The notes beneath the pieces are model-generated. The model ran no database searches and was not told the origin of the DNA. It was given only the letters and a program-made list of their open reading frames with translations. Of a stretch of 64,000 nt of DNA, positions 1 through 64,000 are shown one piece after another. This DNA is from Cellulophaga algicola DSM 14237 (GTDB lineage Bacteria; Bacteroidota; Bacteroidia; Flavobacteriales; Flavobacteriaceae): the NCBI RefSeq assembly GCF_000186265.1, contig NC_014934.1, forward strand, positions 3,348,001 through 3,412,000, in the 5' to 3' direction. The position numbers and the translations under genes are program-made. Within the stretch, counting starts at the first letter, position 1. Each line of letters begins with the position of its first letter.

Positions 1-1
1 A

Positions 2-67
2 ATAGACGGGTATCACCTAAGTTGTTTTTTTGATAAATTTCAAGAATTTTTAAATTCATATAAATAA
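2..67 (+). CDS. C-terminal end of an upstream gene (partial), possibly the KdnA-type aminotransferase
   Basis: The second frame is open from the window edge to a TAA at 65-67 and encodes about 21 residues ending in FFDKFQEFLNSYK, an amphipathic helix typical of a protein C-terminus. It stops 6 nt before the start of the KdnB-like gene, so the two are probably cotranscribed. In Shewanella kdnB is paired with kdnA, a PLP-dependent 8-amino-Kdo transaminase, which makes that the natural guess, but too little sequence is present to identify the family. Confidence 0.45.
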   Translation: MDGYHLSCFFDKFQEFLNSYK

Positions 68-73
68 TAGGTA

Positions 74-1150
74 ATGAGATATAGGAATTTTCCAATGGTA
101 CCTAGAGTAGTTTTTGGCAATGGAAGTTTTCTTCAATTAGGAGAAATTTTAATGCCAAAGCGTAAGAACTCAGAAGCACCTTTTATATTTTTTATAGACG
201 ATGTTTTTGATGGACAGCCTTTAATTACAGAAGTTCCATTACTTTTTAATGATCAAATAATATTTATTTCATCAGAAGAAGAACCAAAAACGGAACAAGT
301 TGATGCTTTAGTGGCTAAGATTAAAGAAAGTTTTCCGGTATTGCCTTCTGGTATTATTGGTATTGGTGGTGGTACGCTATTAGATTTAGCTAAAGCGGTA
401 GCTTTAATGCTTACAAATGATGGCAGTGCAGCTGCATATCAAGGTTGGGACTTAGTGAAAAAACCAGCTATTTATCATGTAGGTATACCAACCATTAGTG
501 GTACTGGTGCAGAAGTTTCCAGAACTACCGTGTTAATGGGGCCTGAAAAAAAGTTAGGAATCAATTCGGACCATACTCCGTTTGATCAAGTTCTTTTGGA
601 TCCTAAACTAACACAAGGAGTACCAAAAGAGCAGTGGTTCTTTACAGGAATGGATTGTTATATTCATTGTATAGAGTCATTAAATGGCACGTATTTAAAT
701 GCTTTCAGTCAAAGTTATGGTGAGAAAGCTTTAGAATTATGTCATGAAGTGTACCTGAAAGATATTTCTAAAGAAGATTCACGAGATAAATTAATGATGG
801 CTTCTTGGCACGGTGGTATGAGTATTGCTTATTCTCAAGTGGGTATTGCACATGCTATGAGCTATGGGTTATCTTATTTATTAGGAGTAAAGCATGGCAT
901 TGGCAACTGTTTGGTTTTTCAATATTTAGAAGAATTTTATCCAGAGGGAGTAAAAGTTTTTAAACAGATGCAAGAAAAACACCAAATTAAATTACCTACA
1001 GGTATTTGTGCACATCTTTCTGAAGAACAATTTGATATAATGATTAACGTATCTTTTGGCTTGGTCCCGCTTTGGGAAAATGCATTAGGAGATAACTGGA
1101 AAGAAATAATGACCTATGATCGCTTACTGCAATTATTTAAAAAGATATAA
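74..1150 (+). CDS. kdnB: Iron-containing alcohol dehydrogenase family protein, probably KdnB (Kdo 8-dehydrogenase)
   Basis: A 358-aa group III (iron-dependent) alcohol dehydrogenase. The NAD-binding glycine cluster GIGGGTLLDLAKA lies at residues 96-107, GTGAEVSRT at 143-151, and the metal ligands expected for the family are present: Asp194 and His198 (MDCYIHC), His260 (IAHAMS) and His274 (VKHGIGN). The N-terminus (NFPMVPRVVFGNGSF) resembles KdnB, which oxidises the 8-hydroxyl of Kdo so that KdnA can install an amino group, giving the 8-amino-Kdo found in some lipopolysaccharides. The acyltransferase that follows after 19 nt fits an outer-membrane lipid role. Family membership is firm; the substrate is inferred from resemblance and context. 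Confidence 0.75.
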   Translation: MRYRNFPMVPRVVFGNGSFLQLGEILMPKRKNSEAPFIFFIDDVFDGQPLITEVPLLFNDQIIFISSEEEPKTEQVDALVAKIKESFPVLPSGIIGIGGGTLLDLAKAVALMLTNDGSAAAYQGWDLVKKPAIYHVGIPTISGTGAEVSRTTVLMGPEKKLGINSDHTPFDQVLLDPKLTQGVPKEQWFFTGMDCYIHCIESLNGTYLNAFSQSYGEKALELCHEVYLKDISKEDSRDKLMMASWHGGMSIAYSQVGIAHAMSYGLSYLLGVKHGIGNCLVFQYLEEFYPEGVKVFKQMQEKHQIKLPTGICAHLSEEQFDIMINVSFGLVPLWENALGDNWKEIMTYDRLLQLFKKI

Positions 1151-1169
1151 CGTAAAGTAAATTTATTCT

Positions 1170-1721
1170 ATGATGCATGCTATAGCAAAATTTATTTATT
1201 TTAAACTTATGGGATGGACTCTTGTGGGCGATTTTCCTGATGTTAAAAAATGTGTTATGATTGTTGTTTCTCATACCAGTTATTCTGATTTTTTTTTGGG
1301 ACTTTTAGTGCGCAAAATCTGGCAGGAAGAAATAAATTTTATTGGTAAAAAAAGCTTGTTCATAGGACCTATTGGTTGGTACCTGAAAAAAGTAGGGGGC
1401 GCACCCATAATTCGAAATAAAAATAGCGATACCGTATCGGCTATCGTTGATATATTTAATTCAAAAGAAAAATTTAGATTGTCTTTATCTCCGGAAGGAA
1501 CGCGAGATAAAGTTACAGAATGGAAAACAGGATTCTATTTTATTGCAAAAGCAGCAAAAGTACCGGTTGTTATGGTGGCTTTTGACTATGGTAAAAAGCA
1601 AATAAAAATATCAAAAGCATATTTTACTACCGATGATCAAGAGGCTGATTTTAAGTTGTATAAGTCTTTTTTTAAAGGAGTATTAGGTAGAATTCCTAAA
1701 AAAAGTTACATCGAAGCATAA
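1170..1721 (+). CDS. PlsC-like 1-acyl-glycerol-phosphate acyltransferase family protein
   Basis: A 183-aa protein of the PlsC/LPLAT acyltransferase superfamily. Block I is HTSYSD (His35 and Asp40, the HX4D catalytic pair) and block III is SPEGTR (about residues 107-112). It is shorter than typical PlsC proteins (about 240 aa) and has one short hydrophobic N-terminal segment, so it is probably peripheral at the inner leaflet of the cytoplasmic membrane. It lies 19 nt behind the KdnB-like gene in the same direction. Two consecutive ATG codons open the frame; either could be used. It probably acylates a lysophospholipid or a lipid A-related acceptor; the acceptor cannot be read from the sequence. 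Confidence 0.8.
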   Translation: MMHAIAKFIYFKLMGWTLVGDFPDVKKCVMIVVSHTSYSDFFLGLLVRKIWQEEINFIGKKSLFIGPIGWYLKKVGGAPIIRNKNSDTVSAIVDIFNSKEKFRLSLSPEGTRDKVTEWKTGFYFIAKAAKVPVVMVAFDYGKKQIKISKAYFTTDDQEADFKLYKSFFKGVLGRIPKKSYIEA

Positions 1722-1789
1722 TTTTTTTATTTTTTTAAAACCCTCTTTATAGTTTTCTCGTAGGTATGGGAAACTATAAAAATAGAAAG

Positions 1790-2809
1790 ATGAAAAAAAA
1801 TGTTTTAAACTTTAGCCTAATTGCTGCGTTTGCTTTACTAACAGCTACTTCATGTGATAATGATGACAATGATTCAGGAGAGAATGAAATTGAAAGTTCT
1901 CAACTATATGTGTCTAATAATTCAGACGGAAATGTCACCGTTTATGATATTCTTACAGGTGAGGTTAAGACTTTAACGACTGTAGCTACTGCGGCTGAGG
2001 GGATTTATTATGATGAAGATGCTGACGAAATTATTCAGGCATCTAGATCTTCAAATCAATTGAATGTATACTCAAGTATTTCAACGTATTTAGCAAGTGC
2101 TGTAATTTCAGCATCAGTAACAAGTACTGCAGATGTAGAGAGCCCTAGAGATATTGCTGTAAAAGATAATTTTGTTGTAGTTGCAGATAATGCAGATGTA
2201 GATGGTAATCCTGATACTGCAGATGGTAGGTTGTTTGTGTATACGAAATCAAATGGAGCACTTACGCTAAGAAATATTGTAACAACAGATTTCGCTCTAT
2301 GGGGAATTGAGTTTGTTGGTGATGACTTGTATACTGTTGTAGATAAAACGAATAAACTAGCTGTTTATACTAATTTTACGGCAATGAATACGACCAACGC
2401 TGTGGTTAGTGCTTCAAAAACCATTGCTATTGAAGGTATTGTTAGAACACATGGTTTAGCTTATGATAAGGGTACAATGATTTTGACTGATGTTGCAGAT
2501 GCTACTTCAGATGCTGATGGTGCTTTTCATATTATAACAGATTTTGATTCAAAATTTGATGCTGTTGCTAGTGGTGAAACTATGGCTGTAGCTAATAATC
2601 AAGTTAGAATTTCAGGTAGTAGTACTTTTTTAGGAAACCCAGTTGCTGCTGAATATGATGCAGCTTCAGAAACTATTTTTATTGCTGAAGCAGCAAATGG
2701 TGGTGGTAAAGTATTGGCTTTTTCTAATGCAAGTGCCGGTGGAGATATTGCGCCAAGTATTAATAATACTTTAGCAAGTGCTTCATCATTATATTTTTAC
2801 GCTAACTAA
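1790..2809 (+). CDS. Putative lipoprotein with beta-propeller-like repeats
   Basis: I prefer the ATG at 1790 to the in-frame ATG at 1766 because it starts a clean lipoprotein signal: MKKNVLNF, a hydrophobic stretch, then TATSC with the acylated Cys, followed by an Asp/Asn-rich segment. The mature part has repeats resembling beta-propeller blades (for example SQLYVSNNSDGNVTVYDI), as in NHL/YVTN-type surface proteins, with no catalytic motif. It is probably exposed on the outer or inner membrane surface and its function is unknown. It sits 68 nt behind the acyltransferase and is followed by a strong hairpin terminator. Confidence 0.7.
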   Translation: MKKNVLNFSLIAAFALLTATSCDNDDNDSGENEIESSQLYVSNNSDGNVTVYDILTGEVKTLTTVATAAEGIYYDEDADEIIQASRSSNQLNVYSSISTYLASAVISASVTSTADVESPRDIAVKDNFVVVADNADVDGNPDTADGRLFVYTKSNGALTLRNIVTTDFALWGIEFVGDDLYTVVDKTNKLAVYTNFTAMNTTNAVVSASKTIAIEGIVRTHGLAYDKGTMILTDVADATSDADGAFHIITDFDSKFDAVASGETMAVANNQVRISGSSTFLGNPVAAEYDAASETIFIAEAANGGGKVLAFSNASAGGDIAPSINNTLASASSLYFYAN

Positions 2810-2863
2810 TTATTAGCGTAATAAAAATTAAGGTTAGTAGTAAGTGTTGTTTTATGTTGTAAT

Positions 2864-2898
2864 AAAAAACCTGTTGATTTGTTTCAACAGGTTTTTTT
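2864..2898. terminator. Rho-independent terminator, probably bidirectional
   Basis: A perfect 10-bp stem (AACCTGTTGA at 2868-2877, TCAACAGGTT at 2884-2893) is flanked by an A run on the left and a T run to 2898 on the right. It lies between the convergent lipoprotein gene and yebC and can serve both. Confidence 0.85.
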
Positions 2899-2922
2899 AT
2901 AAGACTAAAAATTGGACTAAGA

Positions 2923-3633
2923 CTATTCTTGCATGGTGTGATACACGTTTTGCACATCATCATCTTCTTCTAACTTTTCTAAAAGCTTCTCTACATCAGC
3001 AGCCTCTTCTTCATTAATTTCTTTGGTAACTTGAGGAATTCTTTCGAAACCTGAAGATAAAATTTCTAGTTCTCTAGTTTCTAATTCTTTTTGTATAGCA
3101 CCAAAACTTTCAAAAGGGGCGTAAATTAAAATGCCATCTTCATCAGCAAAAACCTCTTCTGCACCAAAGTCAATCATTTCTAACTCTAATTCTTCAGGGT
3201 CAATACCTTCCGCAGGAATTCTAAAGTTACAGGTATGGTCAAACATAAACTCTACGGAGCCAGAAGTACCCATGCTTCCATTACATTTATTAAAATAGCT
3301 GCGAACATTTGCAACGGTTCTTGTGTTATTATCAGTAGCTGTTTCTACTAATATAGCAATACCATGAGGCGCATATCCTTCAAAAAGAACTTCTTTAAAA
3401 TCGCCTAAACTTTTGTCACTTGCCCTTTTAATTGCGCGCTCTACATTATCCTTAGGCATATTAATTGCCTTCGCATTCTGTATAACAGCTCTTAATCGTG
3501 AATTAGTATCTGGGTCCGGGCCGCCATCTTTTACTGCCATCACAATATCTTTTCCAATACGTGTAAACGCCTTAGACATTGCGGACCATCTTTTCATTTT
3601 ACGTGCCTTTCTAAACTCAAAAGCTCTTCCCAT
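2923..3633 (-). CDS. yebC: YebC/PmpR/TACO1 family protein
   Basis: A 236-aa full-length YebC family protein. The N-terminus MGRAFEFRKARKMKRW, the run GGPDPDTNSRLRAVIQNAK and NMPKDNVERAIKRA are hallmark segments. The C-terminus is acidic (LEKLEEDDDVQN). Family members were first described as transcription regulators (PmpR), and more recent work links YebC/TACO1 to translation of proline-rich stretches on the ribosome; the sequence does not distinguish these. It is cytoplasmic. It starts 78 nt from the end of the pterin dehydratase gene and may be the distal gene of a minus-strand run. Confidence 0.93.
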   Translation of the reverse strand: MGRAFEFRKARKMKRWSAMSKAFTRIGKDIVMAVKDGGPDPDTNSRLRAVIQNAKAINMPKDNVERAIKRASDKSLGDFKEVLFEGYAPHGIAILVETATDNNTRTVANVRSYFNKCNGSMGTSGSVEFMFDHTCNFRIPAEGIDPEELELEMIDFGAEEVFADEDGILIYAPFESFGAIQKELETRELEILSSGFERIPQVTKEINEEEAADVEKLLEKLEEDDDVQNVYHTMQE

Positions 3634-3711
3634 TTCTAAATCTGATTATAATATTAGTAAGTACAAATTTAATACAATTTGCATTTTTAACAAGTGAAAG
3701 TTAAAGATAGG

Positions 3712-3999
3712 TTATTCACTATCAACAATACTTTCTATAGCTCTAGCTAATCTAAAGTCTTTTTCCGTTACACCTTCTACATCATGTGTATTTAAACGAA
3801 TATGTAAAGAGTTGTAAACATTGCTCCAATCTGGGTGATGGCCTTGCGCTTCACATTCAAAAGCAATACGGGTCATGATCGTAAAGGCTTCTTTAAAATT
3901 TTCAAATTGAAAAGAGGTCTCAATGGCACCATCAATATATTCCCAACCATCTAATTGTTCTAAAATTCGTTCTATTTCTAATATACTTAATGCTTCCAT
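3712..3999 (-). CDS. phhB: 4a-hydroxytetrahydrobiopterin dehydratase (PCD/DCoH)
   Basis: A 95-aa single-domain pterin-4a-carbinolamine dehydratase. The signature GHHPDWSNVYNSLHIRLNTHD contains the catalytic histidines and the DW pair, followed by GVTEKDFRLARAIE as in the family. It dehydrates 4a-hydroxytetrahydrobiopterin to recycle the cofactor of aromatic amino acid hydroxylases. No hydroxylase is present in this window, so its partner lies elsewhere. It is cytoplasmic and lies 26 nt downstream of the SDR-like gene in the same direction. Confidence 0.93.
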   Translation of the reverse strand: MEALSILEIERILEQLDGWEYIDGAIETSFQFENFKEAFTIMTRIAFECEAQGHHPDWSNVYNSLHIRLNTHDVEGVTEKDFRLARAIESIVDSE

Positions 4000-4025
4000 A
4001 ATTATTTTTTTGTGTGTTTGTATGT

Positions 4026-4847
4026 TTAGCCTATGACATGATCATTAATGATTTCTTCGTAAGTAGTTTGATAATTTTTAGGGAGTTTATTTTCTTTTGG
4101 TAAAACGGCTAAATAACGCTCTTCATTTGTTGTATATACATGTTTAAATAAAGGAGTGAAATTGCCAACCCGTTTTAAAATTTCTTGAATAAACTCATCA
4201 TGGTGTACCAAGTCATTACTTCCTAAATGATAAATTCCACTTTTGTTTTTGCTTACTAAATAATGTATTTGTTGTGTTAGTTTCAAATCATGGGTAACAT
4301 TTAAAACTAGATTAGGAAATACTTCTACAGGTTCGTTATTTAAAATATTAGCTTTCATTTCTTTTATTCTAGGAGAACCGTTTCCAAAAACCATGGGTAC
4401 TCTTAAAATAGCCATTTTTTCTTTAGGAATACGAAGCAACATATTTTCAATTTTTATCTTTAACCGTCCATAGATACTCTCGGATAAAGTCTTATCATAT
4501 TCATAGGAAGGGTATTTGCTGTAAGAGTCAAATACATTTGCAGAGGATATAAAATACAGCTTACAATTGCTTTGCATTACATATTCTACTAAGTGCTCAT
4601 GGGCAATAATTTGCGCCGTAAAACTGCCACGTAAAGCAGAAATTATAATATCTGGCTGTACCAAATCTAAAATTTCATGAATATCGTCTTCTTCTAAATT
4701 ATAGCTGTAGAACTGTTTATTTTTATCAAAACCTTTACGCGCAGTAAAATAGGTGCCATACGTATTAAAGTAGTTGCATAACTCTTTATAAATAGCATTA
4801 CCTATAAAGCCACTGGCTCCAAGAATAAGAATTTTCTTTTTATCCAC
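4026..4847 (-). CDS. RmlD-like NAD(P)-dependent sugar epimerase/reductase family protein
   Basis: A 273-aa extended short-chain dehydrogenase. The Rossmann motif GASGFIGNAIYKEL is at the N-terminus, a Ser-containing SSANVF segment lies mid-protein, and YEYDK provides the YxxxK catalytic pair. The overall layout resembles dTDP-4-dehydrorhamnose reductase (RmlD), but no nucleotide-sugar operon surrounds it, so the substrate is unknown. It is separated by only 3 nt from glsA upstream and probably belongs to the gcvT-glsA transcript. Confidence 0.75.
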   Translation of the reverse strand: MDKKKILILGASGFIGNAIYKELCNYFNTYGTYFTARKGFDKNKQFYSYNLEEDDIHEILDLVQPDIIISALRGSFTAQIIAHEHLVEYVMQSNCKLYFISSANVFDSYSKYPSYEYDKTLSESIYGRLKIKIENMLLRIPKEKMAILRVPMVFGNGSPRIKEMKANILNNEPVEVFPNLVLNVTHDLKLTQQIHYLVSKNKSGIYHLGSNDLVHHDEFIQEILKRVGNFTPLFKHVYTTNEERYLAVLPKENKLPKNYQTTYEEIINDHVIG

Positions 4848-4850
4848 CTT

Positions 4851-5765
4851 TTAAAAAATTGACTGCTTTGTAGCAGTAGTTAGCATTTCTAATGCTAACA
4901 TGCCTAATTTAGAGTTTCCTTTTTTATTTAGTCCTGGAGACCATGTAGCTACACAATAATTATTGGGCAAAAGCGCTACAATTCCTCCGCCTACACCACT
5001 TTTACCAGGTAGACCTACTTCAAAAGCAAATTCTCCGGCTTCATCATAAAAGCCGCATGTTAGCATTAATGCATTAATTCGTTTTACTTGGCTGGTGGTT
5101 AAATAAGTGTTGTTTTGCAAACATTTTCCGCGATTCATAAATACGAAAAATAGCTTGGTAAGCTGCTTGCAGTTTAGCGCTAAAGAACATTGGTGAAAAT
5201 AAAAATCAAGCACAGTATCTACATCGTTATGTAAATTTCCGTAAGATTTTAAGAGATTGGCGGCCGCATAATTTCTAAATCCTGTTTCCTTTTCAGAGGC
5301 AGCAACATCAGCATCAAAATTAATGCTTTTATCTCCTGATATATCTTGAATATATGTTAAAAAGTCCTCTTTAGGATTTTTTAGTTTAGATACGAGTATA
5401 TCTGCAACAACAATAGCCCCTGCATTTATTAAGGGATTTCTTGGGATACCGTTTTCTTGTTCTAGTAATGATAAATGATTAAAAGGGTCTCCCGATGGCT
5501 CTACATCAACACGAGTCCAAAGCTCTTCTCCGATAAGGCCAATTGCCTGACTAAGGGATAATACTTTAGAAATACTTTGGATAGAAAAAGCTTCTTCAGA
5601 ATCGCCCACAGAAAATTCATTTCGGTTAGCATCTATAATATGCATGCCAAATTTATGAGGATCTATTTTGGAGAGCTCAGGAATATACCTAGCTACTTGC
5701 CCTCGCTCAGAAACTTTATTAATTTCAAGTTGTATGTTGTGAAGTATATCGGGGTAGTTAATCAT
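4851..5765 (-). CDS. glsA: Glutaminase A
   Basis: A 304-aa glutaminase of the serine-dependent beta-lactamase-like family, which hydrolyses glutamine to glutamate and ammonia. The active-site segment SIQSISKVLSLSQA (S-x-x-K) is near residue 65, and EPSGDPFNHLS, NPLINAGAI and GKSGVGGGIVALLP are family signatures. Length is as expected. Its ATG overlaps the gcvT stop by one base (TAATG), so translation is likely coupled. It is a cytoplasmic enzyme. Confidence 0.95.
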   Translation of the reverse strand: MINYPDILHNIQLEINKVSERGQVARYIPELSKIDPHKFGMHIIDANRNEFSVGDSEEAFSIQSISKVLSLSQAIGLIGEELWTRVDVEPSGDPFNHLSLLEQENGIPRNPLINAGAIVVADILVSKLKNPKEDFLTYIQDISGDKSINFDADVAASEKETGFRNYAAANLLKSYGNLHNDVDTVLDFYFHQCSLALNCKQLTKLFFVFMNRGKCLQNNTYLTTSQVKRINALMLTCGFYDEAGEFAFEVGLPGKSGVGGGIVALLPNNYCVATWSPGLNKKGNSKLGMLALEMLTTATKQSIF

Positions 5766-6850
5766 TAATTTTTATAAAAGGGTAATTTAACTATGGTTGC
5801 AGGAATTGCTTTTTTGCGAATTTGGATATAAATTTTTTCGCCTACAGCGCTTACGGCTTTAGGTACATAACCTAACCCAATACCCTTATTCATAGAAGGA
5901 GACATGGTGCCAGAGGTTACAATACCAATTTTTTCACCATTTGCATTTACTATCTCATAATCATGACGCGGAATGCCTCTTTCGTCTAACTCAAAAGCAA
6001 TAAGTTTTCTAGCAGAACCTTCTGCTTTTTCTTTAGCTAAGTTCTCGCTATTTACAAAGTCTTTTGTGAATTTAGTTACCCAACCTAAGCCTGCTTCAAT
6101 TGGCGATGTGGTATCATTAATATCATTACCATACAAACAATAGCCCATTTCTAAACGCAAGGTATCTCTAGCGGCTAATCCAATAGGTTTAATCCCGAAA
6201 TCTTTTCCAGCCTCAAATACTTTAGTCCAAATTTGTGCTACTTCTGTATTTTTACAATAGATTTCAAAACCTCCAGAACCCGTATACCCTGTTGCTGATA
6301 TAATCACATTGTCTATACCTGCAAACGGTGCTACTTCAAAAGTGTAAAATTTAATAGCAGATAAATCTACTGAAGTAAGAGATTGCATGGCTTCAACGGC
6401 TTTTGGCCCTTGAATAGCCAATAGGGAATAGTCTTCAGATAAGTTACGCATATCTGCATTAATATCCTTATTGTATTTTGAGATATGGTTCCAGTCTTTT
6501 TCAATATTAGAAGCATTTACTACCAATAGGTATTGCTCCTCTTTTATTTGATAAATAATTAAATCATCAACGATACCGCCAGTTTCATTTGGCATACAAC
6601 TGTATTGCGCTTTGCCAACAGCTAGCTTGGAGGCATCATTAGAACTTACTTTTTGAATTAATGAAATGGCATTTGGTCCACTGATTAAAAACTCGCCCAT
6701 ATGAGACACATCAAAAACACCAACACCTGTTCTTACCGTTTCATGTTCAATAGTTACGCCTTCATAAGATACAGGCATATTATAGCCTGCAAAAGGTACA
6801 AGTTTAGCGCCTAGTTCTTTGTGTATTTCTGTTAATGCGGTGTTTTTCAT
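5765..6850 (-). CDS. gcvT: Glycine cleavage system T protein (aminomethyltransferase)
   Basis: A 361-aa full-length T protein. It transfers the aminomethyl carbon from lipoylated H protein to tetrahydrofolate, releasing ammonia. Visible signatures are PVSYEGVTIEHETVRTGVGVFDVSHMGE at the N-terminus, ATGYTGSGGFEIY mid-protein and GLAARDTLRLE (the conserved Asp region). It is the first gene of the gcvT-glsA-SDR-PCD run. A TAnnTTTG match (TAATTTTG) lies about 21 nt upstream of the start. No glycine riboswitch was recognised in the short leader. Confidence 0.95.
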   Translation of the reverse strand: MKNTALTEIHKELGAKLVPFAGYNMPVSYEGVTIEHETVRTGVGVFDVSHMGEFLISGPNAISLIQKVSSNDASKLAVGKAQYSCMPNETGGIVDDLIIYQIKEEQYLLVVNASNIEKDWNHISKYNKDINADMRNLSEDYSLLAIQGPKAVEAMQSLTSVDLSAIKFYTFEVAPFAGIDNVIISATGYTGSGGFEIYCKNTEVAQIWTKVFEAGKDFGIKPIGLAARDTLRLEMGYCLYGNDINDTTSPIEAGLGWVTKFTKDFVNSENLAKEKAEGSARKLIAFELDERGIPRHDYEIVNANGEKIGIVTSGTMSPSMNKGIGLGYVPKAVSAVGEKIYIQIRKKAIPATIVKLPFYKN

Positions 6851-6870
6851 TTTTAAATTATTTAGTCGTT

Positions 6871-6878
6871 CAAAATTA
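6871..6878 (-). promoter_or_regulatory. Candidate -7 box of gcvT
   Basis: Read on the minus strand the bases are TAATTTTG, an exact match to the Bacteroidota -7 consensus TAnnTTTG, 21 nt before the gcvT ATG. No clear -33 TTTG is seen at the usual distance. An inverted repeat (TTCCCTT at 6899-6905 and AAGGGAA at 6911-6917) lies just upstream and could be an operator. Confidence 0.4.
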
Positions 6879-7038
6879 TTGAAAATATGTTAGAAATGTT
6901 CCCTTATTCAAAGGGAATATTTACTTAAGACGTCGACTTTATTAAATGAGTAATTATCAATTAGATAAAATAATCGGACAAAAAGCGTCATTTCATCGAT
7001 TAAATGACAATTTATTTGGAATTATAGTTTTTCATCTC

Positions 7039-7068
7039 TATAATTGGTCAACCAAATTGGTAATCCAA
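7039..7068 (+). promoter_or_regulatory. Tandem UxuR/GntR-like operator with overlapping promoter, upstream of the large PL7 gene
   Basis: Two palindromes stand 13 bp apart: TTGGTCAACCAA (7044-7055, perfect) and TTGGTAATCCAA (7057-7068, imperfect). The form TTGGT-N2-ACCAA matches the operator of hexuronate regulators UxuR/ExuR (GntR family, FadR subgroup). A promoter-like pair, TTTG at 7015-7018 and TATAATTG at 7039-7046, overlaps the first palindrome, as expected for repression. The same pair in opposite orientation precedes the second PL7 gene. Confidence 0.65.
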
Positions 7069-7116
7069 ATTGAATTACCAATTAAATCACCAATTGAAAC
7101 ACTCAACTTAAGTATT

Positions 7117-8850
7117 ATGAAAAACACACAAAAATTGATGAAGTCAAAAACAGTTTTAAGACTTCTAACAGTGCCAATTTTAGCCTTGGCTTTTAATTGC
7201 GCTGAAAACGATCTTTCCGATGAAAATTTATTAGTGTCACCTAATGTAACTATTTCATCGACTAACGCGCAGACCATTCAGGCAGAAAACTTTGATGGTA
7301 TGAAGGGAATCAAAACCGAATCAACTTCAGATAGTGGAGGAGGTAGTAATGTTGGATGGATAGACTCAGGAGATTATCTAGAATATGCACTTACGGTACC
7401 AGCTTCAGGAAGCTATAAATTTGAATTTAGAGTTGCTTCTAAGTCAAATGCGTCTAAATTTGATTTTTACCAAGGCAATACAAAATTATCTAATGTAAAT
7501 AAAACAGCTACAGGTGGATACCAAACTTGGATTACTACTTCTAAAACAGTGAATTTATCTGCAGGGACAAGTACATTAAAATTACTTGCCACAGGTGGCG
7601 GATGGAACATTAACTGGATTAAAATTACGCCAGTAAGTGTAAGTCAAGCTACCGAAAGTGATAATCTTGCTCTTGGTAAAACAGCAGAGCAATCTTCTAA
7701 CTATTCTTCTAACTCAGGTCTTGCTGGTTTAGCAATTGATGGTAATACCTCAGGGGTATGGAATCAAGGAAGTGTAACACACACCTCAAACTCAGCTTCA
7801 CCTTGGTGGCAAGTTCGTTTAGGTAATGATTATACAATAGGCGATATTGTAATTTGGAATAGAACAGATTGTTGTTCTTCACGATTAAGTAATTTTGATG
7901 TTTTTGTATATAATGATGCGGGGACAGAAGTTTATAAAAAAACAATTACAAGTACCCCAAGTCCTTCAACAATTGTGAGTACTGGTGGCGTAACAGGATC
8001 TAGAGTGCGTATTAAATTAAAAGGCACAAATGCATTGTCATTAGCAGAAGTTCAAGTATTTAGTGGTGAAAGTGATGGAGGCGGTGGTACAACAAACCCA
8101 CCAACAGGTAATGCTTCTATTCCTTCAGATTTAATGAGCAACTGTAACCAGTGGAAAATCACGTATCCTGACGGAGAAGAAGATAAAACGCTTTGTGGTG
8201 AAGATAACAACGAATATTTCTTTGTAAATAGTGCAAAGAATGGGATGGTTTTTAGAGCTCCAATTCGTAGTAATAACGGAACTACTCCTAATTCTGATTA
8301 TGTAAGATCTGAACTTAGAGAAAGAACGGAAGATGGTAAATCTGATATCTACTGGACTACAGATGGTACGCACGTAGTGTATGTAAAACAAGCAATCACA
8401 CATTTGCCTATCGAGAAAAATCATTTGGTAGCTACTCAAATCCATGGTGATAAAGCTGCAGGTATTGATGATGCAATGGTTTTACGTTTAGAAGGTTCTA
8501 AATTATTTTTAAGTTTTAACGGTAATAAACTTAGAAGTGATGTAACGGTAAAATCTAACTATAGTTTAGGTACCGTTCATGAAGTAATTTTTGAAGTTAA
8601 AAACGGTAAACATTATTGCTATTACAGTGAAAATGGAGATTTAAGAAGTAAATATCTTAATGGTACAGCTTCCTCATATTTAGTTAAAGATGGTAGTAAT
8701 AGTGTATTGATGGATATTGATTATGATCAATCATATTTCAAGATTGGAAATTACACACAAAGTAATGCCGAGGAAGAAGGTAGTTCTACTGGAAACTCTA
8801 ACAATTATGGTGAGGTAGTGGTTTATGACTTTTTCGTAGATCATGATTAA
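7117..8850 (+). CDS. Modular alginate lyase lipoprotein: CBM6-like, F5/8-type (fucolectin-like) and PL7 domains
   Basis: A 577-aa secreted lipoprotein. I chose the ATG at 7117 over the upstream in-frame ATG at 6946 because the signal peptide begins here (hydrophobic stretch ending LAFNC) and the operator-like palindromes lie before it. Domains in order: a CBM6-like beta-sandwich (about residues 45-155, AENFDG start); an F5/8 type C domain with the NRTDCCSSRLSNF signature of fucolectin-like modules (about 165-300); a Gly/Thr/Pro linker; and a PL7 (alginate lyase 2) domain to the end. PL7 motifs are all present: RSELRE, QIH and YFKIGNYTQ. It cleaves alginate by beta-elimination at the cell surface; in PL7 the QIH form is associated with activity on G-containing blocks. 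A terminator follows. Confidence 0.9.
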   Translation: MKNTQKLMKSKTVLRLLTVPILALAFNCAENDLSDENLLVSPNVTISSTNAQTIQAENFDGMKGIKTESTSDSGGGSNVGWIDSGDYLEYALTVPASGSYKFEFRVASKSNASKFDFYQGNTKLSNVNKTATGGYQTWITTSKTVNLSAGTSTLKLLATGGGWNINWIKITPVSVSQATESDNLALGKTAEQSSNYSSNSGLAGLAIDGNTSGVWNQGSVTHTSNSASPWWQVRLGNDYTIGDIVIWNRTDCCSSRLSNFDVFVYNDAGTEVYKKTITSTPSPSTIVSTGGVTGSRVRIKLKGTNALSLAEVQVFSGESDGGGGTTNPPTGNASIPSDLMSNCNQWKITYPDGEEDKTLCGEDNNEYFFVNSAKNGMVFRAPIRSNNGTTPNSDYVRSELRERTEDGKSDIYWTTDGTHVVYVKQAITHLPIEKNHLVATQIHGDKAAGIDDAMVLRLEGSKLFLSFNGNKLRSDVTVKSNYSLGTVHEVIFEVKNGKHYCYYSENGDLRSKYLNGTASSYLVKDGSNSVLMDIDYDQSYFKIGNYTQSNAEEEGSSTGNSNNYGEVVVYDFFVDHD

Positions 8851-8890
8851 ATAACAGTTTTTAAATTTATTGAGTTAGTTAGTCAACATT

Positions 8891-8926
8891 AAAGGGTATT
8901 CGCAGAAATGTGAATGCCCTTTTTTT
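8891..8926 (+). terminator. Rho-independent terminator after the modular PL7 gene
   Basis: Stem AAAGGGTATTC (8891-8901) with GAATGCCCTTT (8912-8922), one G-T pair, followed by a T run. The stem closely resembles the terminator after the second PL7 gene, another sign that the two units are duplicates. Confidence 0.8.
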
Positions 8927-9013
8927 CACCCTGTATTTTGTTAATGATGAAGCCATTTAACGAAATAATGAGCTTCAAGTATAATAATTGCTAATAATTT
9001 ACGATATTTGTAA

Positions 9014-9038
9014 TTGGTAAACCAATTTGGTTGACCAG
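9014..9038 (+). promoter_or_regulatory. Tandem UxuR/GntR-like operator upstream of the small PL7 gene
   Basis: TTGGTAAACCAA (9014-9025, near-perfect palindrome) and TTGGTTGACCAG (9027-9038) lie 13 bp apart, 25 nt before the start codon. The reverse complement shares TGGTCAACCAAATTGG exactly with the element before the first PL7 gene, so the element is conserved but inverted. Confidence 0.65.
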
Positions 9039-9062
9039 GAATCAAATTTTTAAATTCTAATT

Positions 9063-10010
9063 ATGTTGAAAAGCTTAGGTCTTACTTTTTTTAAATTTTT
9101 TATAGCTATTGCAATCTTAGGAGCAAATTTGAATTGCTCAGATAAAGGAAGTCCATTAGAAGAAGATACTACTGCAGCTGAAGAAATGGAAACTCCGGAA
9201 GAAGAAGTAGATACACCTGAAGATCCAATAGTTCCAGAAGATGATACTACTCCTGAAGAAACGAGTGGAACTGCGAAAATTCCAGCAGACTTAATGGCTA
9301 ATTGTGCGCAATGGAAAATTACGTATCCTGATGGAGCAGAAGATAAAACGCTTTGCGATGAGGACAACAACGAGTATTTTTATGTGAATGATGATAAAAA
9401 CGGAATTGTATTTAAAGCACCAATTAGAAGCACTAATAATACTACAACAAATTCTACCTATATACGCTCAGAACTTAGAGAGCGAACAGAAGATGGTACA
9501 GCTGATATTTACTGGACAACCACAGGGACCCATGTAGTTTATGTAAAACAAGCGTTTACGCATTTACCTATAAACAAAAGTCATGTGGTAGGAACTCAAA
9601 TTCATGGCGATAAAGAAGCGGGGATTGATGATGCTATGGTCTTAAGATTAGAAGGTTCTCATTTGTTTTTAAGCTTTAACGGAGGAGTACTTAGAAGTGA
9701 CTTAACGATTAAAACAGATTATACGTTAGGAACAAGCCACGAAGTAATTTTCGAAGTTAAAGATGGTAAGCATTACTGTTACTATAGTGAAGATGGTGAT
9801 TTAAAGGCAAACTATGAAAATGGTACTGCCACACAATACCTTGTTTTAGATGAAAGCAATGCTGTGCTAATGGATTTAGATTATGACCAGTCTTATTTCA
9901 AAATTGGGAACTATACGCAAAGTAATTCTGAAAAAGAAGGTAGTGATACCGATGATCCTTTAAATTATGGAGAAGTTGTTGTTTATGACTTCTTTGCAAA
10001 GCACCTTTAG
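9063..10010 (+). CDS. PL7 family alginate lyase lipoprotein, single catalytic domain
   Basis: A 315-aa lipoprotein: hydrophobic signal to about residue 22 with GANLNC as lipobox, an acidic Glu/Thr/Pro linker (about 25-70), then one PL7 domain. The catalytic motifs RSELRE, QIH and YFKIGNYTQ match those of the preceding modular lyase and the two catalytic domains are very similar throughout, including shared segments such as QWKITYPDG and YGEVVVYDFF. It is a tandem paralogue without carbohydrate-binding modules, probably acting on solubilised or shorter alginate at the cell surface. Its own operator and terminator show that it is a separate transcription unit. Confidence 0.92.
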   Translation: MLKSLGLTFFKFFIAIAILGANLNCSDKGSPLEEDTTAAEEMETPEEEVDTPEDPIVPEDDTTPEETSGTAKIPADLMANCAQWKITYPDGAEDKTLCDEDNNEYFYVNDDKNGIVFKAPIRSTNNTTTNSTYIRSELRERTEDGTADIYWTTTGTHVVYVKQAFTHLPINKSHVVGTQIHGDKEAGIDDAMVLRLEGSHLFLSFNGGVLRSDLTIKTDYTLGTSHEVIFEVKDGKHYCYYSEDGDLKANYENGTATQYLVLDESNAVLMDLDYDQSYFKIGNYTQSNSEKEGSDTDDPLNYGEVVVYDFFAKHL

Positions 10011-10047
10011 AAAAATGATAATTTTTTGTTATTTAGTTGATAGCAAT

Positions 10048-10082
10048 AAAGGGTATTCATGTCGTATGAATACCCTTTTTTA
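10048..10082. terminator. Rho-independent terminator between the PL7 gene and thrC
   Basis: Perfect 13-bp stem (AAAGGGTATTCAT at 10048-10060, ATGAATACCCTTT at 10066-10078), 5-nt loop, T run on the plus strand and A run on the other side. It sits between convergent genes. Confidence 0.85.
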
Positions 10083-10098
10083 TTGAAATTTGTGTAAA

Positions 10099-11391
10099 TT
10101 AATCTATCAGAAATTTTTTCAGCTCATCATAGGTTGAAATCTTAATAGATTTTTTCTTTTTATTCATCTGTTTGATAATCTTTTTAGGGATATCTAGATT
10201 CTCTTTTATGGTATCTTCTACAATATCTAAAAACTTAACAGGATGCGCTGTTTCTAAGAAAATGCCGTAGGTGTCAGGATTCGTTTCTTGATATTTTTTA
10301 AGGCCTAAATACCCAACAGCGCCATGCGGATCTGCAACGTAATTGTAGTCATTGTACAATTCCAACATGGCTTCTTTAGTTTGTTCATCAGTAAATGCAT
10401 AAGAAGATATATTTTTAGCAATGGTATCAAAATCATCATTATAGATGTGCCTTATTCTAATGAAATTACTAGGATCACCTACATCCATAGCATTTGAAAT
10501 AGTCGCTATTGAAGGTTTTGGGTCATAACTCTTCGTATTCATAAATCTAGGGACTACATCATTTACATTGGTAGATGCTATAAAATGCTTCACAGGCATC
10601 CCTAATTGTTGTGCTACAATACCTGCGCAAATATTACCAAAATTACCACTAGGAATAGAAAATACAATTTCCTTACCCTGCGATTTGGCTTGTTTGTAAG
10701 CAAATAAGAAATAGAAAAGCTGAGGCAACCAACGGGCTACATTAATAGAATTTGCCGATGTTAATTGTTTTACAGAAGTAATATCTTCATCTAGAAATGC
10801 CGTTTTTACCATCGTTTGGCAATCATCAAAAGTACCTTCTACTTCTAAAGCCGTAATATTCTGGCCTAAAGTAGTTAGTTGTTTTTCTTGAATATCACTC
10901 ACTTTCCCTGTAGGGTATAAGATTACTACTTTTACGCCTGCTACACCTAAGAAACCATTAGCAACTGCACCACCAGTATCTCCAGAAGTTGCCACAAGTA
11001 CGGTTACTTCGGTGTTACTTCCTTCTGAAAAATACCCTAGACATCTTGCCATAAAACCTGCGCCAACATCTTTAAATGCCAAAGTAGGACCATGGAATAA
11101 CTCCAAGGTTCCAATATTTTTATTGATTTCTACTACAGGAAAATCAAAATTTAAAACGTCTTCTAGTATAGTTTTTAGTTTATCATCATCAATATCATCA
11201 GAGACAAATTGTTTTATGGCTTTTTGCGCGATTTCAATAGGTGATAAATTTGCTATATTTTCGAAAAAATCATTAGGTAGTGGCGTTATTTTTTCTGGAA
11301 AATATAAGCCACGATCTGGAGCAATTCCTTTAATTACTGCGTCTTTAAAACTTACGTTTGGGGCTTTTTTGTTGAGGCTGTAAAAATTCAT
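10099..11391 (-). CDS. thrC: Threonine synthase
   Basis: A 430-aa PLP enzyme converting O-phosphohomoserine to threonine. The PLP lysine lies in LAFKDVGAGFMARC, the phosphate-binding loop is ATSGDTGGAVANGF, and SIPSGNFGNICAG is characteristic. The length is that of the shorter, bacterial/fungal-like class without the plant SAM-binding extension. It is the last gene of the thr operon, 50 nt after a small secreted-protein gene, and is followed by a terminator shared with the PL7 gene. Confidence 0.96.
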   Translation of the reverse strand: MNFYSLNKKAPNVSFKDAVIKGIAPDRGLYFPEKITPLPNDFFENIANLSPIEIAQKAIKQFVSDDIDDDKLKTILEDVLNFDFPVVEINKNIGTLELFHGPTLAFKDVGAGFMARCLGYFSEGSNTEVTVLVATSGDTGGAVANGFLGVAGVKVVILYPTGKVSDIQEKQLTTLGQNITALEVEGTFDDCQTMVKTAFLDEDITSVKQLTSANSINVARWLPQLFYFLFAYKQAKSQGKEIVFSIPSGNFGNICAGIVAQQLGMPVKHFIASTNVNDVVPRFMNTKSYDPKPSIATISNAMDVGDPSNFIRIRHIYNDDFDTIAKNISSYAFTDEQTKEAMLELYNDYNYVADPHGAVGYLGLKKYQETNPDTYGIFLETAHPVKFLDIVEDTIKENLDIPKKIIKQMNKKKKSIKISTYDELKKFLID

Positions 11392-11441
11392 TTTCTTTTA
11401 AATTGGAGTTTGTGAGTTGTTATTTTATGTTATGAATGCGA

Positions 11442-11891
11442 TTAACAGTCATCCGTGTCTTCGTAGTTCTGAACTTCTTGTCTAAACTCAGAAAAGTCTG
11501 TTATAGTTGTATCCCGTTCTAAAGTTATATTCTTTTGGGCTTCTTTTTCATTCTTTATAAATCCTTTGAATATAGCGCCATGTTGTTCAATGAACATGTA
11601 GTTGGTATACCTTCCAGAGTTCCAGTAATCGTCGACTAATAAGAAGCCATTATTGTCATTGGCGTAAACTTCAAATTTTCTCCATTGCGATTCATCTCTA
11701 TCAGCGTCAAGAAAACGTACAATACTCTTATAATAGATTACGGCAGTACACTCTTGCATAAAAGATTGAATGTATATTTGAATAGGCTTATCATTATACG
11801 TCCCTTCAAATAAGCTTTCCTTTCGTATTTCTTGTCCAACAGCGCTATTAGAAAATAAAATTAAGGCAAAAAGTAATATCAATTTTTTCAT
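11442..11891 (-). CDS. Hypothetical secreted protein in the thr operon
   Basis: A 149-aa protein of unknown family. A clear type I signal peptide is visible (LILLFALILFSNSAVGQE, cut probably after VGQ or SAVG), then a soluble domain of alternating aromatic and charged residues suggestive of a small beta-sheet fold. No catalytic motif is recognisable. It starts 4 nt after the acyltransferase gene, so the two are translationally linked, and it precedes thrC by 50 nt. Its presence inside a threonine operon has no obvious biochemical explanation. Confidence 0.6.
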   Translation of the reverse strand: MKKLILLFALILFSNSAVGQEIRKESLFEGTYNDKPIQIYIQSFMQECTAVIYYKSIVRFLDADRDESQWRKFEVYANDNNGFLLVDDYWNSGRYTNYMFIEQHGAIFKGFIKNEKEAQKNITLERDTTITDFSEFRQEVQNYEDTDDC

Positions 11892-11895
11892 CAGA

Positions 11896-12933
11896 TTATA
11901 TTTTTTTAAGAATTTTACGTAAAGGTGTTTCTATATAAATAAAACAAAGAGCAGAACATAAAATTAAGACTAAAGTTGCTATATAAAATTTACTCGTCTC
12001 GTTAGTAATTTGGTTGTCTTTTAAGAATGCTTTGGTCCAGGCAAAAATGGGGCTCTGCAAAATATAGATGCCATAACTTATTTCCCCTAAAAAAACCAGA
12101 GGTTTGTATTTTGAAAAAGTAGTAATAAAACCTGTATTAGCACTAATTAATAAAATTAATGGAATAAATAGAATAGCCAATAGCCCATTGTGAAAGTTTA
12201 ATGTTGAGTTATAATATATGGCTAAAGGAACTAGGCATAAGAGTAGCATGATTACTAGATCATAATTTTTCCTTTTGTTTAAAAACACTTTTATAAAGTA
12301 TAAACCAGCTAAGTTTCCGATTAAAAATTCCGCCAAATGCATAGGTGGAAAATAGAATAAGAAATCATGAAATTTAGAAGGATACCCTTCGTAATACTCT
12401 GAGTAAATACCCCAATGAAATAGAAGCTGACTGATACTAAAGATGCTTACTATTGGGATGATTAATTTCTTAAAAGATATTTTTGAATAATAAGTATTGA
12501 ATACATAAGGAAAAAGTGCGTAAAAAAAGAATTCTACAGCCAAGGACCAAGCAGGATAATTAAAAGATAAAGCTTTTCCAGGAATCCAACTCTGAAGCAT
12601 AGTCAGGTTTAAAAATAGATTACCGAGTTCGCTCTCTTTATGATAATAAATTTTGAATGCTAATACTAAAATTAAAGCTAAAAAGTATACAGGATAAATT
12701 CGGGCAAATCGTTTTTTGATGTACGCTAAAAAATCGATCTCTTTATAGTGATGATATGCTATAATCATTATGAACCCTGATAGCATAAAAAAATAGCTTA
12801 CTGCAATGTTTCCTTGTTGGAACAAATGCTGTATTGGTGTTAAGTTAAAAGGGTACACTTCTAGGCCGTAATGATATATTACAACAGCTATAGCAGCGAT
12901 GAATCTAGAAAATGTTAATTGATCTAATCTCAA
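11896..12933 (-). CDS. Acyltransferase 3 (OafA/YrhL-like) integral membrane protein
   Basis: A 345-aa polytopic membrane protein with about ten hydrophobic segments. The N-terminus (LDQLTFSRFIAAIAVVIYHYG), the FFMLSGFIM motif and the HLAEFLIGNLAGL segment are typical of acyltransferase family 3, which O-acylates surface polysaccharides, lipopolysaccharide or peptidoglycan using a donor from the cytoplasm. It lies 34 nt after thrB and 4 nt before the small secreted protein. The acceptor is unknown. Nothing in it relates to threonine synthesis. Confidence 0.85.
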   Translation of the reverse strand: MRLDQLTFSRFIAAIAVVIYHYGLEVYPFNLTPIQHLFQQGNIAVSYFFMLSGFIMIIAYHHYKEIDFLAYIKKRFARIYPVYFLALILVLAFKIYYHKESELGNLFLNLTMLQSWIPGKALSFNYPAWSLAVEFFFYALFPYVFNTYYSKISFKKLIIPIVSIFSISQLLFHWGIYSEYYEGYPSKFHDFLFYFPPMHLAEFLIGNLAGLYFIKVFLNKRKNYDLVIMLLLCLVPLAIYYNSTLNFHNGLLAILFIPLILLISANTGFITTFSKYKPLVFLGEISYGIYILQSPIFAWTKAFLKDNQITNETSKFYIATLVLILCSALCFIYIETPLRKILKKI

Positions 12934-12967
12934 AATCCTTTACTTTAACAATACATGAAACATTTTT

Positions 12968-13894
12968 TTATAAAATTTTAATTCCTTCAGTATTTACTTT
13001 TGATACGTGAATATCATAATCTATTCCTATTTTATCATAAACATCAGACATAGCCTTGGCTACATTTTTTGCCGTTTCTATACCTTTACTCAAAGCAAAC
13101 ACCGAGGGTCCAGAGCCTGATATACCACAACCTAATGCGCCAGATTCTAATGCTTTTTGCTTTACAGTATCAAAACCAGGAATTAGAATAGAACGGATAG
13201 GTTCTATAATGTGGTCTTCTAATGACCTGCCAATAAGGTCATAGTCCTCGGTAAATAAGCCAGCAATTAAACCTCCAACATTTCCCCATTGTTTAATACC
13301 ATCTTCTAGAGAGATGGTAGTTTTTAGAATACGTCTAGAATCGGATGTTTTTACTTCAATTTGCGGATGAATAACGGTGGCATATAATTCTTTTGGGGTA
13401 TTTATTTTAATAACATCTAGCGGATTATAGCTTCGTACTAAGGTAAACCCACCAAATAGGGCGGGAGCAACATTATCTGCATGGGCAACACCACTTGCTA
13501 AACGCTCGCCTTCCATTGCAAATTTTACGAGTTCTAATGGAGAAAAAGGATTGCCTAGTAAGGCATTCATGGCCCATACAGCACCGGTAGAACTGGCAGC
13601 GCTGCTGCCAATTCCACTTCCTGCTTTTATTTTTTTATAAATTTCAATATCAAAACCACCATCGTAATTACTCTGTGCTAATAGTGCTAAACCGGCAACG
13701 CCAGCTACATTTTGTAAGGTTTCTGTAGGTAAATCTTGCCCTGTAAGCTTGGTGATTCTGATGCCTTTTTGGGTTGTTTTTCTAACCACCATTTCATCAC
13801 CCACAGCATCTAATGCTAGTCCTAAAACATCAAAACCACAAGAAACATTAGCAATAGTAGCCGGACAAAAAACTCTAATTTCATTTGCATTCAT
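12968..13894 (-). CDS. thrB: Homoserine kinase
   Basis: A 308-aa GHMP-superfamily kinase that phosphorylates homoserine for ThrC. The ATP-binding glycine/serine loop GSGIGSSAASSTGAVWA is at about residues 91-107, FCPATIANVSCGFDVLG is the N-terminal GHMP motif and GCGISGSGPSVFAL is the C-terminal motif. Length is normal. It follows thrA by 10 nt. Confidence 0.96.
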   Translation of the reverse strand: MNANEIRVFCPATIANVSCGFDVLGLALDAVGDEMVVRKTTQKGIRITKLTGQDLPTETLQNVAGVAGLALLAQSNYDGGFDIEIYKKIKAGSGIGSSAASSTGAVWAMNALLGNPFSPLELVKFAMEGERLASGVAHADNVAPALFGGFTLVRSYNPLDVIKINTPKELYATVIHPQIEVKTSDSRRILKTTISLEDGIKQWGNVGGLIAGLFTEDYDLIGRSLEDHIIEPIRSILIPGFDTVKQKALESGALGCGISGSGPSVFALSKGIETAKNVAKAMSDVYDKIGIDYDIHVSKVNTEGIKIL

Positions 13895-13904
13895 AGTCCA
13901 ATGA

Positions 13905-16349
13905 TTAAAAGTTTCCTATTCTGATAATATCAGCAAAAATACCTGAAGCAGTAACATCTGCACCAGCACCAGCACCTTTAATAATCATAGGTTGGTTAGG
14001 GTATCTTTCTGTGTAAAATAATACAATATTATCACTGCCTTCTAAATTATAAAAGTCATGCCCTTTAGGAATATGCTGTAAACCTACACTAGCTTTACCG
14101 TTTTCATATTGCGCTACGTATTTTAGCTTGCTTCCTGTATCATTGGCCTCTTTATACATTTTTTGAAAACCAGCTTCGTGCTTAATTAGGGAAGCAAAAA
14201 AGTCTTCATTATTTGTAGTAGCAAGGCTTTCTTCAGGTAAGAAAGGTTTGTTGGCAATTTCTTCTATATCTATTTTGTTACCGCTTTCACGGGCTAATAT
14301 TAAAATTTTACGCATCACATCAATACCGCTCAAATCTATTTTTGGATCTGGTTCGGTATAGCCTTGTTCTTGCGCTTGTTTTACGATATCGTGGAAGGTA
14401 GATTGGTCATTAAAGTTATTAAACAAAAAGTTTAAACTACCCGAAAGTACTGCTTGTATTTTCAATATTTTATCTCCCGATGCTATTAAATTTTTAAGTG
14501 TATCTATGATCGGTAATCCCGCTCCTACATTAGTCTCAAATAAGAATGGCGCATTGTATTGACGGGCTAGATCTTTAAGATGTTTGTAGTTGTTGTATTC
14601 AGAAGAACATGCAATCTTATTACAAGTAACCACAGAGATGCTGTTCTTTAAATAAGAAGCATAGGTTTCAGATACTGCTGCACTTGCGGTGTTGTCTACA
14701 AAAATGCTATTTCTATAGTTTAGTTTTTGGATATTCTCAAAGAATTTCTGTTTGTCAGCTTTTTCTCCGCCTTTAAGCTTTTCATCCCAACTTTTTAGGC
14801 TGATACCGTCTTCATCAAAAACCATTGTTCTAGAATTTGAAATACCAATAACACGGATATTTAATTTTAGGTTCTCTTTTAAAAATTTACGTTGTTGTTG
14901 AATTTGATTTAAGAATTTTGTACCCACATTACCAACACCCATTACAAACAGGTTTAATTGTTTGGTATTGTCTTCAAAAAACTCCTCATGTAATGTATTC
15001 AGTGCTTTTTTGACATCATCTTTTACGATAACTGCAGAAATATTACGCTCAGAAGCGCCTTGTGCAATTGCTCTAATGTTAACATTGTTTTTTCCTAAGG
15101 TGCTAAACATTTTACCGCTAAGTCCTTGATGACGCTTCATATTATCGCCTACAAGTGCTATAATTGCTAAATCTTGTTCTGCAATTACTGGTTTTATTTT
15201 GCCCAATGAAATTTCATATTCAAAGGCTTCATTTACAATTTCTACCGCTTTTAAAGCATCAGTATCAGAAACTCCTACGCAGATAGAATGTTCAGAAGAA
15301 GCTTGTGTAATTAATACAACGCTAATATTAGCTTGTGATAATACCTCGAAAAAACGTTTAGAAATTCCGGGAATACCTACCATTCCAGGTCCTTCTAGTG
15401 AGAGTAAGGCAATATGCTCAACATGACTAATACCGCGAACAGTTTTTCCTTGTTCGTTTTTATTTTTTGTAATTAAAGTCCCTTCGTTTTCAGCATCAAA
15501 AGTATTTTTGATGACAATAGAAATTCCTTTAGCAAGTACAGGTTGTATGGTTGGGGGGTACAATACTTTGGCTCCAAAATGTGATAGTTCCATAGCTTCT
15601 TCATAAGAAATATGCGGAATAGGCATCGCTTGTTTTACGATTCTAGGATTAGCGGTATACATTCCACTAACATCCGTCCAAATTTCTAATAGTTCAGCAT
15701 CAATAGCACTAGCTATAATGGCTGCCGTGTAATCAGAACCACCTCTTCCTAAGGTTGTAGAATCTCCAGAAATAGAGGAGGCTATAAAACCAGCCATTAC
15801 AATTATTTGTTCGGGAACAGCAGTGAAAAATTCCTTACAATTGGTATTCGTTACCTTAAAATCAACAATAGCCTTACCAAAATTAGAATTTGTTTTTATG
15901 ACCTCTCTACTATCTTTATAAGAACAATTCAGTTTTTCGGCTATAAAATACTCACTAATAATATAGGACGATAAGAGCTCACCATAACTAACAATTTTAT
16001 CGGATAGTTTTGGTGTAATTTCTCCTATTAAATAAGCGCCTTCCAATAATGTTTCTAATGTGTTAAGTTCGCTTTTTACTTTACTCAAAACCTTGCTTTG
16101 TTGCAAGACAGGGATCAACTCTTTTATCGTATTTAGATGTCTTTCCTCAATTTCTTTAAGGCTGTTTTTATAGGTGTTATCTTGAGCCGAAGCTAGTGTT
16201 GCCGTATTTAATAGTAAATCTGTAACTCCGCCTAAGGCAGAAACAACAACGATATTTTTAGTTGCTTTAGAATTTGCCACTATGTTTTTTACAAGGGCTA
16301 TATTTTTTGCGTTAGCAACAGAAGTGCCTCCAAATTTTAGAACTTTCAT
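13905..16349 (-). CDS. thrA: Bifunctional aspartokinase / homoserine dehydrogenase
   Basis: An 814-aa fusion enzyme catalysing the first and third steps from aspartate to homoserine. The N-terminal aspartokinase begins KVLKFGGTSVANAKN and contains TTLGRGGSDYTA; a central pair of ACT domains follows (around residues 310-460, for example LEGPGMVGIPGI), the usual site of threonine feedback; the C-terminal homoserine dehydrogenase begins FVMGVGNVGTKFLNQ and contains GAGLPIIDTL and VLSGSLNFLFN. It is the first structural gene of the thr operon and is preceded by a Thr/Ile-rich leader peptide. Confidence 0.97.
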   Translation of the reverse strand: MKVLKFGGTSVANAKNIALVKNIVANSKATKNIVVVSALGGVTDLLLNTATLASAQDNTYKNSLKEIEERHLNTIKELIPVLQQSKVLSKVKSELNTLETLLEGAYLIGEITPKLSDKIVSYGELLSSYIISEYFIAEKLNCSYKDSREVIKTNSNFGKAIVDFKVTNTNCKEFFTAVPEQIIVMAGFIASSISGDSTTLGRGGSDYTAAIIASAIDAELLEIWTDVSGMYTANPRIVKQAMPIPHISYEEAMELSHFGAKVLYPPTIQPVLAKGISIVIKNTFDAENEGTLITKNKNEQGKTVRGISHVEHIALLSLEGPGMVGIPGISKRFFEVLSQANISVVLITQASSEHSICVGVSDTDALKAVEIVNEAFEYEISLGKIKPVIAEQDLAIIALVGDNMKRHQGLSGKMFSTLGKNNVNIRAIAQGASERNISAVIVKDDVKKALNTLHEEFFEDNTKQLNLFVMGVGNVGTKFLNQIQQQRKFLKENLKLNIRVIGISNSRTMVFDEDGISLKSWDEKLKGGEKADKQKFFENIQKLNYRNSIFVDNTASAAVSETYASYLKNSISVVTCNKIACSSEYNNYKHLKDLARQYNAPFLFETNVGAGLPIIDTLKNLIASGDKILKIQAVLSGSLNFLFNNFNDQSTFHDIVKQAQEQGYTEPDPKIDLSGIDVMRKILILARESGNKIDIEEIANKPFLPEESLATTNNEDFFASLIKHEAGFQKMYKEANDTGSKLKYVAQYENGKASVGLQHIPKGHDFYNLEGSDNIVLFYTERYPNQPMIIKGAGAGADVTASGIFADIIRIGNF

Positions 16350-16417
16350 TATGTGAAATGGTTTTGTGGTAATAAAAATAAAAATGCATGAATATGCGAA
16401 AACGGACGAGTTAATAG

Positions 16418-16469
16418 CAGCTTACCCCAATGGGGTAGTGGTGCTGATTGTGATAGTAGTATTATCACA
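16418..16469 (-). promoter_or_regulatory. Two hairpins in the thr leader (candidate attenuator)
   Basis: On the minus-strand transcript, TGTGATA/TATCACA (16449-16469) forms a 7-bp stem over the Thr codons, and TACCCC/GGGGTA (16423-16437), extendable with CAGC/GCTG to 16418-16446, spans the leader stop codon. No U run follows the second hairpin directly. A weak 4-bp hairpin (16386-16397) is followed by T-rich sequence (16372-16385) and is the only terminator-like candidate before thrA. The regulatory folding is inferred. Confidence 0.45.
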
Positions 16470-16508
16470 CGCAATATAAAATGTAGAAAGGTTAAATTGA
16501 CTATCCAT
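16422..16508 (-). CDS. thrL: Threonine operon leader peptide (28 aa)
   Basis: A 28-residue reading frame (ATG at 16508, TAA at 16422-16424) lies between a good promoter and thrA. Residues 17-25 read TTITISTTT: six Thr and two Ile in nine codons, with seven Thr and three Ile in total. Threonine and isoleucine are the end products of this branch, and a leader peptide rich in their codons is the hallmark of ribosome-mediated attenuation (compare enterobacterial thrL). The frame lies within the transcript predicted from the promoter at 16541-16571, with a short untranslated leader. It is too short for ordinary gene callers. Expression is not shown, but the composition and placement make chance unlikely. 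Confidence 0.8.
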   Translation of the reverse strand: MDSQFNLSTFYIACDNTTITISTTTPLG

Positions 16509-16520
16509 TATTTGATCTTT

Positions 16521-16537
16521 ATATCTTTTAAAGATAT
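16521..16537. promoter_or_regulatory. 17-bp palindrome at the thr transcription start region
   Basis: ATATCTTTTAAAGATAT is a palindrome with a single central base. It sits between the -7 box and the leader ATG, where it could be an operator or a 5'-end hairpin of the transcript. Confidence 0.5.
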
Positions 16538-16540
16538 AGT

Positions 16541-16571
16541 CAAATGTAGTATTTTTGAGTTCCTTATCAAA
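16541..16571 (-). promoter_or_regulatory. Promoter of the thr leader and operon
   Basis: On the minus strand TTTG (16568-16571) and TACATTTG (16541-16548) are separated by 19 nt, an exact fit to the Bacteroidota -33 TTTG / -7 TAnnTTTG promoter. The leader ATG is 33 nt beyond the -7 box. Confidence 0.75.
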
Positions 16572-16624
16572 TGATTTCCGAAATTATTACGGAATTAGCA
16601 ATTAATGTTAAATATTATTATTGA

Positions 16625-18172
16625 ATGAAGATTTTTAGCGCAAAACAAATCTACCAAGCTGATAAATATACAATAGAAAAACAGCAAATAAAAAGTGACG
16701 AACTCATGGAGCGCGTTGCTATCCAAATTTTTAATTGGTTACATCTTAGACTTCAAGGTGCTCCAGTGAAAATTCAATTATTTTGTGGTATTGGTAATAA
16801 TGGAGGAGATGGTGTTGCTGTTGCAAGACATTTACAAGAACATGGCTATGCTATAGAAGTGCATATCGTAAATTATAGTGAGAAACGTTCGGACGATTTT
16901 TTATTGAATTTAAATCGATTAAAAGAGCGTAAAATTTGGCCTAATTTTATTAATAACGATTCTGAGTTTCCAGAAATTAGTAAAGAAGACATTGTCATAG
17001 ATGCAATTTTTGGCATTGGATTAAATAGGAATCCAGATGCTTGGGTTGTTAAGTTGATGCAAAAAATTAATACATCAGAAGCTTTTGTTCTTGCAGTAGA
17101 TTTACCTTCGGGACTTTTCACGGATAAACCAGTAAAGAATAAAGATGCTGTTGTAAAAGCAAATCATATTTTGAGTTTTCAAACTCCTAAATTGGTATTT
17201 TTTCTTCCAGAAACTGGTGTCTATGCCAATCAATGGGAGATCATAGATATTGGTATTGATGCTGAATTTATAGCGAATACAGAAGTTGACTACGAATTAA
17301 TAAGTAAGTTAGAAGTATTACCTACGTATATTCCTCGAGAGAAATTTGCTCATAAGGGTACGTACGGTCACGCTTTAATTATTGGAGGTAGTTATGGCAA
17401 GATAGGCGCTGTACAATTAGCTTCAAAATCATGTTTGCGCGCTGGTAGTGGTTTGGTTACGGCATATCTACCTAAATGCGGTTATGTACCTATGCAAACT
17501 GCAGTACCTGAAATAATGGTATTAACTGATGAACATGAAGAATTTATAACAAAAATAAAATTTGAGATTACGCCTGATGTGATTGGGCTAGGAATAGGTT
17601 TGGGTACGGCTAATGAAACACAAAAGGCACTGGGCAATTTCTTGAAGAAAAATAAAACACCATTAGTTTTAGATGCTGATGCTATAAATATATTAGCTTT
17701 AAATGAAGCTTTTTTAAAGAACCTGCCGGCTCAAACGGTCTTAACGCCACACCCTAAAGAATTAGAACGTTTGTTAGGGAAATGGAAAGACGATTTTGAT
17801 AAATTAAAAAAAGCAAAAGCATTTTCTAAGAAATATGATTGCGTCTTAGTGATAAAAGGGGCGCATACCATTACTGTGTATGATAATAAAGGGTATATAA
17901 ATACTACAGGAAATCCTGGTATGGCTACTGCGGGTAGTGGTGATGTGTTAACTGGAATCATCACAGGATTAATAGCTCAGGGCTACGGTGCGTTGAAAGC
18001 GGCTATATTTGGAGTCTACCTGCACGGTACCTCTGGAGATATTGCAGTTGAAAAATTAGGGTATCAAGCACTAACCGCTAGTGCGCTCATAGATAGTTTG
18101 GGGAATGCCTATATTGATTTGTTTAAACAGCCAGAACAACCTCCACAAGTGGAAGAACAAGAACAGCAATAG
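16625..18172 (+). CDS. nnr: Bifunctional NAD(P)H-hydrate epimerase / ADP-dependent dehydratase
   Basis: A 515-aa nicotinamide-nucleotide repair enzyme. The N-terminal YjeF_N epimerase half (residues 1 to about 210) carries GIGNNGGDGVAVARHL; the C-terminal carbohydrate kinase-like dehydratase half (about 230-500) carries LDADAINIL, TPHPKELERLL and NPGMATAGSGDVLTGII. Together they restore NAD(P)H from its hydrated R and S forms. The extreme C-terminus is a Gln/Glu/Pro tail (QPEQPPQVEEQEQQ), which is unusual but follows the complete catalytic domain. It is divergent from the thr operon. Confidence 0.95.
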   Translation: MKIFSAKQIYQADKYTIEKQQIKSDELMERVAIQIFNWLHLRLQGAPVKIQLFCGIGNNGGDGVAVARHLQEHGYAIEVHIVNYSEKRSDDFLLNLNRLKERKIWPNFINNDSEFPEISKEDIVIDAIFGIGLNRNPDAWVVKLMQKINTSEAFVLAVDLPSGLFTDKPVKNKDAVVKANHILSFQTPKLVFFLPETGVYANQWEIIDIGIDAEFIANTEVDYELISKLEVLPTYIPREKFAHKGTYGHALIIGGSYGKIGAVQLASKSCLRAGSGLVTAYLPKCGYVPMQTAVPEIMVLTDEHEEFITKIKFEITPDVIGLGIGLGTANETQKALGNFLKKNKTPLVLDADAINILALNEAFLKNLPAQTVLTPHPKELERLLGKWKDDFDKLKKAKAFSKKYDCVLVIKGAHTITVYDNKGYINTTGNPGMATAGSGDVLTGIITGLIAQGYGALKAAIFGVYLHGTSGDIAVEKLGYQALTASALIDSLGNAYIDLFKQPEQPPQVEEQEQQ

Positions 18173-18175
18173 AGA

Positions 18176-18235
18176 ATGAATAAGTTTAAAGATTTTTTTA
18201 ACTCTAAAAAATTAGTAGCTGTTATTGGTTTTTGA
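18176..18235 (+). pseudogene. Duplicated 5' end of the gene at 19360 (19 codons, then stop)
   Basis: ATGAATAAGTTTAAAGATTT and about 38 following bases repeat the start of the membrane-protein gene at 19360 almost exactly. The copy encodes MNKFKDFFNSKKLVAVIGF and then hits TGA. It begins 4 nt after the nnr stop. It is best explained as the remnant left when the intervening cassette was inserted or recombined between repeated partner genes. Confidence 0.8.
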
Positions 18236-18340
18236 ATCAGCTTCAATAATTAAATTAAGATCAAGTTAACGATTAAATTTAGTTTTAAGTTTTTTTTTAT
18301 CTAAATTGTATAGAAAATATACTTTTTATACTTAGGGTAA

Positions 18341-19363
18341 ATGGAAAAATTTGTAGATAATGTGCGATTAAAGAACTTAAAAAAACAATTGCAAATTAAT
18401 GCTAATAAAGTTGTTAGTAAGAATAAACGTGCTTCAAGATTGGGGTTAGAGAGGGCTATTAAAACAGAATTAGCACTAACACTAAATAATTTTATAAATC
18501 AAGAAGTTAAAAAAGTTTCAGTAAAAACATATGACTGGTATTTTTTTGATACTGTAGGTAGTTTGCGTTGTTATAGAAATGACTTAAATAAAAATAGATA
18601 TTTTATAGTTGATTATGTAAATGTTAATTTAGATGGTTTGGCGACTTTTGTTAGTCTAGAGCGCAAAAGAGAATTACCTATTTCAGATGAAGAAATAAAA
18701 AAGCGAATATCTAGTTCTGCTGCAATTTTCGCAAAAATGCTTACAGTTACTGTTAGTAAAAAAGAAGATGCTAAAATTTGGAAAGCTTATGATACCGTTG
18801 ATGAATCAAAGATAATTATGATAACTATTGGTATTCCTCTAGCTATAATCGGAGGTGTGGAACTTTTTCCTGCGCTAGTAGCAGAGGGTGAATTAATAGC
18901 TTCTTCGGTGTCTTATATTAAAAATATGTTTTCTACCTATAATATGGGGTTAACATTAAACTCTAGTCTCCAAACAAGTTTAGCTTTTGGTTTTGGTGAT
19001 GCTGCAGCTCAGTATGTGGGTAATGGTTTCGATATTACCGAGGTTGATCCATATAAAGCAGCAATAACAGGAGTATTTAAGTTCAATCCGAGCTCAGTTT
19101 TATTAAGGTCTTCATTTAATGCGAAACAGAAAAATAATTATAAACTTAAACAAACGAAAAGTACGGAGGTACTTGTTGATTTTACATTTGGAATGTTGGG
19201 TGGAAGTGTAAATAAAACTATAGGAAGCTTTGGACTTATAGAGTTTAATAATAGTATGGGTGGTTTTTTGACGCACACCATGAGATTAGGCGTCAACTCC
19301 AGTAAAACCGCAACTGCTAAAAAAGTTAAAATTGAAATAGAAGGAGAAAATAATATAGAATGA
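18341..19363 (+). CDS. Hypothetical protein with polymorphic-toxin-like C-terminal tail
   Basis: A 340-aa protein I cannot assign to a family. The N-terminal third is basic and helical (LKNLKKQLQINANKVVSKNK). A hydrophobic segment near residues 165-190 (IIMITIGIPLAIIGGVELFP) could be membrane-inserted. The C-terminal half, with SLAFGFGDAAAQYVGNGFD, EVDPYKAAITGVF and repeated Gly-rich stretches, resembles the linker/tail regions of Rhs- and other polymorphic toxin proteins of Bacteroidota. There is no signal peptide. It overlaps the following gene by 4 nt (ATGA), so the two are translated together, as in toxin-immunity pairs. The toxin reading is an inference from layout and tail composition. 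Confidence 0.5.
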   Translation: MEKFVDNVRLKNLKKQLQINANKVVSKNKRASRLGLERAIKTELALTLNNFINQEVKKVSVKTYDWYFFDTVGSLRCYRNDLNKNRYFIVDYVNVNLDGLATFVSLERKRELPISDEEIKKRISSSAAIFAKMLTVTVSKKEDAKIWKAYDTVDESKIIMITIGIPLAIIGGVELFPALVAEGELIASSVSYIKNMFSTYNMGLTLNSSLQTSLAFGFGDAAAQYVGNGFDITEVDPYKAAITGVFKFNPSSVLLRSSFNAKQKNNYKLKQTKSTEVLVDFTFGMLGGSVNKTIGSFGLIEFNNSMGGFLTHTMRLGVNSSKTATAKKVKIEIEGENNIE

Positions 19364-19770
19364 ATAAGTTTAAAGATTTTTTTAACTCTAAAAAATCAGT
19401 AGCTGTTATTGGTTTGTTATTTGCATGTTTTTTTTTATATACTAATTTGCAGACATACTTTCATTTGAAATATTTTTCGGTATATGGAATAGCTGAATGC
19501 ACAGAGATTGATACTCAAAATTCAAATTCATATGCTATGTATGAGTTTTATGTCGGCAGTAAAAAAATTGAAGGTGCTACTTATTTGGATGGTAAGATAT
19601 ATCCAGGTTGGGTGGGCAAGCATTTTAAAGTGCAATACTCTAGCAAAGACCCAAAGATTAATGATATACTTTTAGATAAACCAGTTTATGATACCGTGCG
19701 TATTAAAAAAGCGGGTTTTGTAATTAAGGTTCAGGAGAAGAAAGAAAAACGCAATCAGTTTCGAGATTAA
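19360..19770 (+). CDS. Small membrane-anchored protein, DUF3592-like, possible immunity partner
   Basis: A 136-aa protein with one N-terminal transmembrane helix (VAVIGLLFACFFLYTNL) and an extracytoplasmic beta-rich domain (YAMYEFYVGSKKIEG, GKHFKVQYSSKDPKIND) reminiscent of DUF3592 proteins. It is translationally coupled to the 340-aa gene by a 4-nt overlap. Its first 58 bases are duplicated at 18176. A membrane-bound partner for the preceding protein is a reasonable guess, not a demonstrated function. Confidence 0.6.
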   Translation: MNKFKDFFNSKKSVAVIGLLFACFFLYTNLQTYFHLKYFSVYGIAECTEIDTQNSNSYAMYEFYVGSKKIEGATYLDGKIYPGWVGKHFKVQYSSKDPKINDILLDKPVYDTVRIKKAGFVIKVQEKKEKRNQFRD

Positions 19771-19797
19771 TTAAAGTAATTTTTAGAAGGAATAACT

Positions 19798-19977
19798 ATG
19801 AAAAAGTTGGTAATTAATTTAGTGGCATACGGTCCTGTGGTTGGGTATATTATCTACTCAAGAGCCACTAACGTTCCGAATAGCGGTTTTAACTGGGTAG
19901 AGCTAGTGATAGTTATTCTTTTAGGGGTAGTGGGGAGTATGCTAAGGCAATATTTAAAACAGAAGTGGAAAGATTAA
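19798..19977 (+). CDS. Small two-helix membrane protein (59 aa)
   Basis: A 59-residue frame with a plausible Shine-Dalgarno (AGAAGG) 8 nt before its ATG. It encodes two hydrophobic helices (LVINLVAYGPVVGYIIY and VELVIVILLGVVGSML) joined by a short polar loop and ends with a basic tail (LKQKWKD). It lies 27 nt after the DUF3592-like gene and probably belongs to the same accessory cassette. Its function is unknown. Confidence 0.6.
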   Translation: MKKLVINLVAYGPVVGYIIYSRATNVPNSGFNWVELVIVILLGVVGSMLRQYLKQKWKD

Positions 19978-20051
19978 GCCCGTGAAAAAAAATACTGATT
20001 TACATAACGAATAATCAGTTTAGCTCTTTCTGGTAAACGAACAGACGCGAT

Positions 20052-20085
20052 AAAAAAAAAGCCTTTCATACAGATGAAAGGCATT
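20052..20085. terminator. Bidirectional hairpin terminator
   Basis: Perfect 9-bp stem GCCTTTCAT (20061-20069) and ATGAAAGGC (20074-20082). Read on the minus strand it is followed by nine T, so it mainly ends the minus-strand gene at 20093; it can also stop the cassette transcript from the left. Confidence 0.85.
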
Positions 20086-20092
20086 TCTGTTT

Positions 20093-20539
20093 TTATTTAG
20101 CTTTTACACGTCTTTTGATCCATGATAAAGCGTTGTCAAATTCTATGAAGAATTTCATAGAATTTTTATAAAATAATTTTTCTATTTTAAAATTATGCAT
20201 ATCAATCTCTTTCACAGAAACAACAGCAAATGCTTTTAAATTCTCAATTTCACGAATGTAGCTATAAACATTGGGGTCTAAAGCGTAAGAGTTTTTGCGT
20301 AAACTAATATATCCGAAATTTTTCTCCCTAAAATGAATTTCGGCAATCCCTATCATTTGATACGCTCTTTCTAGTGTAATTGTTGCTCCTTCATCAAAAG
20401 TGGCTACCATATAGTCATCGTATACTTGTATCGTGCCCGTCTCAAGATGATACTCTTGAACGATGATTTTCTTCTTCGATTGTTCAATACTCATTCCTCG
20501 TATTTTATATAGTGTGTCTCGAGGACGAAAATAGTACAT
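20093..20539 (-). CDS. Hypothetical protein, STAS/SpoIIAA-like
   Basis: A 148-aa cytoplasmic protein with no signal or transmembrane segment. Its pattern of short beta strands and helices (IQVYDDYMVATFDEGATITLERAYQMI, then IAEIHFREKNFG) and the C-terminal FFIEFDNALSWIKRRVK suggest the STAS/SpoIIAA-like fold seen in many flavobacterial hypothetical proteins. An internal Met at residue 16 (MSIEQSKKK) could be the real start; nothing decides between the two. It has its own terminator. Confidence 0.6.
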   Translation of the reverse strand: MYYFRPRDTLYKIRGMSIEQSKKKIIVQEYHLETGTIQVYDDYMVATFDEGATITLERAYQMIGIAEIHFREKNFGYISLRKNSYALDPNVYSYIREIENLKAFAVVSVKEIDMHNFKIEKLFYKNSMKFFIEFDNALSWIKRRVKAK

Positions 20540-20741
20540 AGCTTAAAAATGTTAAAAAATATTAGATAAAACACCTATATATCGCTTAAAAAACTAAAGT
20601 GGATTCAATAAGGAAAGCGAATGAATGAAAATGATTACATTTTTTTACTGGTGCGCTTATTCTTGTAGTACCTTTTAAGTGGTAGGGAGTAGCTTAAATA
20701 TTCTAAATAGTTTTCTTTTTACCTAGTATAGCTTATAGGGT

Positions 20742-20775
20742 AAAAAAAAGAGAGCCAATTGGCTCTCTTTTTTTT
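20742..20775. terminator. Terminator of clpC
   Basis: A perfect palindrome (AGAGAGCCAATTGGCTCTCT, 20749-20768) flanked by an A run and a T run of eight or more, thus equally good on both strands. It lies 16-49 nt after the clpC stop. Confidence 0.9.
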
Positions 20776-20790
20776 AGTTTCTTAGCGCTG

Positions 20791-23340
20791 TTAGGCTTCA
20801 GATTCTTTTTTTGATTTTTCAATCCTTATGGTTAATTCATCTTTCTCTTCATCAAGATCCATAAAAATAGTATCACCTTCTTGTAATTTAGAACTTACAA
20901 TTTCTTCTGCTAGAGCATCTTCAATGTACTTTTGAATAGCACGTTTTAATGGTCTTGCTCCGTATTGTTTGTCAAATCCTTTTTCAGCAATATAGTCTTT
21001 AGCTTTATCAGATAAGTTTAATTCATATCCTATATCCTTAATACGTAATAATAATTTACGTAATTCTATATCAATAATTTTATGAATATCTTCTTTTTCT
21101 AATGGATTAAAAACAACGACATCATCAATTCTATTCAAAAATTCAGGTGCAAATGCTTTTTTCAATGCATTTTCTATCACACTTTTTTGGTGACTGTCTG
21201 TTTGTGATTTCATTGCTGAAGTACCAAAACCAACACCTTGACCAAAATCTTTTAATTGTCGCGCTCCTATATTAGAAGTCATGATAATAATAGTATTTCT
21301 AAAATCTATTTTACGGCCTAAACTATCTGTCAAGAAACCATCATCCAATACTTGAAGCATCATATTAAATACATCAGGATGTGCTTTTTCTACTTCATCT
21401 AAAAGAACAACAGCGTATGGCTTACGACGTACTTTCTCAGTCAACTGTCCGCCTTCTTCGTAGCCAACGTATCCCGGAGGTGCACCAACTAAACGAGAAA
21501 TAGCAAACTTCTCCATATATTCACTCATGTCAATACGGATAAGCGCATCTTCAGAATCAAATAATTCTTTTGCTAAGACTTTTGCTAACTGTGTTTTACC
21601 AACGCCTGTTTGTCCTAAGAAAATAAAGGATCCAATAGGTTTGTTGGGGTCTTTTAGTCCAGCTCTATTTCTTTGTATTGCCTTGGCAACTTTAGCTACT
21701 GCTTCATCTTGACCTATTACATTACCTTTAATAAGGTTAGGTAGTTCAAACAATTTAGTAATCTCTGTCTGTGCAATTCTATTTACAGGAATACCACTCA
21801 TCATAGAAACAACATCTGCAACATTCTCTTCGGTTACCGTTTCTCTATGTAATTTGCTATCTTCCTCCCATTTTTCTTGAGCAATGGCTAGATCTTTTTC
21901 AATTTTCTTTTCGTCATCTCTAAGCTTTGCAGCTTCCTCATACCGTTGCTTTTTAACAACAGTATTTTTAAGGGCTCTAACATCATCAAGCTGTTTTTCT
22001 AGCTCCAAGATTTGCTTAGGTACATCCATATTTACAATATGAACACGAGAACCAGCTTCATCTAAAGCATCAATAGCTTTGTCTGGAAGAAAACGATCGG
22101 TCATATACCTGTTCGTTAACTTTACGCAGGCAACTATAGATTCATCTGTATAAATAACATTATGGTGGTCTTCATACTTTCCTTTAATATTTTTAAGTAT
22201 TTCGATAGTCTCGTCTACGGTAGTAGGCTCCACAATTACTTTTTGAAAACGACGCTCTAAAGCACCATCCTTTTCAATATACTGTCTGTATTCATCTAAA
22301 GTTGTTGCACCAATACATTGTATTTCACCTCTTGCTAAGGCTGGCTTAAACATGTTAGAAGCATCTAAACTTCCTGTAGCGCCACCGGCACCAACAATGG
22401 TGTGTATTTCATCAATAAAAAGAATAATATCATCATTCTTTTCAAGCTCATTCATGACCGCTTTCATACGCTCTTCAAACTGACCACGGTATTTTGTACC
22501 GGCTACTAATGAAGCTAAATCAAGGGTTACCACACGTTTGTTAAAAAGTATTCGGGATACTTTTTTATTGATAATACGCAATGCTAAACCTTCTGCAATT
22601 GCACTTTTACCAACTCCGGGTTCTCCTATTAGTAACGGGTTGTTTTTCTTTCTTCTGCTTAATATTTGAGAAACCCGTTCAATTTCTTTTTCTCTACCAA
22701 CGACAGGGTCTAACTTGTCTTCTTCGGCCATTTGCGTTAGATCACGACCAAAATTGTCTAAAACAGGAGTTTTAGATTTTTTATTACCTTTCTGATTTGC
22801 CGTTCCACTGAAATTTCCTTCCTTTCCTTCTGCAGCATCATCTGCATCATTTGGGAAAGATTCTGAGGTTGGCGAATCTACATAATCATCATCACTTGTA
22901 ATCATAGATTTAAATTGCTCTTTAACTCCATCATAGTCTACTTTTAATTTATGTAGCAACTTAGTAGTTGGGTCATTCTCATTTCTAAGAATGCATAATA
23001 ATAAATGTGCTGTATTAATAGAAGAGCTTTGAAAAAGCTTTGCTTCTAAAAAAGTTGTTTTTAGTGCTCGTTCCGCCTGCCTAGTCAAATGCAAATTCTT
23101 TTTGTCTTTTTGCATTGGTGTTGCATTGGGGTTTGCTGGACTTAAAATTTCGACCTTTCTACGAAGGTGATTTAAGTCTACATCTAAAGCGTCAAGAATG
23201 CTAATTGCTTTTCCACTTCCATCACGCAATAGCCCAAGCATTAAGTGCTCGGTGCCAATAAAATCGTGACCAAGTCGTAAAGCTTCTTCTTTACTATAAG
23301 CAATTACATCTTTTACTCTAGGTGAAAAATTATCATCCAT
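20791..23340 (-). CDS. clpC: ATP-dependent Clp protease ATP-binding subunit ClpC
   Basis: An 849-aa Hsp100 unfoldase that feeds substrates to ClpP. I place the start at 23340 ([15 protein letters not shown]), because this is the conserved ClpC N-terminus; the frame extends 17 codons further upstream with no family similarity. Order: two Clp-N repeats ([20 protein letters not shown]), AAA1 with Walker [14 protein letters not shown] and Walker [10 protein letters not shown], a UVR-containing middle domain ([19 protein letters not shown]), AAA2 with [13 protein letters not shown] and [10 protein letters not shown], and the C-terminal D2-small domain. It is monocistronic by its strong terminator. 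It is divergent from gyrA. Confidence 0.96.
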
Positions 23341-23597
23341 ATATATTCCTTTCAACATTAAAAATAGTGAATCTATCTGGAACAATAACAAATACTGTTC
23401 CTATATTCGATAAATTATGCCTAATTGACGGAAAAAAACATAGATTACCAACTTATGTCATTTCATTTTGCAAATAAGGCTATAGTTTTTAATGTTGATA
23501 AATTCTTAAATAAACTATGAAAGAATTGTCTCAAAAGCTTCGATTTTCTGTATATTGGCATGTTTTTTAACCTAGTAAATTAATATAAGATTTTAAA

Positions 23598-26132
23598 ATG
23601 GCAGAAGGAGAAAAATTAATTCCTATCAACATAGATGATGAAATGAAATCCGCTTACATTGATTATTCAATGTCGGTCATTGTGTCACGTGCCTTACCGG
23701 ATGTTAGGGATGGTTTAAAACCAGTACATAGAAGAGTTTTATTTGGAATGTACGAATTAGGTGTTCGTTCAACAAGTGCTCATAAGAAATCTGCTCGTAT
23801 TGTGGGTGAGGTTTTAGGTAAGTATCACCCTCACGGAGATACCTCGGTATATGATTCTATGGTGCGTATGGCACAGGAATGGAGTTTGCGTTATATGTTA
23901 GTAGATGGCCAGGGTAACTTTGGTTCTATTGATGGTGATAGTCCTGCAGCAATGCGTTATACGGAAGCACGTATGCGTAAGATTGCAGACGACATGTTGG
24001 CAGATATAGATAAGGATACTGTAGATCATCAATTAAATTTTGATGATACTTTAAAAGAACCTAAAGTATTGCCAACCAGAATACCTAACCTTTTGGTGAA
24101 TGGTGCGTCTGGTATTGCAGTAGGTATGGCAACTAATATGCCGCCTCACAACTTGTCTGAAGTTGTAGATGGTACTATTGCCTATATAGAGAATAATGAT
24201 ATTGAGATAGATGAATTAATTACCCATATTAAAGCGCCAGATTTTCCTACAGGAGGAATTATCTACGGATATGATGGTGTTAAAGAGGCTTTTCATACCG
24301 GTAGAGGTCGTGTAGTTATGCGTGCTAAGGCTTCTTTTGAAGAGGTGCAAGGTCGCGAATGTATCATTGTTACCGAAATTCCGTATCAAGTGAACAAGGC
24401 AGACATGATTAAAAAAACTGCTGATCTTGTTAACGATAAGAAAATAGAAGGTATTTCTACCATTAGAGATGAATCTGATAGAAATGGTATGCGTATCGTT
24501 TATATTATTAAAAGAGATGCCATTCCTAATATCGTATTAAACACCTTATATAAGTATACTGCGCTTCAGTCTTCTTTTAGTGTAAACAACATTGCATTGG
24601 TAAATGGCAGACCACAGATGTTGAATGTGAAAGAAATGATTCATTATTTCGTAGAACATAGGCACGAAGTAGTTGTTCGAAGAACAGAATTTGAGCTTAA
24701 AAAAGCAGAAGATAGAGCACATATTTTAGAAGGACTTATTATCGCTTCTGATAATATCGATGAAGTAATTGCAATTATTAGAGCATCTTCTAATGCAGAT
24801 GAAGCGCGTACAAACTTAATGGAGCGCTTTAAGTTGTCAGAAATTCAGGCTAAGGCAATTGTTGAAATGCGATTACGTCAGTTAACAGGTCTGGAACAAG
24901 ATAAATTACGTACAGAATACGATGAGATTTTAGCATTTATCATTGATTTAAAGGACATTCTTGCACGTAAAGAACGTAGAATGGAAATTATCAAAGAAGA
25001 ATTAGCTGAGGTAAAAGCTAAATATGGTGATGAAAGACGTTCTGAAATTAATTTTGCGGGAGGTGATTTAAGTATGGAAGATATGATTCCTGATGAACAA
25101 GTAGTAATCACTATTTCTCATGCAGGATATATTAAAAGAACAGCACTTTCTGAATATAAAACACAAAATAGAGGAGGAGTTGGTCAAAAAGCATCCTCTA
25201 CGCGTAACGAAGATTTCTTAGAACATTTATTCGTAGGTACCAATCACCAATACATGTTATTCTTTACGCAAAAAGGAAAATGTTTTTGGATGCGTGTTTA
25301 CGAGATTCCAGAAGGAAGTAAATCTTCTAAAGGTAGAGCTATTCAAAACTTAATTAGTATTGAAAGTGATGATAAAGTAAAAGCATTTATCTGTACTCAA
25401 GATTTAAAAGACGAAGAATATGTAAATAGTCACTATGTGATTATGGCTACTAAGAAAGGTATTGTGAAGAAGACATCTTTGGAGCAGTATTCTAGACCAC
25501 GTCAAAATGGTATTAATGCCATTGGTATTAGAGAAGATGATGAGTTGTTAGAAGCAAAACTTACAACAGGAACTAGTGAAATATTCTTAGGGCTTAAGTC
25601 TGGTAAAGCAATTCGTTTTGAAGAAAGTAAAACTAGACCAATGGGTAGAAATGCTTCAGGGGTTAGAGGTATTACTTTAGCAAATGATGACGATGAGGTA
25701 ATTGGAATGGTATCTGTTCAAAATCTTGAAGAAGAAATATTAGTAGTTTCTGAAAAAGGATACGGTAAACGTTCTAGTATTGAGGATTATAGAGTAACTA
25801 ACAGAGGTGGTAAAGGGGTTAAAACAATTTCTATTACCGATAAAACAGGAGGTTTGGTTGCTATTAAAAACGTATCGGATTCTGATGATTTAATGATTAT
25901 TAATAAATCTGGTATTGCAATTCGAATGAGTGTTGAAGATCTCCGTGTTATGGGTAGAGCTACTCAAGGGGTTCGTTTAATTAATATAAAAGGTAAGGAT
26001 TCTATCGCAGCTGTAGCTAAGGTAATGAAAGATGAAGACGCTGTAGATGAGTTAGAAGAAGGTAGTGATTTAGATGTGGATCCAGAGGATGGCACGGCAA
26101 TTGATACTACAGATACTGAAACAGAAGAGTAA
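23598..26132 (+). CDS. gyrA: DNA gyrase subunit A
   Basis: An 844-aa type IIA topoisomerase subunit. Residues include the breakage-reunion motif [19 protein letters not shown] (the quinolone region, Thr at the position of E. coli Ser83 and Asp at Asp87) and the catalytic tyrosine in AMRYTEARM. The C-terminal beta-pinwheel contains the GyrA-box-like QNRGGVGQ that marks gyrase rather than topoisomerase IV. The C-terminus is a long acidic tail, common in the family. It is followed after 25 nt by a TPR protein gene. Confidence 0.96.
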
Positions 26133-26157
26133 ACACTAAATTAAAATTATAATAAAA

Positions 26158-27420
26158 ATGAAAACTAGATTATTTATAGCAGCGGCAATGTCTTGCACAA
26201 TGGTAGCGTTCTCGCAGAAGAACGAATTAAAAAGTGCGGAGAAAGCCTTAAAGTCAGGTAGTGCTGCAGAAGCTAAAACAGCATTAGACAGTGCATCTTC
26301 TTTAATAGATGGTGCAGATGCAAAAATGAAAGCGCAATTTCACTTTTTAAAAGGAGAAACATTTGCAATGCTTGCTAAAAAAGGAGATGCAGCTGCATTT
26401 AATACAGCAATTGAATCTTATAATGAGGCTATTGCAACAGAGGAAACTTCAGGAAAAGTGAAGTATACGCCAGAAGCTAAACAAAAATTATCAGCAATGA
26501 CGGCAGATTTAATTAATGCTGCAGTTGAAGATAATAATAATAAGCAGTATAAGCCAGCGGCAGATAAATTGTACATGGGCTATAAATTGAGTCCAAAAGA
26601 TACCGTTTATTTATACTATGCAGCAAGTAGTGCTGTTAATGGTGGTGAATATGAGCAAGCTTTAAATTACTATAACGAACTTAAGGATTTAGGTTATGAT
26701 GGTTCTGAGGTAAAGTATACGGCAGTAAATGTTGCTTCTGGTGAGACAGAAGAAATGGACAAAACGCAAAGAGATCTTATGGTGAAATCTAAAACCTATA
26801 AAGATCCTAAAGAGGAGAAAAGCCCTTCTAAAAGTTCAGAAATTATTAAAAATATAGCTTTAATCTACACGCAATTAGGTCAAGATGATAAAGCTTTAGG
26901 GGCTTATCAAGATGCACGTGCTAATGATCCTGAAGATGTAAACTTAATTTTAAATGAAGCTAATCTTTACTTTAAATTAGGAGATAAAGATAAGTTTAAG
27001 TCTTTAATGGCAGAAGCTACAGCTTTACAGCCAGATAACGCAGATTTGTTTTACAATATCGGTGTGGTTAATATGGAACAAGGTAATATTGAAGATGCAA
27101 GAGCAGCATATAATAGAGCTTTAGAAATAAACCCTGGTTATGTAAATGCACAATTAAACCTTTCTACTACGTATGTAAACGAAGGAAATGGAATGATAGA
27201 TGCTATGAATTCTTTAGGGAACTCTAGAGCAGATATCGCAAAATACGATGAGCTTAAAAAGGAAAAAGATGGTCTTTTTCAAAAAGGAGCAGATATTTTA
27301 GAGCAAGCTTTAAAATTAAACCCTGATAATCAGGGGATCTTAGAGCAATTAAAGAATATCTATGGTGCTTTAGGTGACAATGATAACTTCATGAGATTAA
27401 AGAAGTTAATAGGAGAATAA
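26158..27420 (+). CDS. Secreted tetratricopeptide repeat protein
   Basis: A 420-aa protein with a signal peptide (MKTRLFIAAAMSCTMVAFSQ) and at least six TPR-like helix pairs; the clearest are ALGAYQDARANDPEDVN, NADLFYNIGVVNMEQGNIED and AYNRALEINPGYVN. It is probably periplasmic and acts as a protein-interaction scaffold; the partner is unknown. It lies 25 nt after gyrA and may be cotranscribed. A strong hairpin terminator ends the unit, just before an insertion sequence. Confidence 0.88.
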   Translation: MKTRLFIAAAMSCTMVAFSQKNELKSAEKALKSGSAAEAKTALDSASSLIDGADAKMKAQFHFLKGETFAMLAKKGDAAAFNTAIESYNEAIATEETSGKVKYTPEAKQKLSAMTADLINAAVEDNNNKQYKPAADKLYMGYKLSPKDTVYLYYAASSAVNGGEYEQALNYYNELKDLGYDGSEVKYTAVNVASGETEEMDKTQRDLMVKSKTYKDPKEEKSPSKSSEIIKNIALIYTQLGQDDKALGAYQDARANDPEDVNLILNEANLYFKLGDKDKFKSLMAEATALQPDNADLFYNIGVVNMEQGNIEDARAAYNRALEINPGYVNAQLNLSTTYVNEGNGMIDAMNSLGNSRADIAKYDELKKEKDGLFQKGADILEQALKLNPDNQGILEQLKNIYGALGDNDNFMRLKKLIGE

Positions 27421-27448
27421 ATCTCTTCATTAATTCTTATAAAAGTAA

Positions 27449-27480
27449 AAGCCTTTACATCTAATGTAAAGGCTTTTTTT
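27449..27480 (+). terminator. Rho-independent terminator of the gyrA-TPR unit
   Basis: Stem AAAGCCTTTACAT with ATGTAAAGGCTTT around a 3-nt loop, then a T run to 27480. The IS3-family element begins 8 nt later, so insertion did not disturb it. Confidence 0.9.
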
Positions 27481-27528
27481 ATGGATATGTCCCGTCCTGA
27501 AATAAGTTGACACAAAATCGACTTATTT

Positions 27529-27921
27529 ATGAAACATTCAATTATTACGGTAGACAAGCGTACCCAACGCGATTATAATTTGGGCTTTAAATTAAGTGTT
27601 GTCCATCAGGTTGAAAAAGGCGAAATGACTTATAAGCAGGCGCAAAAGGCTTATGGTATTCAAGGTAGAAGTACTGTTTTGGTTTGGTTGAGAAAACATG
27701 GTACATTAGATTGGACTAAACCAATACGCCATCAAATGCCAAAATCAAAAGAAACACCTGCCCAAAAAATCAAACGCTTGGAGAGAGAGCTTTCCGATGA
27801 AAAACTCAGGAACAAAATTCTCAATACTATGATTGACATCTCCGATAAACAGTATGGTACCGCTATCAGAAAAAAGCATTCGCCCAATCAATCCAGCGCA
27901 TCCGACAAGAACAACGATTAA
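27529..27921 (+). CDS. IS3-family transposase OrfA (helix-turn-helix)
   Basis: A 130-aa DNA-binding subunit. The N-terminal helix-turn-helix (QAQKAYGIQGRSTVLVWLRK) is followed by a leucine-zipper-like helix (AQKIKRLERELSDEKLRNKIL), typical of IS3 OrfA. The terminal segment after the slippery heptamer at 27870-27876 is specific to the unshifted product. When ribosomes shift by -1 the OrfAB fusion is made. Confidence 0.92.
   Translation: MKHSIITVDKRTQRDYNLGFKLSVVHQVEKGEMTYKQAQKAYGIQGRSTVLVWLRKHGTLDWTKPIRHQMPKSKETPAQKIKRLERELSDEKLRNKILNTMIDISDKQYGTAIRKKHSPNQSSASDKNND
27870..27876 (+). promoter_or_regulatory. A6G slippery heptamer for -1 programmed frameshifting
   Basis: AAAAAAG lies in the phase A AAA AAG relative to orfA (codons at 27871 and 27874). 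The -1 frame is open from here straight into orfB with no stop, so a shift yields an uninterrupted OrfAB transposase. Confidence 0.85.
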
Positions 27922-27941
27922 GTTTATCTCGTTGTTGTCGA

Positions 27942-28757
27942 TTGTTTGGGGTAAGTAGACAAGCGGTCTATCAAGCAGAAAAACGGATTATAAAAAGAGA
28001 ACAGGAGTTTATAAAAGTAAAGAACTTGGTTGAAGGTGTTCGCAAGGATATGCCCCGGCTCGGTACACGAAAGCTGTATTACCTGTTAAAGGAAGAATTC
28101 GCAAAGCACAATTTAAAAATAGGAAGAGATGCCCTGTTTGGATATTTGCGCTCGGAATCGATGCTGATAAGGCCAAGGAAGAATTACACCAAGACAACAA
28201 ACTCTAAACATTGGCTTAGAAAACATCCTAATCTGATGAAAGAAATCAAAGTTTCCAGACCAGAAGAGTTCTTCGTCAGTGACATTACATATATCAAAAG
28301 TAGAGAGCGGACACATTATCTATCCTTGGTAACCGATGCCTATAGTAGAAAAATAATGGGATATCACCTTAGTGATGATATGAGTGCCGAAAATGTGGTA
28401 AAAGCAGTAAGAATGGCTAAAAACAATAGATTGACAAGTAAAGATCTAATTCATCATTCCGATAGAGGATTGCAGTATTGCTCCGGCATATACCAAAAAG
28501 AACTAAGGCTAAGCAATATGACTCCGTCAATGACAGATGGTTATGATTGCTACCAAAATGCATTGGCAGAACGAATCAACGGCATATTGAAAGGGGAATT
28601 CCTAATCTATAAATGTAACACTGGCAAAGAGTTGAAAAAGCTTATAGCAGAATCAATAAAAACGTATAACAACAAAAGACCACACTTGAGTCTAAAATAT
28701 AAAACACCTAACTTTGTACATAACAAAAAACCAGAGAAGCTAGCTTCTCTGGTTTAA
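27942..28757 (+). CDS. IS3-family transposase OrfB (DDE catalytic part)
   Basis: A 271-aa stretch from a TTG codon, but the biological product is almost certainly the OrfAB fusion entered by frameshifting at 27870, which adds about 24 residues ahead of it. The HTH_21 segment (GVRKDMPRLGTRKLYYLL) is followed by the retroviral-integrase fold with the DDE triad in SDITYI, HHSDRGLQYCS and NALAERINGILKGE. The coding sequence is intact. Confidence 0.92.
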   Translation: MFGVSRQAVYQAEKRIIKREQEFIKVKNLVEGVRKDMPRLGTRKLYYLLKEEFAKHNLKIGRDALFGYLRSESMLIRPRKNYTKTTNSKHWLRKHPNLMKEIKVSRPEEFFVSDITYIKSRERTHYLSLVTDAYSRKIMGYHLSDDMSAENVVKAVRMAKNNRLTSKDLIHHSDRGLQYCSGIYQKELRLSNMTPSMTDGYDCYQNALAERINGILKGEFLIYKCNTGKELKKLIAESIKTYNNKRPHLSLKYKTPNFVHNKKPEKLASLV

Positions 28758-28832
28758 TATTAATTATTTAAAAACTGTCAACCTATTTTAGGACGACTCA
28801 ATATTATTTTAAGAAAAAAAGAGGTTGTTTTC

Positions 28833-29588
28833 TTAAAATATTTTCTTGATTACTCTTAATTTGTGGGTGTAGGTTTTAGAATCCGTATTAAAAATACCAG
28901 TATGATCTATTCGGTCTATTCTTACGGTGCCACTAACATGTATAACGTAGTTGTTTTGCATGATGATCCCTACATGGTTAATGACTCCCTCATTAGTGTC
29001 AAAAAATGCTAAATCTCCTGCTTCGCTTTCTTCAATAAAACTCAATGCTTCTCCTTGTGTGGCTTGTTGGCCTGCATTTCGTAATAGATTATGCCCGTTA
29101 ATTTTATATACTAATTGAGTAAATCCTGCGCTATCTATTCCAAATGGTGTCATTCCACCCCATAAATATGGCGCATTTAAATACAATAATGCAGCTTCAA
29201 TAAGCTTATGCTTGTCGTTCGATTTTATTTTTGTAGCACTCCCCTCAAAAGTATGCTGCAGTAAGGTAGCGTTGCTTATAGTAGATCCTATTACTATGGG
29301 GATCAAAGTGTTTTCTGCTGTAGCTACAAAAGAAATGAGATCATTAGCATATTTGTGGTCATCTCTAGTTGTAATTAAATTGTATTCTTCTTCCGTAATT
29401 AATTTTAACTGTAAGTTGCTCACCCAGCCTTCACAACCATCATGAGTCATTCTAATTTTGCTCCAAAATTTACGGGTGTCAGTTACTTTATAGTAATCAC
29501 CATAAAGTAACTGACTTATTAATTCGCTAGTATCTTCTGGAAGTAATCGTACAGGAACAACACTAAGAGGGCATATGCCGTATTGCAT
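28833..29588 (-). CDS. NlpC/P60 family protein with the catalytic Cys replaced by Ser
   Basis: A 251-aa protein with SH3-like N-terminal domains (residues 1 to about 110) and a C-terminal NlpC/P60 fold (PYLWGGMTPFGID onwards), the layout of Bacteroidota gamma-D-glutamyl-diamino acid endopeptidases. The usual DCSGF active-site motif reads DSAGF here; the codon is AGC (Ser), so the nucleophilic cysteine is missing. The His region (NHVGIIM and YVIHVSG) is kept. It has no recognisable signal peptide. It could be a pseudo-enzyme that binds peptidoglycan or muropeptides. A 13-bp hairpin (28805-28840) overlaps its 3' end. It lies 18 nt behind the thiolase gene. Confidence 0.85.
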   Translation of the reverse strand: MQYGICPLSVVPVRLLPEDTSELISQLLYGDYYKVTDTRKFWSKIRMTHDGCEGWVSNLQLKLITEEEYNLITTRDDHKYANDLISFVATAENTLIPIVIGSTISNATLLQHTFEGSATKIKSNDKHKLIEAALLYLNAPYLWGGMTPFGIDSAGFTQLVYKINGHNLLRNAGQQATQGEALSFIEESEAGDLAFFDTNEGVINHVGIIMQNNYVIHVSGTVRIDRIDHTGIFNTDSKTYTHKLRVIKKIF

Positions 29589-29606
29589 AGTTTGGTCTAC
29601 TGATAA

Positions 29607-30782
29607 TTAATTTCTTTTGATTACAATTGCAGAAGCACCGCCACCTCCATTACAAATAGCTGCGGCGCCAATGTTACCATTCTGTTGTTCTAGCACATTT
29701 ATGAGTGTAACTAGTATTCTTGCTCCAGAACAGCCTAAAGGGTGTCCTAAAGAAACAGCTCCTCCGTTAATATTTACATTAGTGTCCGTAAGGCCTAATA
29801 GTTTCATATTGGCTAAACCAACCACAGAAAATGCTTCATTGAACTCAAAATAATCTACATCTTCTATTTTTATATTTGCTTTGTCTAAAGCCTTTGGTAA
29901 TGCTTTAGCTGGGGCGGTAGTAAACCATTCTGGTTCTTGCGCGGCATCAGCAAAACTTACTATAGTGGCTAGTGGTGTTAGATTTAATTCCTTAGCTTTT
30001 TCTTCACTCATTAAGACTAAAGCAGCAGCGCCATCATTAATAGTGGAAGCATTTGCGGCAGTAACAGTTCCGTCTTTTGAAAAAGCAGGTCTTAGCGAAG
30101 GAATTTTATCCATCCTTACGTTTTTATATTCTTCGTCTTGATTCACTATTGTTGGTTCACCACGTCGTTGAGGTACTTCTACAGGAACAATTTCATTAGC
30201 AAATCTACCCTTGTCCCATGCTTCAGAAGCTCTATTGTAGGATTGTATTGCAAAAGTATCTTGGTCTTCTCTAGAAAATTCATATTTGGTAGCACATGCA
30301 TCGGCACAAACACCCATTGCTTGTTCATCGTAAGCGTCTACTAAACCATCTTTTTGCATACCGTCTATTAACGTAGTAGGGCCAAATTTCTGACCAGTAC
30401 GCATGTGCACATAGTGAGGTATTAAACTCATGTTTTCCATACCACCGGCTACAATAATAGATGCATCTCCTAATGCAATAGTTTGTGCAGCTAACATTAC
30501 AGCTTTCATTCCTGACGCACATACCTTATTAACGGTTGTACAAGGAACAGTATTTGGTATTCCAGCATATAGTGCAGCTTGTCTAGCAGGTGCTTGTCCT
30601 GTTCCTGCAGAAACAACATTGCCCATTATGACTTCTTCTACTAACGAGGCATCTAGATTTATTTTGTCTAAAGCACCTTTTATGGCTGTTGCACCTAATT
30701 TTGGAGCTGTTACGGTGGATAAGCTACCCATAAAACTTCCTATTGGGGTTCTCACTGCAGATACGATTACTACTTTTTTCAT
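29607..30782 (-). CDS. Acetyl-CoA C-acetyltransferase (thiolase)
   Basis: A 391-aa thiolase of normal length. The acyl-accepting Cys88 is in NKVCASGMKAV, and the C-terminal catalytic segments GHPLGCSGARI and ICNGGGGASAIVI contain the His and second Cys. It condenses two acetyl-CoA, or cleaves acetoacetyl-CoA, in the cytoplasm. The sequence fits the biosynthetic/acetoacetyl-CoA type (AtoB, ThlA) but specificity is not certain. It is the upstream gene of the thiolase-NlpC pair. Confidence 0.94.
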   Translation of the reverse strand: MKKVVIVSAVRTPIGSFMGSLSTVTAPKLGATAIKGALDKINLDASLVEEVIMGNVVSAGTGQAPARQAALYAGIPNTVPCTTVNKVCASGMKAVMLAAQTIALGDASIIVAGGMENMSLIPHYVHMRTGQKFGPTTLIDGMQKDGLVDAYDEQAMGVCADACATKYEFSREDQDTFAIQSYNRASEAWDKGRFANEIVPVEVPQRRGEPTIVNQDEEYKNVRMDKIPSLRPAFSKDGTVTAANASTINDGAAALVLMSEEKAKELNLTPLATIVSFADAAQEPEWFTTAPAKALPKALDKANIKIEDVDYFEFNEAFSVVGLANMKLLGLTDTNVNINGGAVSLGHPLGCSGARILVTLINVLEQQNGNIGAAAICNGGGGASAIVIKRN

Positions 30783-30985
30783 TTTGTCGAATAATTAGTT
30801 GTGCGAAATTAATAAATTTAAGTACAATGCACTGTGATGATTTTAAAAAAAGGAAGTGAATGTTGTTAATATTTACTTATTCTTCAATGATTTTACTTTA
30901 TTTGCCGATGTGCTGTTTATGAATAGCGCTAAAATCAATTTTTAAGCTTATATTTTCTATTTTTGAAACACGTTAACAATTCCTA

Positions 30986-33034
30986 ATGAGTACATTTTTA
31001 GACAACCTCTATAAGAATCAATCTTTAGTATATAAATATTTTATATATATACTCTCTACGGTACTTATTGTTTTCTTCTTTCCAAAAGGCGGGAAGTTCA
31101 AATATGAATTCCAGAAAGGGAAGCCATGGCAGTATGATAATTATTATGCGCCTGTAGATTTTTCTATAAAAAAGTCCGATGATGAAATAGAAAAGGAAAA
31201 AACTGCTATTAAAAACCGACAAATTCCTTATTATTCTTATGATAAAGAAATTGTAAATGGTGTTTATGGAGCATACTCTTCAGAGTTTAAAAGGTTATTA
31301 GATGGTTTGGCAGAGATGCCAAACAATAAAGACCAGCTTTATGGGGTTGGAGAAAATATCTTAAATATTTTATATAATAAGGGGGTAGCGAATGATGTAG
31401 CGATTAAATCAACATCAAACAGTTTAAATCTTATAAAGAATAATGAAGAAATAAGGATTAATAGCAATCAGCTTTTTACAAAAGAAGATTTAGATAGTGT
31501 AATTAGTATTGTTCTTAAAAAAAATAATGTCTCAAATTTAAATACAGAATATCAAAGATTGTTCTTTGATATTGTAGAGCCTAATGTGTTCTATGATGGA
31601 GAATTGTCTAAAAAAGTATTAGAAGATGCATATTCTAGGCTGTCTTACACGCGAGGTACTGTAGATCAAGGTAAATTGATTATAGCGAAAGGTGAGGTGG
31701 TTGAGTCAGAGAATTATAAAATACTGAGTTCTTTAAAAAGTGAATATGAATCTGAGTTGTGGACCTCAAATAACTATTATTTTATATTATTTGGATACTC
31801 CGTTCTCGTGGCATTGGTTTTAATGATGTTGTTGCTTTTTCTAAAAAAATATAGGAAAGATATCTATAGGAATAACACAAAAGTTACTTTTATATTCTTC
31901 AATATTCTTTTCATGGTATTTGTAACAACCTTAGTTGTTAAATATAATGAAGCCTATGTATTTGTAGTTCCGCTATGCATTTTGCCCTTAATTTTAAAAA
32001 CCTTTTTCGATGCACGTTTGGGGTTGTTTGTTCACGTTTTAACGGTACTCATATTAGGCTTTGTGGTGCCAAATAGTTTTGAATATATTTTTCTTCAAAT
32101 TATTACAGGTATCGTCACGATACTTACTGTTTCTGAATTATACAAAAGAGCTAACCTTTTTATCTCTGTAGGACAAATCATATTAATTTATATTGTTGGT
32201 TATTTCGCTTTTCATATTATCCATGAAGGTAATTTAGATAACGTACAATGGCTTGTTTTTGGTTTGTTTTTATTAAATGGGATGATAACCTTGTTCGTTC
32301 AGCCATTAATTTATATTTATGAAAAAGCATTTGGCTTAGTGTCTGATGTTTCTTTATTAGAATTATCAGACACCAACTCTAAGCTCCTAAAAGAGCTCTC
32401 TAACAAAGCCCCAGGCACCTTCCATCATTCCTTACAAGTGGCTAATTTGGCAGAAGCAGCTGCAAATGAAATAGGGGCTAATGCCATGTTGGTTAGGGTA
32501 GGTGCTTTGTATCATGATATTGGAAAAATGAATAATCCAACCTATTTTACGGAGAACCAAATAACCAATGTTAATCCGCATGATGAGTTAGCACCTAAGG
32601 ACAGCGCTAAGATTATTATAGACCATGTTATTGGAGGTATTGAGTTGGCAAGAAAAAATAATCTTCCAGATCGTATTATAGATTTTATAAGAGTGCATCA
32701 TGGAACATCATTGGTGTATTATTTTTATAAGAAACAACAAGAAATAGATGAACACGTAAATGAACAAGATTTTAGGTACCCAGGGCCAACTCCTTTTTCT
32801 AAAGAAACGGCTATCTTAATGATGGCAGATTCTATAGAGGCAGCATCAAAAAGTTTAAAGAACCCTACTTTTTTAATTATTGATGAGTTTGTCAATAAGA
32901 TTATAAGCGGACAGATGAATGCGAATCAGTTTCTAAATGCGAACATAACATTTAAAGAAATTGAAGCCATAAAGAAGGTAATGAAGCAAAAACTAACAAA
33001 TATTTATCATCTAAGAGTCGAGTATCCAGAGTAG
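30986..33034 (+). CDS. 7TM-HD family phosphohydrolase (PgpH-like)
   Basis: A 682-aa membrane protein: one N-terminal transmembrane helix (YFIYILSTVLIVFFF), an extracytoplasmic 7TMR-HDED domain (about residues 45-255), seven transmembrane helices (about 260-460), and a cytoplasmic HD domain with HHSLQVANLAEAAA, LYHDIGK and IRVHHGTS metal-ligand motifs. In Listeria the homologue PgpH hydrolyses cyclic di-AMP. The same role is likely but not proven here. It is monocistronic, followed by tRNA genes. Confidence 0.93.
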   Translation: MSTFLDNLYKNQSLVYKYFIYILSTVLIVFFFPKGGKFKYEFQKGKPWQYDNYYAPVDFSIKKSDDEIEKEKTAIKNRQIPYYSYDKEIVNGVYGAYSSEFKRLLDGLAEMPNNKDQLYGVGENILNILYNKGVANDVAIKSTSNSLNLIKNNEEIRINSNQLFTKEDLDSVISIVLKKNNVSNLNTEYQRLFFDIVEPNVFYDGELSKKVLEDAYSRLSYTRGTVDQGKLIIAKGEVVESENYKILSSLKSEYESELWTSNNYYFILFGYSVLVALVLMMLLLFLKKYRKDIYRNNTKVTFIFFNILFMVFVTTLVVKYNEAYVFVVPLCILPLILKTFFDARLGLFVHVLTVLILGFVVPNSFEYIFLQIITGIVTILTVSELYKRANLFISVGQIILIYIVGYFAFHIIHEGNLDNVQWLVFGLFLLNGMITLFVQPLIYIYEKAFGLVSDVSLLELSDTNSKLLKELSNKAPGTFHHSLQVANLAEAAANEIGANAMLVRVGALYHDIGKMNNPTYFTENQITNVNPHDELAPKDSAKIIIDHVIGGIELARKNNLPDRIIDFIRVHHGTSLVYYFYKKQQEIDEHVNEQDFRYPGPTPFSKETAILMMADSIEAASKSLKNPTFLIIDEFVNKIISGQMNANQFLNANITFKEIEAIKKVMKQKLTNIYHLRVEYPE

Positions 33035-33134
33035 TAGAAAATAGATGAAAAAAAAGTAAAAAAAAAGTTGCGATATCGTATTCTAAAAAGTACATTTGCA
33101 ACCGCATTTTTAATGTGTGATAATTGAAATTACT

Positions 33135-33222
33135 GGAGAGGTGCCTGAGTGGCCGAAAGGAACGGTTTGCTAAATCGTCGTACATCAAAAGTGTACCCAG
33201 GGTTCGAATCCCTGTCTCTCCG
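33135..33222 (+). tRNA. tRNA-Ser (anticodon GCU)
   Basis: 88 nt with the 7-bp acceptor stem GGAGAGG/TCTCTCC, anticodon stem ACGGT/ATCGT around the loop TTGCTAA (anticodon GCT), a long variable arm as in class II tRNAs, and the T-loop GGTTCGAATCC. CCA is not encoded. A T run follows. Confidence 0.96.
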
Positions 33223-33262
33223 CTTTTTTTTATTATCGATAGAGATAGTGTTAAAACTTTCT

Positions 33263-33340
33263 CGGGGTGTAGCGTAGCCCGGTTATCGCGCCGCGTTTGG
33301 GACGCGGAGGTCGCAGGTTCGAATCCTGCCACCCCGACCA
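33263..33340 (+). tRNA. tRNA-Pro (anticodon UGG)
   Basis: Acceptor stem CGGGGTG/CACCCCG, anticodon stem CCGCG/CGCGG around the loop TTTGGGA (anticodon TGG), T-loop GGTTCGAATCC, and an encoded CCA at 33338-33340. It follows tRNA-Ser by 40 nt. Confidence 0.96.
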
Positions 33341-33366
33341 AAACCTAGAAATAGGTCCTAATGAAT

Positions 33367-33406
33367 AACACTGATGATCTTTTGATTGTCAGTGTTTTTT
33401 GTTTTT
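33367..33406 (+). terminator. Terminator after the tRNA pair
   Basis: Stem AACACTGA (33367-33374) and TCAGTGTT (33389-33396) followed by TTTTGTTTTT. Confidence 0.75.
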
Positions 33407-33445
33407 AGGTATATTCTCGACTCTAATAAGTAAATGATGGATCAA

Positions 33446-33727
33446 GGATCAAGCCTAATTGTGGATCAAGGAATATTCTTGGGGAGTGACATAAATTAGG
33501 CATATAATTTTGTTAGTCTAAACAAGAAAAACTTAACATCTCTTACGCCTCTAAACATCGTCCTGAACTCTTTAATTTTAGCATTAAAGGATTCCGCGGA
33601 AGCATTGGTGCTCCTGTTATTAAAATAGTTCAAAATCGGTTTGTAATGCATTTGTATAGATCTTGCAATAGTGTTGAACGACTTAAAATTTGAGTTTTCT
33701 ACTTCGTTATGGATCAAGCCTAATTGT
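33446..33727. repeat. 17-bp direct repeats flanking the IS end fragment
   Basis: GGATCAAGCCTAATTGT occurs at 33446-33462 and again at 33711-33727, each copy abutting one end of the 248-bp IS fragment. The first eight bases equal the IS terminus. Confidence 0.85.
33463..33710 (-). mobile_element. 248-bp remnant of an ISAon1/ISL3-type element (right end, inverted)
   Basis: This stretch is a near-identical inverted copy of 35112-35359, the right end of the complete element downstream. It starts exactly at the IS terminus and stops abruptly inside the transposase gene. On the minus strand it encodes the last residues of the transposase (NRSTNASAESFNAKIKEF) without a start. The perfect 17-bp direct repeats on either side make it look like a discrete insertion rather than a decaying full copy. 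Confidence 0.88.
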
Positions 33728-33939
33728 TGTGTTTATGCAAATATTTTAGGAATCAAGACCAATTGATCCGTAAAAATTAATCTAATTGTTTTTCTTCTTT
33801 CAAAAAGTTTTTAGTGTGTAGTTTTTTGGCCCTCTTTTTTATCGCGAATACAATTTTAAATACGCTAATTATTTTATAAGTCAAAACTTTTAAAATCAAC
33901 CATTTTTCAGCTCTCATTCTTTCAATTTAAACAGACCAA
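33728..33939. other. AT-rich spacer between the IS remnant and the complete IS
   Basis: About 210 nt with no reading frame of note, no hairpin with a T run and no recognised promoter pair. It includes one more GGAATCAAG-like scrap near 33750. Confidence 0.6.
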
Positions 33940-34004
33940 ATTAATAGGGGTCAAACGTAAAACTTGGGGAGAAACTTTATCTTTGACAAAAAAGTGTTTA
34001 GATT

Positions 34005-34346
34005 TTGGATATAGAATTAGTGCGGTATTTGTTGCCGGAAGGCGTATTGGATTACTTTGAAATTGTAAGCCATCAATCATCAGAAGGTAAGGTTCATTTT
34101 TACTTAGAAGAAAAGAACGTGCTACCCAAAGAGCACCAAACAGAATTAGCCCATTCCAAAGGCTTCTTACCGGAGATAACAGTTGAGGACTTCCCTCTAA
34201 GAGGTAAATCGGTACTGCTCCATATAAAGCGTAGGCGCTGGACTCTTATGGATACGGGAAAAATTATAAAAAGAGATTGGGGTTTAATAGCTAAAGGCAC
34301 TCGGATAACCAGCGAATTTGCCTCTTTTTTAAAAGGTATCGCTTGA
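34005..34346 (+). CDS. ISAon1-type transposase N-terminal region protein
   Basis: A 113-aa protein matching the N-terminal region ORF that accompanies ISAon1-type transposases: it begins with RYLLPEGVLDYFEIV and has the basic segment HIKRRRWTLMDTGK. It ends at 34346 while the catalytic frame opens at 34333 in the +1 phase without an ATG near the junction, so the main product is made by a frame change, by coupled reinitiation, or not at all. Confidence 0.8.
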   Translation: MDIELVRYLLPEGVLDYFEIVSHQSSEGKVHFYLEEKNVLPKEHQTELAHSKGFLPEITVEDFPLRGKSVLLHIKRRRWTLMDTGKIIKRDWGLIAKGTRITSEFASFLKGIA

Positions 34347-35326
34347 CAATCATGCCGTAAGCGCTAAACGGTTTGGCGACTATTATAAAATTAATGGCAA
34401 AGCCCTACAGTATCACTACAAAAACCATCTTAGCGACTTCAAGGATTGGCCCCAAAAGGAACATTCACAAAAGTGGTTGCTCTTTGGAAAAAATTTAGGT
34501 TACTATTTAAGTTTAGATGAAACCTCTTTGTCCAACGGTGAACTCTACACGATTCTAACCAATAAAGGCGCTAACGGAAAGAAAGGTAGCATAGTGGCCA
34601 TTATCAAGGGAACCAAAGCGGATGACGTCATCAGTGTGCTTAATAAAATCCCTGTGGAAAGACGAAATATAGTCAAAGAAGTTACTGTCGATATGGCTGG
34701 AAATATGAATTTGATCGCTAAAAAATGTTTCCCCAGAACAGAGATCGTGACCGATAGATTCCATGTTCAAAAATTAGCCTCAGAAGCAGTCCAAGAAGAA
34801 CGTATCCGATTAAGATGGGAAGTTATAGAAATAGAAAACAAAGCCATTGAAGAAGCTCGAAAAACAGAAAAAACACATAGACCAGAAATTCTCGCTAAAC
34901 GGAGATACCCATAGACAGTTGCTGGCCAGAAGTCGATATGTATTATTTAAACCAAAGACCAAATGGACTGCAGGACAAATAGAAAGAGCGGAAATATTGT
35001 TTCGACTTTACCCAACTATTGAAAAAGCCTATAAGTTGGCCCAAGCATTAAGCTATATCTATGAAAATAATACGAATAAGGATGTAGCAAGACTAAAATT
35101 GGCACAGTGGTATAACGAAGTAGAAAACTCAAATTTTAAGTCGTTCAACACCATTGCAAGGTCTATACAAATGCATTACAAACCAATTTTGAACTATTTT
35201 AATAACAGGAGCACCAATGCTTCCGCGGAATCCTTTAATGCTAAAATTAAAGAGTTCAGGACGATGTTTAGAGGCGTAAGAGATGTTAAGTTTTTCTTGT
35301 TTAGACTAACAAAATTATATGCCTAA
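34333..35326 (+). pseudogene. ISAon1/ISL3-type DDE transposase, frameshifted
   Basis: The catalytic transposase is split into two frames. The first part runs from about 34333 (DNHAVSAKRFGDYYK) to a stop after EILAKRRYP; the second continues as NGDTHRQLLARSRYVLFK to 35326. One extra A in the run at 34897-34899 explains the break, because removing it restores a single frame. The ISL3 signature acidic residues are visible: SLDETSLS, VDMAGN with VTDRFHVQKL, and NASAESFNAKIK. It is probably inactive unless ribosomes slip there. Confidence 0.85.
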
Positions 35327-35380
35327 TTTATCTCACTCCCCAAGAATATTCCTTGATCCATTAATAGTAAGAAGACAGCA

Positions 35381-35423
35381 TGATCTTTATCATTTAGTAT
35401 GATCAAACTATAGTATACTTTTA
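35381..35423 (+). promoter_or_regulatory. Crp-type palindrome and -7 box of the pyruvate kinase gene
   Basis: TGATCTTTATCA (35381-35392), 23 nt spacer, TACTTTTA (35416-35423; one mismatch to TAnnTTTG). The IS target duplication ends only 13 nt upstream, so the IS replaced everything beyond this promoter while leaving it whole. Confidence 0.7.
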
Positions 35424-35451
35424 GTAAACAACTGTGCTAAAATTATATAAA

Positions 35452-36912
35452 ATGAAAGCTAAAGAAAATGTACTTAAGAAATTAGCAGAGATTCATAATC
35501 GGATGCTAAAAGCTGAGGACCTTAAAAAGGTACCTATTAACGAAGTAAAAGCACAGTTTCGTAATAGCGCAATTAATTTGGTTGATTATTTAGCTTTGCG
35601 TTCAGAAAATATTGAGATACTTCAAAAACAACTCCATACTATGGGCTTGTCATCCCTTGCTAGCAGCGAGAGCCATATTAAGACTCAAGTTATTAATGTT
35701 ATGGAACGGCTTGGCTATGAAAAAACTACAACTTATGAGATAAATGCCACTACTGGGTTCAAGCAATTACATCAAAATATAACCACTCTTTTAGGAAAAG
35801 CAGGAATAGGTAATGCGCCGCCAATAATGGTTACGTTTAGCAAGGATTTTGGTGAGGACTTTCAATTGATGTGCAACCTGTTGGAAAATGGTATGCAGGT
35901 AGCCCGAATTAATTGTGCCCATGATGATGAATTGATCTGGACTAAAATGATTGAAAATCTTAATAAGGCCGTTGCTAAAATGAACTTGCCTTGTAAGCTT
36001 TATATGGACTTAGCGGGCCCTAAAATACGGACGCAAATTATCAGCAAGAAAAATAAACAGGCCAAATTAAAAGTAGAATTAGGCGATAAAATTACGTTGA
36101 CTGATACCAAACAAAGAGGGGTAAAGGGAAAAAAAATAATACGATGCACGCTGCCTGGTATTGTAGAACAATTAAAGCCAGACCAACGTATTTATTTTGA
36201 TGACGGATTATTTGAAGCCGTGGTACACAGTGTTAATGATGCTCAAGCTACCCTTGAAATTGTTCGTATATCTAAAAAGAAACCAGTTATTAAAAGTCAA
36301 AAAGGCATAAATTTTCCAGATACCATATTTCGGATACAGCCTATTACCGATTATGACGAGAAGTGTCTGCCTTTCATTGTACAGCATGCAGATATGATAG
36401 GCTTTTCATTTGTAAACAATGCAGCGGATATAAAGGAATTACAAGAAAGGTTGAGGCGGTTAAATAAACCTGAACTTCCAATCGTTGCAAAAATTGAAAC
36501 CAACCAAGGGGTCAATAATCTTCCGGCTATTATTTTACAGGGAATGCAGCATAATCTTATAGGCATTATGATAGCTAGGGGAGACCTAGCGGTAGAAATT
36601 GGTTTTGAACGAATGAGTGAGATACAGGATGAGATACTATGGATTTGTGAAGCAGCACATACACCGGTTATATGGGCTACTCAAGTATTGGAAAGTATGA
36701 ATAAGCATGGATTGGCTACCCGTAGCGAAATAACCGATGCTGCACATGCTGCTGAAGCTGATTGTGTTATGATTAACAAAGGAGGACATACCGTAGAAGT
36801 GCTTAAAACATTACAAAATATATTAAGTAGAAGCCGTAAAAACAATTTCAAAAATAGGCGACTTTTCAGAAAGTTGTCTATTGCTGAGCAATTCATCTTA
36901 AAAGGGAAATAA
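35452..36912 (+). CDS. Atypical pyruvate kinase family protein, N-terminal extension and no C-terminal domain
   Basis: A 486-aa protein; I take the ATG at 35452 rather than an in-frame GTG at 35434. Residues 1 to about 115 form a helical extension not found in standard pyruvate kinases. The TIM-barrel and B domain follow: INCAHDD (in place of R-N-F-S-H), YMDLAGPKIRT, IVAKIET (catalytic Lys region), IMIARGDLAVE and ATQVLESMNKHGLATRSE. The protein ends soon after ADCVMINKG, so the C-terminal regulatory domain is absent. It probably makes pyruvate and ATP from phosphoenolpyruvate, though activity is not certain because several motifs deviate. It is followed after 12 nt by a P-type ATPase gene and is preceded by a Crp-type site. 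Confidence 0.85.
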   Translation: MKAKENVLKKLAEIHNRMLKAEDLKKVPINEVKAQFRNSAINLVDYLALRSENIEILQKQLHTMGLSSLASSESHIKTQVINVMERLGYEKTTTYEINATTGFKQLHQNITTLLGKAGIGNAPPIMVTFSKDFGEDFQLMCNLLENGMQVARINCAHDDELIWTKMIENLNKAVAKMNLPCKLYMDLAGPKIRTQIISKKNKQAKLKVELGDKITLTDTKQRGVKGKKIIRCTLPGIVEQLKPDQRIYFDDGLFEAVVHSVNDAQATLEIVRISKKKPVIKSQKGINFPDTIFRIQPITDYDEKCLPFIVQHADMIGFSFVNNAADIKELQERLRRLNKPELPIVAKIETNQGVNNLPAIILQGMQHNLIGIMIARGDLAVEIGFERMSEIQDEILWICEAAHTPVIWATQVLESMNKHGLATRSEITDAAHAAEADCVMINKGGHTVEVLKTLQNILSRSRKNNFKNRRLFRKLSIAEQFILKGK

Positions 36913-36924
36913 TAGCACTCATAT

Positions 36925-39591
36925 ATGACAACATTCAAAGATACCCTAGATATAATAGAAAATACGTATTCAAAAAAAGTGGATGTTATTGTAAACCTGC
37001 TTGATGTAGATCTAAAAACAGGCTTACAAGAAAGAAGTATTAATGACAGGATTGCAAAGTATGGCCTAAATAGTTATAGGGAGCAAAAGCAAAAAAGTAT
37101 TTTACTCATTTTATTTGAGCAATTTAAAAGTCCGATAATCTTATTATTAGTAGTAGCCGCTGGCTTCTCTTTTTTCTTTGAAGATTGGTTAGAAGGATTT
37201 TCTATTATTGCTGTAATTTTTATTACTGTAGTGTTGGGTTTTATTATGGAGTTACAAGCGCGTAATTCTATGAAGGCATTAAAGAAAATGGATGTAAGTG
37301 TTTCAAAAGTTTGGCGAGATAATTCCCTTAAAGAAATCCAAGCCGAAAGAATTGTACCTGGAGATGTGCTGGTATTAGAAGCGGGTGATATTGTAATGGC
37401 TGATGCAAGGTTAATAGAGGTAAATCAATTTGAAATTGATGAATCGGCACTTACAGGTGAATCATTACCGGTTGAAAAAAAGATTGAAGTCATAAAAAAT
37501 GAAGTGCCTCTTGCAGACAAAATTAATTTAATATTTAAAGGCACATCTGTTGTAAAAGGCAATGCTAGAGCCATTGTTACAGGTACAGGTGTGCATACAG
37601 AATTAGGGAAAATAACCCATATGGTTGCTACTGCAAAGCAGGGTGATACTCCACTAGAAAAGAAGATACAAGGGATTACAAAAATATTAATGGTGGTTAC
37701 TGCTGTATTTGCAGGTATATTTATAATAACAGGATTGCTGCAGGGTAAACAGTTTTATCTTATTGTAGAAACTGCATTAGCATTGGCTGTGGCAGCTATT
37801 CCGGAAGGGCTACCTGTGGTAAGTATAATAGCACTTACTTATGGCATGTTGCGCCTGGCAAAGAAGAATGTACTCATAAAAAGACTGGCATCTGTTGAAA
37901 CACTAGGCGGCGTTAATATTATTTTTACGGATAAAACGGGCACGCTAACAGAAAATAAAATTGATGTAAACAAGTTGATGTTTTTTGATGAAGACATAAC
38001 GATAGCTAAAAAAGGTGATGATAGTAGCATTGTAATTAACAAAAATAAAGGGGCCTATGAAAAGTTAATACTCATCTCTATTTTATGCAATAATGCTGCA
38101 AGTGAACAGAAAGAAAATAAGAAAAAATATTTAGGAGATCCTATTGAAATTGCACTATTACAATTTGTAAATACAAGCAAAGTAAATGTGGAAGCTATAA
38201 ACGCAACATATCCCCGTATAGCAGAAGAACCCTTTAATTCTGAAACAAAATTAATGGCAACTTTACATAAAAATAATGCAGGCAACTTTGTAGCAGCAAA
38301 AGGGGCTGTAGAAAAATTAATAGATACGTGTAGTTTTTATAGTGCAGGCGATAGGGTAATCCCTTTAACAGAGGCAGCAAAAAAAGACTTTTTAAATAGA
38401 GCAGAAACTATTGAAGCTCAGGGATCAAAAGTATTGGCATTTGCTTTTAAAGAAGCGGCCAATATCCCTACTACTAATTTTTTATCAGGCTTAACGCTTG
38501 TCGGTTTAATAGGGTTTTTAGACCCTCCACGAATGGAAGTTGTAGAGGCGTTACAATCATGTAGGAACGCAGGTATTAAGGTTATTATGATAACTGGAGA
38601 TCATCCTGCAACAGCACTTAATATTGCTGAAAAAATAAAGCTATCAGAAAAAGATAATGTTGTTATCAATGGTAAAGAATTAGATTCTAAATTATCAGAC
38701 AAAAAATTATTTGCTGCAACTATTTTTGCAAGAGTTACGCCAAAGCAAAAGTTAGCTATGGTAAGTTTTTATCAAAAACATGGCAGTATTGTGGCAATGA
38801 CGGGTGACGGGATAAATGATGCTCCTGCGTTAAAGAAAGCAGATATTGGTATTGCTATGGGCATACGGGGTACACAGGTAGCAAAAGAAACCGCTGCAAT
38901 GATTTTAAAAGATGATTCTTTTACATCTATCGTGACAGCCATTATGCAGGGTAGGGTAATTTTTAAGAACATAAAGAACTTTCTAATGTATCTGCTTTCT
39001 TGCAACCTTAGTGAAATATTTATTGTATTTTTTTATGGATTATTAAATTTTCCGTTCTCCGTACTTCCACTACAAATTCTCTTCCTTAATTTGGTTACAG
39101 ATATTTTTCCGGCACTGGCTTTAGGCCTTGGTAAAGGCAATGATTTAATTATGAAAATACCACCACGAAATCCGCAGCAGCCTATTGTAATTAAAAGAGA
39201 TTGGTTTACTATAAATGTGTATGCGGTATTATTGGCATTACCTATTCTACTGGTAACTTGGTATTGTAGCCACTATTTAAAGTACGATGCAAAATTATGC
39301 AACAACATTACCTTTTTTAGTCTTGCTTTATCGCAACTATGGCATGTCCTAAATTTACCTTCCCGTAAAATATCATTTCTAAACAATGAAATTACCCGTA
39401 ATAAATTTACCTGGGCTGCCTCATTGCTTTGTATCAGTATAATGGCTGTATTTTATTTCGTTAGTCCGCTTAATAACTATATAGGGCTTCAAAAATTGAG
39501 TATAGACACGTGGTTAATAATAACTTTTACGAGTATGACGCCAGTTTTTTTAATTCAACTTTTTAAGAGGATTTTTAAGATTATTGATTGA
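36925..39591 (+). CDS. Cation-translocating P-type ATPase, calcium type (P2)
   Basis: An 888-aa P2-type ATPase. In order: N-terminal cation ATPase domain, TM1-2, actuator motif LTGESLPVEKK, TM4 with the calcium-type PEGLPVVSI, phosphorylation site FTDKTGTLTEN, hinge TGDGINDAPALKKADIGIAMG, and TM5-10 including LFLNLVTDIFPALALG. The PEGL and NLVTD motifs favour Ca2+ over Na+/K+ transport. It exports the cation across the cytoplasmic membrane. It is cotranscribed with the pyruvate kinase (12-nt gap) and so falls under the same Crp-type promoter. Confidence 0.92.
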   Translation: MTTFKDTLDIIENTYSKKVDVIVNLLDVDLKTGLQERSINDRIAKYGLNSYREQKQKSILLILFEQFKSPIILLLVVAAGFSFFFEDWLEGFSIIAVIFITVVLGFIMELQARNSMKALKKMDVSVSKVWRDNSLKEIQAERIVPGDVLVLEAGDIVMADARLIEVNQFEIDESALTGESLPVEKKIEVIKNEVPLADKINLIFKGTSVVKGNARAIVTGTGVHTELGKITHMVATAKQGDTPLEKKIQGITKILMVVTAVFAGIFIITGLLQGKQFYLIVETALALAVAAIPEGLPVVSIIALTYGMLRLAKKNVLIKRLASVETLGGVNIIFTDKTGTLTENKIDVNKLMFFDEDITIAKKGDDSSIVINKNKGAYEKLILISILCNNAASEQKENKKKYLGDPIEIALLQFVNTSKVNVEAINATYPRIAEEPFNSETKLMATLHKNNAGNFVAAKGAVEKLIDTCSFYSAGDRVIPLTEAAKKDFLNRAETIEAQGSKVLAFAFKEAANIPTTNFLSGLTLVGLIGFLDPPRMEVVEALQSCRNAGIKVIMITGDHPATALNIAEKIKLSEKDNVVINGKELDSKLSDKKLFAATIFARVTPKQKLAMVSFYQKHGSIVAMTGDGINDAPALKKADIGIAMGIRGTQVAKETAAMILKDDSFTSIVTAIMQGRVIFKNIKNFLMYLLSCNLSEIFIVFFYGLLNFPFSVLPLQILFLNLVTDIFPALALGLGKGNDLIMKIPPRNPQQPIVIKRDWFTINVYAVLLALPILLVTWYCSHYLKYDAKLCNNITFFSLALSQLWHVLNLPSRKISFLNNEITRNKFTWAASLLCISIMAVFYFVSPLNNYIGLQKLSIDTWLIITFTSMTPVFLIQLFKRIFKIID

Positions 39592-39935
39592 GATAAAAAA
39601 AAACAGTATAGATAGCATGTTTAAATTAGGGTATAAGGGGGCAAAGAAAATGAGTGCAGCAACAAAGGTTTCATCTAATTTTAAAGATAATAAAATGTTT
39701 TACATCGGGGGCTAAAGCTAAAAACATGATAATGGTCATGTTTCTATAAGGGCAACCATCATACATTTGTTAAAAGCGCATATGACCCCTTTCTTATTAA
39801 AGATAATCCGAGTACCATTTTTACTCAACTATTTGAGCTTAGCACATGTATGTGTTTTATTTAACTTAATCCTGCATAGGAGTCCTTCCTTTTTCCTTAA
39901 TTTAGTCCATAACGTAAACTATTACCCTACAGTGA
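39592..39935. other. Intergenic region upstream of the LOV kinase
   Basis: 344 nt. It holds a Crp-type palindrome and -7 box at 39727-39769 and a predicted 5' leader of about 160 nt. CTCAACTATTTGAG, an inverted repeat, lies inside that leader. Short frames at 39617 (32 codons) and 39781 (55 codons) are not convincing genes. Confidence 0.7.
39727..39769 (+). promoter_or_regulatory. Crp-type palindrome and -7 box of the LOV kinase/regulator operon
   Basis: TGATAATGGTCA (39727-39738), extended on both sides as AACA...TGTT, then 23 nt, then TACATTTG (39762-39769), an exact TAnnTTTG. It precedes the kinase by about 170 nt and suggests autoregulation. Confidence 0.75.
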
Positions 39936-42900
39936 ATGGTAGATAAAATTAAAGATAACGAACTCTTCAAGGGTATATTTGAATCTTCAATAGAAGGTAT
40001 TTTGGTAGTAGACCAAGAGGGTAACATTATCAAGGCGAATCCTTCAATAGATAAAATGTTTGGTTATGAACCAGGAGAATTGGTACATAAAAAAGTAGAT
40101 GACCTTATTCCTCCTCATTATGGGAAATCTCATGAAAACCATAGAAAAGGTTTTGGAAGAAAACCTGTAACGAGAATTATGGGTAAGAGGGGAGATATAT
40201 GGGGACTTAAAAAAAATGGATTACAAATTCCTTTAGAAATAAGTTTGAGTCCAACCGAAATAAGTAGTGAGAATTTAACGGTAGCATTTGTAATAGATAT
40301 TTCCGATCGATTATTGACTCAGAAAAGTACGGCAGCTAATGCTCAAAAAATGAATGAAGCCCAAAGTCTGGCTCATGTTGGTAGTTGGGTATGGAATCTG
40401 CAAACAAATGAGAGAAGTTGGTCAGATGAGTTCTATAGAATATGTGGCCTGCCAGTGGGTGATGAGCGACTTACTGCCAAAACGGCCTCCAAATTTATTC
40501 ATCCGGATGACCAACAAAATGTATTAGCTTCCGTAGATTATGCCATTAAAAATTGTACTCCTTATTCTAATAAAAAAAGAATAATTAGAGCAGATGGTAC
40601 AGTACGCCATATTATGGCTCATGGTAAAGCATCTTATGATCTCTATGGGAAGCCTTTGGAGTGGTTTGGAACCATACAAGATGTTACGGAACAAAAAGAA
40701 ACGGAACAACAGCTAGAGGAAAACCTAGCTAAGAATAAAGCTTTGTTAGGCGCGCTTCCGGATATGATGTTTATCTTAAACCATGAAGGTAAATTTCTTG
40801 ATTGCTATGCCCCAGAACCAGAAAAATTGTTTGCAGCACCGGCTACCTTAATAGGTGGTTATATAAACGAATTATTGCCTAAACATATTTACGAGGCAGT
40901 ACGTAAAGGAATGGATAAAACCATTGAGAGTGAAGAAATTCAGTTTGTTGAATATGATTTTGAGGTAAAAGGGGGGAGGCAGTTTTATGAAGGTCGTATT
41001 GTTCCAATGGATAAAAATAGGCTTTTGACTATTATTAGAGATATAACGGCAGAGAGAGTTATAGAGAACATACTATATGTGCGCAACCGTGCTTTAGCAG
41101 CCACAGCGAACGGAATTATTATTTGTGATGCCCAACAACCCGACTTTCCAATTATCTATGGTAATGAAGCCTTTACAAAGATTACAGGGTACGAAAAAGT
41201 AGAATTTATGGGTCAAAATTGTCGTTTCTTACAAGGTGATGATACCGATCAGATTGAAATTAAAAAAATGTCTGCCGCCATAAAAAAAGGAGAAGACTGC
41301 CGTGTGGTATTGCGTAACTATAGAAAAGATGGTTCTTTATTCTGGAATGAAATCAGTATTACATCCATATACAATACTAAAAAAATACTGACGCATTATG
41401 TTGGGGTGCAAAATGATGTTACCGCTCATAAAATACAAGAATTTTTTAAAATTGGGCAATCCCATGTTATGGATATGATTATTCAACATAAGCCATTGAA
41501 AACCATCGCCTATAAAATTATCGAAACCATAGAAACGGCTATTCCAAACTGTCAAGGTTCCATTCTTTTGTTGGATCAGAAATCTGATAAATTAAAAAAA
41601 TTAGCAGCGCCAAATCTATCGGAAAGGTATACGAAAGCTATAGAAAAGATGTTTCTTAGTCCAGAAAATGGATCTTGTGGTACGGCGGCATATTTAAAAA
41701 AAGAAGTAATTGTTTCTGATACCCTTAATGATCCGTTATGGGAAGCTTTTAGAGAATTAGCAATTAAAGATAATATTAAAGCATGTTGGTCCTTTCCAAT
41801 ATTTTCATCAAATAAAGAATTATTAGGAACCTTTGCAATTTATTTACCTGTTTCTAGAAAACCACTTGATACTGAAAAAGAAATTATAAATATTATAACG
41901 CAGGCCATAAGTGTGGCCATTGACCAGCACAATGAAGGCGTTGCTTTAAAAGACAGTAGGCAAGAATTAGCTGCTTATGCTGAAGCACTAGAACATAAGG
42001 TTGCCGAACGAACTGTTGAGTTAAAGGATATAGTACAGAAGCTGGTAGAGTCTAATTTGAGCTTTGAAGATCAAATTCAGATTACAAAGACAGCGGAAAA
42101 TAATGCCATTGCTAGTCAAAAATTATTGGATACTATTTTTAAGAATTTTCCAAGAGGTTTCGTAGGCGTTTTAGATTTGAATCTGTCAGTTGTTTTTATT
42201 GAAGGTGAAGATTTAGACGTAGTTGGTTTTAGGGATGCAATCCAAGTTGGTGCTACAATTGATGAATTAAGGCAAGTACCTATTGAATTAAAGAAAAACG
42301 TTAAGAAAAACATACAGAAAACATTGAAAGGAGAACACTGCTCTTTTGAAGTAAAAGTTAAGGGAATATCATATTTGGTAAACACTACGCCGTTGTTTAA
42401 TGAAAATCATGAGGTTATACAAGCTTTACTTGTTTACAATAATATTTCTGATCAAAAAAGAGTAGAAGTTGAAATCCGGAATACATTGCAAAAAGAAAAA
42501 GAGCTCAACGAACTTAAATCTCGTTTCATTTCCATGGCCTCTCATGAATTTAGAACGCCATTAAGTACTGTACTTTCTGCTACGAATCTTATTGAACGCC
42601 AAAATGAAGCAGGTCAAGAAGAAAAAAGAATAAAATATATAAGTAAGATAAAGACTAGTATAAAAAACTTAGTGGGTATACTCAATGATTTTTTATCTTT
42701 AAGTAAGCTAGAAGAAGGGAAAGTCATAGCGCAGCCTATTTTATTTGATTTTGTTGAATTCTCAGATGCTTTAGTGGAAGAGCTTCAAGGCATTAAGAAA
42801 ACTGGTCAGGAAATGGCCATTGTCTATAGTTCATATAGTATACAAGTGCAGCTAGACCCAAAACTATTAAGACACATTGTACATAATTTATTGACGAATG

Positions 42901-43187
42901 CTATAAAATATTCTGAAGAAAATACAAAAATACTCCTTATAATAAGTACTAAGAATAAGAAACTTTTCATTGAAGTTACAGATCAGGGTATCGGAATACC
43001 CGATGAAGATCAAGGCTATTTATTTCAACGTTTTTATCGCGCAAAAAATGCGACCAATTTTCAAGGTACTGGTTTAGGATTGAATATTGTACAACAGTAC
43101 GTCCTGCTAATGCGCGGGAATATTAGCTTTCAAAGCAAACTTAATCATGGTACAACTTTTATTGTAGAACTCCCTTTAATCTATTGA
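39936..43187 (+). CDS. LOV/PAS/GAF hybrid-input sensor histidine kinase
   Basis: A 1083-aa soluble histidine kinase with no transmembrane segment. Order: PAS1 (about 8-125), PAS_3-type PAS2 (about 140-255), PAS3 (about 265-375), a LOV domain (about 385-505), GAF (about 515-665), coiled coil with VAERTVELKD, a divergent PAS (about 725-840), HisKA with phosphoacceptor His870 (MASHEFRTPLS) and a HATPase_c domain (NAIKYSEENT, DQGIGIP, GTGLGLNIV). The LOV domain has the full flavin signature: GQNCRFLQ with photoactive Cys429, RNYRKDG and FWN asparagines, and YVGVQ. It should sense blue light through FMN and phosphorylate the REC-Crp regulator encoded 3 nt downstream. The other inputs are unknown. 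Confidence 0.92.
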   Translation: MVDKIKDNELFKGIFESSIEGILVVDQEGNIIKANPSIDKMFGYEPGELVHKKVDDLIPPHYGKSHENHRKGFGRKPVTRIMGKRGDIWGLKKNGLQIPLEISLSPTEISSENLTVAFVIDISDRLLTQKSTAANAQKMNEAQSLAHVGSWVWNLQTNERSWSDEFYRICGLPVGDERLTAKTASKFIHPDDQQNVLASVDYAIKNCTPYSNKKRIIRADGTVRHIMAHGKASYDLYGKPLEWFGTIQDVTEQKETEQQLEENLAKNKALLGALPDMMFILNHEGKFLDCYAPEPEKLFAAPATLIGGYINELLPKHIYEAVRKGMDKTIESEEIQFVEYDFEVKGGRQFYEGRIVPMDKNRLLTIIRDITAERVIENILYVRNRALAATANGIIICDAQQPDFPIIYGNEAFTKITGYEKVEFMGQNCRFLQGDDTDQIEIKKMSAAIKKGEDCRVVLRNYRKDGSLFWNEISITSIYNTKKILTHYVGVQNDVTAHKIQEFFKIGQSHVMDMIIQHKPLKTIAYKIIETIETAIPNCQGSILLLDQKSDKLKKLAAPNLSERYTKAIEKMFLSPENGSCGTAAYLKKEVIVSDTLNDPLWEAFRELAIKDNIKACWSFPIFSSNKELLGTFAIYLPVSRKPLDTEKEIINIITQAISVAIDQHNEGVALKDSRQELAAYAEALEHKVAERTVELKDIVQKLVESNLSFEDQIQITKTAENNAIASQKLLDTIFKNFPRGFVGVLDLNLSVVFIEGEDLDVVGFRDAIQVGATIDELRQVPIELKKNVKKNIQKTLKGEHCSFEVKVKGISYLVNTTPLFNENHEVIQALLVYNNISDQKRVEVEIRNTLQKEKELNELKSRFISMASHEFRTPLSTVLSATNLIERQNEAGQEEKRIKYISKIKTSIKNLVGILNDFLSLSKLEEGKVIAQPILFDFVEFSDALVEELQGIKKTGQEMAIVYSSYSIQVQLDPKLLRHIVHNLLTNAIKYSEENTKILLIISTKNKKLFIEVTDQGIGIPDEDQGYLFQRFYRAKNATNFQGTGLGLNIVQQYVLLMRGNISFQSKLNHGTTFIVELPLIY

Positions 43188-43190
43188 AAT

Positions 43191-44258
43191 ATGAAAAAAA
43201 TACTACTTATTGAAGACAATCTTGATGTTCGCGAAATGACTGCAGAAATTCTTGAACTTGAGAATTATGAAGTGGCTACGGCAGAAAAAGGTAAGATTGG
43301 TATAGAAAAAGCAAAATCATTTGCACCAGATCTAATTTTATGTGATATAATGATGCCTATAATGGATGGTTATGAAGTTTTTGAACAATTGAGTAAAGAT
43401 CATAGCACAGCTAGCACCCCTTTTATTTTTTTAACCGCTAAATCAGAAAGGTCAGATTTACGTAAGGGAATGACTATGGGTGCCGATGATTATTTAACCA
43501 AGCCTTTTGAAGCGCAAGATTTAATAGAAGCTATAGAAGCACGTATAAAGAAAACTTCTTTTTTACGTAAAGAATTTTTAAGAAATGTTCAAGGCATTAA
43601 TCAATTTATTAAGGAAGCCTCAAAATATCAAAATTTAAAAGATCTTTCTGAAGACCGAGAATTAAATCAATATAAAGTAAAAGAGAATATCTTTTCAGAG
43701 AATAGTATAGCTCAAAATTTATACTTTATTCAGCATGGAGAAGTAAAGACTTATAAACATAATGAAAATGGAAAAGAGTATGTTACCGGCATGTTTGCAG
43801 CTGGCGATTTTATAGGTCAGCTTTGCGTTTTAGGCAATTCTGGTTTGTATACAGAAACAGCTGTGGCACTTAGTGATTGTGAGGTGTGTTGTATTCCTAA
43901 GAAAGATTTTACCCAACTTTTGTTCAATAATAAAGACGTATCAAACAAATTTATAAGTATGATCTCTAACAATGTTTTACATATGCAAAATCAATTAATG
44001 GGTATGGCTTTCGATTCTGTACGGAAAAGGGCTGCTACCGCATTGTTAGAATTATATGACAAAGGGCTTATTAAAGATGATGATTTAGGTATCAATATCT
44101 CAAGAGAAGATTTTGCAGGGCTAATAGGTACTGCCACGGAGACAGCCATACGTGTTCTTTCAAGCTTTAAAGATCAAAGTTTAATTCAATTAGGGCAGTC
44201 TCGTAGAATTATACTTACAGATAAAAAATTATTACAGCAAGTTGCAGATTTTGGATAG
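43191..44258 (+). CDS. Response regulator fused to a Crp/Fnr-type transcription factor (REC-cNMP_bd-HTH_Crp)
   Basis: A 355-aa regulator with a receiver domain (1-120; phosphoacceptor Asp52 in LCDIMMP, LTAK and TKPF), a cyclic-nucleotide-binding-type beta-roll (about 150-270; AAGDFIGQLCVLG) and a C-terminal winged helix (about 285-345). The recognition helix reads TATETAIRVLSSF; its E-T-x-x-R pattern is the one Crp and Fnr use to read TGA half sites. No N-terminal FeS cysteine cluster is seen, so it is not a classical Fnr. It starts 3 nt after the LOV kinase and is surely its partner. It is the best candidate to bind the TGA-N6-TCA palindromes found across this island. Confidence 0.92.
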   Translation: MKKILLIEDNLDVREMTAEILELENYEVATAEKGKIGIEKAKSFAPDLILCDIMMPIMDGYEVFEQLSKDHSTASTPFIFLTAKSERSDLRKGMTMGADDYLTKPFEAQDLIEAIEARIKKTSFLRKEFLRNVQGINQFIKEASKYQNLKDLSEDRELNQYKVKENIFSENSIAQNLYFIQHGEVKTYKHNENGKEYVTGMFAAGDFIGQLCVLGNSGLYTETAVALSDCEVCCIPKKDFTQLLFNNKDVSNKFISMISNNVLHMQNQLMGMAFDSVRKRAATALLELYDKGLIKDDDLGINISREDFAGLIGTATETAIRVLSSFKDQSLIQLGQSRRIILTDKKLLQQVADFG

Positions 44259-44426
44259 CATGCTGAGGTAGCATTGGATATAGATTTTTTTTGCATACCT
44301 AGGATATTATTTTAATCCTTTGCTATGTAAAAAAAATCTATATCAATTATTTAATACCCATGAGGTAGTTTTCATTATTGGTGGTAGACTTAGAAGCTTT
44401 TAAAGAATTCAGTAAAAATCTTATAT

Positions 44427-44451
44427 ATTATTATTATTATTATTATTATTT
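44427..44451. repeat. Trinucleotide (ATT)n microsatellite
   Basis: About eight ATT units at the 3' end of the YtxH gene. Read on the minus strand they are repeated TAA codons, so the gene ends in a series of in-frame stops. Confidence 0.9.
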
Positions 44452-44775
44452 ATGTAGATGAGCATTTTTCTTTCTAAGATCTTCTAATTTACGTTCTAAC
44501 GTGGCGATGATGTCATCTGCCTTATAACTCATAGTACTAATGACTTCTTCTATTTTTTGTTCAAAGTCTACTTTCTTTTTATTTGCTGTCTCTGTAAGTT
44601 CATCCTTGGCGTTAGATAGATAATCTTTTAGGTCGTATTTGGCATTTAAAGCTTTGTTTTTAATTTTATGTCTAGTTTCAATCCCCTTTTCAGGAGCATA
44701 TAATATTCCAATGCCTGCGCCTATTGCAGTACCAGTTAATAATGCCAGAAGAATATTCCCTTTATCATTTGCCAT
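44446..44775 (-). CDS. YtxH domain-containing stress protein
   Basis: A 109-aa protein with an N-terminal Gly-rich hydrophobic helix (ILLALLTGTAIGAGIGILYAPEKG), the YtxH signature, followed by a long charged amphipathic helix. Members are membrane-anchored and often induced by general stress. It is transcribed from the divergent region 44776-44937, where a Crp-type palindrome sits at the right distance from a TAAATTTG box. It is followed by tandem stops from a microsatellite. Confidence 0.88.
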   Translation of the reverse strand: MANDKGNILLALLTGTAIGAGIGILYAPEKGIETRHKIKNKALNAKYDLKDYLSNAKDELTETANKKKVDFEQKIEEVISTMSYKADDIIATLERKLEDLRKKNAHLHK

Positions 44776-44811
44776 AAAATTTTGTTTTTAATTATTAGTA
44801 AGTATCTCCTA

Positions 44812-44885
44812 CAAATTTAATCCCATTATTTTTTTTATAGCATGACCTAGATCAGGAATATTGAGCTTATGTCCTTGTAATTTAG
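44812..44885. promoter_or_regulatory. Shared divergent Crp-type palindrome with two -7 boxes
   Basis: TGACCTAGATCA (44843-44854). Minus direction: 23 nt to TAAATTTG (44812-44819, exact) for the YtxH gene. Plus direction: 23 nt to TAATTTAG (44878-44885, one mismatch) for the gene at 44938. One bound regulator could activate both. Confidence 0.7.
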
Positions 44886-44937
44886 CCGTAGAGAATGGAC
44901 TGACCTAATACCATACTATCTCTAAATTTTTAGTATT

Positions 44938-45420
44938 ATGAACATCCCAAAACCAGAACAAAAACAAGTTTTCCTAAAACCATATGGTCAAATTTTAGAG
45001 TTAGAAAATGCTCTTAAATTGATTCATCAAATGGATTTTAATAAAATAGCCATATCGGTTATTGGTATCCTTGAAGGCAACTATAAGAATAATCCTAAAG
45101 ATTTAGAATTTATAGAGATTAAGTTAACTCTCTTTTTTAAAAAAATATTAGGGCAAAATACTGAATTTAGTACTTTTTACAATCCTGAATTAGGTCGTTT
45201 GTTTGTAGCCGGATTTTTAGTTCCAACATTTCTTAACCCGGTAGGCAGAAAAGCTATTGGAGTGCTTTCTGGTGGACCTTATGGAATTTTAAGAGGACTT
45301 GGAGTGAGTGAGGAACAAGCAGGGGCTAGTGTTAAAAAATTAATCGATGGAACCTTTTTTTTAGTTGCTAGAGGAGACCGTTTAGATATAGAAAAATTAG
45401 AAAATACATTGACTGATTAA
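44938..45420 (+). CDS. General-stress-like protein (resembling the YflT/GSP17M end)
   Basis: A 160-aa soluble protein. I do not recognise the N-terminal 100 residues. The C-terminal part (GGPYGILRGLGVSEEQAGAS, then FLVARGDRLDIEKLENTL) resembles the Gly-rich helix and closing strand of YflT/GSP17M-type general stress proteins. The gene lies opposite the YtxH gene with a Crp-type palindrome between them, which supports a stress-related role. The family match is tentative. Confidence 0.55.
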   Translation: MNIPKPEQKQVFLKPYGQILELENALKLIHQMDFNKIAISVIGILEGNYKNNPKDLEFIEIKLTLFFKKILGQNTEFSTFYNPELGRLFVAGFLVPTFLNPVGRKAIGVLSGGPYGILRGLGVSEEQAGASVKKLIDGTFFLVARGDRLDIEKLENTLTD

Positions 45421-45551
45421 ATATTAGAAAATGGGCACACTAACGTATAAAAAATTAGTAACAACTTTAACTAAATGAATTTTTCTAAATGGGGAAAATA
45501 AGGTAAGTAATTTTGTTGCGAATCTTACTCCCATCATTTTAAACTAAAACC

Positions 45552-45911
45552 ATGATGCAAATCTCTATTTATCAACAAGCATACAAAACAACGGATAGCG
45601 TTGAGAATTTTATGGAATTCTATTATGGTTTGCGAATGCATTTTTTTGCAAGCGACTTATTGTACCATGGTCTATCTCCCAATCAAATTAGTGATGCAGT
45701 AGCAAAAGCCATGAATGTAGCTAAGTCTTCTGAAATGAACTTACGAGAACATTTTAGACCAGTTTTCAGCAGTATAGCCAACGAGATTATTAGCGATTGT
45801 AAGTTAACTCGCTTAGGGTATGGTCTTGTGCTATTAAATGCAGAAACTAAAATTTCTATAGTGGGCGAGTGGCAGCTTAAGGTATTACAGCGTTTTTTAG
45901 GAGGAGAATAA
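45552..45911 (+). CDS. Hypothetical protein (119 aa)
   Basis: A 119-aa, mostly helical soluble protein with no signal peptide, transmembrane segment or recognised domain. Notable segments are ENFMEFYYGLRMHFFASDLLY in pieces and LREHFRPVFSSIANEI. It lies 131 nt after the general-stress-like gene; an isolated TAATTTTG box (45508-45515) precedes it, but no TGA-N6-TCA site stands at the 23-nt distance. I cannot assign a function. Confidence 0.55.
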   Translation: MMQISIYQQAYKTTDSVENFMEFYYGLRMHFFASDLLYHGLSPNQISDAVAKAMNVAKSSEMNLREHFRPVFSSIANEIISDCKLTRLGYGLVLLNAETKISIVGEWQLKVLQRFLGGE

Positions 45912-46569
45912 TTTCACTATAAGAAAAGTTGCTTTGTTTTCTAAATAATCTATTTTATTTTTGGATACAGAGAATATTGAAATAATTCTTATATAGGTCT
46001 TTTTTTGTAGTAAATAAGCCCTTCCCTATACTTATCATATACCGGTGTTATTGACTTAAGAGTTCATCAATACTCTAAAGTAAATTAGAATCATTTTATA
46101 TTCAGAATTTATTCCTAGGCTTACTAAATCAGTAAAAATATCAAACTATTTTAGTTGAAATCAATTGACACAAAAAAATAATTTTCACATGTAAAGAAAT
46201 GATTTTGGAGTTTCATAAGAGAAGTAATAATTGGCAACCTGAAACATAAAAATTAAAATTATATATAAGCAGAATTTCTAGTTCAAATTTGAGTTAAATC
46301 TCATATTGAAATATTTAAAAAAAATACGATTATTTCTAATTTTTAGGTTTTAAAAATTAAAAACAATCGTAAATTAATAATTTTCGCTAGCCGTAATTAC
46401 TTATTTTCTGAAGAGAATTTACAACATTTACGAATTCTAAAACAAGTTTTAAATCTCACCATTTTTTGTTCAGAATGCAGATTTTTAACGTTGGTCCTAT
46501 GGTAATGCGCTGAGGTGTTGTCCTTCAGATTTCAAAAAAATATTAATCCCTTATTTATTAGTTTTTATT
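45912..46569. other. 658-nt AT-rich region without recognised genes
   Basis: No reading frame of gene-like quality on either strand, no tRNA fold and no strong terminator. TTGACTTAAGAGTTCATCAA near 46050 is an inverted TTGA...TCAA arrangement with wrong spacing for the island's palindrome. It may hold a lost gene or an unrecognised RNA. Confidence 0.6.
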
Positions 46570-47973
46570 CTAATATACGGCTTCAGGAGTAGTCGTCCTA
46601 ATCAATTTTTCATTAACAAATTCATAGATTCCTAAAGGAGATTGTTCTCTACCAAAACCTGAATTTTTAGTACCTCCAAAAGGTAATTCAGGAGCAATAC
46701 CGGTTACGTGATTAATATAGACCATACCTGTATCTATTTGTCTTGCCACTTTTAAAGCTTCTTGAGTATCGTTACCAAAAACGGTACTACCTAAACCATA
46801 TTTGGTAGCATTGGCAAGTGTAATAGCTTCATCTATATTTTTATAGCTATACAACATAAACACTGGACCAAATATTTCTTCGTAGTACACATCCATTTCT
46901 GGGGTAATGTCTGTAATAATGGTAGGCTCTACAAACGCACCAGGCCTATCTACACGTTTACCGCCCAAGACAATGGTGGCGTTTTGTTGTGCCGCTTTAT
47001 TAATTTGGGCAATAACACCTTGTGCCGCAGCTTCCGTACAAAGTGGGGCTACATTGGTTTCTTTATCCATTGGGTCGCCCACTTTTAAAGTGCTGAAAAA
47101 GGCCTTGACTTTAGATAAAAATTCTTCTTTTATACTTTCAGGAACGATAACCCTTTTAGGAGAAACACAGACTTGACCTGCATTCCACATTCTACCTTCA
47201 ACTGCCGTTTTTACGGCTAAATCAATATCAACATCTTCTAATACTATAAAAGGGTCACTACCGCCAAGCTCTAGCGTTGCTTTTTTAACGTTTAATCCTG
47301 CGGCACCTGCAATACTTGCTCCTGCAGGCTCACTCCCTGTTAATGTTACAGCTTTGATTTTTGGGTTAGAGACCAATTTTTTAATTTCCCTACCAGGAAT
47401 AAAGATATTGGTATATACTCCTTTAGGTAAACCAGCCTCTAGGAATAAATCTTCCATCAGTTGTGCGCATTGTGGTACGTTAGATGCATGTTTCAATACC
47501 ATAGTATTACCTGCCATCAGGTTGGCAGAAGCACTTCTGGTAATTTGATAGTATGGAAAATTCCAAGGCTGAATACTTAAAATAGTACCTATAGGTTCAT
47601 AGGAGATAAATGCATCTCCGGTTTTAACGTCCAAGGGTTTATCGGCTAAGAATACTGCTGCATTATCAGCGTAATAATCAAAAATATTTGCTGATAATTC
47701 TACTTCGTAAATAGATTCTGCCAATAGTTTCCCCATTTCTAAGGTGGCTAGTTTTCCTAATGCCTCTTTACGCTCACGCATTAAAGCAGCTACTTTATGA
47801 ATAATTTTCGCCCTTTTTTCAAAGGTCGTGTTTTTCCAAGGTTGGAAAGCTGCGTCCGCCTTATCAATTATTGCTGCTAATTGGGCATCTGTCATTGGTA
47901 GAAACTCTTTTACCAATTCGTTATTAAAAGGATTTACCGTTTTAATACTGGATGTTTTTTTTGTTACTTCCAT
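46570..47973 (-). CDS. NAD(P)-dependent aldehyde dehydrogenase, probably succinate-semialdehyde type
   Basis: A 467-aa aldehyde dehydrogenase. The signatures PWNFPYYQITRSASANLMAGNT in part, ELGGSDPFIV (general base Glu), NAGQVCVSPKRVIVP (catalytic Cys) and IFGPVFMLYSY are all present. The closing segment PFGGTKNSGFGREQSPLGIYEFVN is typical of the SSADH (Sad/GabD-like) subgroup, which oxidises succinate semialdehyde to succinate. The exact aldehyde is uncertain. The promoter carries a Crp-type palindrome. Confidence 0.88.
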   Translation of the reverse strand: MEVTKKTSSIKTVNPFNNELVKEFLPMTDAQLAAIIDKADAAFQPWKNTTFEKRAKIIHKVAALMRERKEALGKLATLEMGKLLAESIYEVELSANIFDYYADNAAVFLADKPLDVKTGDAFISYEPIGTILSIQPWNFPYYQITRSASANLMAGNTMVLKHASNVPQCAQLMEDLFLEAGLPKGVYTNIFIPGREIKKLVSNPKIKAVTLTGSEPAGASIAGAAGLNVKKATLELGGSDPFIVLEDVDIDLAVKTAVEGRMWNAGQVCVSPKRVIVPESIKEEFLSKVKAFFSTLKVGDPMDKETNVAPLCTEAAAQGVIAQINKAAQQNATIVLGGKRVDRPGAFVEPTIITDITPEMDVYYEEIFGPVFMLYSYKNIDEAITLANATKYGLGSTVFGNDTQEALKVARQIDTGMVYINHVTGIAPELPFGGTKNSGFGREQSPLGIYEFVNEKLIRTTTPEAVY

Positions 47974-48025
47974 ATCTTTTATTTTAATTATAAAATCAAG
48001 TAGATTTCATTTTTAAATGATGATT

Positions 48026-48068
48026 TAAAAGTATAGCGTTTTGATCACAATTCTCCTGACCTAAGTCA
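48026..48068 (-). promoter_or_regulatory. Crp-type palindrome and -7 box of the aldehyde dehydrogenase gene
   Basis: TGACCTAAGTCA (48057-48068), within the larger palindrome CCTGACCTAAGTCAGG, is 23 nt from TACTTTTA (48026-48033 on the minus strand; one mismatch to TAnnTTTG). Confidence 0.72.
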
Positions 48069-48140
48069 GGATGCTATTTTTTTTATCTAAAAATTACGTT
48101 TCAGTTCCATTAAAACCTCAGTAATATTTGTCATAAAAAC

Positions 48141-48176
48141 AAAAAATAGCTTAGCAATTAAGCTAAGCTATTTTTT
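48141..48176. terminator. Rho-independent terminator downstream of dps
   Basis: Perfect 15-bp stem AAAAAATAGCTTAGC / GCTAAGCTATTTTTT around a 6-nt loop; symmetric, so it works for dps from the right. It lies about 95 nt after the dps stop. Confidence 0.88.
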
Positions 48177-48271
48177 AATCTATAGAAAACTAGTAGTTCA
48201 TGTAATTGAACTCTGATGCCAACCGGACATTATTATAAAATTGCTTTATAATACGTTGGTGTCAAGTATCA

Positions 48272-48748
48272 TTATTTTAAATGTGAACGCAACATCCAAG
48301 CTGTCTTTTCATGCTGTTCCATTAATCCTGTAACATAGTCGCTTATGCCATCTGCTTTCCATTTTTTTGCAATAGGTTTTATCTCTTCTCTAATATGAAT
48401 AATAATACTTTCATGGTCTTCTAACAATTCTGAAAATATGCTTTTACTATCATTTTTACCTTTTGTTTTTTCGGTAAGATGAGTCAATTGAGAATAGTCC
48501 TTTAACGTTGCAGGCACATAATGACCTATTGCACGTATTTTTTCAGCTACGGTATCCACAACCTCTTGTTGTTCTTGATATAAGGTTTCTAGATATAGGT
48601 GTACTGAATGAAAATCTGGACCTTCAATATTCCAATGGAAATTCAGCGTTTTTGAATAAAGAACAAATTCATCTGCTAATATTTTTGATAACTGGTCTGC
48701 GATAGCTTGTCTGTTTTCTTCTGAAATACCTATGTTTGGTGTTTTCAT
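48272..48748 (-). CDS. dps: Dps family ferritin-like protein
   Basis: A 158-aa Dps protein of standard length, forming a dodecamer that oxidises iron with hydrogen peroxide and protects DNA. The ferroxidase-site ligands lie in FHWNIEGPDFHSVH and the following DTVAEKIRAIG stretch, as in other Dps proteins. The regulatory region carries a Crp-type palindrome at the fixed distance from a perfect -7 box, pointing to stress control. A terminator follows. Confidence 0.94.
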   Translation of the reverse strand: MKTPNIGISEENRQAIADQLSKILADEFVLYSKTLNFHWNIEGPDFHSVHLYLETLYQEQQEVVDTVAEKIRAIGHYVPATLKDYSQLTHLTEKTKGKNDSKSIFSELLEDHESIIIHIREEIKPIAKKWKADGISDYVTGLMEQHEKTAWMLRSHLK

Positions 48749-48776
48749 GTTTTGTGTTTTACAATTTATTATAGCC

Positions 48777-48819
48777 CAAAGGTATTTTGATTAAAAAGTG
48801 TGTACACTGATATAGATCA
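48777..48819 (-). promoter_or_regulatory. Crp-type palindrome and -7 box of dps
   Basis: TGATATAGATCA (48808-48819), 23 nt, TACCTTTG (48777-48784 on the minus strand), an exact TAnnTTTG. The box is 29 nt before the dps ATG. Confidence 0.78.
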
Positions 48820-48899
48820 TGTATATACTTTTAATAATGATTGTAGCATTGAAGGCTAAAAAAAAAGAAACACTACGTTAAAATGGTTTTTTAGTACAC

Positions 48900-49535
48900 C
48901 TATATTTTAGTGTTTGTATGTCTGTTTTTTTGGTATCCATAGAAAAATAAAAAAGCTATAACCGCCCCTAAAAAAGCTAGTGCCATATCTTTTTGAGCAT
49001 CCCAAACATCGCCTTGTATGCCCAAATAAGAAACGCCCTGTTCCACAAAGAAAACATCGGCGACCAACCATTCAATAATTTCATAAAGGCAACTGACAGA
49101 AAGCGTTGTCATTATGGGGAACAATAATGCAATTCTCTGAGGATATTTTAACCATTTTGAAAAGCATTCCTGCATAGGATAATAGAGCAAAAAACCAAAA
49201 CTAAAATGGACCAACCTATCATACTGATTTCTTGGAGAATGAAAGAGATCCTGCAACCAATATCCGAAGGTATTATCTGCATAGGTGTATTTAGAACCAT
49301 AGACATGCAGACATAAAAAGATACAGATAAGCAAATAACTAAAGTTGCTGAATCTGTATCTTTTGAAAGTGAAAATTAAAAAAAATAATGAAATCACCGT
49401 TAAGGTATTTTCAATATACCAATTAGAGATATCTGTTGTTCCAATTAAAGAATTTAGCCATACAATGATAAATAAAAGGCAAAAAAGAACAATTAACTTA
49501 TTTTTTTTAGCAGGACTAGCGGTTCGTTTATTCAT
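48900..49535 (-). CDS. DUF2238 family integral membrane protein
   Basis: A 211-aa membrane protein with six predicted helices. The central segment RNQYDRLVHFSFGFLLYYPM and the later YEIIEWLVAD are typical of DUF2238 (YjdF-like) proteins, whose function is not established. It lies 47 nt downstream of the pyruvate oxidase gene on the same strand and may be the last gene of that operon. Confidence 0.85.
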   Translation of the reverse strand: MNKRTASPAKKNKLIVLFCLLFIIVWLNSLIGTTDISNWYIENTLTVISLFFLIFTFKRYRFSNFSYLLICIFLCLHVYGSKYTYADNTFGYWLQDLFHSPRNQYDRLVHFSFGFLLYYPMQECFSKWLKYPQRIALLFPIMTTLSVSCLYEIIEWLVADVFFVEQGVSYLGIQGDVWDAQKDMALAFLGAVIAFLFFYGYQKNRHTNTKI

Positions 49536-49582
49536 TTATTCTTTCCTTGGTGCTATTTTATTAAAAATATAAAAAATAGCAC

Positions 49583-51319
49583 TTACAACACTTCTTTCAT
49601 GTGTTTGTAATTTGTTTTTACCATTTCTAAAACCTCATCCATTCTTCCGCTCAGGATCATTTTACTCATAGATAGGGCATAACCTTTCATTTGGTCAAAT
49701 TCCATTTTTGGTGGCATTGCTAATGCTTGTGGGTTGGTAAATACACTCACCAAAACAGGACCATCGTGTGCAAATGCTTCTTCCAAAGATTTTTTTACAT
49801 CTTCAGGTTTTGTAACCGAAATTCCTTTGAATCCCATGGCTTGTGCTATCATTTCAAAATTAGGGTTCACCATCTCCGTTTCATTATTAGGTAAACCTTC
49901 TACTTGCATTTCCAATTGTACCATTCCCAAAGAACGGTTATTAAAAACAATTAGTTTTATAGGAAGGTTGTATTGCTTGATAGTTGCTAAGTCTCCCAAT
50001 AACATAGAAAGACCACCATCACCACAAAATGCAACAACTTGTCTTTCAGGATAGGCTAATTGTGCTCCTATAGCCATAGGCATGGCATTTGCCATAGAAC
50101 CATGATTGAAAGAACCTAACATGATTCGTTTTCCAGTACCGTGAATATATCTTGCCCCCCATACACAACACATTCCTGTATCTACTGTGAAAACGGTATC
50201 ATCATCAGCCATTTTATCGATGGTAGATGCCACATATTCGGGACTAATATGATGTTCAAACCCCTCATCGTTTACATAGACATTCAAGTTTTCTTTCACT
50301 TTTTCATAAAATTCTAATTGAGCATCTAAGAAACTGGTATCTTCTTTTTCGTTGATTAATGGCAAGAGAGCCGCAATGGTATCTGTTATTCTTCCGGTCA
50401 ATCCCATTTCTAATTTTGCCCGTCTTCCTAGGCGTTCTGGTTTTTCATCTACCTGAATTATTTTATTTTTTACGGGCATAAAATGCTCGTAAGGAAAATC
50501 AGTTCCTAATAATATCACGACATCCGATTCGTGCATGGCATGAAAAGCAGATGGAACACCGAGTAAACCTGTCATTCCTACTTCGTATGGATTGTTGTGC
50601 TGCATCCCCATTTTGCCACGGAAAGAATATCCAATGGGTGCTTTTAGTAATCCTGCTAATTTTATAATGTCGTCATGAGCTTCCCTTGCTCCAATACCAC
50701 AATAAATAGAAATTTTTGGATGCTTATTCACCAAGTGGGCTAATTTTTGCATCTCATTATCTGTAGGGCGTAAAATGGTTTCGCTATGATAGTTATACAT
50801 AGACGTTGCACTTTCTTCAGCAGGCATGGCAGATACATCACCAGGCAAACCAAATACAGCAACTCCTTTTTTATGAACCGCATTTTGGATAGCAGCTTGT
50901 AACATGCGAGGTACTTGTTTGGGCGTAGTTGCCACTTCATTGTATACGCTACAATCATCAAATAATTTGCACGTATTTGTAGCTTGAAAATAATCAACGC
51001 CAAATTCTGGGGTATTAATAGTAGAGGCAATAGCGATAATGGGTACTCCAGAACGGTTGGCATCATAGAGTCCGTTTATTAAATGCACATGACCAGGGCC
51101 ACTGCTTCCTGCACAACAAGCTAAACCGTCCAATTCTGCTTCCGCAGCAGCAGCATAAGCGCCCACTTCTTCGTGGCGAACATGAATCCATTTAATTTTT
51201 CCGCTTCTTCTTACCGCATCATTCAGTTCGTTGAGACTATCACCCGTTACAGCATAAATTCTTTTTACGTTATTATTTACCAACATCTCTACGATTTGGT
51301 CTGCTACTTTTTTTCCCAT
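49583..51319 (-). CDS. poxB: Pyruvate dehydrogenase (quinone), PoxB-like
   Basis: A 578-aa thiamine-diphosphate enzyme oxidising pyruvate to acetate and CO2 and passing electrons to quinone. The TPP glutamate lies in HVRHEEVGAYAAAAEA, and the TPP/Mg motif is GDGGLSMLLGDLATIKQYN with FNN at its end. FAD-binding segments occur mid-protein (GCGIGARE-like YCGIGAREAHDD). Length and layout match E. coli PoxB rather than acetolactate synthase. It bypasses the CoA-dependent route, which is useful in stationary or stressed cells, and fits with the pyruvate kinase and aldehyde dehydrogenase of the island. It is downstream of a DsbA-like and a peroxiredoxin gene. Confidence 0.92.
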   Translation of the reverse strand: MGKKVADQIVEMLVNNNVKRIYAVTGDSLNELNDAVRRSGKIKWIHVRHEEVGAYAAAAEAELDGLACCAGSSGPGHVHLINGLYDANRSGVPIIAIASTINTPEFGVDYFQATNTCKLFDDCSVYNEVATTPKQVPRMLQAAIQNAVHKKGVAVFGLPGDVSAMPAEESATSMYNYHSETILRPTDNEMQKLAHLVNKHPKISIYCGIGAREAHDDIIKLAGLLKAPIGYSFRGKMGMQHNNPYEVGMTGLLGVPSAFHAMHESDVVILLGTDFPYEHFMPVKNKIIQVDEKPERLGRRAKLEMGLTGRITDTIAALLPLINEKEDTSFLDAQLEFYEKVKENLNVYVNDEGFEHHISPEYVASTIDKMADDDTVFTVDTGMCCVWGARYIHGTGKRIMLGSFNHGSMANAMPMAIGAQLAYPERQVVAFCGDGGLSMLLGDLATIKQYNLPIKLIVFNNRSLGMVQLEMQVEGLPNNETEMVNPNFEMIAQAMGFKGISVTKPEDVKKSLEEAFAHDGPVLVSVFTNPQALAMPPKMEFDQMKGYALSMSKMILSGRMDEVLEMVKTNYKHMKEVL

Positions 51320-51344
51320 GATTGTTTTTTTATGTTGAAAGATA

Positions 51345-51860
51345 TTAAGCTACACGTTCCTGAATCAATTCTAGTAAATTAGAAGCATCTCCGTCAAATT
51401 TATTTCCGTTTACGAAAAAAGAAGGCGTACCATTAACACCGCTGCGAATGCCACTTTCAAAATCAGTATCAATTTTTTCTGCAATATTATTTTGTCGCAT
51501 ATCCATTTTGAACTTTTGAATATCCATCCTTAAGTTTTCTGCACGTTGGACAAAATCGTTGGGTTGTAAATATTCTTGATTTTCGAAAATACTATTATGC
51601 ATCTCCCAATATTTTCCCTGTAATGCAGCAGCTTCTGTTGCTTTTGCAGCCTCAAGTGCATTTGTGTGCATTTCGGATAAAGGGAAATTACGAAAAACAA
51701 ATTTAATTTGGTTACTAAATTCCTTCATTATTGTTTCCATAATTGAGTGCGCTGCACCACAATGGGCACATTCAAAGTCACCATATTCTACAATTTCTAA
51801 ACTGGCGTTTAAATTTCCCTTGATGTGATCGCTATGATTAATTGCGGGATGTAAACTCAT
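51345..51860 (-). CDS. DsbA family thiol:disulfide oxidoreductase-like protein
   Basis: A 171-aa thioredoxin-fold protein with active site ECAHCGAAHS (CxxC) and the cis-Pro segment GVNGTPSFFVNG. The intervening helical insertion is that of DsbA/DsbG-type proteins. No signal peptide is visible, so it is probably cytoplasmic, unlike classical DsbA. It sits between the peroxiredoxin (11-nt gap) and poxB (25-nt gap) and may recycle the peroxiredoxin; that is inference. Confidence 0.9.
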   Translation of the reverse strand: MSLHPAINHSDHIKGNLNASLEIVEYGDFECAHCGAAHSIMETIMKEFSNQIKFVFRNFPLSEMHTNALEAAKATEAAALQGKYWEMHNSIFENQEYLQPNDFVQRAENLRMDIQKFKMDMRQNNIAEKIDTDFESGIRSGVNGTPSFFVNGNKFDGDASNLLELIQERVA

Positions 51861-51871
51861 TTTATAAGTAA

Positions 51872-52363
51872 TTATTTATTCATTTTTTCGAGAGCATCCA
51901 AAATACCGTCGGCACCGGGATTAATTGCTGTAGGAGAAACATAACTCCACTCAATAATGCCTTTTTTATTGATCACGAATAATGCTCGTTTGCATTGGCC
52001 TTCGGTATCATCGTAAACATCATAAGACTTTGCTAGAGCACCTTTTGGTTCAAAGTCGGCCAATAAAGGGAAATGTAAATTTCGCGATGTACTAAATGCC
52101 ATATGGCACCATTTACTATCTACTGATATGCCGAATATTTCAGCATCATATTTTTTGAAATATTTTAGGGTCTCATTGTATAGTGCCATTTGGTCGCTAC
52201 AAACTGGACTCCAGTCTGCAGGATAAAAGGCAAGAATTACATTCTTACCTTTCATTTCAGATAACGCTATTTTTTGGTCTGGTGTGGCGTACAATTTAAA
52301 GTCAGGTGCGCTATCGTTTTTATGTAGCATATTTTTTTTTTTTTGATAAGTCATTGCTTTCAT
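51872..52363 (-). CDS. Peroxiredoxin (AhpC/TSA family)
   Basis: A 163-aa thiol peroxidase. The peroxidatic Cys is in YPADWSPVCSDQMALYNE, the family P-x-x-x-T/S-x-x-C motif, with the second half FPLLADFEPKGALAKSYDV. It reduces hydrogen peroxide or organic peroxides in the cytoplasm. The start may be the Met at 52330 (MLHKNDSAPDF), because the preceding 11 residues, including an AAA-run-encoded KKK, are not family-like. It is first in a run with the DsbA-like gene and poxB. No TGA-N6-TCA site was found in the 137 nt upstream. Confidence 0.9.
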   Translation of the reverse strand: MKAMTYQKKKNMLHKNDSAPDFKLYATPDQKIALSEMKGKNVILAFYPADWSPVCSDQMALYNETLKYFKKYDAEIFGISVDSKWCHMAFSTSRNLHFPLLADFEPKGALAKSYDVYDDTEGQCKRALFVINKKGIIEWSYVSPTAINPGADGILDALEKMNK

Positions 52364-52500
52364 GTTCAGTTACAGATACTTCTGTTAAATGCATTAGTTT
52401 CAAAAATGATTTTATCTACTCTTTAGATTTAGCTTTAAAAGGACGACATACTATTCGATGAGGTATCCAGTTCGTATTCACGTTCAAATTTCTTATGGTA

Positions 52501-54441
52501 TTAATGCGTAAGCTCTTTAGCCCAGCCTTTAAGTTTTTCTAACTGTTCGGTTAAAAAAGAATCATGCTGCTCTTCGTCTTCTACTCCTTCAGGTAAAATA
52601 TGTTCAAAGTAGGTATTTTTTAATACCCGTTTTAAAACACTTTCTCCAGGAAAAGGTTTGTAATCGTTTAAAGCTTTAGCTGCTTTCAATAGTTGACGAA
52701 TGTCATACTGACCAGCAGCAATATCAGGCACTTGCTTGTTAAGGTTTAGCAATTTGTAAACAGCTATTCTAGCAGTTCTAATCGAAGCATCTACGGTAAA
52801 CACCACATCATTATGTGTTTCTACAAACTGTCCTACAAGCCCTAAATTCTTAGAGCCATTTGGTACAACTTCTGGCCTGTCTCCTGCTGCTCTAGGCATA
52901 AACATTGAGGTTATGTAGGGCATGAAGCTGGTTTTTACAATAGTATTTTTTATAATAGTAGCTATTTGATCTTCTAATCCAATATGAAAACATAACTCCG
53001 CTAATACTTCATTACCAGTACATTGTGGCATTGTTTTTTTACTGTAGTTACCGTTTTTATCCATAAATAAAGCATACACCCATATCACCAGAATGTCATC
53101 TGGTTGTTCAGGAAAGTGCGGTTGGCGATTAATGGTAAAACTCATTAACCAGTTAGAGTCTGTTATAGTGACAATCCCTCCGGTTGCTGATTTTCCAGAA
53201 TAAGGGTCGTTTACACAGTATTCTTTTATTTTTTCTGTGAAAGCTGATGGGCGACACGTTAATGTTGCAGACTCCCAAGAAGATTTTTTAACAGAACTGT
53301 AGAACTTTTCAGGTTTACCAAATTCAATAGATTTTGTAGCTAAGTTTTTCCATAACTGCCATCCGTCACTTTCACCACTTTTTATATCATCAATAGCTAC
53401 AATAGGTGCATTTATATTATCGCCATAATGGGTGTCTTCTGTCATAGAACCTGTGGTAACAATTACAAAATCGTTTTCAGTTACAGCGATGGTTACTTCT
53501 TTATCTTCTTGTTGGGTAATTATACCTTTAACTACTTTACCTTCTGTGTTTATTTGTACCTCTAAATCTTTAACGAAGGTGTTGAACTGAATTTTAACAC
53601 CTTTAGATTTTAGATGATCTGTCAACGGTTTTACGAAGGTATCATGCTGATTGTATTTAGGAAATACCAAGCATGATAGATCATTAAAACCATCAATACG
53701 GTGTAAAAATCGGTGCATATATAATTTGCACTCTAGTAAACTATGCCAGTTTTCAAAGGCGAACATGGTACGAAATAAAGTCCAGAAATTACTTTTAAAA
53801 AATGAGTCACTAAAATAACTTTCTACGGTAACATCATCTAGCTCTTCTTTCTTTTTTAGTAAAAGTTTTACGATGGCTAATTGATCTAATTTATCTAGGC
53901 CAAATTTACTGAAATCTTGTATTTCCCCATTATTATGAATTAATCTAGCTTTTGAGTAATTAGGATCATTATCATTTAATAAACGAAATTCGTCTAAAAC
54001 ACTATACGGAGCAGGCATTTCTAAGGCAGGTATATCTTGAAAAATATCCCATAAATTCTCATAGTTCATTTCCAGTTCCCTACCACCTCTTATAAGGTAG
54101 CCATCTTTAGCATTTCCTGAGCCATCTAAAGAACCGCCTTCAATAGCTATTTTGTCAAGAAAAATTATATTTTCTCCGGGAATGTGCCCATCACGTATAA
54201 AGTAATATGCAGCAGATAGGCCTGCAATACCTGTTCCTACTATATAAACTTTACTGTCTTTAAAAGATTTAGAGGGTATACCTTTGTTACGTTGGTAGTT
54301 TCCTTTAAGATCAGCAAAAGGCATGGGTTGATCTTTAGAATTACGTACTACTTCTTTGCTAGCATCTGGAGCATGATCTATATGCCCTGGGAATGGTGAT
54401 GCATTTAATACTTTGTCGAATTTTTCTGTTATTTTTCCCAT
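52501..54441 (-). CDS. ohyA: Oleate hydratase (Glu-type)
   Basis: A 646-aa FAD-dependent fatty-acid hydratase, of typical length for the family. The dinucleotide-binding motif [17 protein letters not shown] is followed by [15 protein letters not shown], which holds the catalytic-type Glu of the classical RGGREM motif. It adds water to the cis-9 double bond of oleate, giving 10-hydroxystearate; in bacteria this is linked to detoxifying or modifying unsaturated fatty acids at the membrane. It starts 90 nt behind the HdeD gene. No close Crp-type site was found. Confidence 0.92.
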
Positions 54442-54494
54442 GATTTCTAATTTTATTTTTAATTATGATACATTTTTAGTTTCTACCTAAATTA

Positions 54495-54515
54495 CCTCAT
54501 AAATGGATTATGAGG
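54495..54515. terminator. Inverted repeat between hdeD and the oleate hydratase gene
   Basis: CCTCATAA (54495-54502) and TTATGAGG (54508-54515) form a perfect 8-bp stem without a T run. It may be a weak terminator, a transcript-processing site or an operator. Confidence 0.4.
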
Positions 54516-54531
54516 ACTTAGAGAAAGTGTC

Positions 54532-55098
54532 TTAGATTTTTTTACCGATTTTCTTAAGATTAATACCTAAAAAGATTCTAAAAACCCCTGCAGTTATTAA
54601 AGCGAAGGCTGTCATATAAACAATACTCAAACCTGCGAAAATTGGATTAAACAAGAGTAAGAATGAAAATAAGAGCGCAATAATGCTCCAAAAAAACAAC
54701 CATCCCCAACCTAGTGTTCCGAATGATTTTAATTGAAAAGAGAGACCAATAGATAACACACTTTGGAACAGTAACCAGAACCCTATGTAAAGTGGTAAAA
54801 TAGCCATAGTCATCAAAGGGTGGGTCAAGAGTAATATGCCGATTAATAGATCTAATACACCACCAGACAAATACCAGCCCCAATCTTTCATGTCACTTTT
54901 ATTAGTGATGGCAAAAGCAATTTGAAATATACCTGAAATCAAGATGAAGGTGCTAAATATAATACTTAGTGATATATAACTTTCTAAAGGGGTTTGCATA
55001 ACCCACACCCCAATACCTACGTATAGAATACCTACTAAAATGGAAATCCACCAGTTTCTTATGGATTTTTGTGTTGAATCTAAAATTGTTGTTGTCAT
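54532..55098 (-). CDS. HdeD family acid-resistance membrane protein (DUF308)
   Basis: A 188-aa integral membrane protein with six hydrophobic segments in three pairs, as in HdeD, for example WWISILVGILYVGIGVWVM, GILLLTHPLMTMAILPLYIGFWLLF and GWGWLFFWSIIALLFSFLLLF in part. HdeD is an acid-stress factor in E. coli; the mechanism is unknown. It lies 23 nt behind the coiled-coil lipoprotein gene and probably shares its promoter. Confidence 0.88.
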   Translation of the reverse strand: MTTTILDSTQKSIRNWWISILVGILYVGIGVWVMQTPLESYISLSIIFSTFILISGIFQIAFAITNKSDMKDWGWYLSGGVLDLLIGILLLTHPLMTMAILPLYIGFWLLFQSVLSIGLSFQLKSFGTLGWGWLFFWSIIALLFSFLLLFNPIFAGLSIVYMTAFALITAGVFRIFLGINLKKIGKKI

Positions 55099-55121
55099 AA
55101 TAGCTATTATTTTTTTGGTTG

Positions 55122-55622
55122 TTATTCCACATTGTTTTTGAAGATACCTTTAAGGGCGGTACCTAGTTCATCTGTATCATGTTTGAACTCACGCTCGAAA
55201 GATTTTTCTTTTTCTCTAGCGTCTTCGTTGAATTCAACTAAATTATTTTTGAACTTTCTACTGCGTTCGGCTAATTTTTCTTTCAAACCTTTGTTCTTTT
55301 GCTCTAATTTGTCTAATTGAGTATTCAGTTTTTCACGATCATTTTTGGCAGATTTTGTGATTTTTTCTCGAAGATTTTTGATTTGTGTTTCGGTGTCTGC
55401 AATAGCAACTTCTGATTCATTCTCAAATTTTTTCCAATTTGCTTCTACATAGGTTTTGTTTTCCTCCGTAGCATTGCTCACCGCTTCCTTGAGGTCTTCA
55501 CCTGCTTTGCCCATGTTTTCCTTTGCAGATTCTACATCCTTTTTAGATGTTTCGCCACAACTTGTTACTATAATTCCTGCCGTAAGTACGATTAAGGCTA
55601 GATATAAATTGGTTATTTTCAT
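55122..55622 (-). CDS. Coiled-coil lipoprotein
   Basis: A 166-aa protein. The signal ends in TAGIIVTSC, giving an acylated Cys, and the remainder (about residues 30-160) is almost wholly charged amphipathic helix with a heptad pattern (KITKSAKNDREKLNTQLDKL). It resembles apolipoprotein-like/YtxH-like stress lipoproteins without a defined function. It is first in the lipoprotein-HdeD run and 106 nt from the second oleate hydratase gene upstream. Confidence 0.78.
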   Translation of the reverse strand: MKITNLYLALIVLTAGIIVTSCGETSKKDVESAKENMGKAGEDLKEAVSNATEENKTYVEANWKKFENESEVAIADTETQIKNLREKITKSAKNDREKLNTQLDKLEQKNKGLKEKLAERSRKFKNNLVEFNEDAREKEKSFEREFKHDTDELGTALKGIFKNNVE

Positions 55623-55728
55623 TATTCCTGTGATTTTATCCTGAATTTCCGAAATTTTGGAGTAAGGTTTATAAATATTTGATTTACTATTTATGGCATT
55701 AATACTTTGAGGCTAACGCTTTGAGTAT

Positions 55729-57330
55729 TTAATGAAAAGCTTTCATTACTGTTTCTAGTTCTACCTTAACACTTTTATCAAATTTGGTTATTGGCGGAAT
55801 TTCAAGATCAAGATCTAGTAACTCATACATGGCCATCTGAGCGGCTCTAATGGAATATTCTACTGTAAAAACTACATCATCTGGAATCTCTACAAACTGA
55901 CTAATAAATGCTAAGTTTTTTGAGTTTTTAGGTACAGGAAGTGGTCTGTCTGTTTTTAACCGCGGCATGAACATACTGGTGATATATGGCATTCTACAGG
56001 GTATACATATTGCATTTGCAAAAACAACATCATAGTCGAATTTTAGATGCCCCGCAAGTTCTCTAAGAATCTCTTCTCCAGAGCATTCTGTCATCGGTTT
56101 ACCAACAAAATTACCAACGCGGTCAGGGTGTAATCCGTAAGTAAAAAATACCTGAACATCTGATGGTTGATCTTTATAATGAGGTTGTTGATTTAATGAA
56201 AAACTCATAAACCAATTAGAGTCTTTTAAGGTTACCTGGCTTCCGGTTCCTGCTTTATTACCAGAGAATTGCTCCATTTGGTCAAAGAAAGCAGTGTCTT
56301 TTAAGGTTACCGTAAAAGACTCCCAGAACGATTGTGATATGTTAGAATTAAACACTTCAGGTCTACCAAATCCAGGATATTTATTCGCTAGTTTTTCCCA
56401 TAAGGCCCATCCTTGGCTATCTTCTTTTGTAAAGTGTTTTGGTGCGCTTGTCATGGATCCGTAGCTAGAAGCATCGGTCATGGAACCATTTTGATAGAAT
56501 ACTAAATCGCCATCATTGATTGTTATGGTTTCTTTATTTTCTTTGTTTTCATAAACAAGGTTTTTTACAACTACTTTTTCTGTTCCTGTATTTTTATCCA
56601 AACCATACTCGGTATCTAAATCTGTTACCGTACTTTCTTGTAAAAAGTTTACACCATGAGATTTAAGCCAAACTTGTAAAGGAAGAACCATAGAGTCATA
56701 CTGGTTGTAGATGGTACGTTTAACTCCCGTCATTGTTTCTACATTTGGAAACTCCTGCATAAATCTATGTAGGTAACGTTTAAACTCTACAGCACTGTGC
56801 CATGGAGAGAATGCAAAACTTGTGCGCCACATAAACCAAAAATTGGTTTCAAAAAAGGAAGGAGAAAACCAATCGTAAATAGAACTATTCCCTAGTTTTT
56901 CTTCACTAGCCTCGCTAAGCTTAAGAAGTTCTGCTCGGTTGGCCATAGAAAAGCCAAGTTTAGATGAATCTACAATTGCGCGATTCTTGTCAATGAGACG
57001 TGCTTTGGAGTTTGATTTTATACGTTCATTAAAAGCAACCGTTTCTTTATATACCGAGGTGTTAGGATCTGTAAGTGATGGTATGGTATTAAACAAAGCC
57101 CAAGTACATTCGTAAATATTTAGGGTTAGCATACGTGAGCCACGTAAGGTATAGCCTTGTTCAGCATTTCCTCCAGCATCTAAACTACCGCCTAAAACGG
57201 GTAAACTTTCAAAAATTGTAATATTATTTCCAGCTACTCCGCCATCGCGAATTAAAAATGCAGCACCAGCAAGTGATCCTATGCCGCCACCTATGAAGTA
57301 TGCTTTTCTATCTTTATTTTGAATATCCAT
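55729..57330 (-). CDS. Oleate hydratase-like FAD protein (Met-type)
   Basis: A 533-aa paralogue of the oleate hydratase at 52501, shorter by about 110 residues, mainly at both ends. The FAD motif is GGGIGSLAGAAFLIRDG. The position of the catalytic Glu reads RGSRMLTLNIYE, with Met in place of Glu. Other conserved blocks (WRTSFAFSPWHSAVEF, QYDSMV, NGSMTDASSYGS) are kept. Family members with Met here are known to be active from Rhodococcus, as monomers, so this is likely an active hydratase of another subgroup. Its promoter has a Crp-type palindrome and a 5' leader of roughly 175 nt. Confidence 0.88.
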   Translation of the reverse strand: MDIQNKDRKAYFIGGGIGSLAGAAFLIRDGGVAGNNITIFESLPVLGGSLDAGGNAEQGYTLRGSRMLTLNIYECTWALFNTIPSLTDPNTSVYKETVAFNERIKSNSKARLIDKNRAIVDSSKLGFSMANRAELLKLSEASEEKLGNSSIYDWFSPSFFETNFWFMWRTSFAFSPWHSAVEFKRYLHRFMQEFPNVETMTGVKRTIYNQYDSMVLPLQVWLKSHGVNFLQESTVTDLDTEYGLDKNTGTEKVVVKNLVYENKENKETITINDGDLVFYQNGSMTDASSYGSMTSAPKHFTKEDSQGWALWEKLANKYPGFGRPEVFNSNISQSFWESFTVTLKDTAFFDQMEQFSGNKAGTGSQVTLKDSNWFMSFSLNQQPHYKDQPSDVQVFFTYGLHPDRVGNFVGKPMTECSGEEILRELAGHLKFDYDVVFANAICIPCRMPYITSMFMPRLKTDRPLPVPKNSKNLAFISQFVEIPDDVVFTVEYSIRAAQMAMYELLDLDLEIPPITKFDKSVKVELETVMKAFH

Positions 57331-57509
57331 AATGAATTAATTTAGTCTCAAATTAGTTTACTGATTTAGTTATCTTCTTAATTATTCTTTCTATTTTTTT
57401 GATTCCTCAGAGCAAGTCTTTGTGATAAAGAAGCGTTGCTGTGTAGGTTACAATCAGATAAAAAGAAGGGGATTAACTAGCGCATAAGTTTAAAATCTAA
57501 ATCATTATT

Positions 57510-57552
57510 CAAAATTATGGATAGATGAGAGAGGGAAGCCTGACTTAGATCA
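57510..57552 (-). promoter_or_regulatory. Crp-type palindrome and -7 box of the Met-type oleate hydratase gene
   Basis: TGACTTAGATCA (57541-57552) with CC on the left and GG on the right, 23 nt, TAATTTTG (57510-57517 on the minus strand), an exact TAnnTTTG. The distance to the ATG is about 180 nt. Confidence 0.75.
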
Positions 57553-57878
57553 GGTACCAAAAAAAAATGTGTTTCTAGTTTTATTTTATAGCGTGATTTT
57601 TTTTAGAAATAGTACAGGCAACTGCACTTACCTTAAAGTCTAATAAAATATTTTTTTGAGTAGTCTTTACTGCAACTGTTTTTTTGGTAGCGTTATACCA
57701 ATTTCGTAGTGTTCTGTGATTGCAATTACAGTAAAAATCTATTATTAGTTTTTTCTACCATAATAGGAACGTTAAATTGGTCATGAGAAAAGCTACTATT
57801 AAAGAAATTAAATAGTATATCATTTTACTATAATAAAAGTGATTATTAGTATTGGTAAGGCTCTTTGTAACAACCAAA

Positions 57879-57911
57879 AACGTCCTCAAAACCTAAGTTG
57901 GCGAGGACGTT
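57879..57911 (-). terminator. Terminator of the AhpD-like / coiled-coil unit
   Basis: Stem AACGTCCTC (57879-57887) and GAGGACGTT (57903-57911); on the minus strand it is followed by a T run (TTTTT). It lies 53 nt past the stop of the coiled-coil gene. Confidence 0.7.
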
Positions 57912-57964
57912 ATAAGTTAAAAAAATATAGGAGGACATTTTAAATGCAACCCTATATGAATCAA

Positions 57965-58348
57965 TTACATGTATTTAGATAAGAATTTAAAGAACTCTTT
58001 TTTTAGATCTGCATAAATTTGGCGTTGCGTTTCCATTTTTTCACGAAGTTCTAGGTGGTTTTTTACCATGGCTACATCCATAGATTCGTGATTTGCATCA
58101 CTGTGGGCAGATATACTCATTTCATGTTCCTCAATCGTTTCTTCCATATCTTCTATTACTCCTTCATGAAGAAGAAATTCATTTTGAAAATGCTCTAACT
58201 GTGCAAGTACCTCTTTATCTGTCCAACGAGTTACTAGTTCCGCTAATCTGTTTTTGAAAGATTTTAATTCATCATTCCAAAATTCAAGTTCAGATTTCCA
58301 TAGTTTGTGTTCAAAATGTAAATCTGAATTGTAAATTACTTCTTTCAT
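57965..58348 (-). CDS. Hypothetical coiled-coil protein, paralogue of the 60666 gene
   Basis: A 127-aa soluble, all-helical protein. The opening LWKSELEFWNDELKSFKNRL is matched by HWKSDLLFYRDDLKFLRHLE in the 143-aa protein at 60666, and both continue with a long helix pair with Glu/His-rich segments (ETIEEHEMSISAH here). No domain is recognised. It lies 25 nt after the AhpD-like gene and shares its Crp-type promoter. Confidence 0.7.
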   Translation of the reverse strand: MKEVIYNSDLHFEHKLWKSELEFWNDELKSFKNRLAELVTRWTDKEVLAQLEHFQNEFLLHEGVIEDMEETIEEHEMSISAHSDANHESMDVAMVKNHLELREKMETQRQIYADLKKEFFKFLSKYM

Positions 58349-58373
58349 AATATTTTATTTTTTAATTATATAT

Positions 58374-58727
58374 CTAGTTGTCTTCTAATATTGCAAATTG
58401 ATTTAAGGCTTCTAACGCTTCGCAACCGTACATGAGTGCAGGACCTCCGCCCATCATGACCGCCACACCTATGGTTTCTATAATTTCTTCGGATAGTGCT
58501 CCAGACTTTATTGCGTCGCGAACATGAAATGCAATACACCCATCACAACGAACCGTAATAGCAATACCTAAGGCAATGAGTTCTTTTGTTTTTGAAGAAA
58601 GCACACCTTCGGCAGTACTGGCTTTATGCAGACTGTTAAAACCCTCTATGGTTTCTGGTATTTTAGTGCCCAGTTCTTTTATGAGTCGCGAAAGGTCATT
58701 ATACTGTTTTGAGTGGTCTTTAATCAT
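58374..58727 (-). CDS. AhpD/carboxymuconolactone decarboxylase family protein
   Basis: A 117-aa alpha-helical protein with the AhpD-type signature RCDGCIAFHVRDAIKSGA, containing CxxC and the nearby His, followed by EEIIETIGVAVMMGGGPALMYG. Such proteins are disulfide-based alkylhydroperoxidases that act with AhpC-type peroxiredoxins; the peroxiredoxin at 51872 is a possible partner. It has a Crp-type promoter with an exact -7 box. Confidence 0.9.
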   Translation of the reverse strand: MIKDHSKQYNDLSRLIKELGTKIPETIEGFNSLHKASTAEGVLSSKTKELIALGIAITVRCDGCIAFHVRDAIKSGALSEEIIETIGVAVMMGGGPALMYGCEALEALNQFAILEDN

Positions 58728-58790
58728 GATTTCATGTTTTAAAAGTTTAAAATGTTTTGAAGAATTTTTCTAATATGCCTAAAACATATT

Positions 58791-58833
58791 CAAAGTTATT
58801 TTAAATCGTCAAGGGTAAACATGATTTAAATCA
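58791..58833 (-). promoter_or_regulatory. Crp-type palindrome and -7 box of the AhpD-like gene
   Basis: TGATTTAAATCA (58822-58833, a perfect palindrome), 23 nt, TAACTTTG (58791-58798 on the minus strand), an exact TAnnTTTG. Confidence 0.78.
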
Positions 58834-58974
58834 GTACTCTAAAAAAATTATAGTAATCAAAATATAGCTTGGACAAAAAATGCTTTTTGCGGCTATAAGT
58901 ATAAGCCAAGCAAGGTGTAACATGCTTTTTTTGATAGGATTTTTTTTTGTTGGTTTTTAATTTAATTTAACAAC

Positions 58975-59017
58975 TGACCCAAGTCATCTTAAAACTCCTA
59001 AGGCAAATATACCTTTG
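58975..59017 (+). promoter_or_regulatory. Crp-type palindrome and -7 box of the WG-repeat gene
   Basis: TGACCCAAGTCA (58975-58986), 23 nt, TACCTTTG (59010-59017), an exact TAnnTTTG. It lies back to back with the AhpD-like promoter, 142 nt apart. Confidence 0.76.
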
Positions 59018-59041
59018 GATGAACACAAAAAACAATTAGAA

Positions 59042-59701
59042 ATGAAACGCTTATTTATTATTACGTTATTGTTATCAATACCTATGATAGGTATTTCACA
59101 AACACTAGAAGAGATTAATACACCTACGGTTGCAAGATTAGATCAAATTGGATCTTTTAGTGAAGGTTTAGCAGCCGTTAAAAAAGGCAATGAATGGGGT
59201 TTTATTGATGAAGATGGAAAACTAGTTATTGGTTTTCGAGGAGATGTAGTTTGGAATACAACACCTAATACGGCTAAGCTTGGAATTGAAGGTCTTAGTT
59301 ATCCTCAATTCAAGAATGGCCTTTGTTCAATAAAAGTTGTAAAAGAAGATGGTATTACCCGATATGGTTTTATGAATAAAAAAGGGACTATAGTTATACC
59401 AGCAGAATTTTTAAACGTAAGTCAGTTTAATGATGGTTATGCCGTAGGTATCTACGAAAGCAAGACCCTACGCGGAAAAAATCCATTTCAATTGCGGATT
59501 TATCAATATGATTTCACGGAAGTAGTCGTAAATACAGTTGGCGAAATGTTATGGCCAATACAGGAAAGACAAGGTATAGTCATGTCAAAAAAACTATATG
59601 AGTTACCTGAAATACATGCCGCTATGATTTCAAAAAAGCTATTAATGGTAAAAGACAAGGCTAATACATGGAACATTGTAAAGCCTAAACTTCAAAATTG
59701 A
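59042..59701 (+). CDS. Secreted WG-repeat protein
   Basis: A 219-aa protein starting at the ATG at 59042 (MKRLFIITLLLSIPMIGISQ is the signal peptide); an in-frame ATG at 59015 would fall around the transcription start predicted from the -7 box at 59010-59017. Three WG-type repeats are visible: EGLAAVKKGNEWGFIDEDGK, an ITRYGFMNKKGTIVIPAEF-like second, and a degenerate third. WG repeats form a beta-propeller-like or beta-strand module of unknown function. It is exported to the periplasm or surface. Confidence 0.82.
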   Translation: MKRLFIITLLLSIPMIGISQTLEEINTPTVARLDQIGSFSEGLAAVKKGNEWGFIDEDGKLVIGFRGDVVWNTTPNTAKLGIEGLSYPQFKNGLCSIKVVKEDGITRYGFMNKKGTIVIPAEFLNVSQFNDGYAVGIYESKTLRGKNPFQLRIYQYDFTEVVVNTVGEMLWPIQERQGIVMSKKLYELPEIHAAMISKKLLMVKDKANTWNIVKPKLQN

Positions 59702-59755
59702 AGCAATTGCTCATGTGCTTAGAAGATTTGGTGCGCTAAACAAAACAATAGCTCA

Positions 59756-59798
59756 TGATTAGCTTCATAGCGTATATGAAAATCTAAAATTAAATTTT
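59756..59798 (+). promoter_or_regulatory. Crp-type palindrome and -7 box of the universal stress gene
   Basis: TGATTAGCTTCA (59756-59767), 23 nt, TAAATTTT (59791-59798; one mismatch to TAnnTTTG). Weaker than the others because the palindrome's inner bases are imperfect. Confidence 0.6.
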
Positions 59799-59839
59799 AA
59801 TTATATGGTCTGTAAAAGCTATATGTAAAAACACACAAC

Positions 59840-60625
59840 ATGGATAAAATTTCAACAATACTGATACCATTCAATTTTACGGAGGCATCAAAAAAAGCAT
59901 TAAAATATGCCTTAACCTTTGTAGGTAGGTTTGACGACATAAAAATTATATTGGCGTATGTTTCAGGAAATAGTAATCTTGAGTTGGAGCCAGGAAATTT
60001 TGAAAAGCTAGAGAAAGAATATAGCGGCGTTTTAAAAAATAAATTAGAATGGATAATTCAAGAAGGAATACTTTCTTCAACCCTACTTGAAATTAGTAAT
60101 AAGAATAAGATAGACCTTATTATAATGGGAACATCTGGCGCGGATAAAAAAGGCAATAAACTACATAAAAACACCATAAATATTGTTTCAAAAAGTACAT
60201 GTCCAGTTATGGTTATTCCTTATAATTATTCAGAATATAAGCTAGCCAATATTGCTTTAGTTATTGGAAGAGAAGAGATTGATAACACTAAAAAGCTGGG
60301 GACACTCTTAATGATAGCTCGTAAATGCAATGCAAAAGTACATGTATTGACAATAGAAAATGAGCCTGGTGTTTATGGATATAGTAAAGAGGAAGAAAAG
60401 AATGAAAATGCCATAGAATATTATCTTGAGACATTTTATGAAGAACGAGTATTTATTAAAAATGACGATGTTTTAGAAGGAATAAATGCTTATGTCCTGA
60501 AGAATGAAATTGATCTTGTGACTATTCTATCTAAAAGCCAGAACATGAAGCATAACGCTACAGAAAAACAGCTAACAGAAATGTTAATTCTTAATTCTAA
60601 AGCTCCAATCCTTGTTTTGGAGTAA
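59840..60625 (+). CDS. Tandem universal stress protein (UspA family)
   Basis: A 261-aa cytoplasmic protein with two Usp folds. The first (about 1-140) begins STILIPFNFTEASKKALKYAL and ends in the ATP-loop region IIMGTSGADKKGNKLHKNT followed by CPVMVIP; the second (about 145-261) is degenerate but closes with SKAPILVLE, a Usp-type terminal strand. It is probably a nucleotide-binding stress factor. The gene following after 40 nt is a coiled-coil paralogue, so the pair are likely cotranscribed. Confidence 0.9.
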   Translation: MDKISTILIPFNFTEASKKALKYALTFVGRFDDIKIILAYVSGNSNLELEPGNFEKLEKEYSGVLKNKLEWIIQEGILSSTLLEISNKNKIDLIIMGTSGADKKGNKLHKNTINIVSKSTCPVMVIPYNYSEYKLANIALVIGREEIDNTKKLGTLLMIARKCNAKVHVLTIENEPGVYGYSKEEEKNENAIEYYLETFYEERVFIKNDDVLEGINAYVLKNEIDLVTILSKSQNMKHNATEKQLTEMLILNSKAPILVLE

Positions 60626-60665
60626 GTCTAGCGCAAAATTATTATTTCTTAAAATAAGAGACTAA

Positions 60666-61097
60666 ATGAAATTTTTTAGAAACAGACCTAAAGGTGATTT
60701 TATAGAGAACGGAAACTTGCAAGAATTATATATTTTGACCGAACATTGGAAATCAGATCTTTTGTTTTATAGGGATGATCTTAAATTTTTGAGGCATCTT
60801 GAGGATAAATATTTCTTATGGATAAAGGCTCAAACAGATTTGGAGAACATACGTAAAGCAGGCGAAAGTATTTTAAAAGATACAAGAGATTGTGATGATT
60901 TATTAGAACGGGTGGACCAGCATTTAGTGCAACTTTCTGTATTAATTAATGAAACTGAGAAACATAATCAAAAAGAATTTAGAACAGAACATATGGAATT
61001 AGAGGAAACTATTTCTCAATTCATAGAAAACACAAGGGAAAATAGAAGACAACTTTTTAAAGTCATTGAATTTGATGTTGAGACAAATACATTGTAA
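60666..61097 (+). CDS. Hypothetical coiled-coil protein, paralogue of the 57965 gene
   Basis: A 143-aa helical protein with HWKSDLLFYRDDLKFLRHLE near residue 28 and further heptad-patterned helices (LEETISQFIENTRENRRQLFK). It is related to the 127-aa protein encoded at 57965, which shares the K-S-(E/D)-L-x-(F)-(W/Y) opening. It follows the universal stress gene by 40 nt. No function is known. Confidence 0.68.
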   Translation: MKFFRNRPKGDFIENGNLQELYILTEHWKSDLLFYRDDLKFLRHLEDKYFLWIKAQTDLENIRKAGESILKDTRDCDDLLERVDQHLVQLSVLINETEKHNQKEFRTEHMELEETISQFIENTRENRRQLFKVIEFDVETNTL

Positions 61098-61203
61098 TTC
61101 AGAAAAATAAAAAATTGAGATTGAAACTACTTAAATGGTTACAGGTTTTAAATTGTTATGATTTATGATGTGTAGCTATTTTTGTTATGAAATAATTTAA
61201 GAC

Positions 61204-62277
61204 TTATTCAAGTGTCATTGCAGCATAATAAGCTGCTCCGAGTAAAGCAGTGTTATCATTTAGAATAACATTTACGGGAACCATTTGTAATAATGAATTC
61301 ATTCGTCCAGATTGCATAAAATTATCCGTAAATATTTCACGATTCATTCCTTTAATAATCTTAGGCATAATTCCTCCGCCAATATAAATACCACCAGTAG
61401 CTTTAAATTTTAAAGCAAGTTGAGCCGTTTCTATAGCCAAAAACCGAACAAAAAGATCTAGGGTTTCTCTGCAAACTATATCTAATCCTTCTAAGGCTGT
61501 TTGTGTAATAACAGCTGCTGGATCTTCTTTGGCCATTTTGGCTTTAAAGGTGTCAGTTTCCTTTTCGCCACTTACATTGCGTATCAGTTGGTAGGTATCC
61601 CGTATGCCTTGTCCTGATAATAAACGTTCCCAACTTACATGTCCATATTTTTGTTGGAAATATTTCCATATTTCAAGGTCAAAATCATTTCTCGGACCAA
61701 AATCACAATGACCACCTTCAGAGGCAAAAGGGTGGTATGCTGTTCCATCCCAAAATAAACCAGCTTCTCCTAAACCAGTGCCTGGAGAAATTATAACAGC
61801 ATTGCCTGCTATTTCTGAACCGTATTTTAAGCGGTCTAAATCCTTTTCTTTAAGTGTAGCTAGCCCATAGGCATTAGCTTGCATATCATTTATTAAAAAA
61901 ATAGATTTTAACTGAAGTTTCTTAATGAGTTCTTCGGTATCAATATCCCAAGGAAAATTAGTGCCATGCACTTTACCTTTGGTTATGGGACCAGCAACAC
62001 CAAAACAGATACTATCTATCTTGGTTATTTTTTCAACCTTAAAATCTGCTATAATTTCTAGTAAGGAGGTATGGTTTTTTGTTTTATAGGAGTTTTGTTT
62101 AATTAAGGTAAGATGTCCATCCTTATATTCAAAAAGCGCAAGATTAGTTTTAGTTCCTCCTATATCACCTGCTAATACAGTACCGTTTTTATGACCTTGT
62201 TTTTTTTTGAACTCTACAGCCAAAGGAATTAACGGTTCCGTAAGTAAGGGGGAAGCATTTTTTTCAGTCATTTTCAT
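61204..62277 (-). CDS. glk: Glucokinase
   Basis: A 357-aa ATP-dependent glucokinase. Signatures are AGDIGGTKTNLALFE (phosphate 1), GPITKGKVHGTNFPWD, LINDMQANAYGL (catalytic Asp region), ISPGTGLGEAGLFWDG and SEGGHCDFGPRN. It is the polytypic (group A) glucokinase, not a ROK protein. It lies 11 nt behind the aldolase gene, forming a sugar-phosphate operon. Confidence 0.94.
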   Translation of the reverse strand: MKMTEKNASPLLTEPLIPLAVEFKKKQGHKNGTVLAGDIGGTKTNLALFEYKDGHLTLIKQNSYKTKNHTSLLEIIADFKVEKITKIDSICFGVAGPITKGKVHGTNFPWDIDTEELIKKLQLKSIFLINDMQANAYGLATLKEKDLDRLKYGSEIAGNAVIISPGTGLGEAGLFWDGTAYHPFASEGGHCDFGPRNDFDLEIWKYFQQKYGHVSWERLLSGQGIRDTYQLIRNVSGEKETDTFKAKMAKEDPAAVITQTALEGLDIVCRETLDLFVRFLAIETAQLALKFKATGGIYIGGGIMPKIIKGMNREIFTDNFMQSGRMNSLLQMVPVNVILNDNTALLGAAYYAAMTLE

Positions 62278-62288
62278 AATGCTTATTG

Positions 62289-63335
62289 TTAGGCTATTGT
62301 AATGGACGAGTCTAAATAAATATCTTGTATGAGATGAAGTAGCTTTACGCCTTCTTTCATTGGGCGTTGAAAAGCCTTTCTTCCAGAAATTAATCCCATA
62401 CCACCAGCGCGTTTATTAATTACAGCAGTACGTGTCGCTGCAGCAAAATCATCCTTGCCGGAAGCACCGCCAGAATTAATAAGTCCAGCACGTCCCATAT
62501 AGCAATTTGCAACTTGGTATCTAGTCAGGTCAATAGGATGATCGGTAGTCAGCTTGCTATACACAAGATCACTCGTTTTTCCAAAATCTTTTAGGGCCAG
62601 GTAACCCCCATTAGTACTGGGTTGTTTTTGTTTGATAATATCAGCTTCGATAGTCACCCCTAAGTGGTTAGCCTGCCCAGTCAAATCTGCACTAACGGAA
62701 TAGTCTTTATCCTTTGTAAAGGCATCGTTGCGAAGGTAACACCATAGAACTGTAGCCATGCCTAATTCGTGTGCACGTTTAAAAGCTTTACTTGTTTCTT
62801 GTATTTGTCTATCAGATTCAGGGGAGCCAAAATAAATAGTAGCGCCAACAGCTACAGCACCCATGTTCCAAGCTTGTTCTACTTGCGCAAAATAGATCTG
62901 ATCAAAGGTGTTTGGGTATGATAGCAGTTCATTATGGTTTAGTTTCACCAAAAAAGGAATTTTATGAGCATATTTTCTAGAAACGGCACCCAATACGCCT
63001 AATGTTGAAGCAACAGCATTGCATCCGCCTTCTATGGCTAGTTTTACAATATTTTCTGGGTCAAAATACTCCGGATTTGGTGCAAAACTGGCACCCGCAG
63101 AATGTTCAACACCTTGATCAACGGGCAAGAGTGAAAGATAACCTGTGCCTCCAAGTCTACCATGATCAAACAGCTGCTGCAGACTGCCAAGTACGCGGTT
63201 AGATCTATCTGACGATCCCATAATCCGATCTGTGAAGCTGGGTCCAGGAAGGTGAATTTTGTCTTTAGAAATGGTACGACATACGTGGTCTAGTAGATAT
63301 AAAGTTTCTTCTCTTAAATATTTTTCAATTTCCAT
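62289..63335 (-). CDS. fbaB: Class I fructose-bisphosphate aldolase (FbaB/DhnA type)
   Basis: A 348-aa Schiff-base aldolase. The FVKLNHNEL-like segment ([16 protein letters not shown]), [17 protein letters not shown] and [19 protein letters not shown] are characteristic of the DhnA/FbaB-type archaeal-like class I enzymes, which work without metal. It cleaves fructose 1,6-bisphosphate or the reverse. It sits 10 nt behind the PfkB-type kinase gene and 11 nt before glk. Confidence 0.92.
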
Positions 63336-63345
63336 AGTTTGTATT

Positions 63346-64000
63346 TTAACTTGTTTCTATAGTAGGTTTTTGATCTTTTATCCAATCGTACAGTTTGTCT
63401 GCATCATCTTTACTACATAATTGGGTGCCGTGATGCATTGTTGCAGCTGTTCCGCAAGCAACGCCATAGCTAACCATATCAGCTAAAGACTTGCCCCAAA
63501 TTAGACTCATAACCATACCGGCGACCATGCTGTCTCCAGCACCAATAGTACTTTTTTGGTGAACCACTGGTGCCGGTACCTGTACCATTTCTTTTCTAGT
63601 AGCCAATAATGCTCCTTTTGGACCTAGAGAAACTACAAGAATTTGACAATTATGATTTTTTAAAAATTGCGTAGCCAAAGATTTGAGATTCAAGTCTGTT
63701 ATGGAAGCAATTCCACATAGTGCGCCTAACTCGGCCAAATTAGGCTTGAGCATATAAATTTTTGATTTGGCAGCTTTCATCAACGCTTCGCCTGAGGTGT
63801 CAAGGATAAATAATGCTTCTTTCTTTTCAGCAACTTGGCTTATTTTAGCATAAAAATCATCTGGTATGTTGGGAGGTAATTTTCCGCTAGCGACTAGATA
63901 GTCTCCTTTATAGAGTAGAACTTCTAATTGTTTAAGTGCGTTTTGCCACTCTACCTCTTGTATCTGTGGTCCTGGCATTCCAAATCGGTATTGTTGATTC
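63346..64000 (-). CDS. PfkB family kinase, probably 1-phosphofructokinase (5' end outside window)
   Basis: At least 218 residues are present, and the frame runs on past the window edge ([14 protein letters not shown]), so the N-terminus is missing. The C-terminal PfkB signature [20 protein letters not shown] holds the catalytic Asp. [15 protein letters not shown] and [13 protein letters not shown] are typical of 1-phosphofructokinase/6-phosphofructokinase-2 (LacC/FruK/PfkB) kinases. It phosphorylates a fructose or tagatose phosphate. With the adjacent aldolase and glucokinase it forms a lower-upper glycolytic operon. Confidence 0.88.

Follow-up and report, generated by a model that had tools for sequence, protein, structure and literature searches.

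Genes and palindrome-box sites in the window

The window, i.e. the whole 64,000-nt stretch of marine bacterial DNA that was analysed, contains clustered genes for stress and survival at low energy, among them a sensor histidine kinase and a response regulator with a Crp-type output domain (REC-Crp). Their promoters share one type of site at one fixed distance, and dozens of related bacteria have this promoter layout beside a regulator gene of the REC-Crp type. Sites of a common construction are found upstream of these genes (Table 1) and were scanned for as a TGA-N6-TCA palindrome, a 23-nt spacer and a TAnnTTTG -7 box. Six exact instances are present in the window, against a mean of 0.027 and a maximum of 1 in 300 dinucleotide shuffles, and allowing one mismatch raises the count to 12, against a mean of 1.05 and a maximum of 5 in 300 such shuffles; allowing two leaves little excess (24 in the window versus a mean of 16, with 4 of 100 shuffles reaching 24). 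The 12 comprise the nine sites of the original prediction, all of which lie with their boxes where it placed them, the reverse orientations of two palindromes that have boxes on both sides at 23 nt (44843+ and 57541+), and one other match, 29836+. The earlier grading of the boxes likewise stands, with six exact (39762+, 44812-, 48777-, 57510-, 58791- and 59010+) and three departing at one position (35416, 48026 and 59791). The nine sites occupy eight intergenic regions, not nine as had been claimed, with palindromes 58822 and 58975 in the same region; the rest of the window, said to be free of the combination in the intergenic regions checked, has no further exact match but does have the one-mismatch match 29836+. 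The weakest palindrome, at 59756, retains only the outer TGA/TCA, and weak single sites such as this one and 57541+ may be chance matches. The true start of the WG-repeat gene is more likely a downstream ATG than the listed TTG.

Table 1. Coordinates of sites and genes in the window
Feature	Position	Strand	Remarks
Palindrome TGATCTTTATCA + 23 nt + TACTTTTA	35381..35423	+	10 nt 5' of listed pyruvate-kinase ORF start
Pyruvate-kinase-like protein	35434..36912	+	Pfam PF00224
P-type cation ATPase, after pyruvate kinase	36925..39591	+	Pfam; best NCBIfam models Ca-transporting, below cut-off
Exact site TGATAATGGTCA, box TACATTTG	39727..39769	+	Upstream of kinase/REC-Crp pair
Sensor histidine kinase	39936..43187	+	FixL/DosP-like PAS, further PAS, LOV, GAF, HisKA, HATPase
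REC-Crp response regulator	43191..44258	+	REC 4-116, cNMP-binding-like 160-247, HTH_Crp_2 280-350
Exact site	44812..44854	-	For YtxH-like gene 44446-44775
44843 palindrome, reverse orientation, one-mismatch box TAATTTAG	44843..44885	+	52 nt upstream of ORF 44938-45420
Site with box TACTTTTA	48026..48068	-	For aldehyde dehydrogenase 46570-47973
Exact site	48777..48819	-	For Dps-like ferritin 48272-48748
Exact site	57510..57552	-	For MCRA (oleate-hydratase) family gene 55729-57330
57541 palindrome, opposite orientation, box TAGTTTTA	57541..57583	+	No ORF found within 350 nt
Exact site	58791..58833	-	For carboxymuconolactone-decarboxylase (CMD)-family gene 58374-58727
Exact site	58975..59017	+	For WG-repeat protein 59015-59701; box overlaps listed TTG start
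Weak site TGATTAGCTTCA, TAAATTTT	59756..59798	+	For universal stress protein (Usp) 59840-60625

The spacing in this genome and across Bacteroidota

With spacers of 8-38 nt allowed over the whole genome, 24 of the 90 matches fall at 23 nt and the other 30 spacings average 2.2 matches, with at most 6 each; a genome scan, the check suggested along with the original prediction, hence recovers 23 nt as the single preferred spacing. This peak, taken with the exact matches in the window, bears out the view that the spacing of the nine sites exceeds chance. A chance alignment of common AT-rich words could appeal to the near-background two-mismatch count in the window and to a reversed control pattern, which with a free spacer gives 52 genome matches versus 90 for the real motif. 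At 23 nt, however, the reversed pattern gives 2 matches versus 24, and this control, the shuffles, the spacing and the conservation across genera (see below) reject chance for the site group as a whole, leaving it a negligible probability.

The 24 exact sites of the genome are divided between a 184-kb stretch around the window (13 sites), whose boundaries were set after the hits were known, and the remainder of the genome (11 sites). The latter rule out a purely local system, and the regulon, originally termed 'local', is better described as genome-wide and clustered. A second group of sites outside the 184-kb stretch is associated with HemN-like, ccoNO and Usp-like genes. Using the pattern TGAYN4RTCA-23-TAnnTTT, 32 sites are recovered in this genome, none of which is flagged as lying within an ORF of more than 450 nt, while 28 have an ORF start at most 350 nt away.

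Measured from the first base of the -7 box, the palindrome centre is 29.5 bp upstream. Class II promoters keep the Crp/Fnr palindrome at a constant distance from the core element, and the class II geometry that had been proposed is strongly supported by the one preferred spacing in this and related genomes; the accompanying position near -41.5 presupposes that transcription begins a few nt past the box. An additional -33 TTG element was rejected, being without enrichment at either set of sites: among the 32 sites of this genome it occurs once at 17 nt and never at 15, 16 or 18-22 nt, and among 56 sites in REC-Crp loci 4, 2 and 1 times at 18, 19 and 21 nt, both about background. The two palindromes between divergent boxes could be taken to mean that these are real operators serving repression or other modulation instead of class II activation; we consider this improbable, as the rigid distance to the box and the lack of a -33 TTG excess suit activation in which the upstream element is replaced.

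In the 57 named REC-Crp loci of other Bacteroidota 56 sites have a spacer of 23 nt and 12 of 22 nt, and no other spacing between 10 and 40 nt has more than 4, versus no sites at 22 or 23 nt in 22 comparison loci. Near the gene in 10 genomes with REC-Crp1 orthologs there are 42 sites at 23 nt (at most 2 at any other spacing), and in 20 genomes with REC-Crp2 there are 25 (at most 1), two genomes of these sets probably duplicating named loci. Of the 67 sites near REC-Crp genes, 65 have the start of an ORF of 80 aa or more within 247 nt. The site of the kinase/REC-Crp operon (39727) is kept in all seven other aligned loci, with a spacer of 23 nt, or 22 nt in two Maribacter. Downstream of the sites near REC-Crp2, Usp genes are prevalent (16 of 24), and the 41 genes downstream of those near REC-Crp1 include 4 for kinases, 4 for CMD proteins, 3 each for HSP20 and YtxH, and 2 each for PfkB and AhpC. 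In the one Dyadobacter locus inspected, a FixG-type gene is followed by a site, a HemN-like radical-SAM gene, the kinase and REC-Crp, in this order. Among the 111 matches listed from outside this genome, which come from nine genomes of its class or family, 33 have a spacer of 23 nt and 13 one of 24 nt, with no more than 6 at any other. No description of the 23-nt geometry or of this regulator was found in the titles and abstract beginnings of the open-licence papers listed. To our knowledge few Bacteroidota promoters have a defined activator geometry, and the 23-nt spacing, distinct across many genera, would offer a precise search rule for Crp/Fnr-activated promoters in this phylum.

REC-Crp, its kinase and its paralogs

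The output part of REC-Crp scores over the cut-off with both PF00027 and PF13545 and matches the structures of CRP and FixK2, placing it in the Crp/Fnr family; its DNA-binding domain is of the HTH_Crp_2 type, not the LuxR/NarL-type HTH of FixJ and DosR. The receiver (PF00072), with a phosphoacceptor aspartate in the motif CDIMMP and a kinase ORF ending 3 nt upstream, identifies the protein as a response regulator. In CRP, Glu72, Arg82 and Ser83 bind the phosphate of cAMP; Q, Y and T are aligned at these positions in REC-Crp, and control by cAMP is rejected on this ground.

The kinase, in which no membrane segment was seen by eye, was recovered in 55 of the 57 named loci (exceptions L090 and L105). 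Its first PAS domain in the window retrieves 15 PDB matches, including seven to FixL, four to DosP and one to a heme PAS sensor. The proximal (F-helix) histidine, His66 in the window kinase, is conserved in 54 of 54 aligned sequences with the domain, the window included, and in 21 of 25 of a further set of adjacent kinases, the other four lacking it or being unaligned there; two Maribacter kinases aligned as a fragment only. The distal arginine, which has a known role in the PAS domains of FixL and DosP, is absent, being Gly in the window PAS and His in Dyadobacter. Residues 384-502, approximately, make up a LOV domain with the flavin-adduct cysteine in an NCRFLQ motif, which is present in 5 of the 57 named loci and 8 of the 25 kinases. 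The signal of the kinase is uncertain because the distal Arg is absent, the His is lacking or unaligned in some kinases, the Maribacter kinases align only in part, and most loci have no LOV domain.

The original assignment of the sites to REC-Crp is partly supported. A narrower pattern, TGAYYTARRTCA, picked from the window's own sites, fits no more than four of the nine palindromes listed. Only 14 of 42 sites in other REC-Crp1 stretches, and 2 of 25 near REC-Crp2, have a YYA centre. Combined with the 23-nt spacer and TAnnTTT, TGAYYTARRTCA occurs in each of the 10 genomes besides this one that carry a REC-Crp1 ortholog versus 46 of 138 others (28 versus 68 sites), and 19 of these 28 sites lie at most 35 kb from the REC-Crp1 gene, where 0.48 would be expected, this genome being excluded from the proximity test. 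No copy of the wider palindrome TGAYYYARRTCA occurs in the second cluster (40 kb) or in 240 kb of control sequence. The TGAYYTARRTCA sites thus co-occur with the gene and cluster near it, and the window REC-Crp is the best candidate for their regulator, and a likely one, on these sequence grounds.

Alternatively, most of the sites might be served by another Crp paralog, Fnr-like or not (L025 of the cbb3 cluster, L031, REC-Crp2), and the window REC-Crp might be just one target or play a minor part. Eight HTH_Crp_2 proteins score over the cut-off in the genome, six of them encoded within the 184-kb stretch or the second cluster, and six of the eight share, by eye, a T-E-S/T-x-x-R recognition helix. 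Furthermore, 23-nt sites occur at the HemN-like, ccoNO and Usp-like genes, and four are among the 17 matches listed for G127, a genome without a REC-Crp at E<=1e-60, while the site of the REC-Crp operon itself does not match TGAYYTARRTCA. The link of TGAYYTARRTCA with REC-Crp1 in both occurrence and proximity, and the confinement of TGAYYYARRTCA, speak against this reading, which we regard as unlikely, though it is the weightiest of the rivals.

A putative one-protein relay and comparable systems

The reading we favor as reasonably probable is that the PAS/LOV kinase controls a class II activator combining the roles of FixJ and FixK in a single protein and governing a dormancy-type regulon, with Crp paralogs sharing the layout. 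The palindromes would be putative operators of dimeric Crp/Fnr-type activators, with the dimer centred at about -41.5 from the transcription start, where it might replace the upstream promoter element and bring RNA polymerase to TAnnTTTG. REC-Crp, the candidate activator in the window, would be switched through phosphorylation by the adjacent kinase and probably regulates its own operon. Predicted dormancy or low-energy survival targets are the Dps-like protein, aldehyde dehydrogenase, YtxH, the oleate-hydratase-like protein and the CMD protein, and probably also pyruvate kinase, an alternative F-type ATPase, Mla, ClC and Usp. The paralogous kinase/REC-Crp2 pair and the Fnr-like protein may act with this geometry at Usp-like, HemN-like and cbb3-oxidase genes, and the signal could be oxygen or redox state, with blue light too in some lineages. 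More tentatively, and with somewhat less than even confidence, one may envisage a one-step dormancy/low-oxygen circuit of Bacteroidota, in which a heme-like PAS+LOV kinase reads gas or redox state and blue light and phosphorylates REC-Crp, a kind of FixJ-FixK fusion that activates TAnnTTTG promoters from the rigid class II position, and several paralogs bring competing signals to one operator layout. The spacing also draws attention to REC-Crp as a candidate for the master regulator by which marine and soil Bacteroidota may manage stress and survival at low energy, and to a two-component system that would act directly via a Crp-type domain and possibly joins oxygen and light input.

In the class II promoters of E. 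coli CRP and FNR the activator is at -41.5 and the core element is TATAAT. The present sites are similar in having a TGA-N6-TCA-type dimer palindrome centred 5' of the core element at the distance given above, but differ in that the core is the Bacteroidota -7 box and the polymerase holoenzyme is a different one. The FixLJ-FixK system of rhizobia (compare PMC9104804, PMC7888657) is another point of comparison. It is reminiscent of the present system in the FixL-resembling PAS kinase, the Crp/FixK-type activator, and the genes for cbb3 oxidase and HemN-like proteins that lie close to similar sites or under their control; unlike it, receiver and Crp-type output are here in one protein without a separate fixK step, and unlike FixL the kinase lacks the distal Arg and has a LOV domain in several genomes.

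The DosR/DevR dormancy regulon (compare PMC5069765) includes Usp, Hsp20, PfkB and a P-type ATPase; its regulator DosR belongs to the NarL/LuxR type of response regulators and recognises a different box. The lxa locus of Burkholderia cenocepacia is a Usp gene cluster with a heat-shock protein and phosphofructokinase (PMC6127331). The gene sets considered here resemble both in Usp, heat-shock protein/Hsp20 and phosphofructokinase (PfkB), and that of DosR also in the P-type ATPase, whereas the output, unlike that of DosR, is Crp-type.

Cur (BT4338) of Bacteroides is not known to have a receiver domain. It is a Crp-family activator with a putative -7 box in its promoter, predicted autoregulation, the palindrome TATGTTnTAnAACATA and carbohydrate or carbon-limitation genes as targets (PMC6989115, PMC3878776). 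The geometry of the Cur site yielded three matches in 118 genomes of the phylum, with spacers of 31, 18 and 25, which weigh neither way. The system described here is like Cur in its Crp-family candidate activator, a -7 box in Bacteroidota and predicted autoregulation, and unlike it in its palindrome, its putative targets and its receiver domain.

Palindrome–box spacing in the window and genome

Re-examination of the window sequence recovered all nine combinations of the original prediction (a TGA-N6-TCA palindrome, a 23-nt spacer and a TAnnTTTG box), although these occupy eight rather than the claimed nine separate intergenic regions. The exact combination occurs six times in the window, versus a shuffle mean of 0.027 and maximum of 1 (300 shuffles), and allowing at most one mismatch yields 12 matches versus a shuffle mean of 1.05. 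Two mismatches leave only a small excess (24 versus 16), and single weak sites are thus untrustworthy. Directly ahead of the first site lies a broken insertion element, in which ISL3-like transposase matches are split over two overlapping short ORFs (Table).

Scanning of the complete genome (G000, a single contig of 4,888,353 bp, with the window at C1:3348001-3412000) yielded 24 exact matches and two for the pattern read backwards. With the spacer left free at 8-38 nt there were 90 matches (reversed control, 52), of which 24 were at 23 nt and 66 were spread across the remaining 30 spacings (mean 2.2, with no more than 6 at any of them); the Poisson value of this peak, 3e-17, is for orientation only. 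Of the 24 exact matches, 13 fall inside the 184 kb surrounding the window, where 0.9 are expected; the limits of this stretch were set once the hits were known. The relaxed pattern TGAYN4RTCA-23-TAnnTTT occurs 21 times in these 184 kb, four times in a 40-kb stretch around 2.21-2.25 Mb and once in 240 kb of control stretches. The scan did not show the combination to be equally common beside unrelated genes, which would have spoken against the prediction; the putative regulon, originally termed local, reaches well past the window, with 11 of the 24 exact matches outside the surrounding 184 kb. The sites are best read as putative positions from which Crp-type dimers activate Bacteroidota -7 promoters in class II fashion, the TAnnTTTG box being the -7 element of this phylum. 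In Bacteroides, a putative -7 consensus has been mentioned for a Crp-type target (PMC6989115).

Recurrence of the sites in related loci

The window response regulator, REC-Crp1, is 84-85% identical to Zobellia proteins, which makes the organism a probable relative of this flavobacterial genus. A search for related loci recovered 79, of which 57 (1.13 Mb) include a REC-Crp relative and 22 do not. Across spacings of 10-40 nt the former contain 56 sites at 23 nt, 12 at 22 nt and at most four at any other, and 48 of the 57 carry one or more sites with a 22- or 23-nt spacer; the latter contain none at these two spacings. When the site ahead of the kinase gene was aligned between the window and seven relatives, TGA, GTCA and the box TA--TTTG were kept in 8/8, with a spacer of 23 nt in six and 22 nt in both Maribacter, and a mean column identity of 67%. 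One locus, from Cyclobacterium qasimii, encodes a REC-Crp 80% identical to that of the window over residues 1-267; a LOV kinase is encoded there too, and the promoter site is the same. Cyclobacterium is not a flavobacterial genus, and this likeness may be due to horizontal transfer or a misassigned contig.

Among 149 family genomes, 66 have a REC-Crp match at E<=1e-60 and 11, own genome included, one of at least 54% identity. Stretches around the REC-Crp1 gene in the 10 other genomes hold 42 sites at 23 nt and at most two at any other spacing, and 20 stretches around REC-Crp2, a paralog beside its own kinase, hold 25 and at most one; G001 and G129 are probably duplicates of L056 and L060 in the 57-locus set. 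For 65 of these 67 sites an ORF of 80 aa or more starts within 247 nt downstream, in 48 cases at 12-46 nt. In the phylum scan, the matches listed (111 non-own, from nine genomes belonging to the same class or family) include 33 with a 23-nt and 13 with a 24-nt spacer, so that nearly the same distance holds at Crp-type promoters without this REC-Crp. Among the matches listed, one genome (G203) has several TGATTTTAATCAT-type palindromes at 24, not 23, nt, possibly belonging to another Crp paralog with the register shifted by one base.

Candidate regulators and target genes

Nine HTH_Crp_2 matches, eight above the cut-off, were found in the own genome, as were six TGAYYTARRTCA-23-TAnnTTT sites. 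This pattern has 34 matches in the 11 genomes that carry a close REC-Crp1 ortholog (own included) and 68 in the 138 others. With the own genome, the source of the pattern, omitted, 28 matches remain, with at least one in 10/10 ortholog genomes versus 46/138 others; 19 of the 28, in nine of the 10 genomes, lie within 35 kb of the REC-Crp1 gene versus 0.48 expected. The exception is G011, with all three matches on a contig other than that of REC-Crp1. A YYA centre is present in 14/42 sites of the REC-Crp1 stretches and 2/25 of the REC-Crp2 stretches. The TGAYYTARRTCA sites, which include four of the nine palindromes originally listed (44843, 48057, 57541 and 58822) but not the one ahead of the kinase operon, are thereby linked to REC-Crp1, though only by association. 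For the remaining sites REC-Crp1, REC-Crp2, an Fnr-like protein and others may all be candidates and are not separable; Crp paralogs would use the same site layout as REC-Crp1.

Of the 32 own-genome sites of the relaxed pattern, none was marked as lying within an ORF >450 nt, and for 28 an ORF begins within 350 nt. The exceptions are 57541+, 2228751+, where the listed Crp ORF begins within the site itself, 658752- and 3492769-. Palindrome centres are mostly YYA around the window and mostly A/T-rich elsewhere. The 41 genes downstream of sites near REC-Crp1 include kinase (4), CMD (4), HSP20 (3), YtxH (3), PfkB, patatin, AhpC and Usp (2 each) genes; near REC-Crp2, 16/24 are Usp and 2/24 of ribosome-hibernation type. 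Two MCRA family genes of the window lie <5 kb apart. In locus L040 a cbb3 oxidase, FixG, HemN-like radical-SAM, Usp, metal P-type ATPase and an Fnr-like Crp gene with CxxC occur together, several carrying 23-nt sites.

Table. Putative targets in the own genome and further features (names Usp, thioredoxin, UbiB and HemN-like of target genes are presumptive, based partly on typical sequence)
Feature	Place	Coordinates	Site
Pyruvate kinase + P-type ATPase	around window		23 nt
Kinase/REC-Crp pair	around window	39936-43187, 43191-44258	23 nt
YtxH	around window		23 nt
Aldehyde dehydrogenase	around window		23 nt
Dps-like	around window		23 nt
MCRA/oleate-hydratase family	around window		23 nt
CMD family	around window		23 nt
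WG-repeat	around window		23 nt
Alternative F-type ATPase operon	around window		23 nt
MlaE	around window		23 nt
ClC	around window		23 nt
Further Crp	around window		23 nt
Six Usp-like genes	elsewhere		23 nt
Thioredoxin	elsewhere		23 nt
UbiB-like kinase	elsewhere		23 nt
HemN-like radical-SAM	elsewhere		23 nt
cbb3 oxidase ccoNO	elsewhere		23 nt
Fnr-like Crp gene (apparently)	elsewhere		23 nt
Broken insertion element	window	34477-35326 (ORFs 34477-34914, 34847-35326)	
Two MCRA (oleate-hydratase) family genes	window	52501-54441, 55729-57330	
Second kinase/REC-Crp pair	L038	4157-7100 (genome 3476157-3479100)	
cbb3 oxidase locus	L040	7062-19515	several genes, 23 nt

The sensor kinase and REC-Crp protein

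The first PAS domain of the window kinase recovered 15 PDB matches, the best being a multi-sensor kinase and the others four DosP, seven FixL, YddU, a heme PAS sensor and one other sensor protein. The proximal His is present in 54/54 kinase rows with the PAS domain (two Maribacter rows align as a fragment only) and in 21/25 kinases of a second set, with another residue in two and misalignment at that position in two. In comparison with FixL and DosP, the distal Arg of these proteins is not kept, and sensing via heme and oxygen is thus likely, though not certain. A later PAS is a LOV domain; the LOV motif is found in 5/57 loci of the first set and 8/25 kinases of the second, and by eye the paralogous kinase of the own genome has both this motif and a His-bearing PAS. 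The second kinase/REC-Crp pair neighbours PfkB, P-type ATPase and Usp-like genes.

The REC-Crp protein combines REC, cNMP-like and HTH_Crp parts. The cAMP-contact residues are absent in its structure-match alignment, and among the matches listed (60 of 334) no PDB chain covers both halves. In the one Dyadobacter locus inspected, a site heads a HemN-like/kinase/REC-Crp series lying downstream of a FixG-type gene, an order that points to oxygen; the best PDB matches of this kinase are the multi-sensor kinase named above (2e-13) and FixL (1e-12). On the best reading, the window REC-Crp would act as a phosphorylation-controlled equivalent of FixJ plus FixK, serving part of a dormancy and low-energy regulon.
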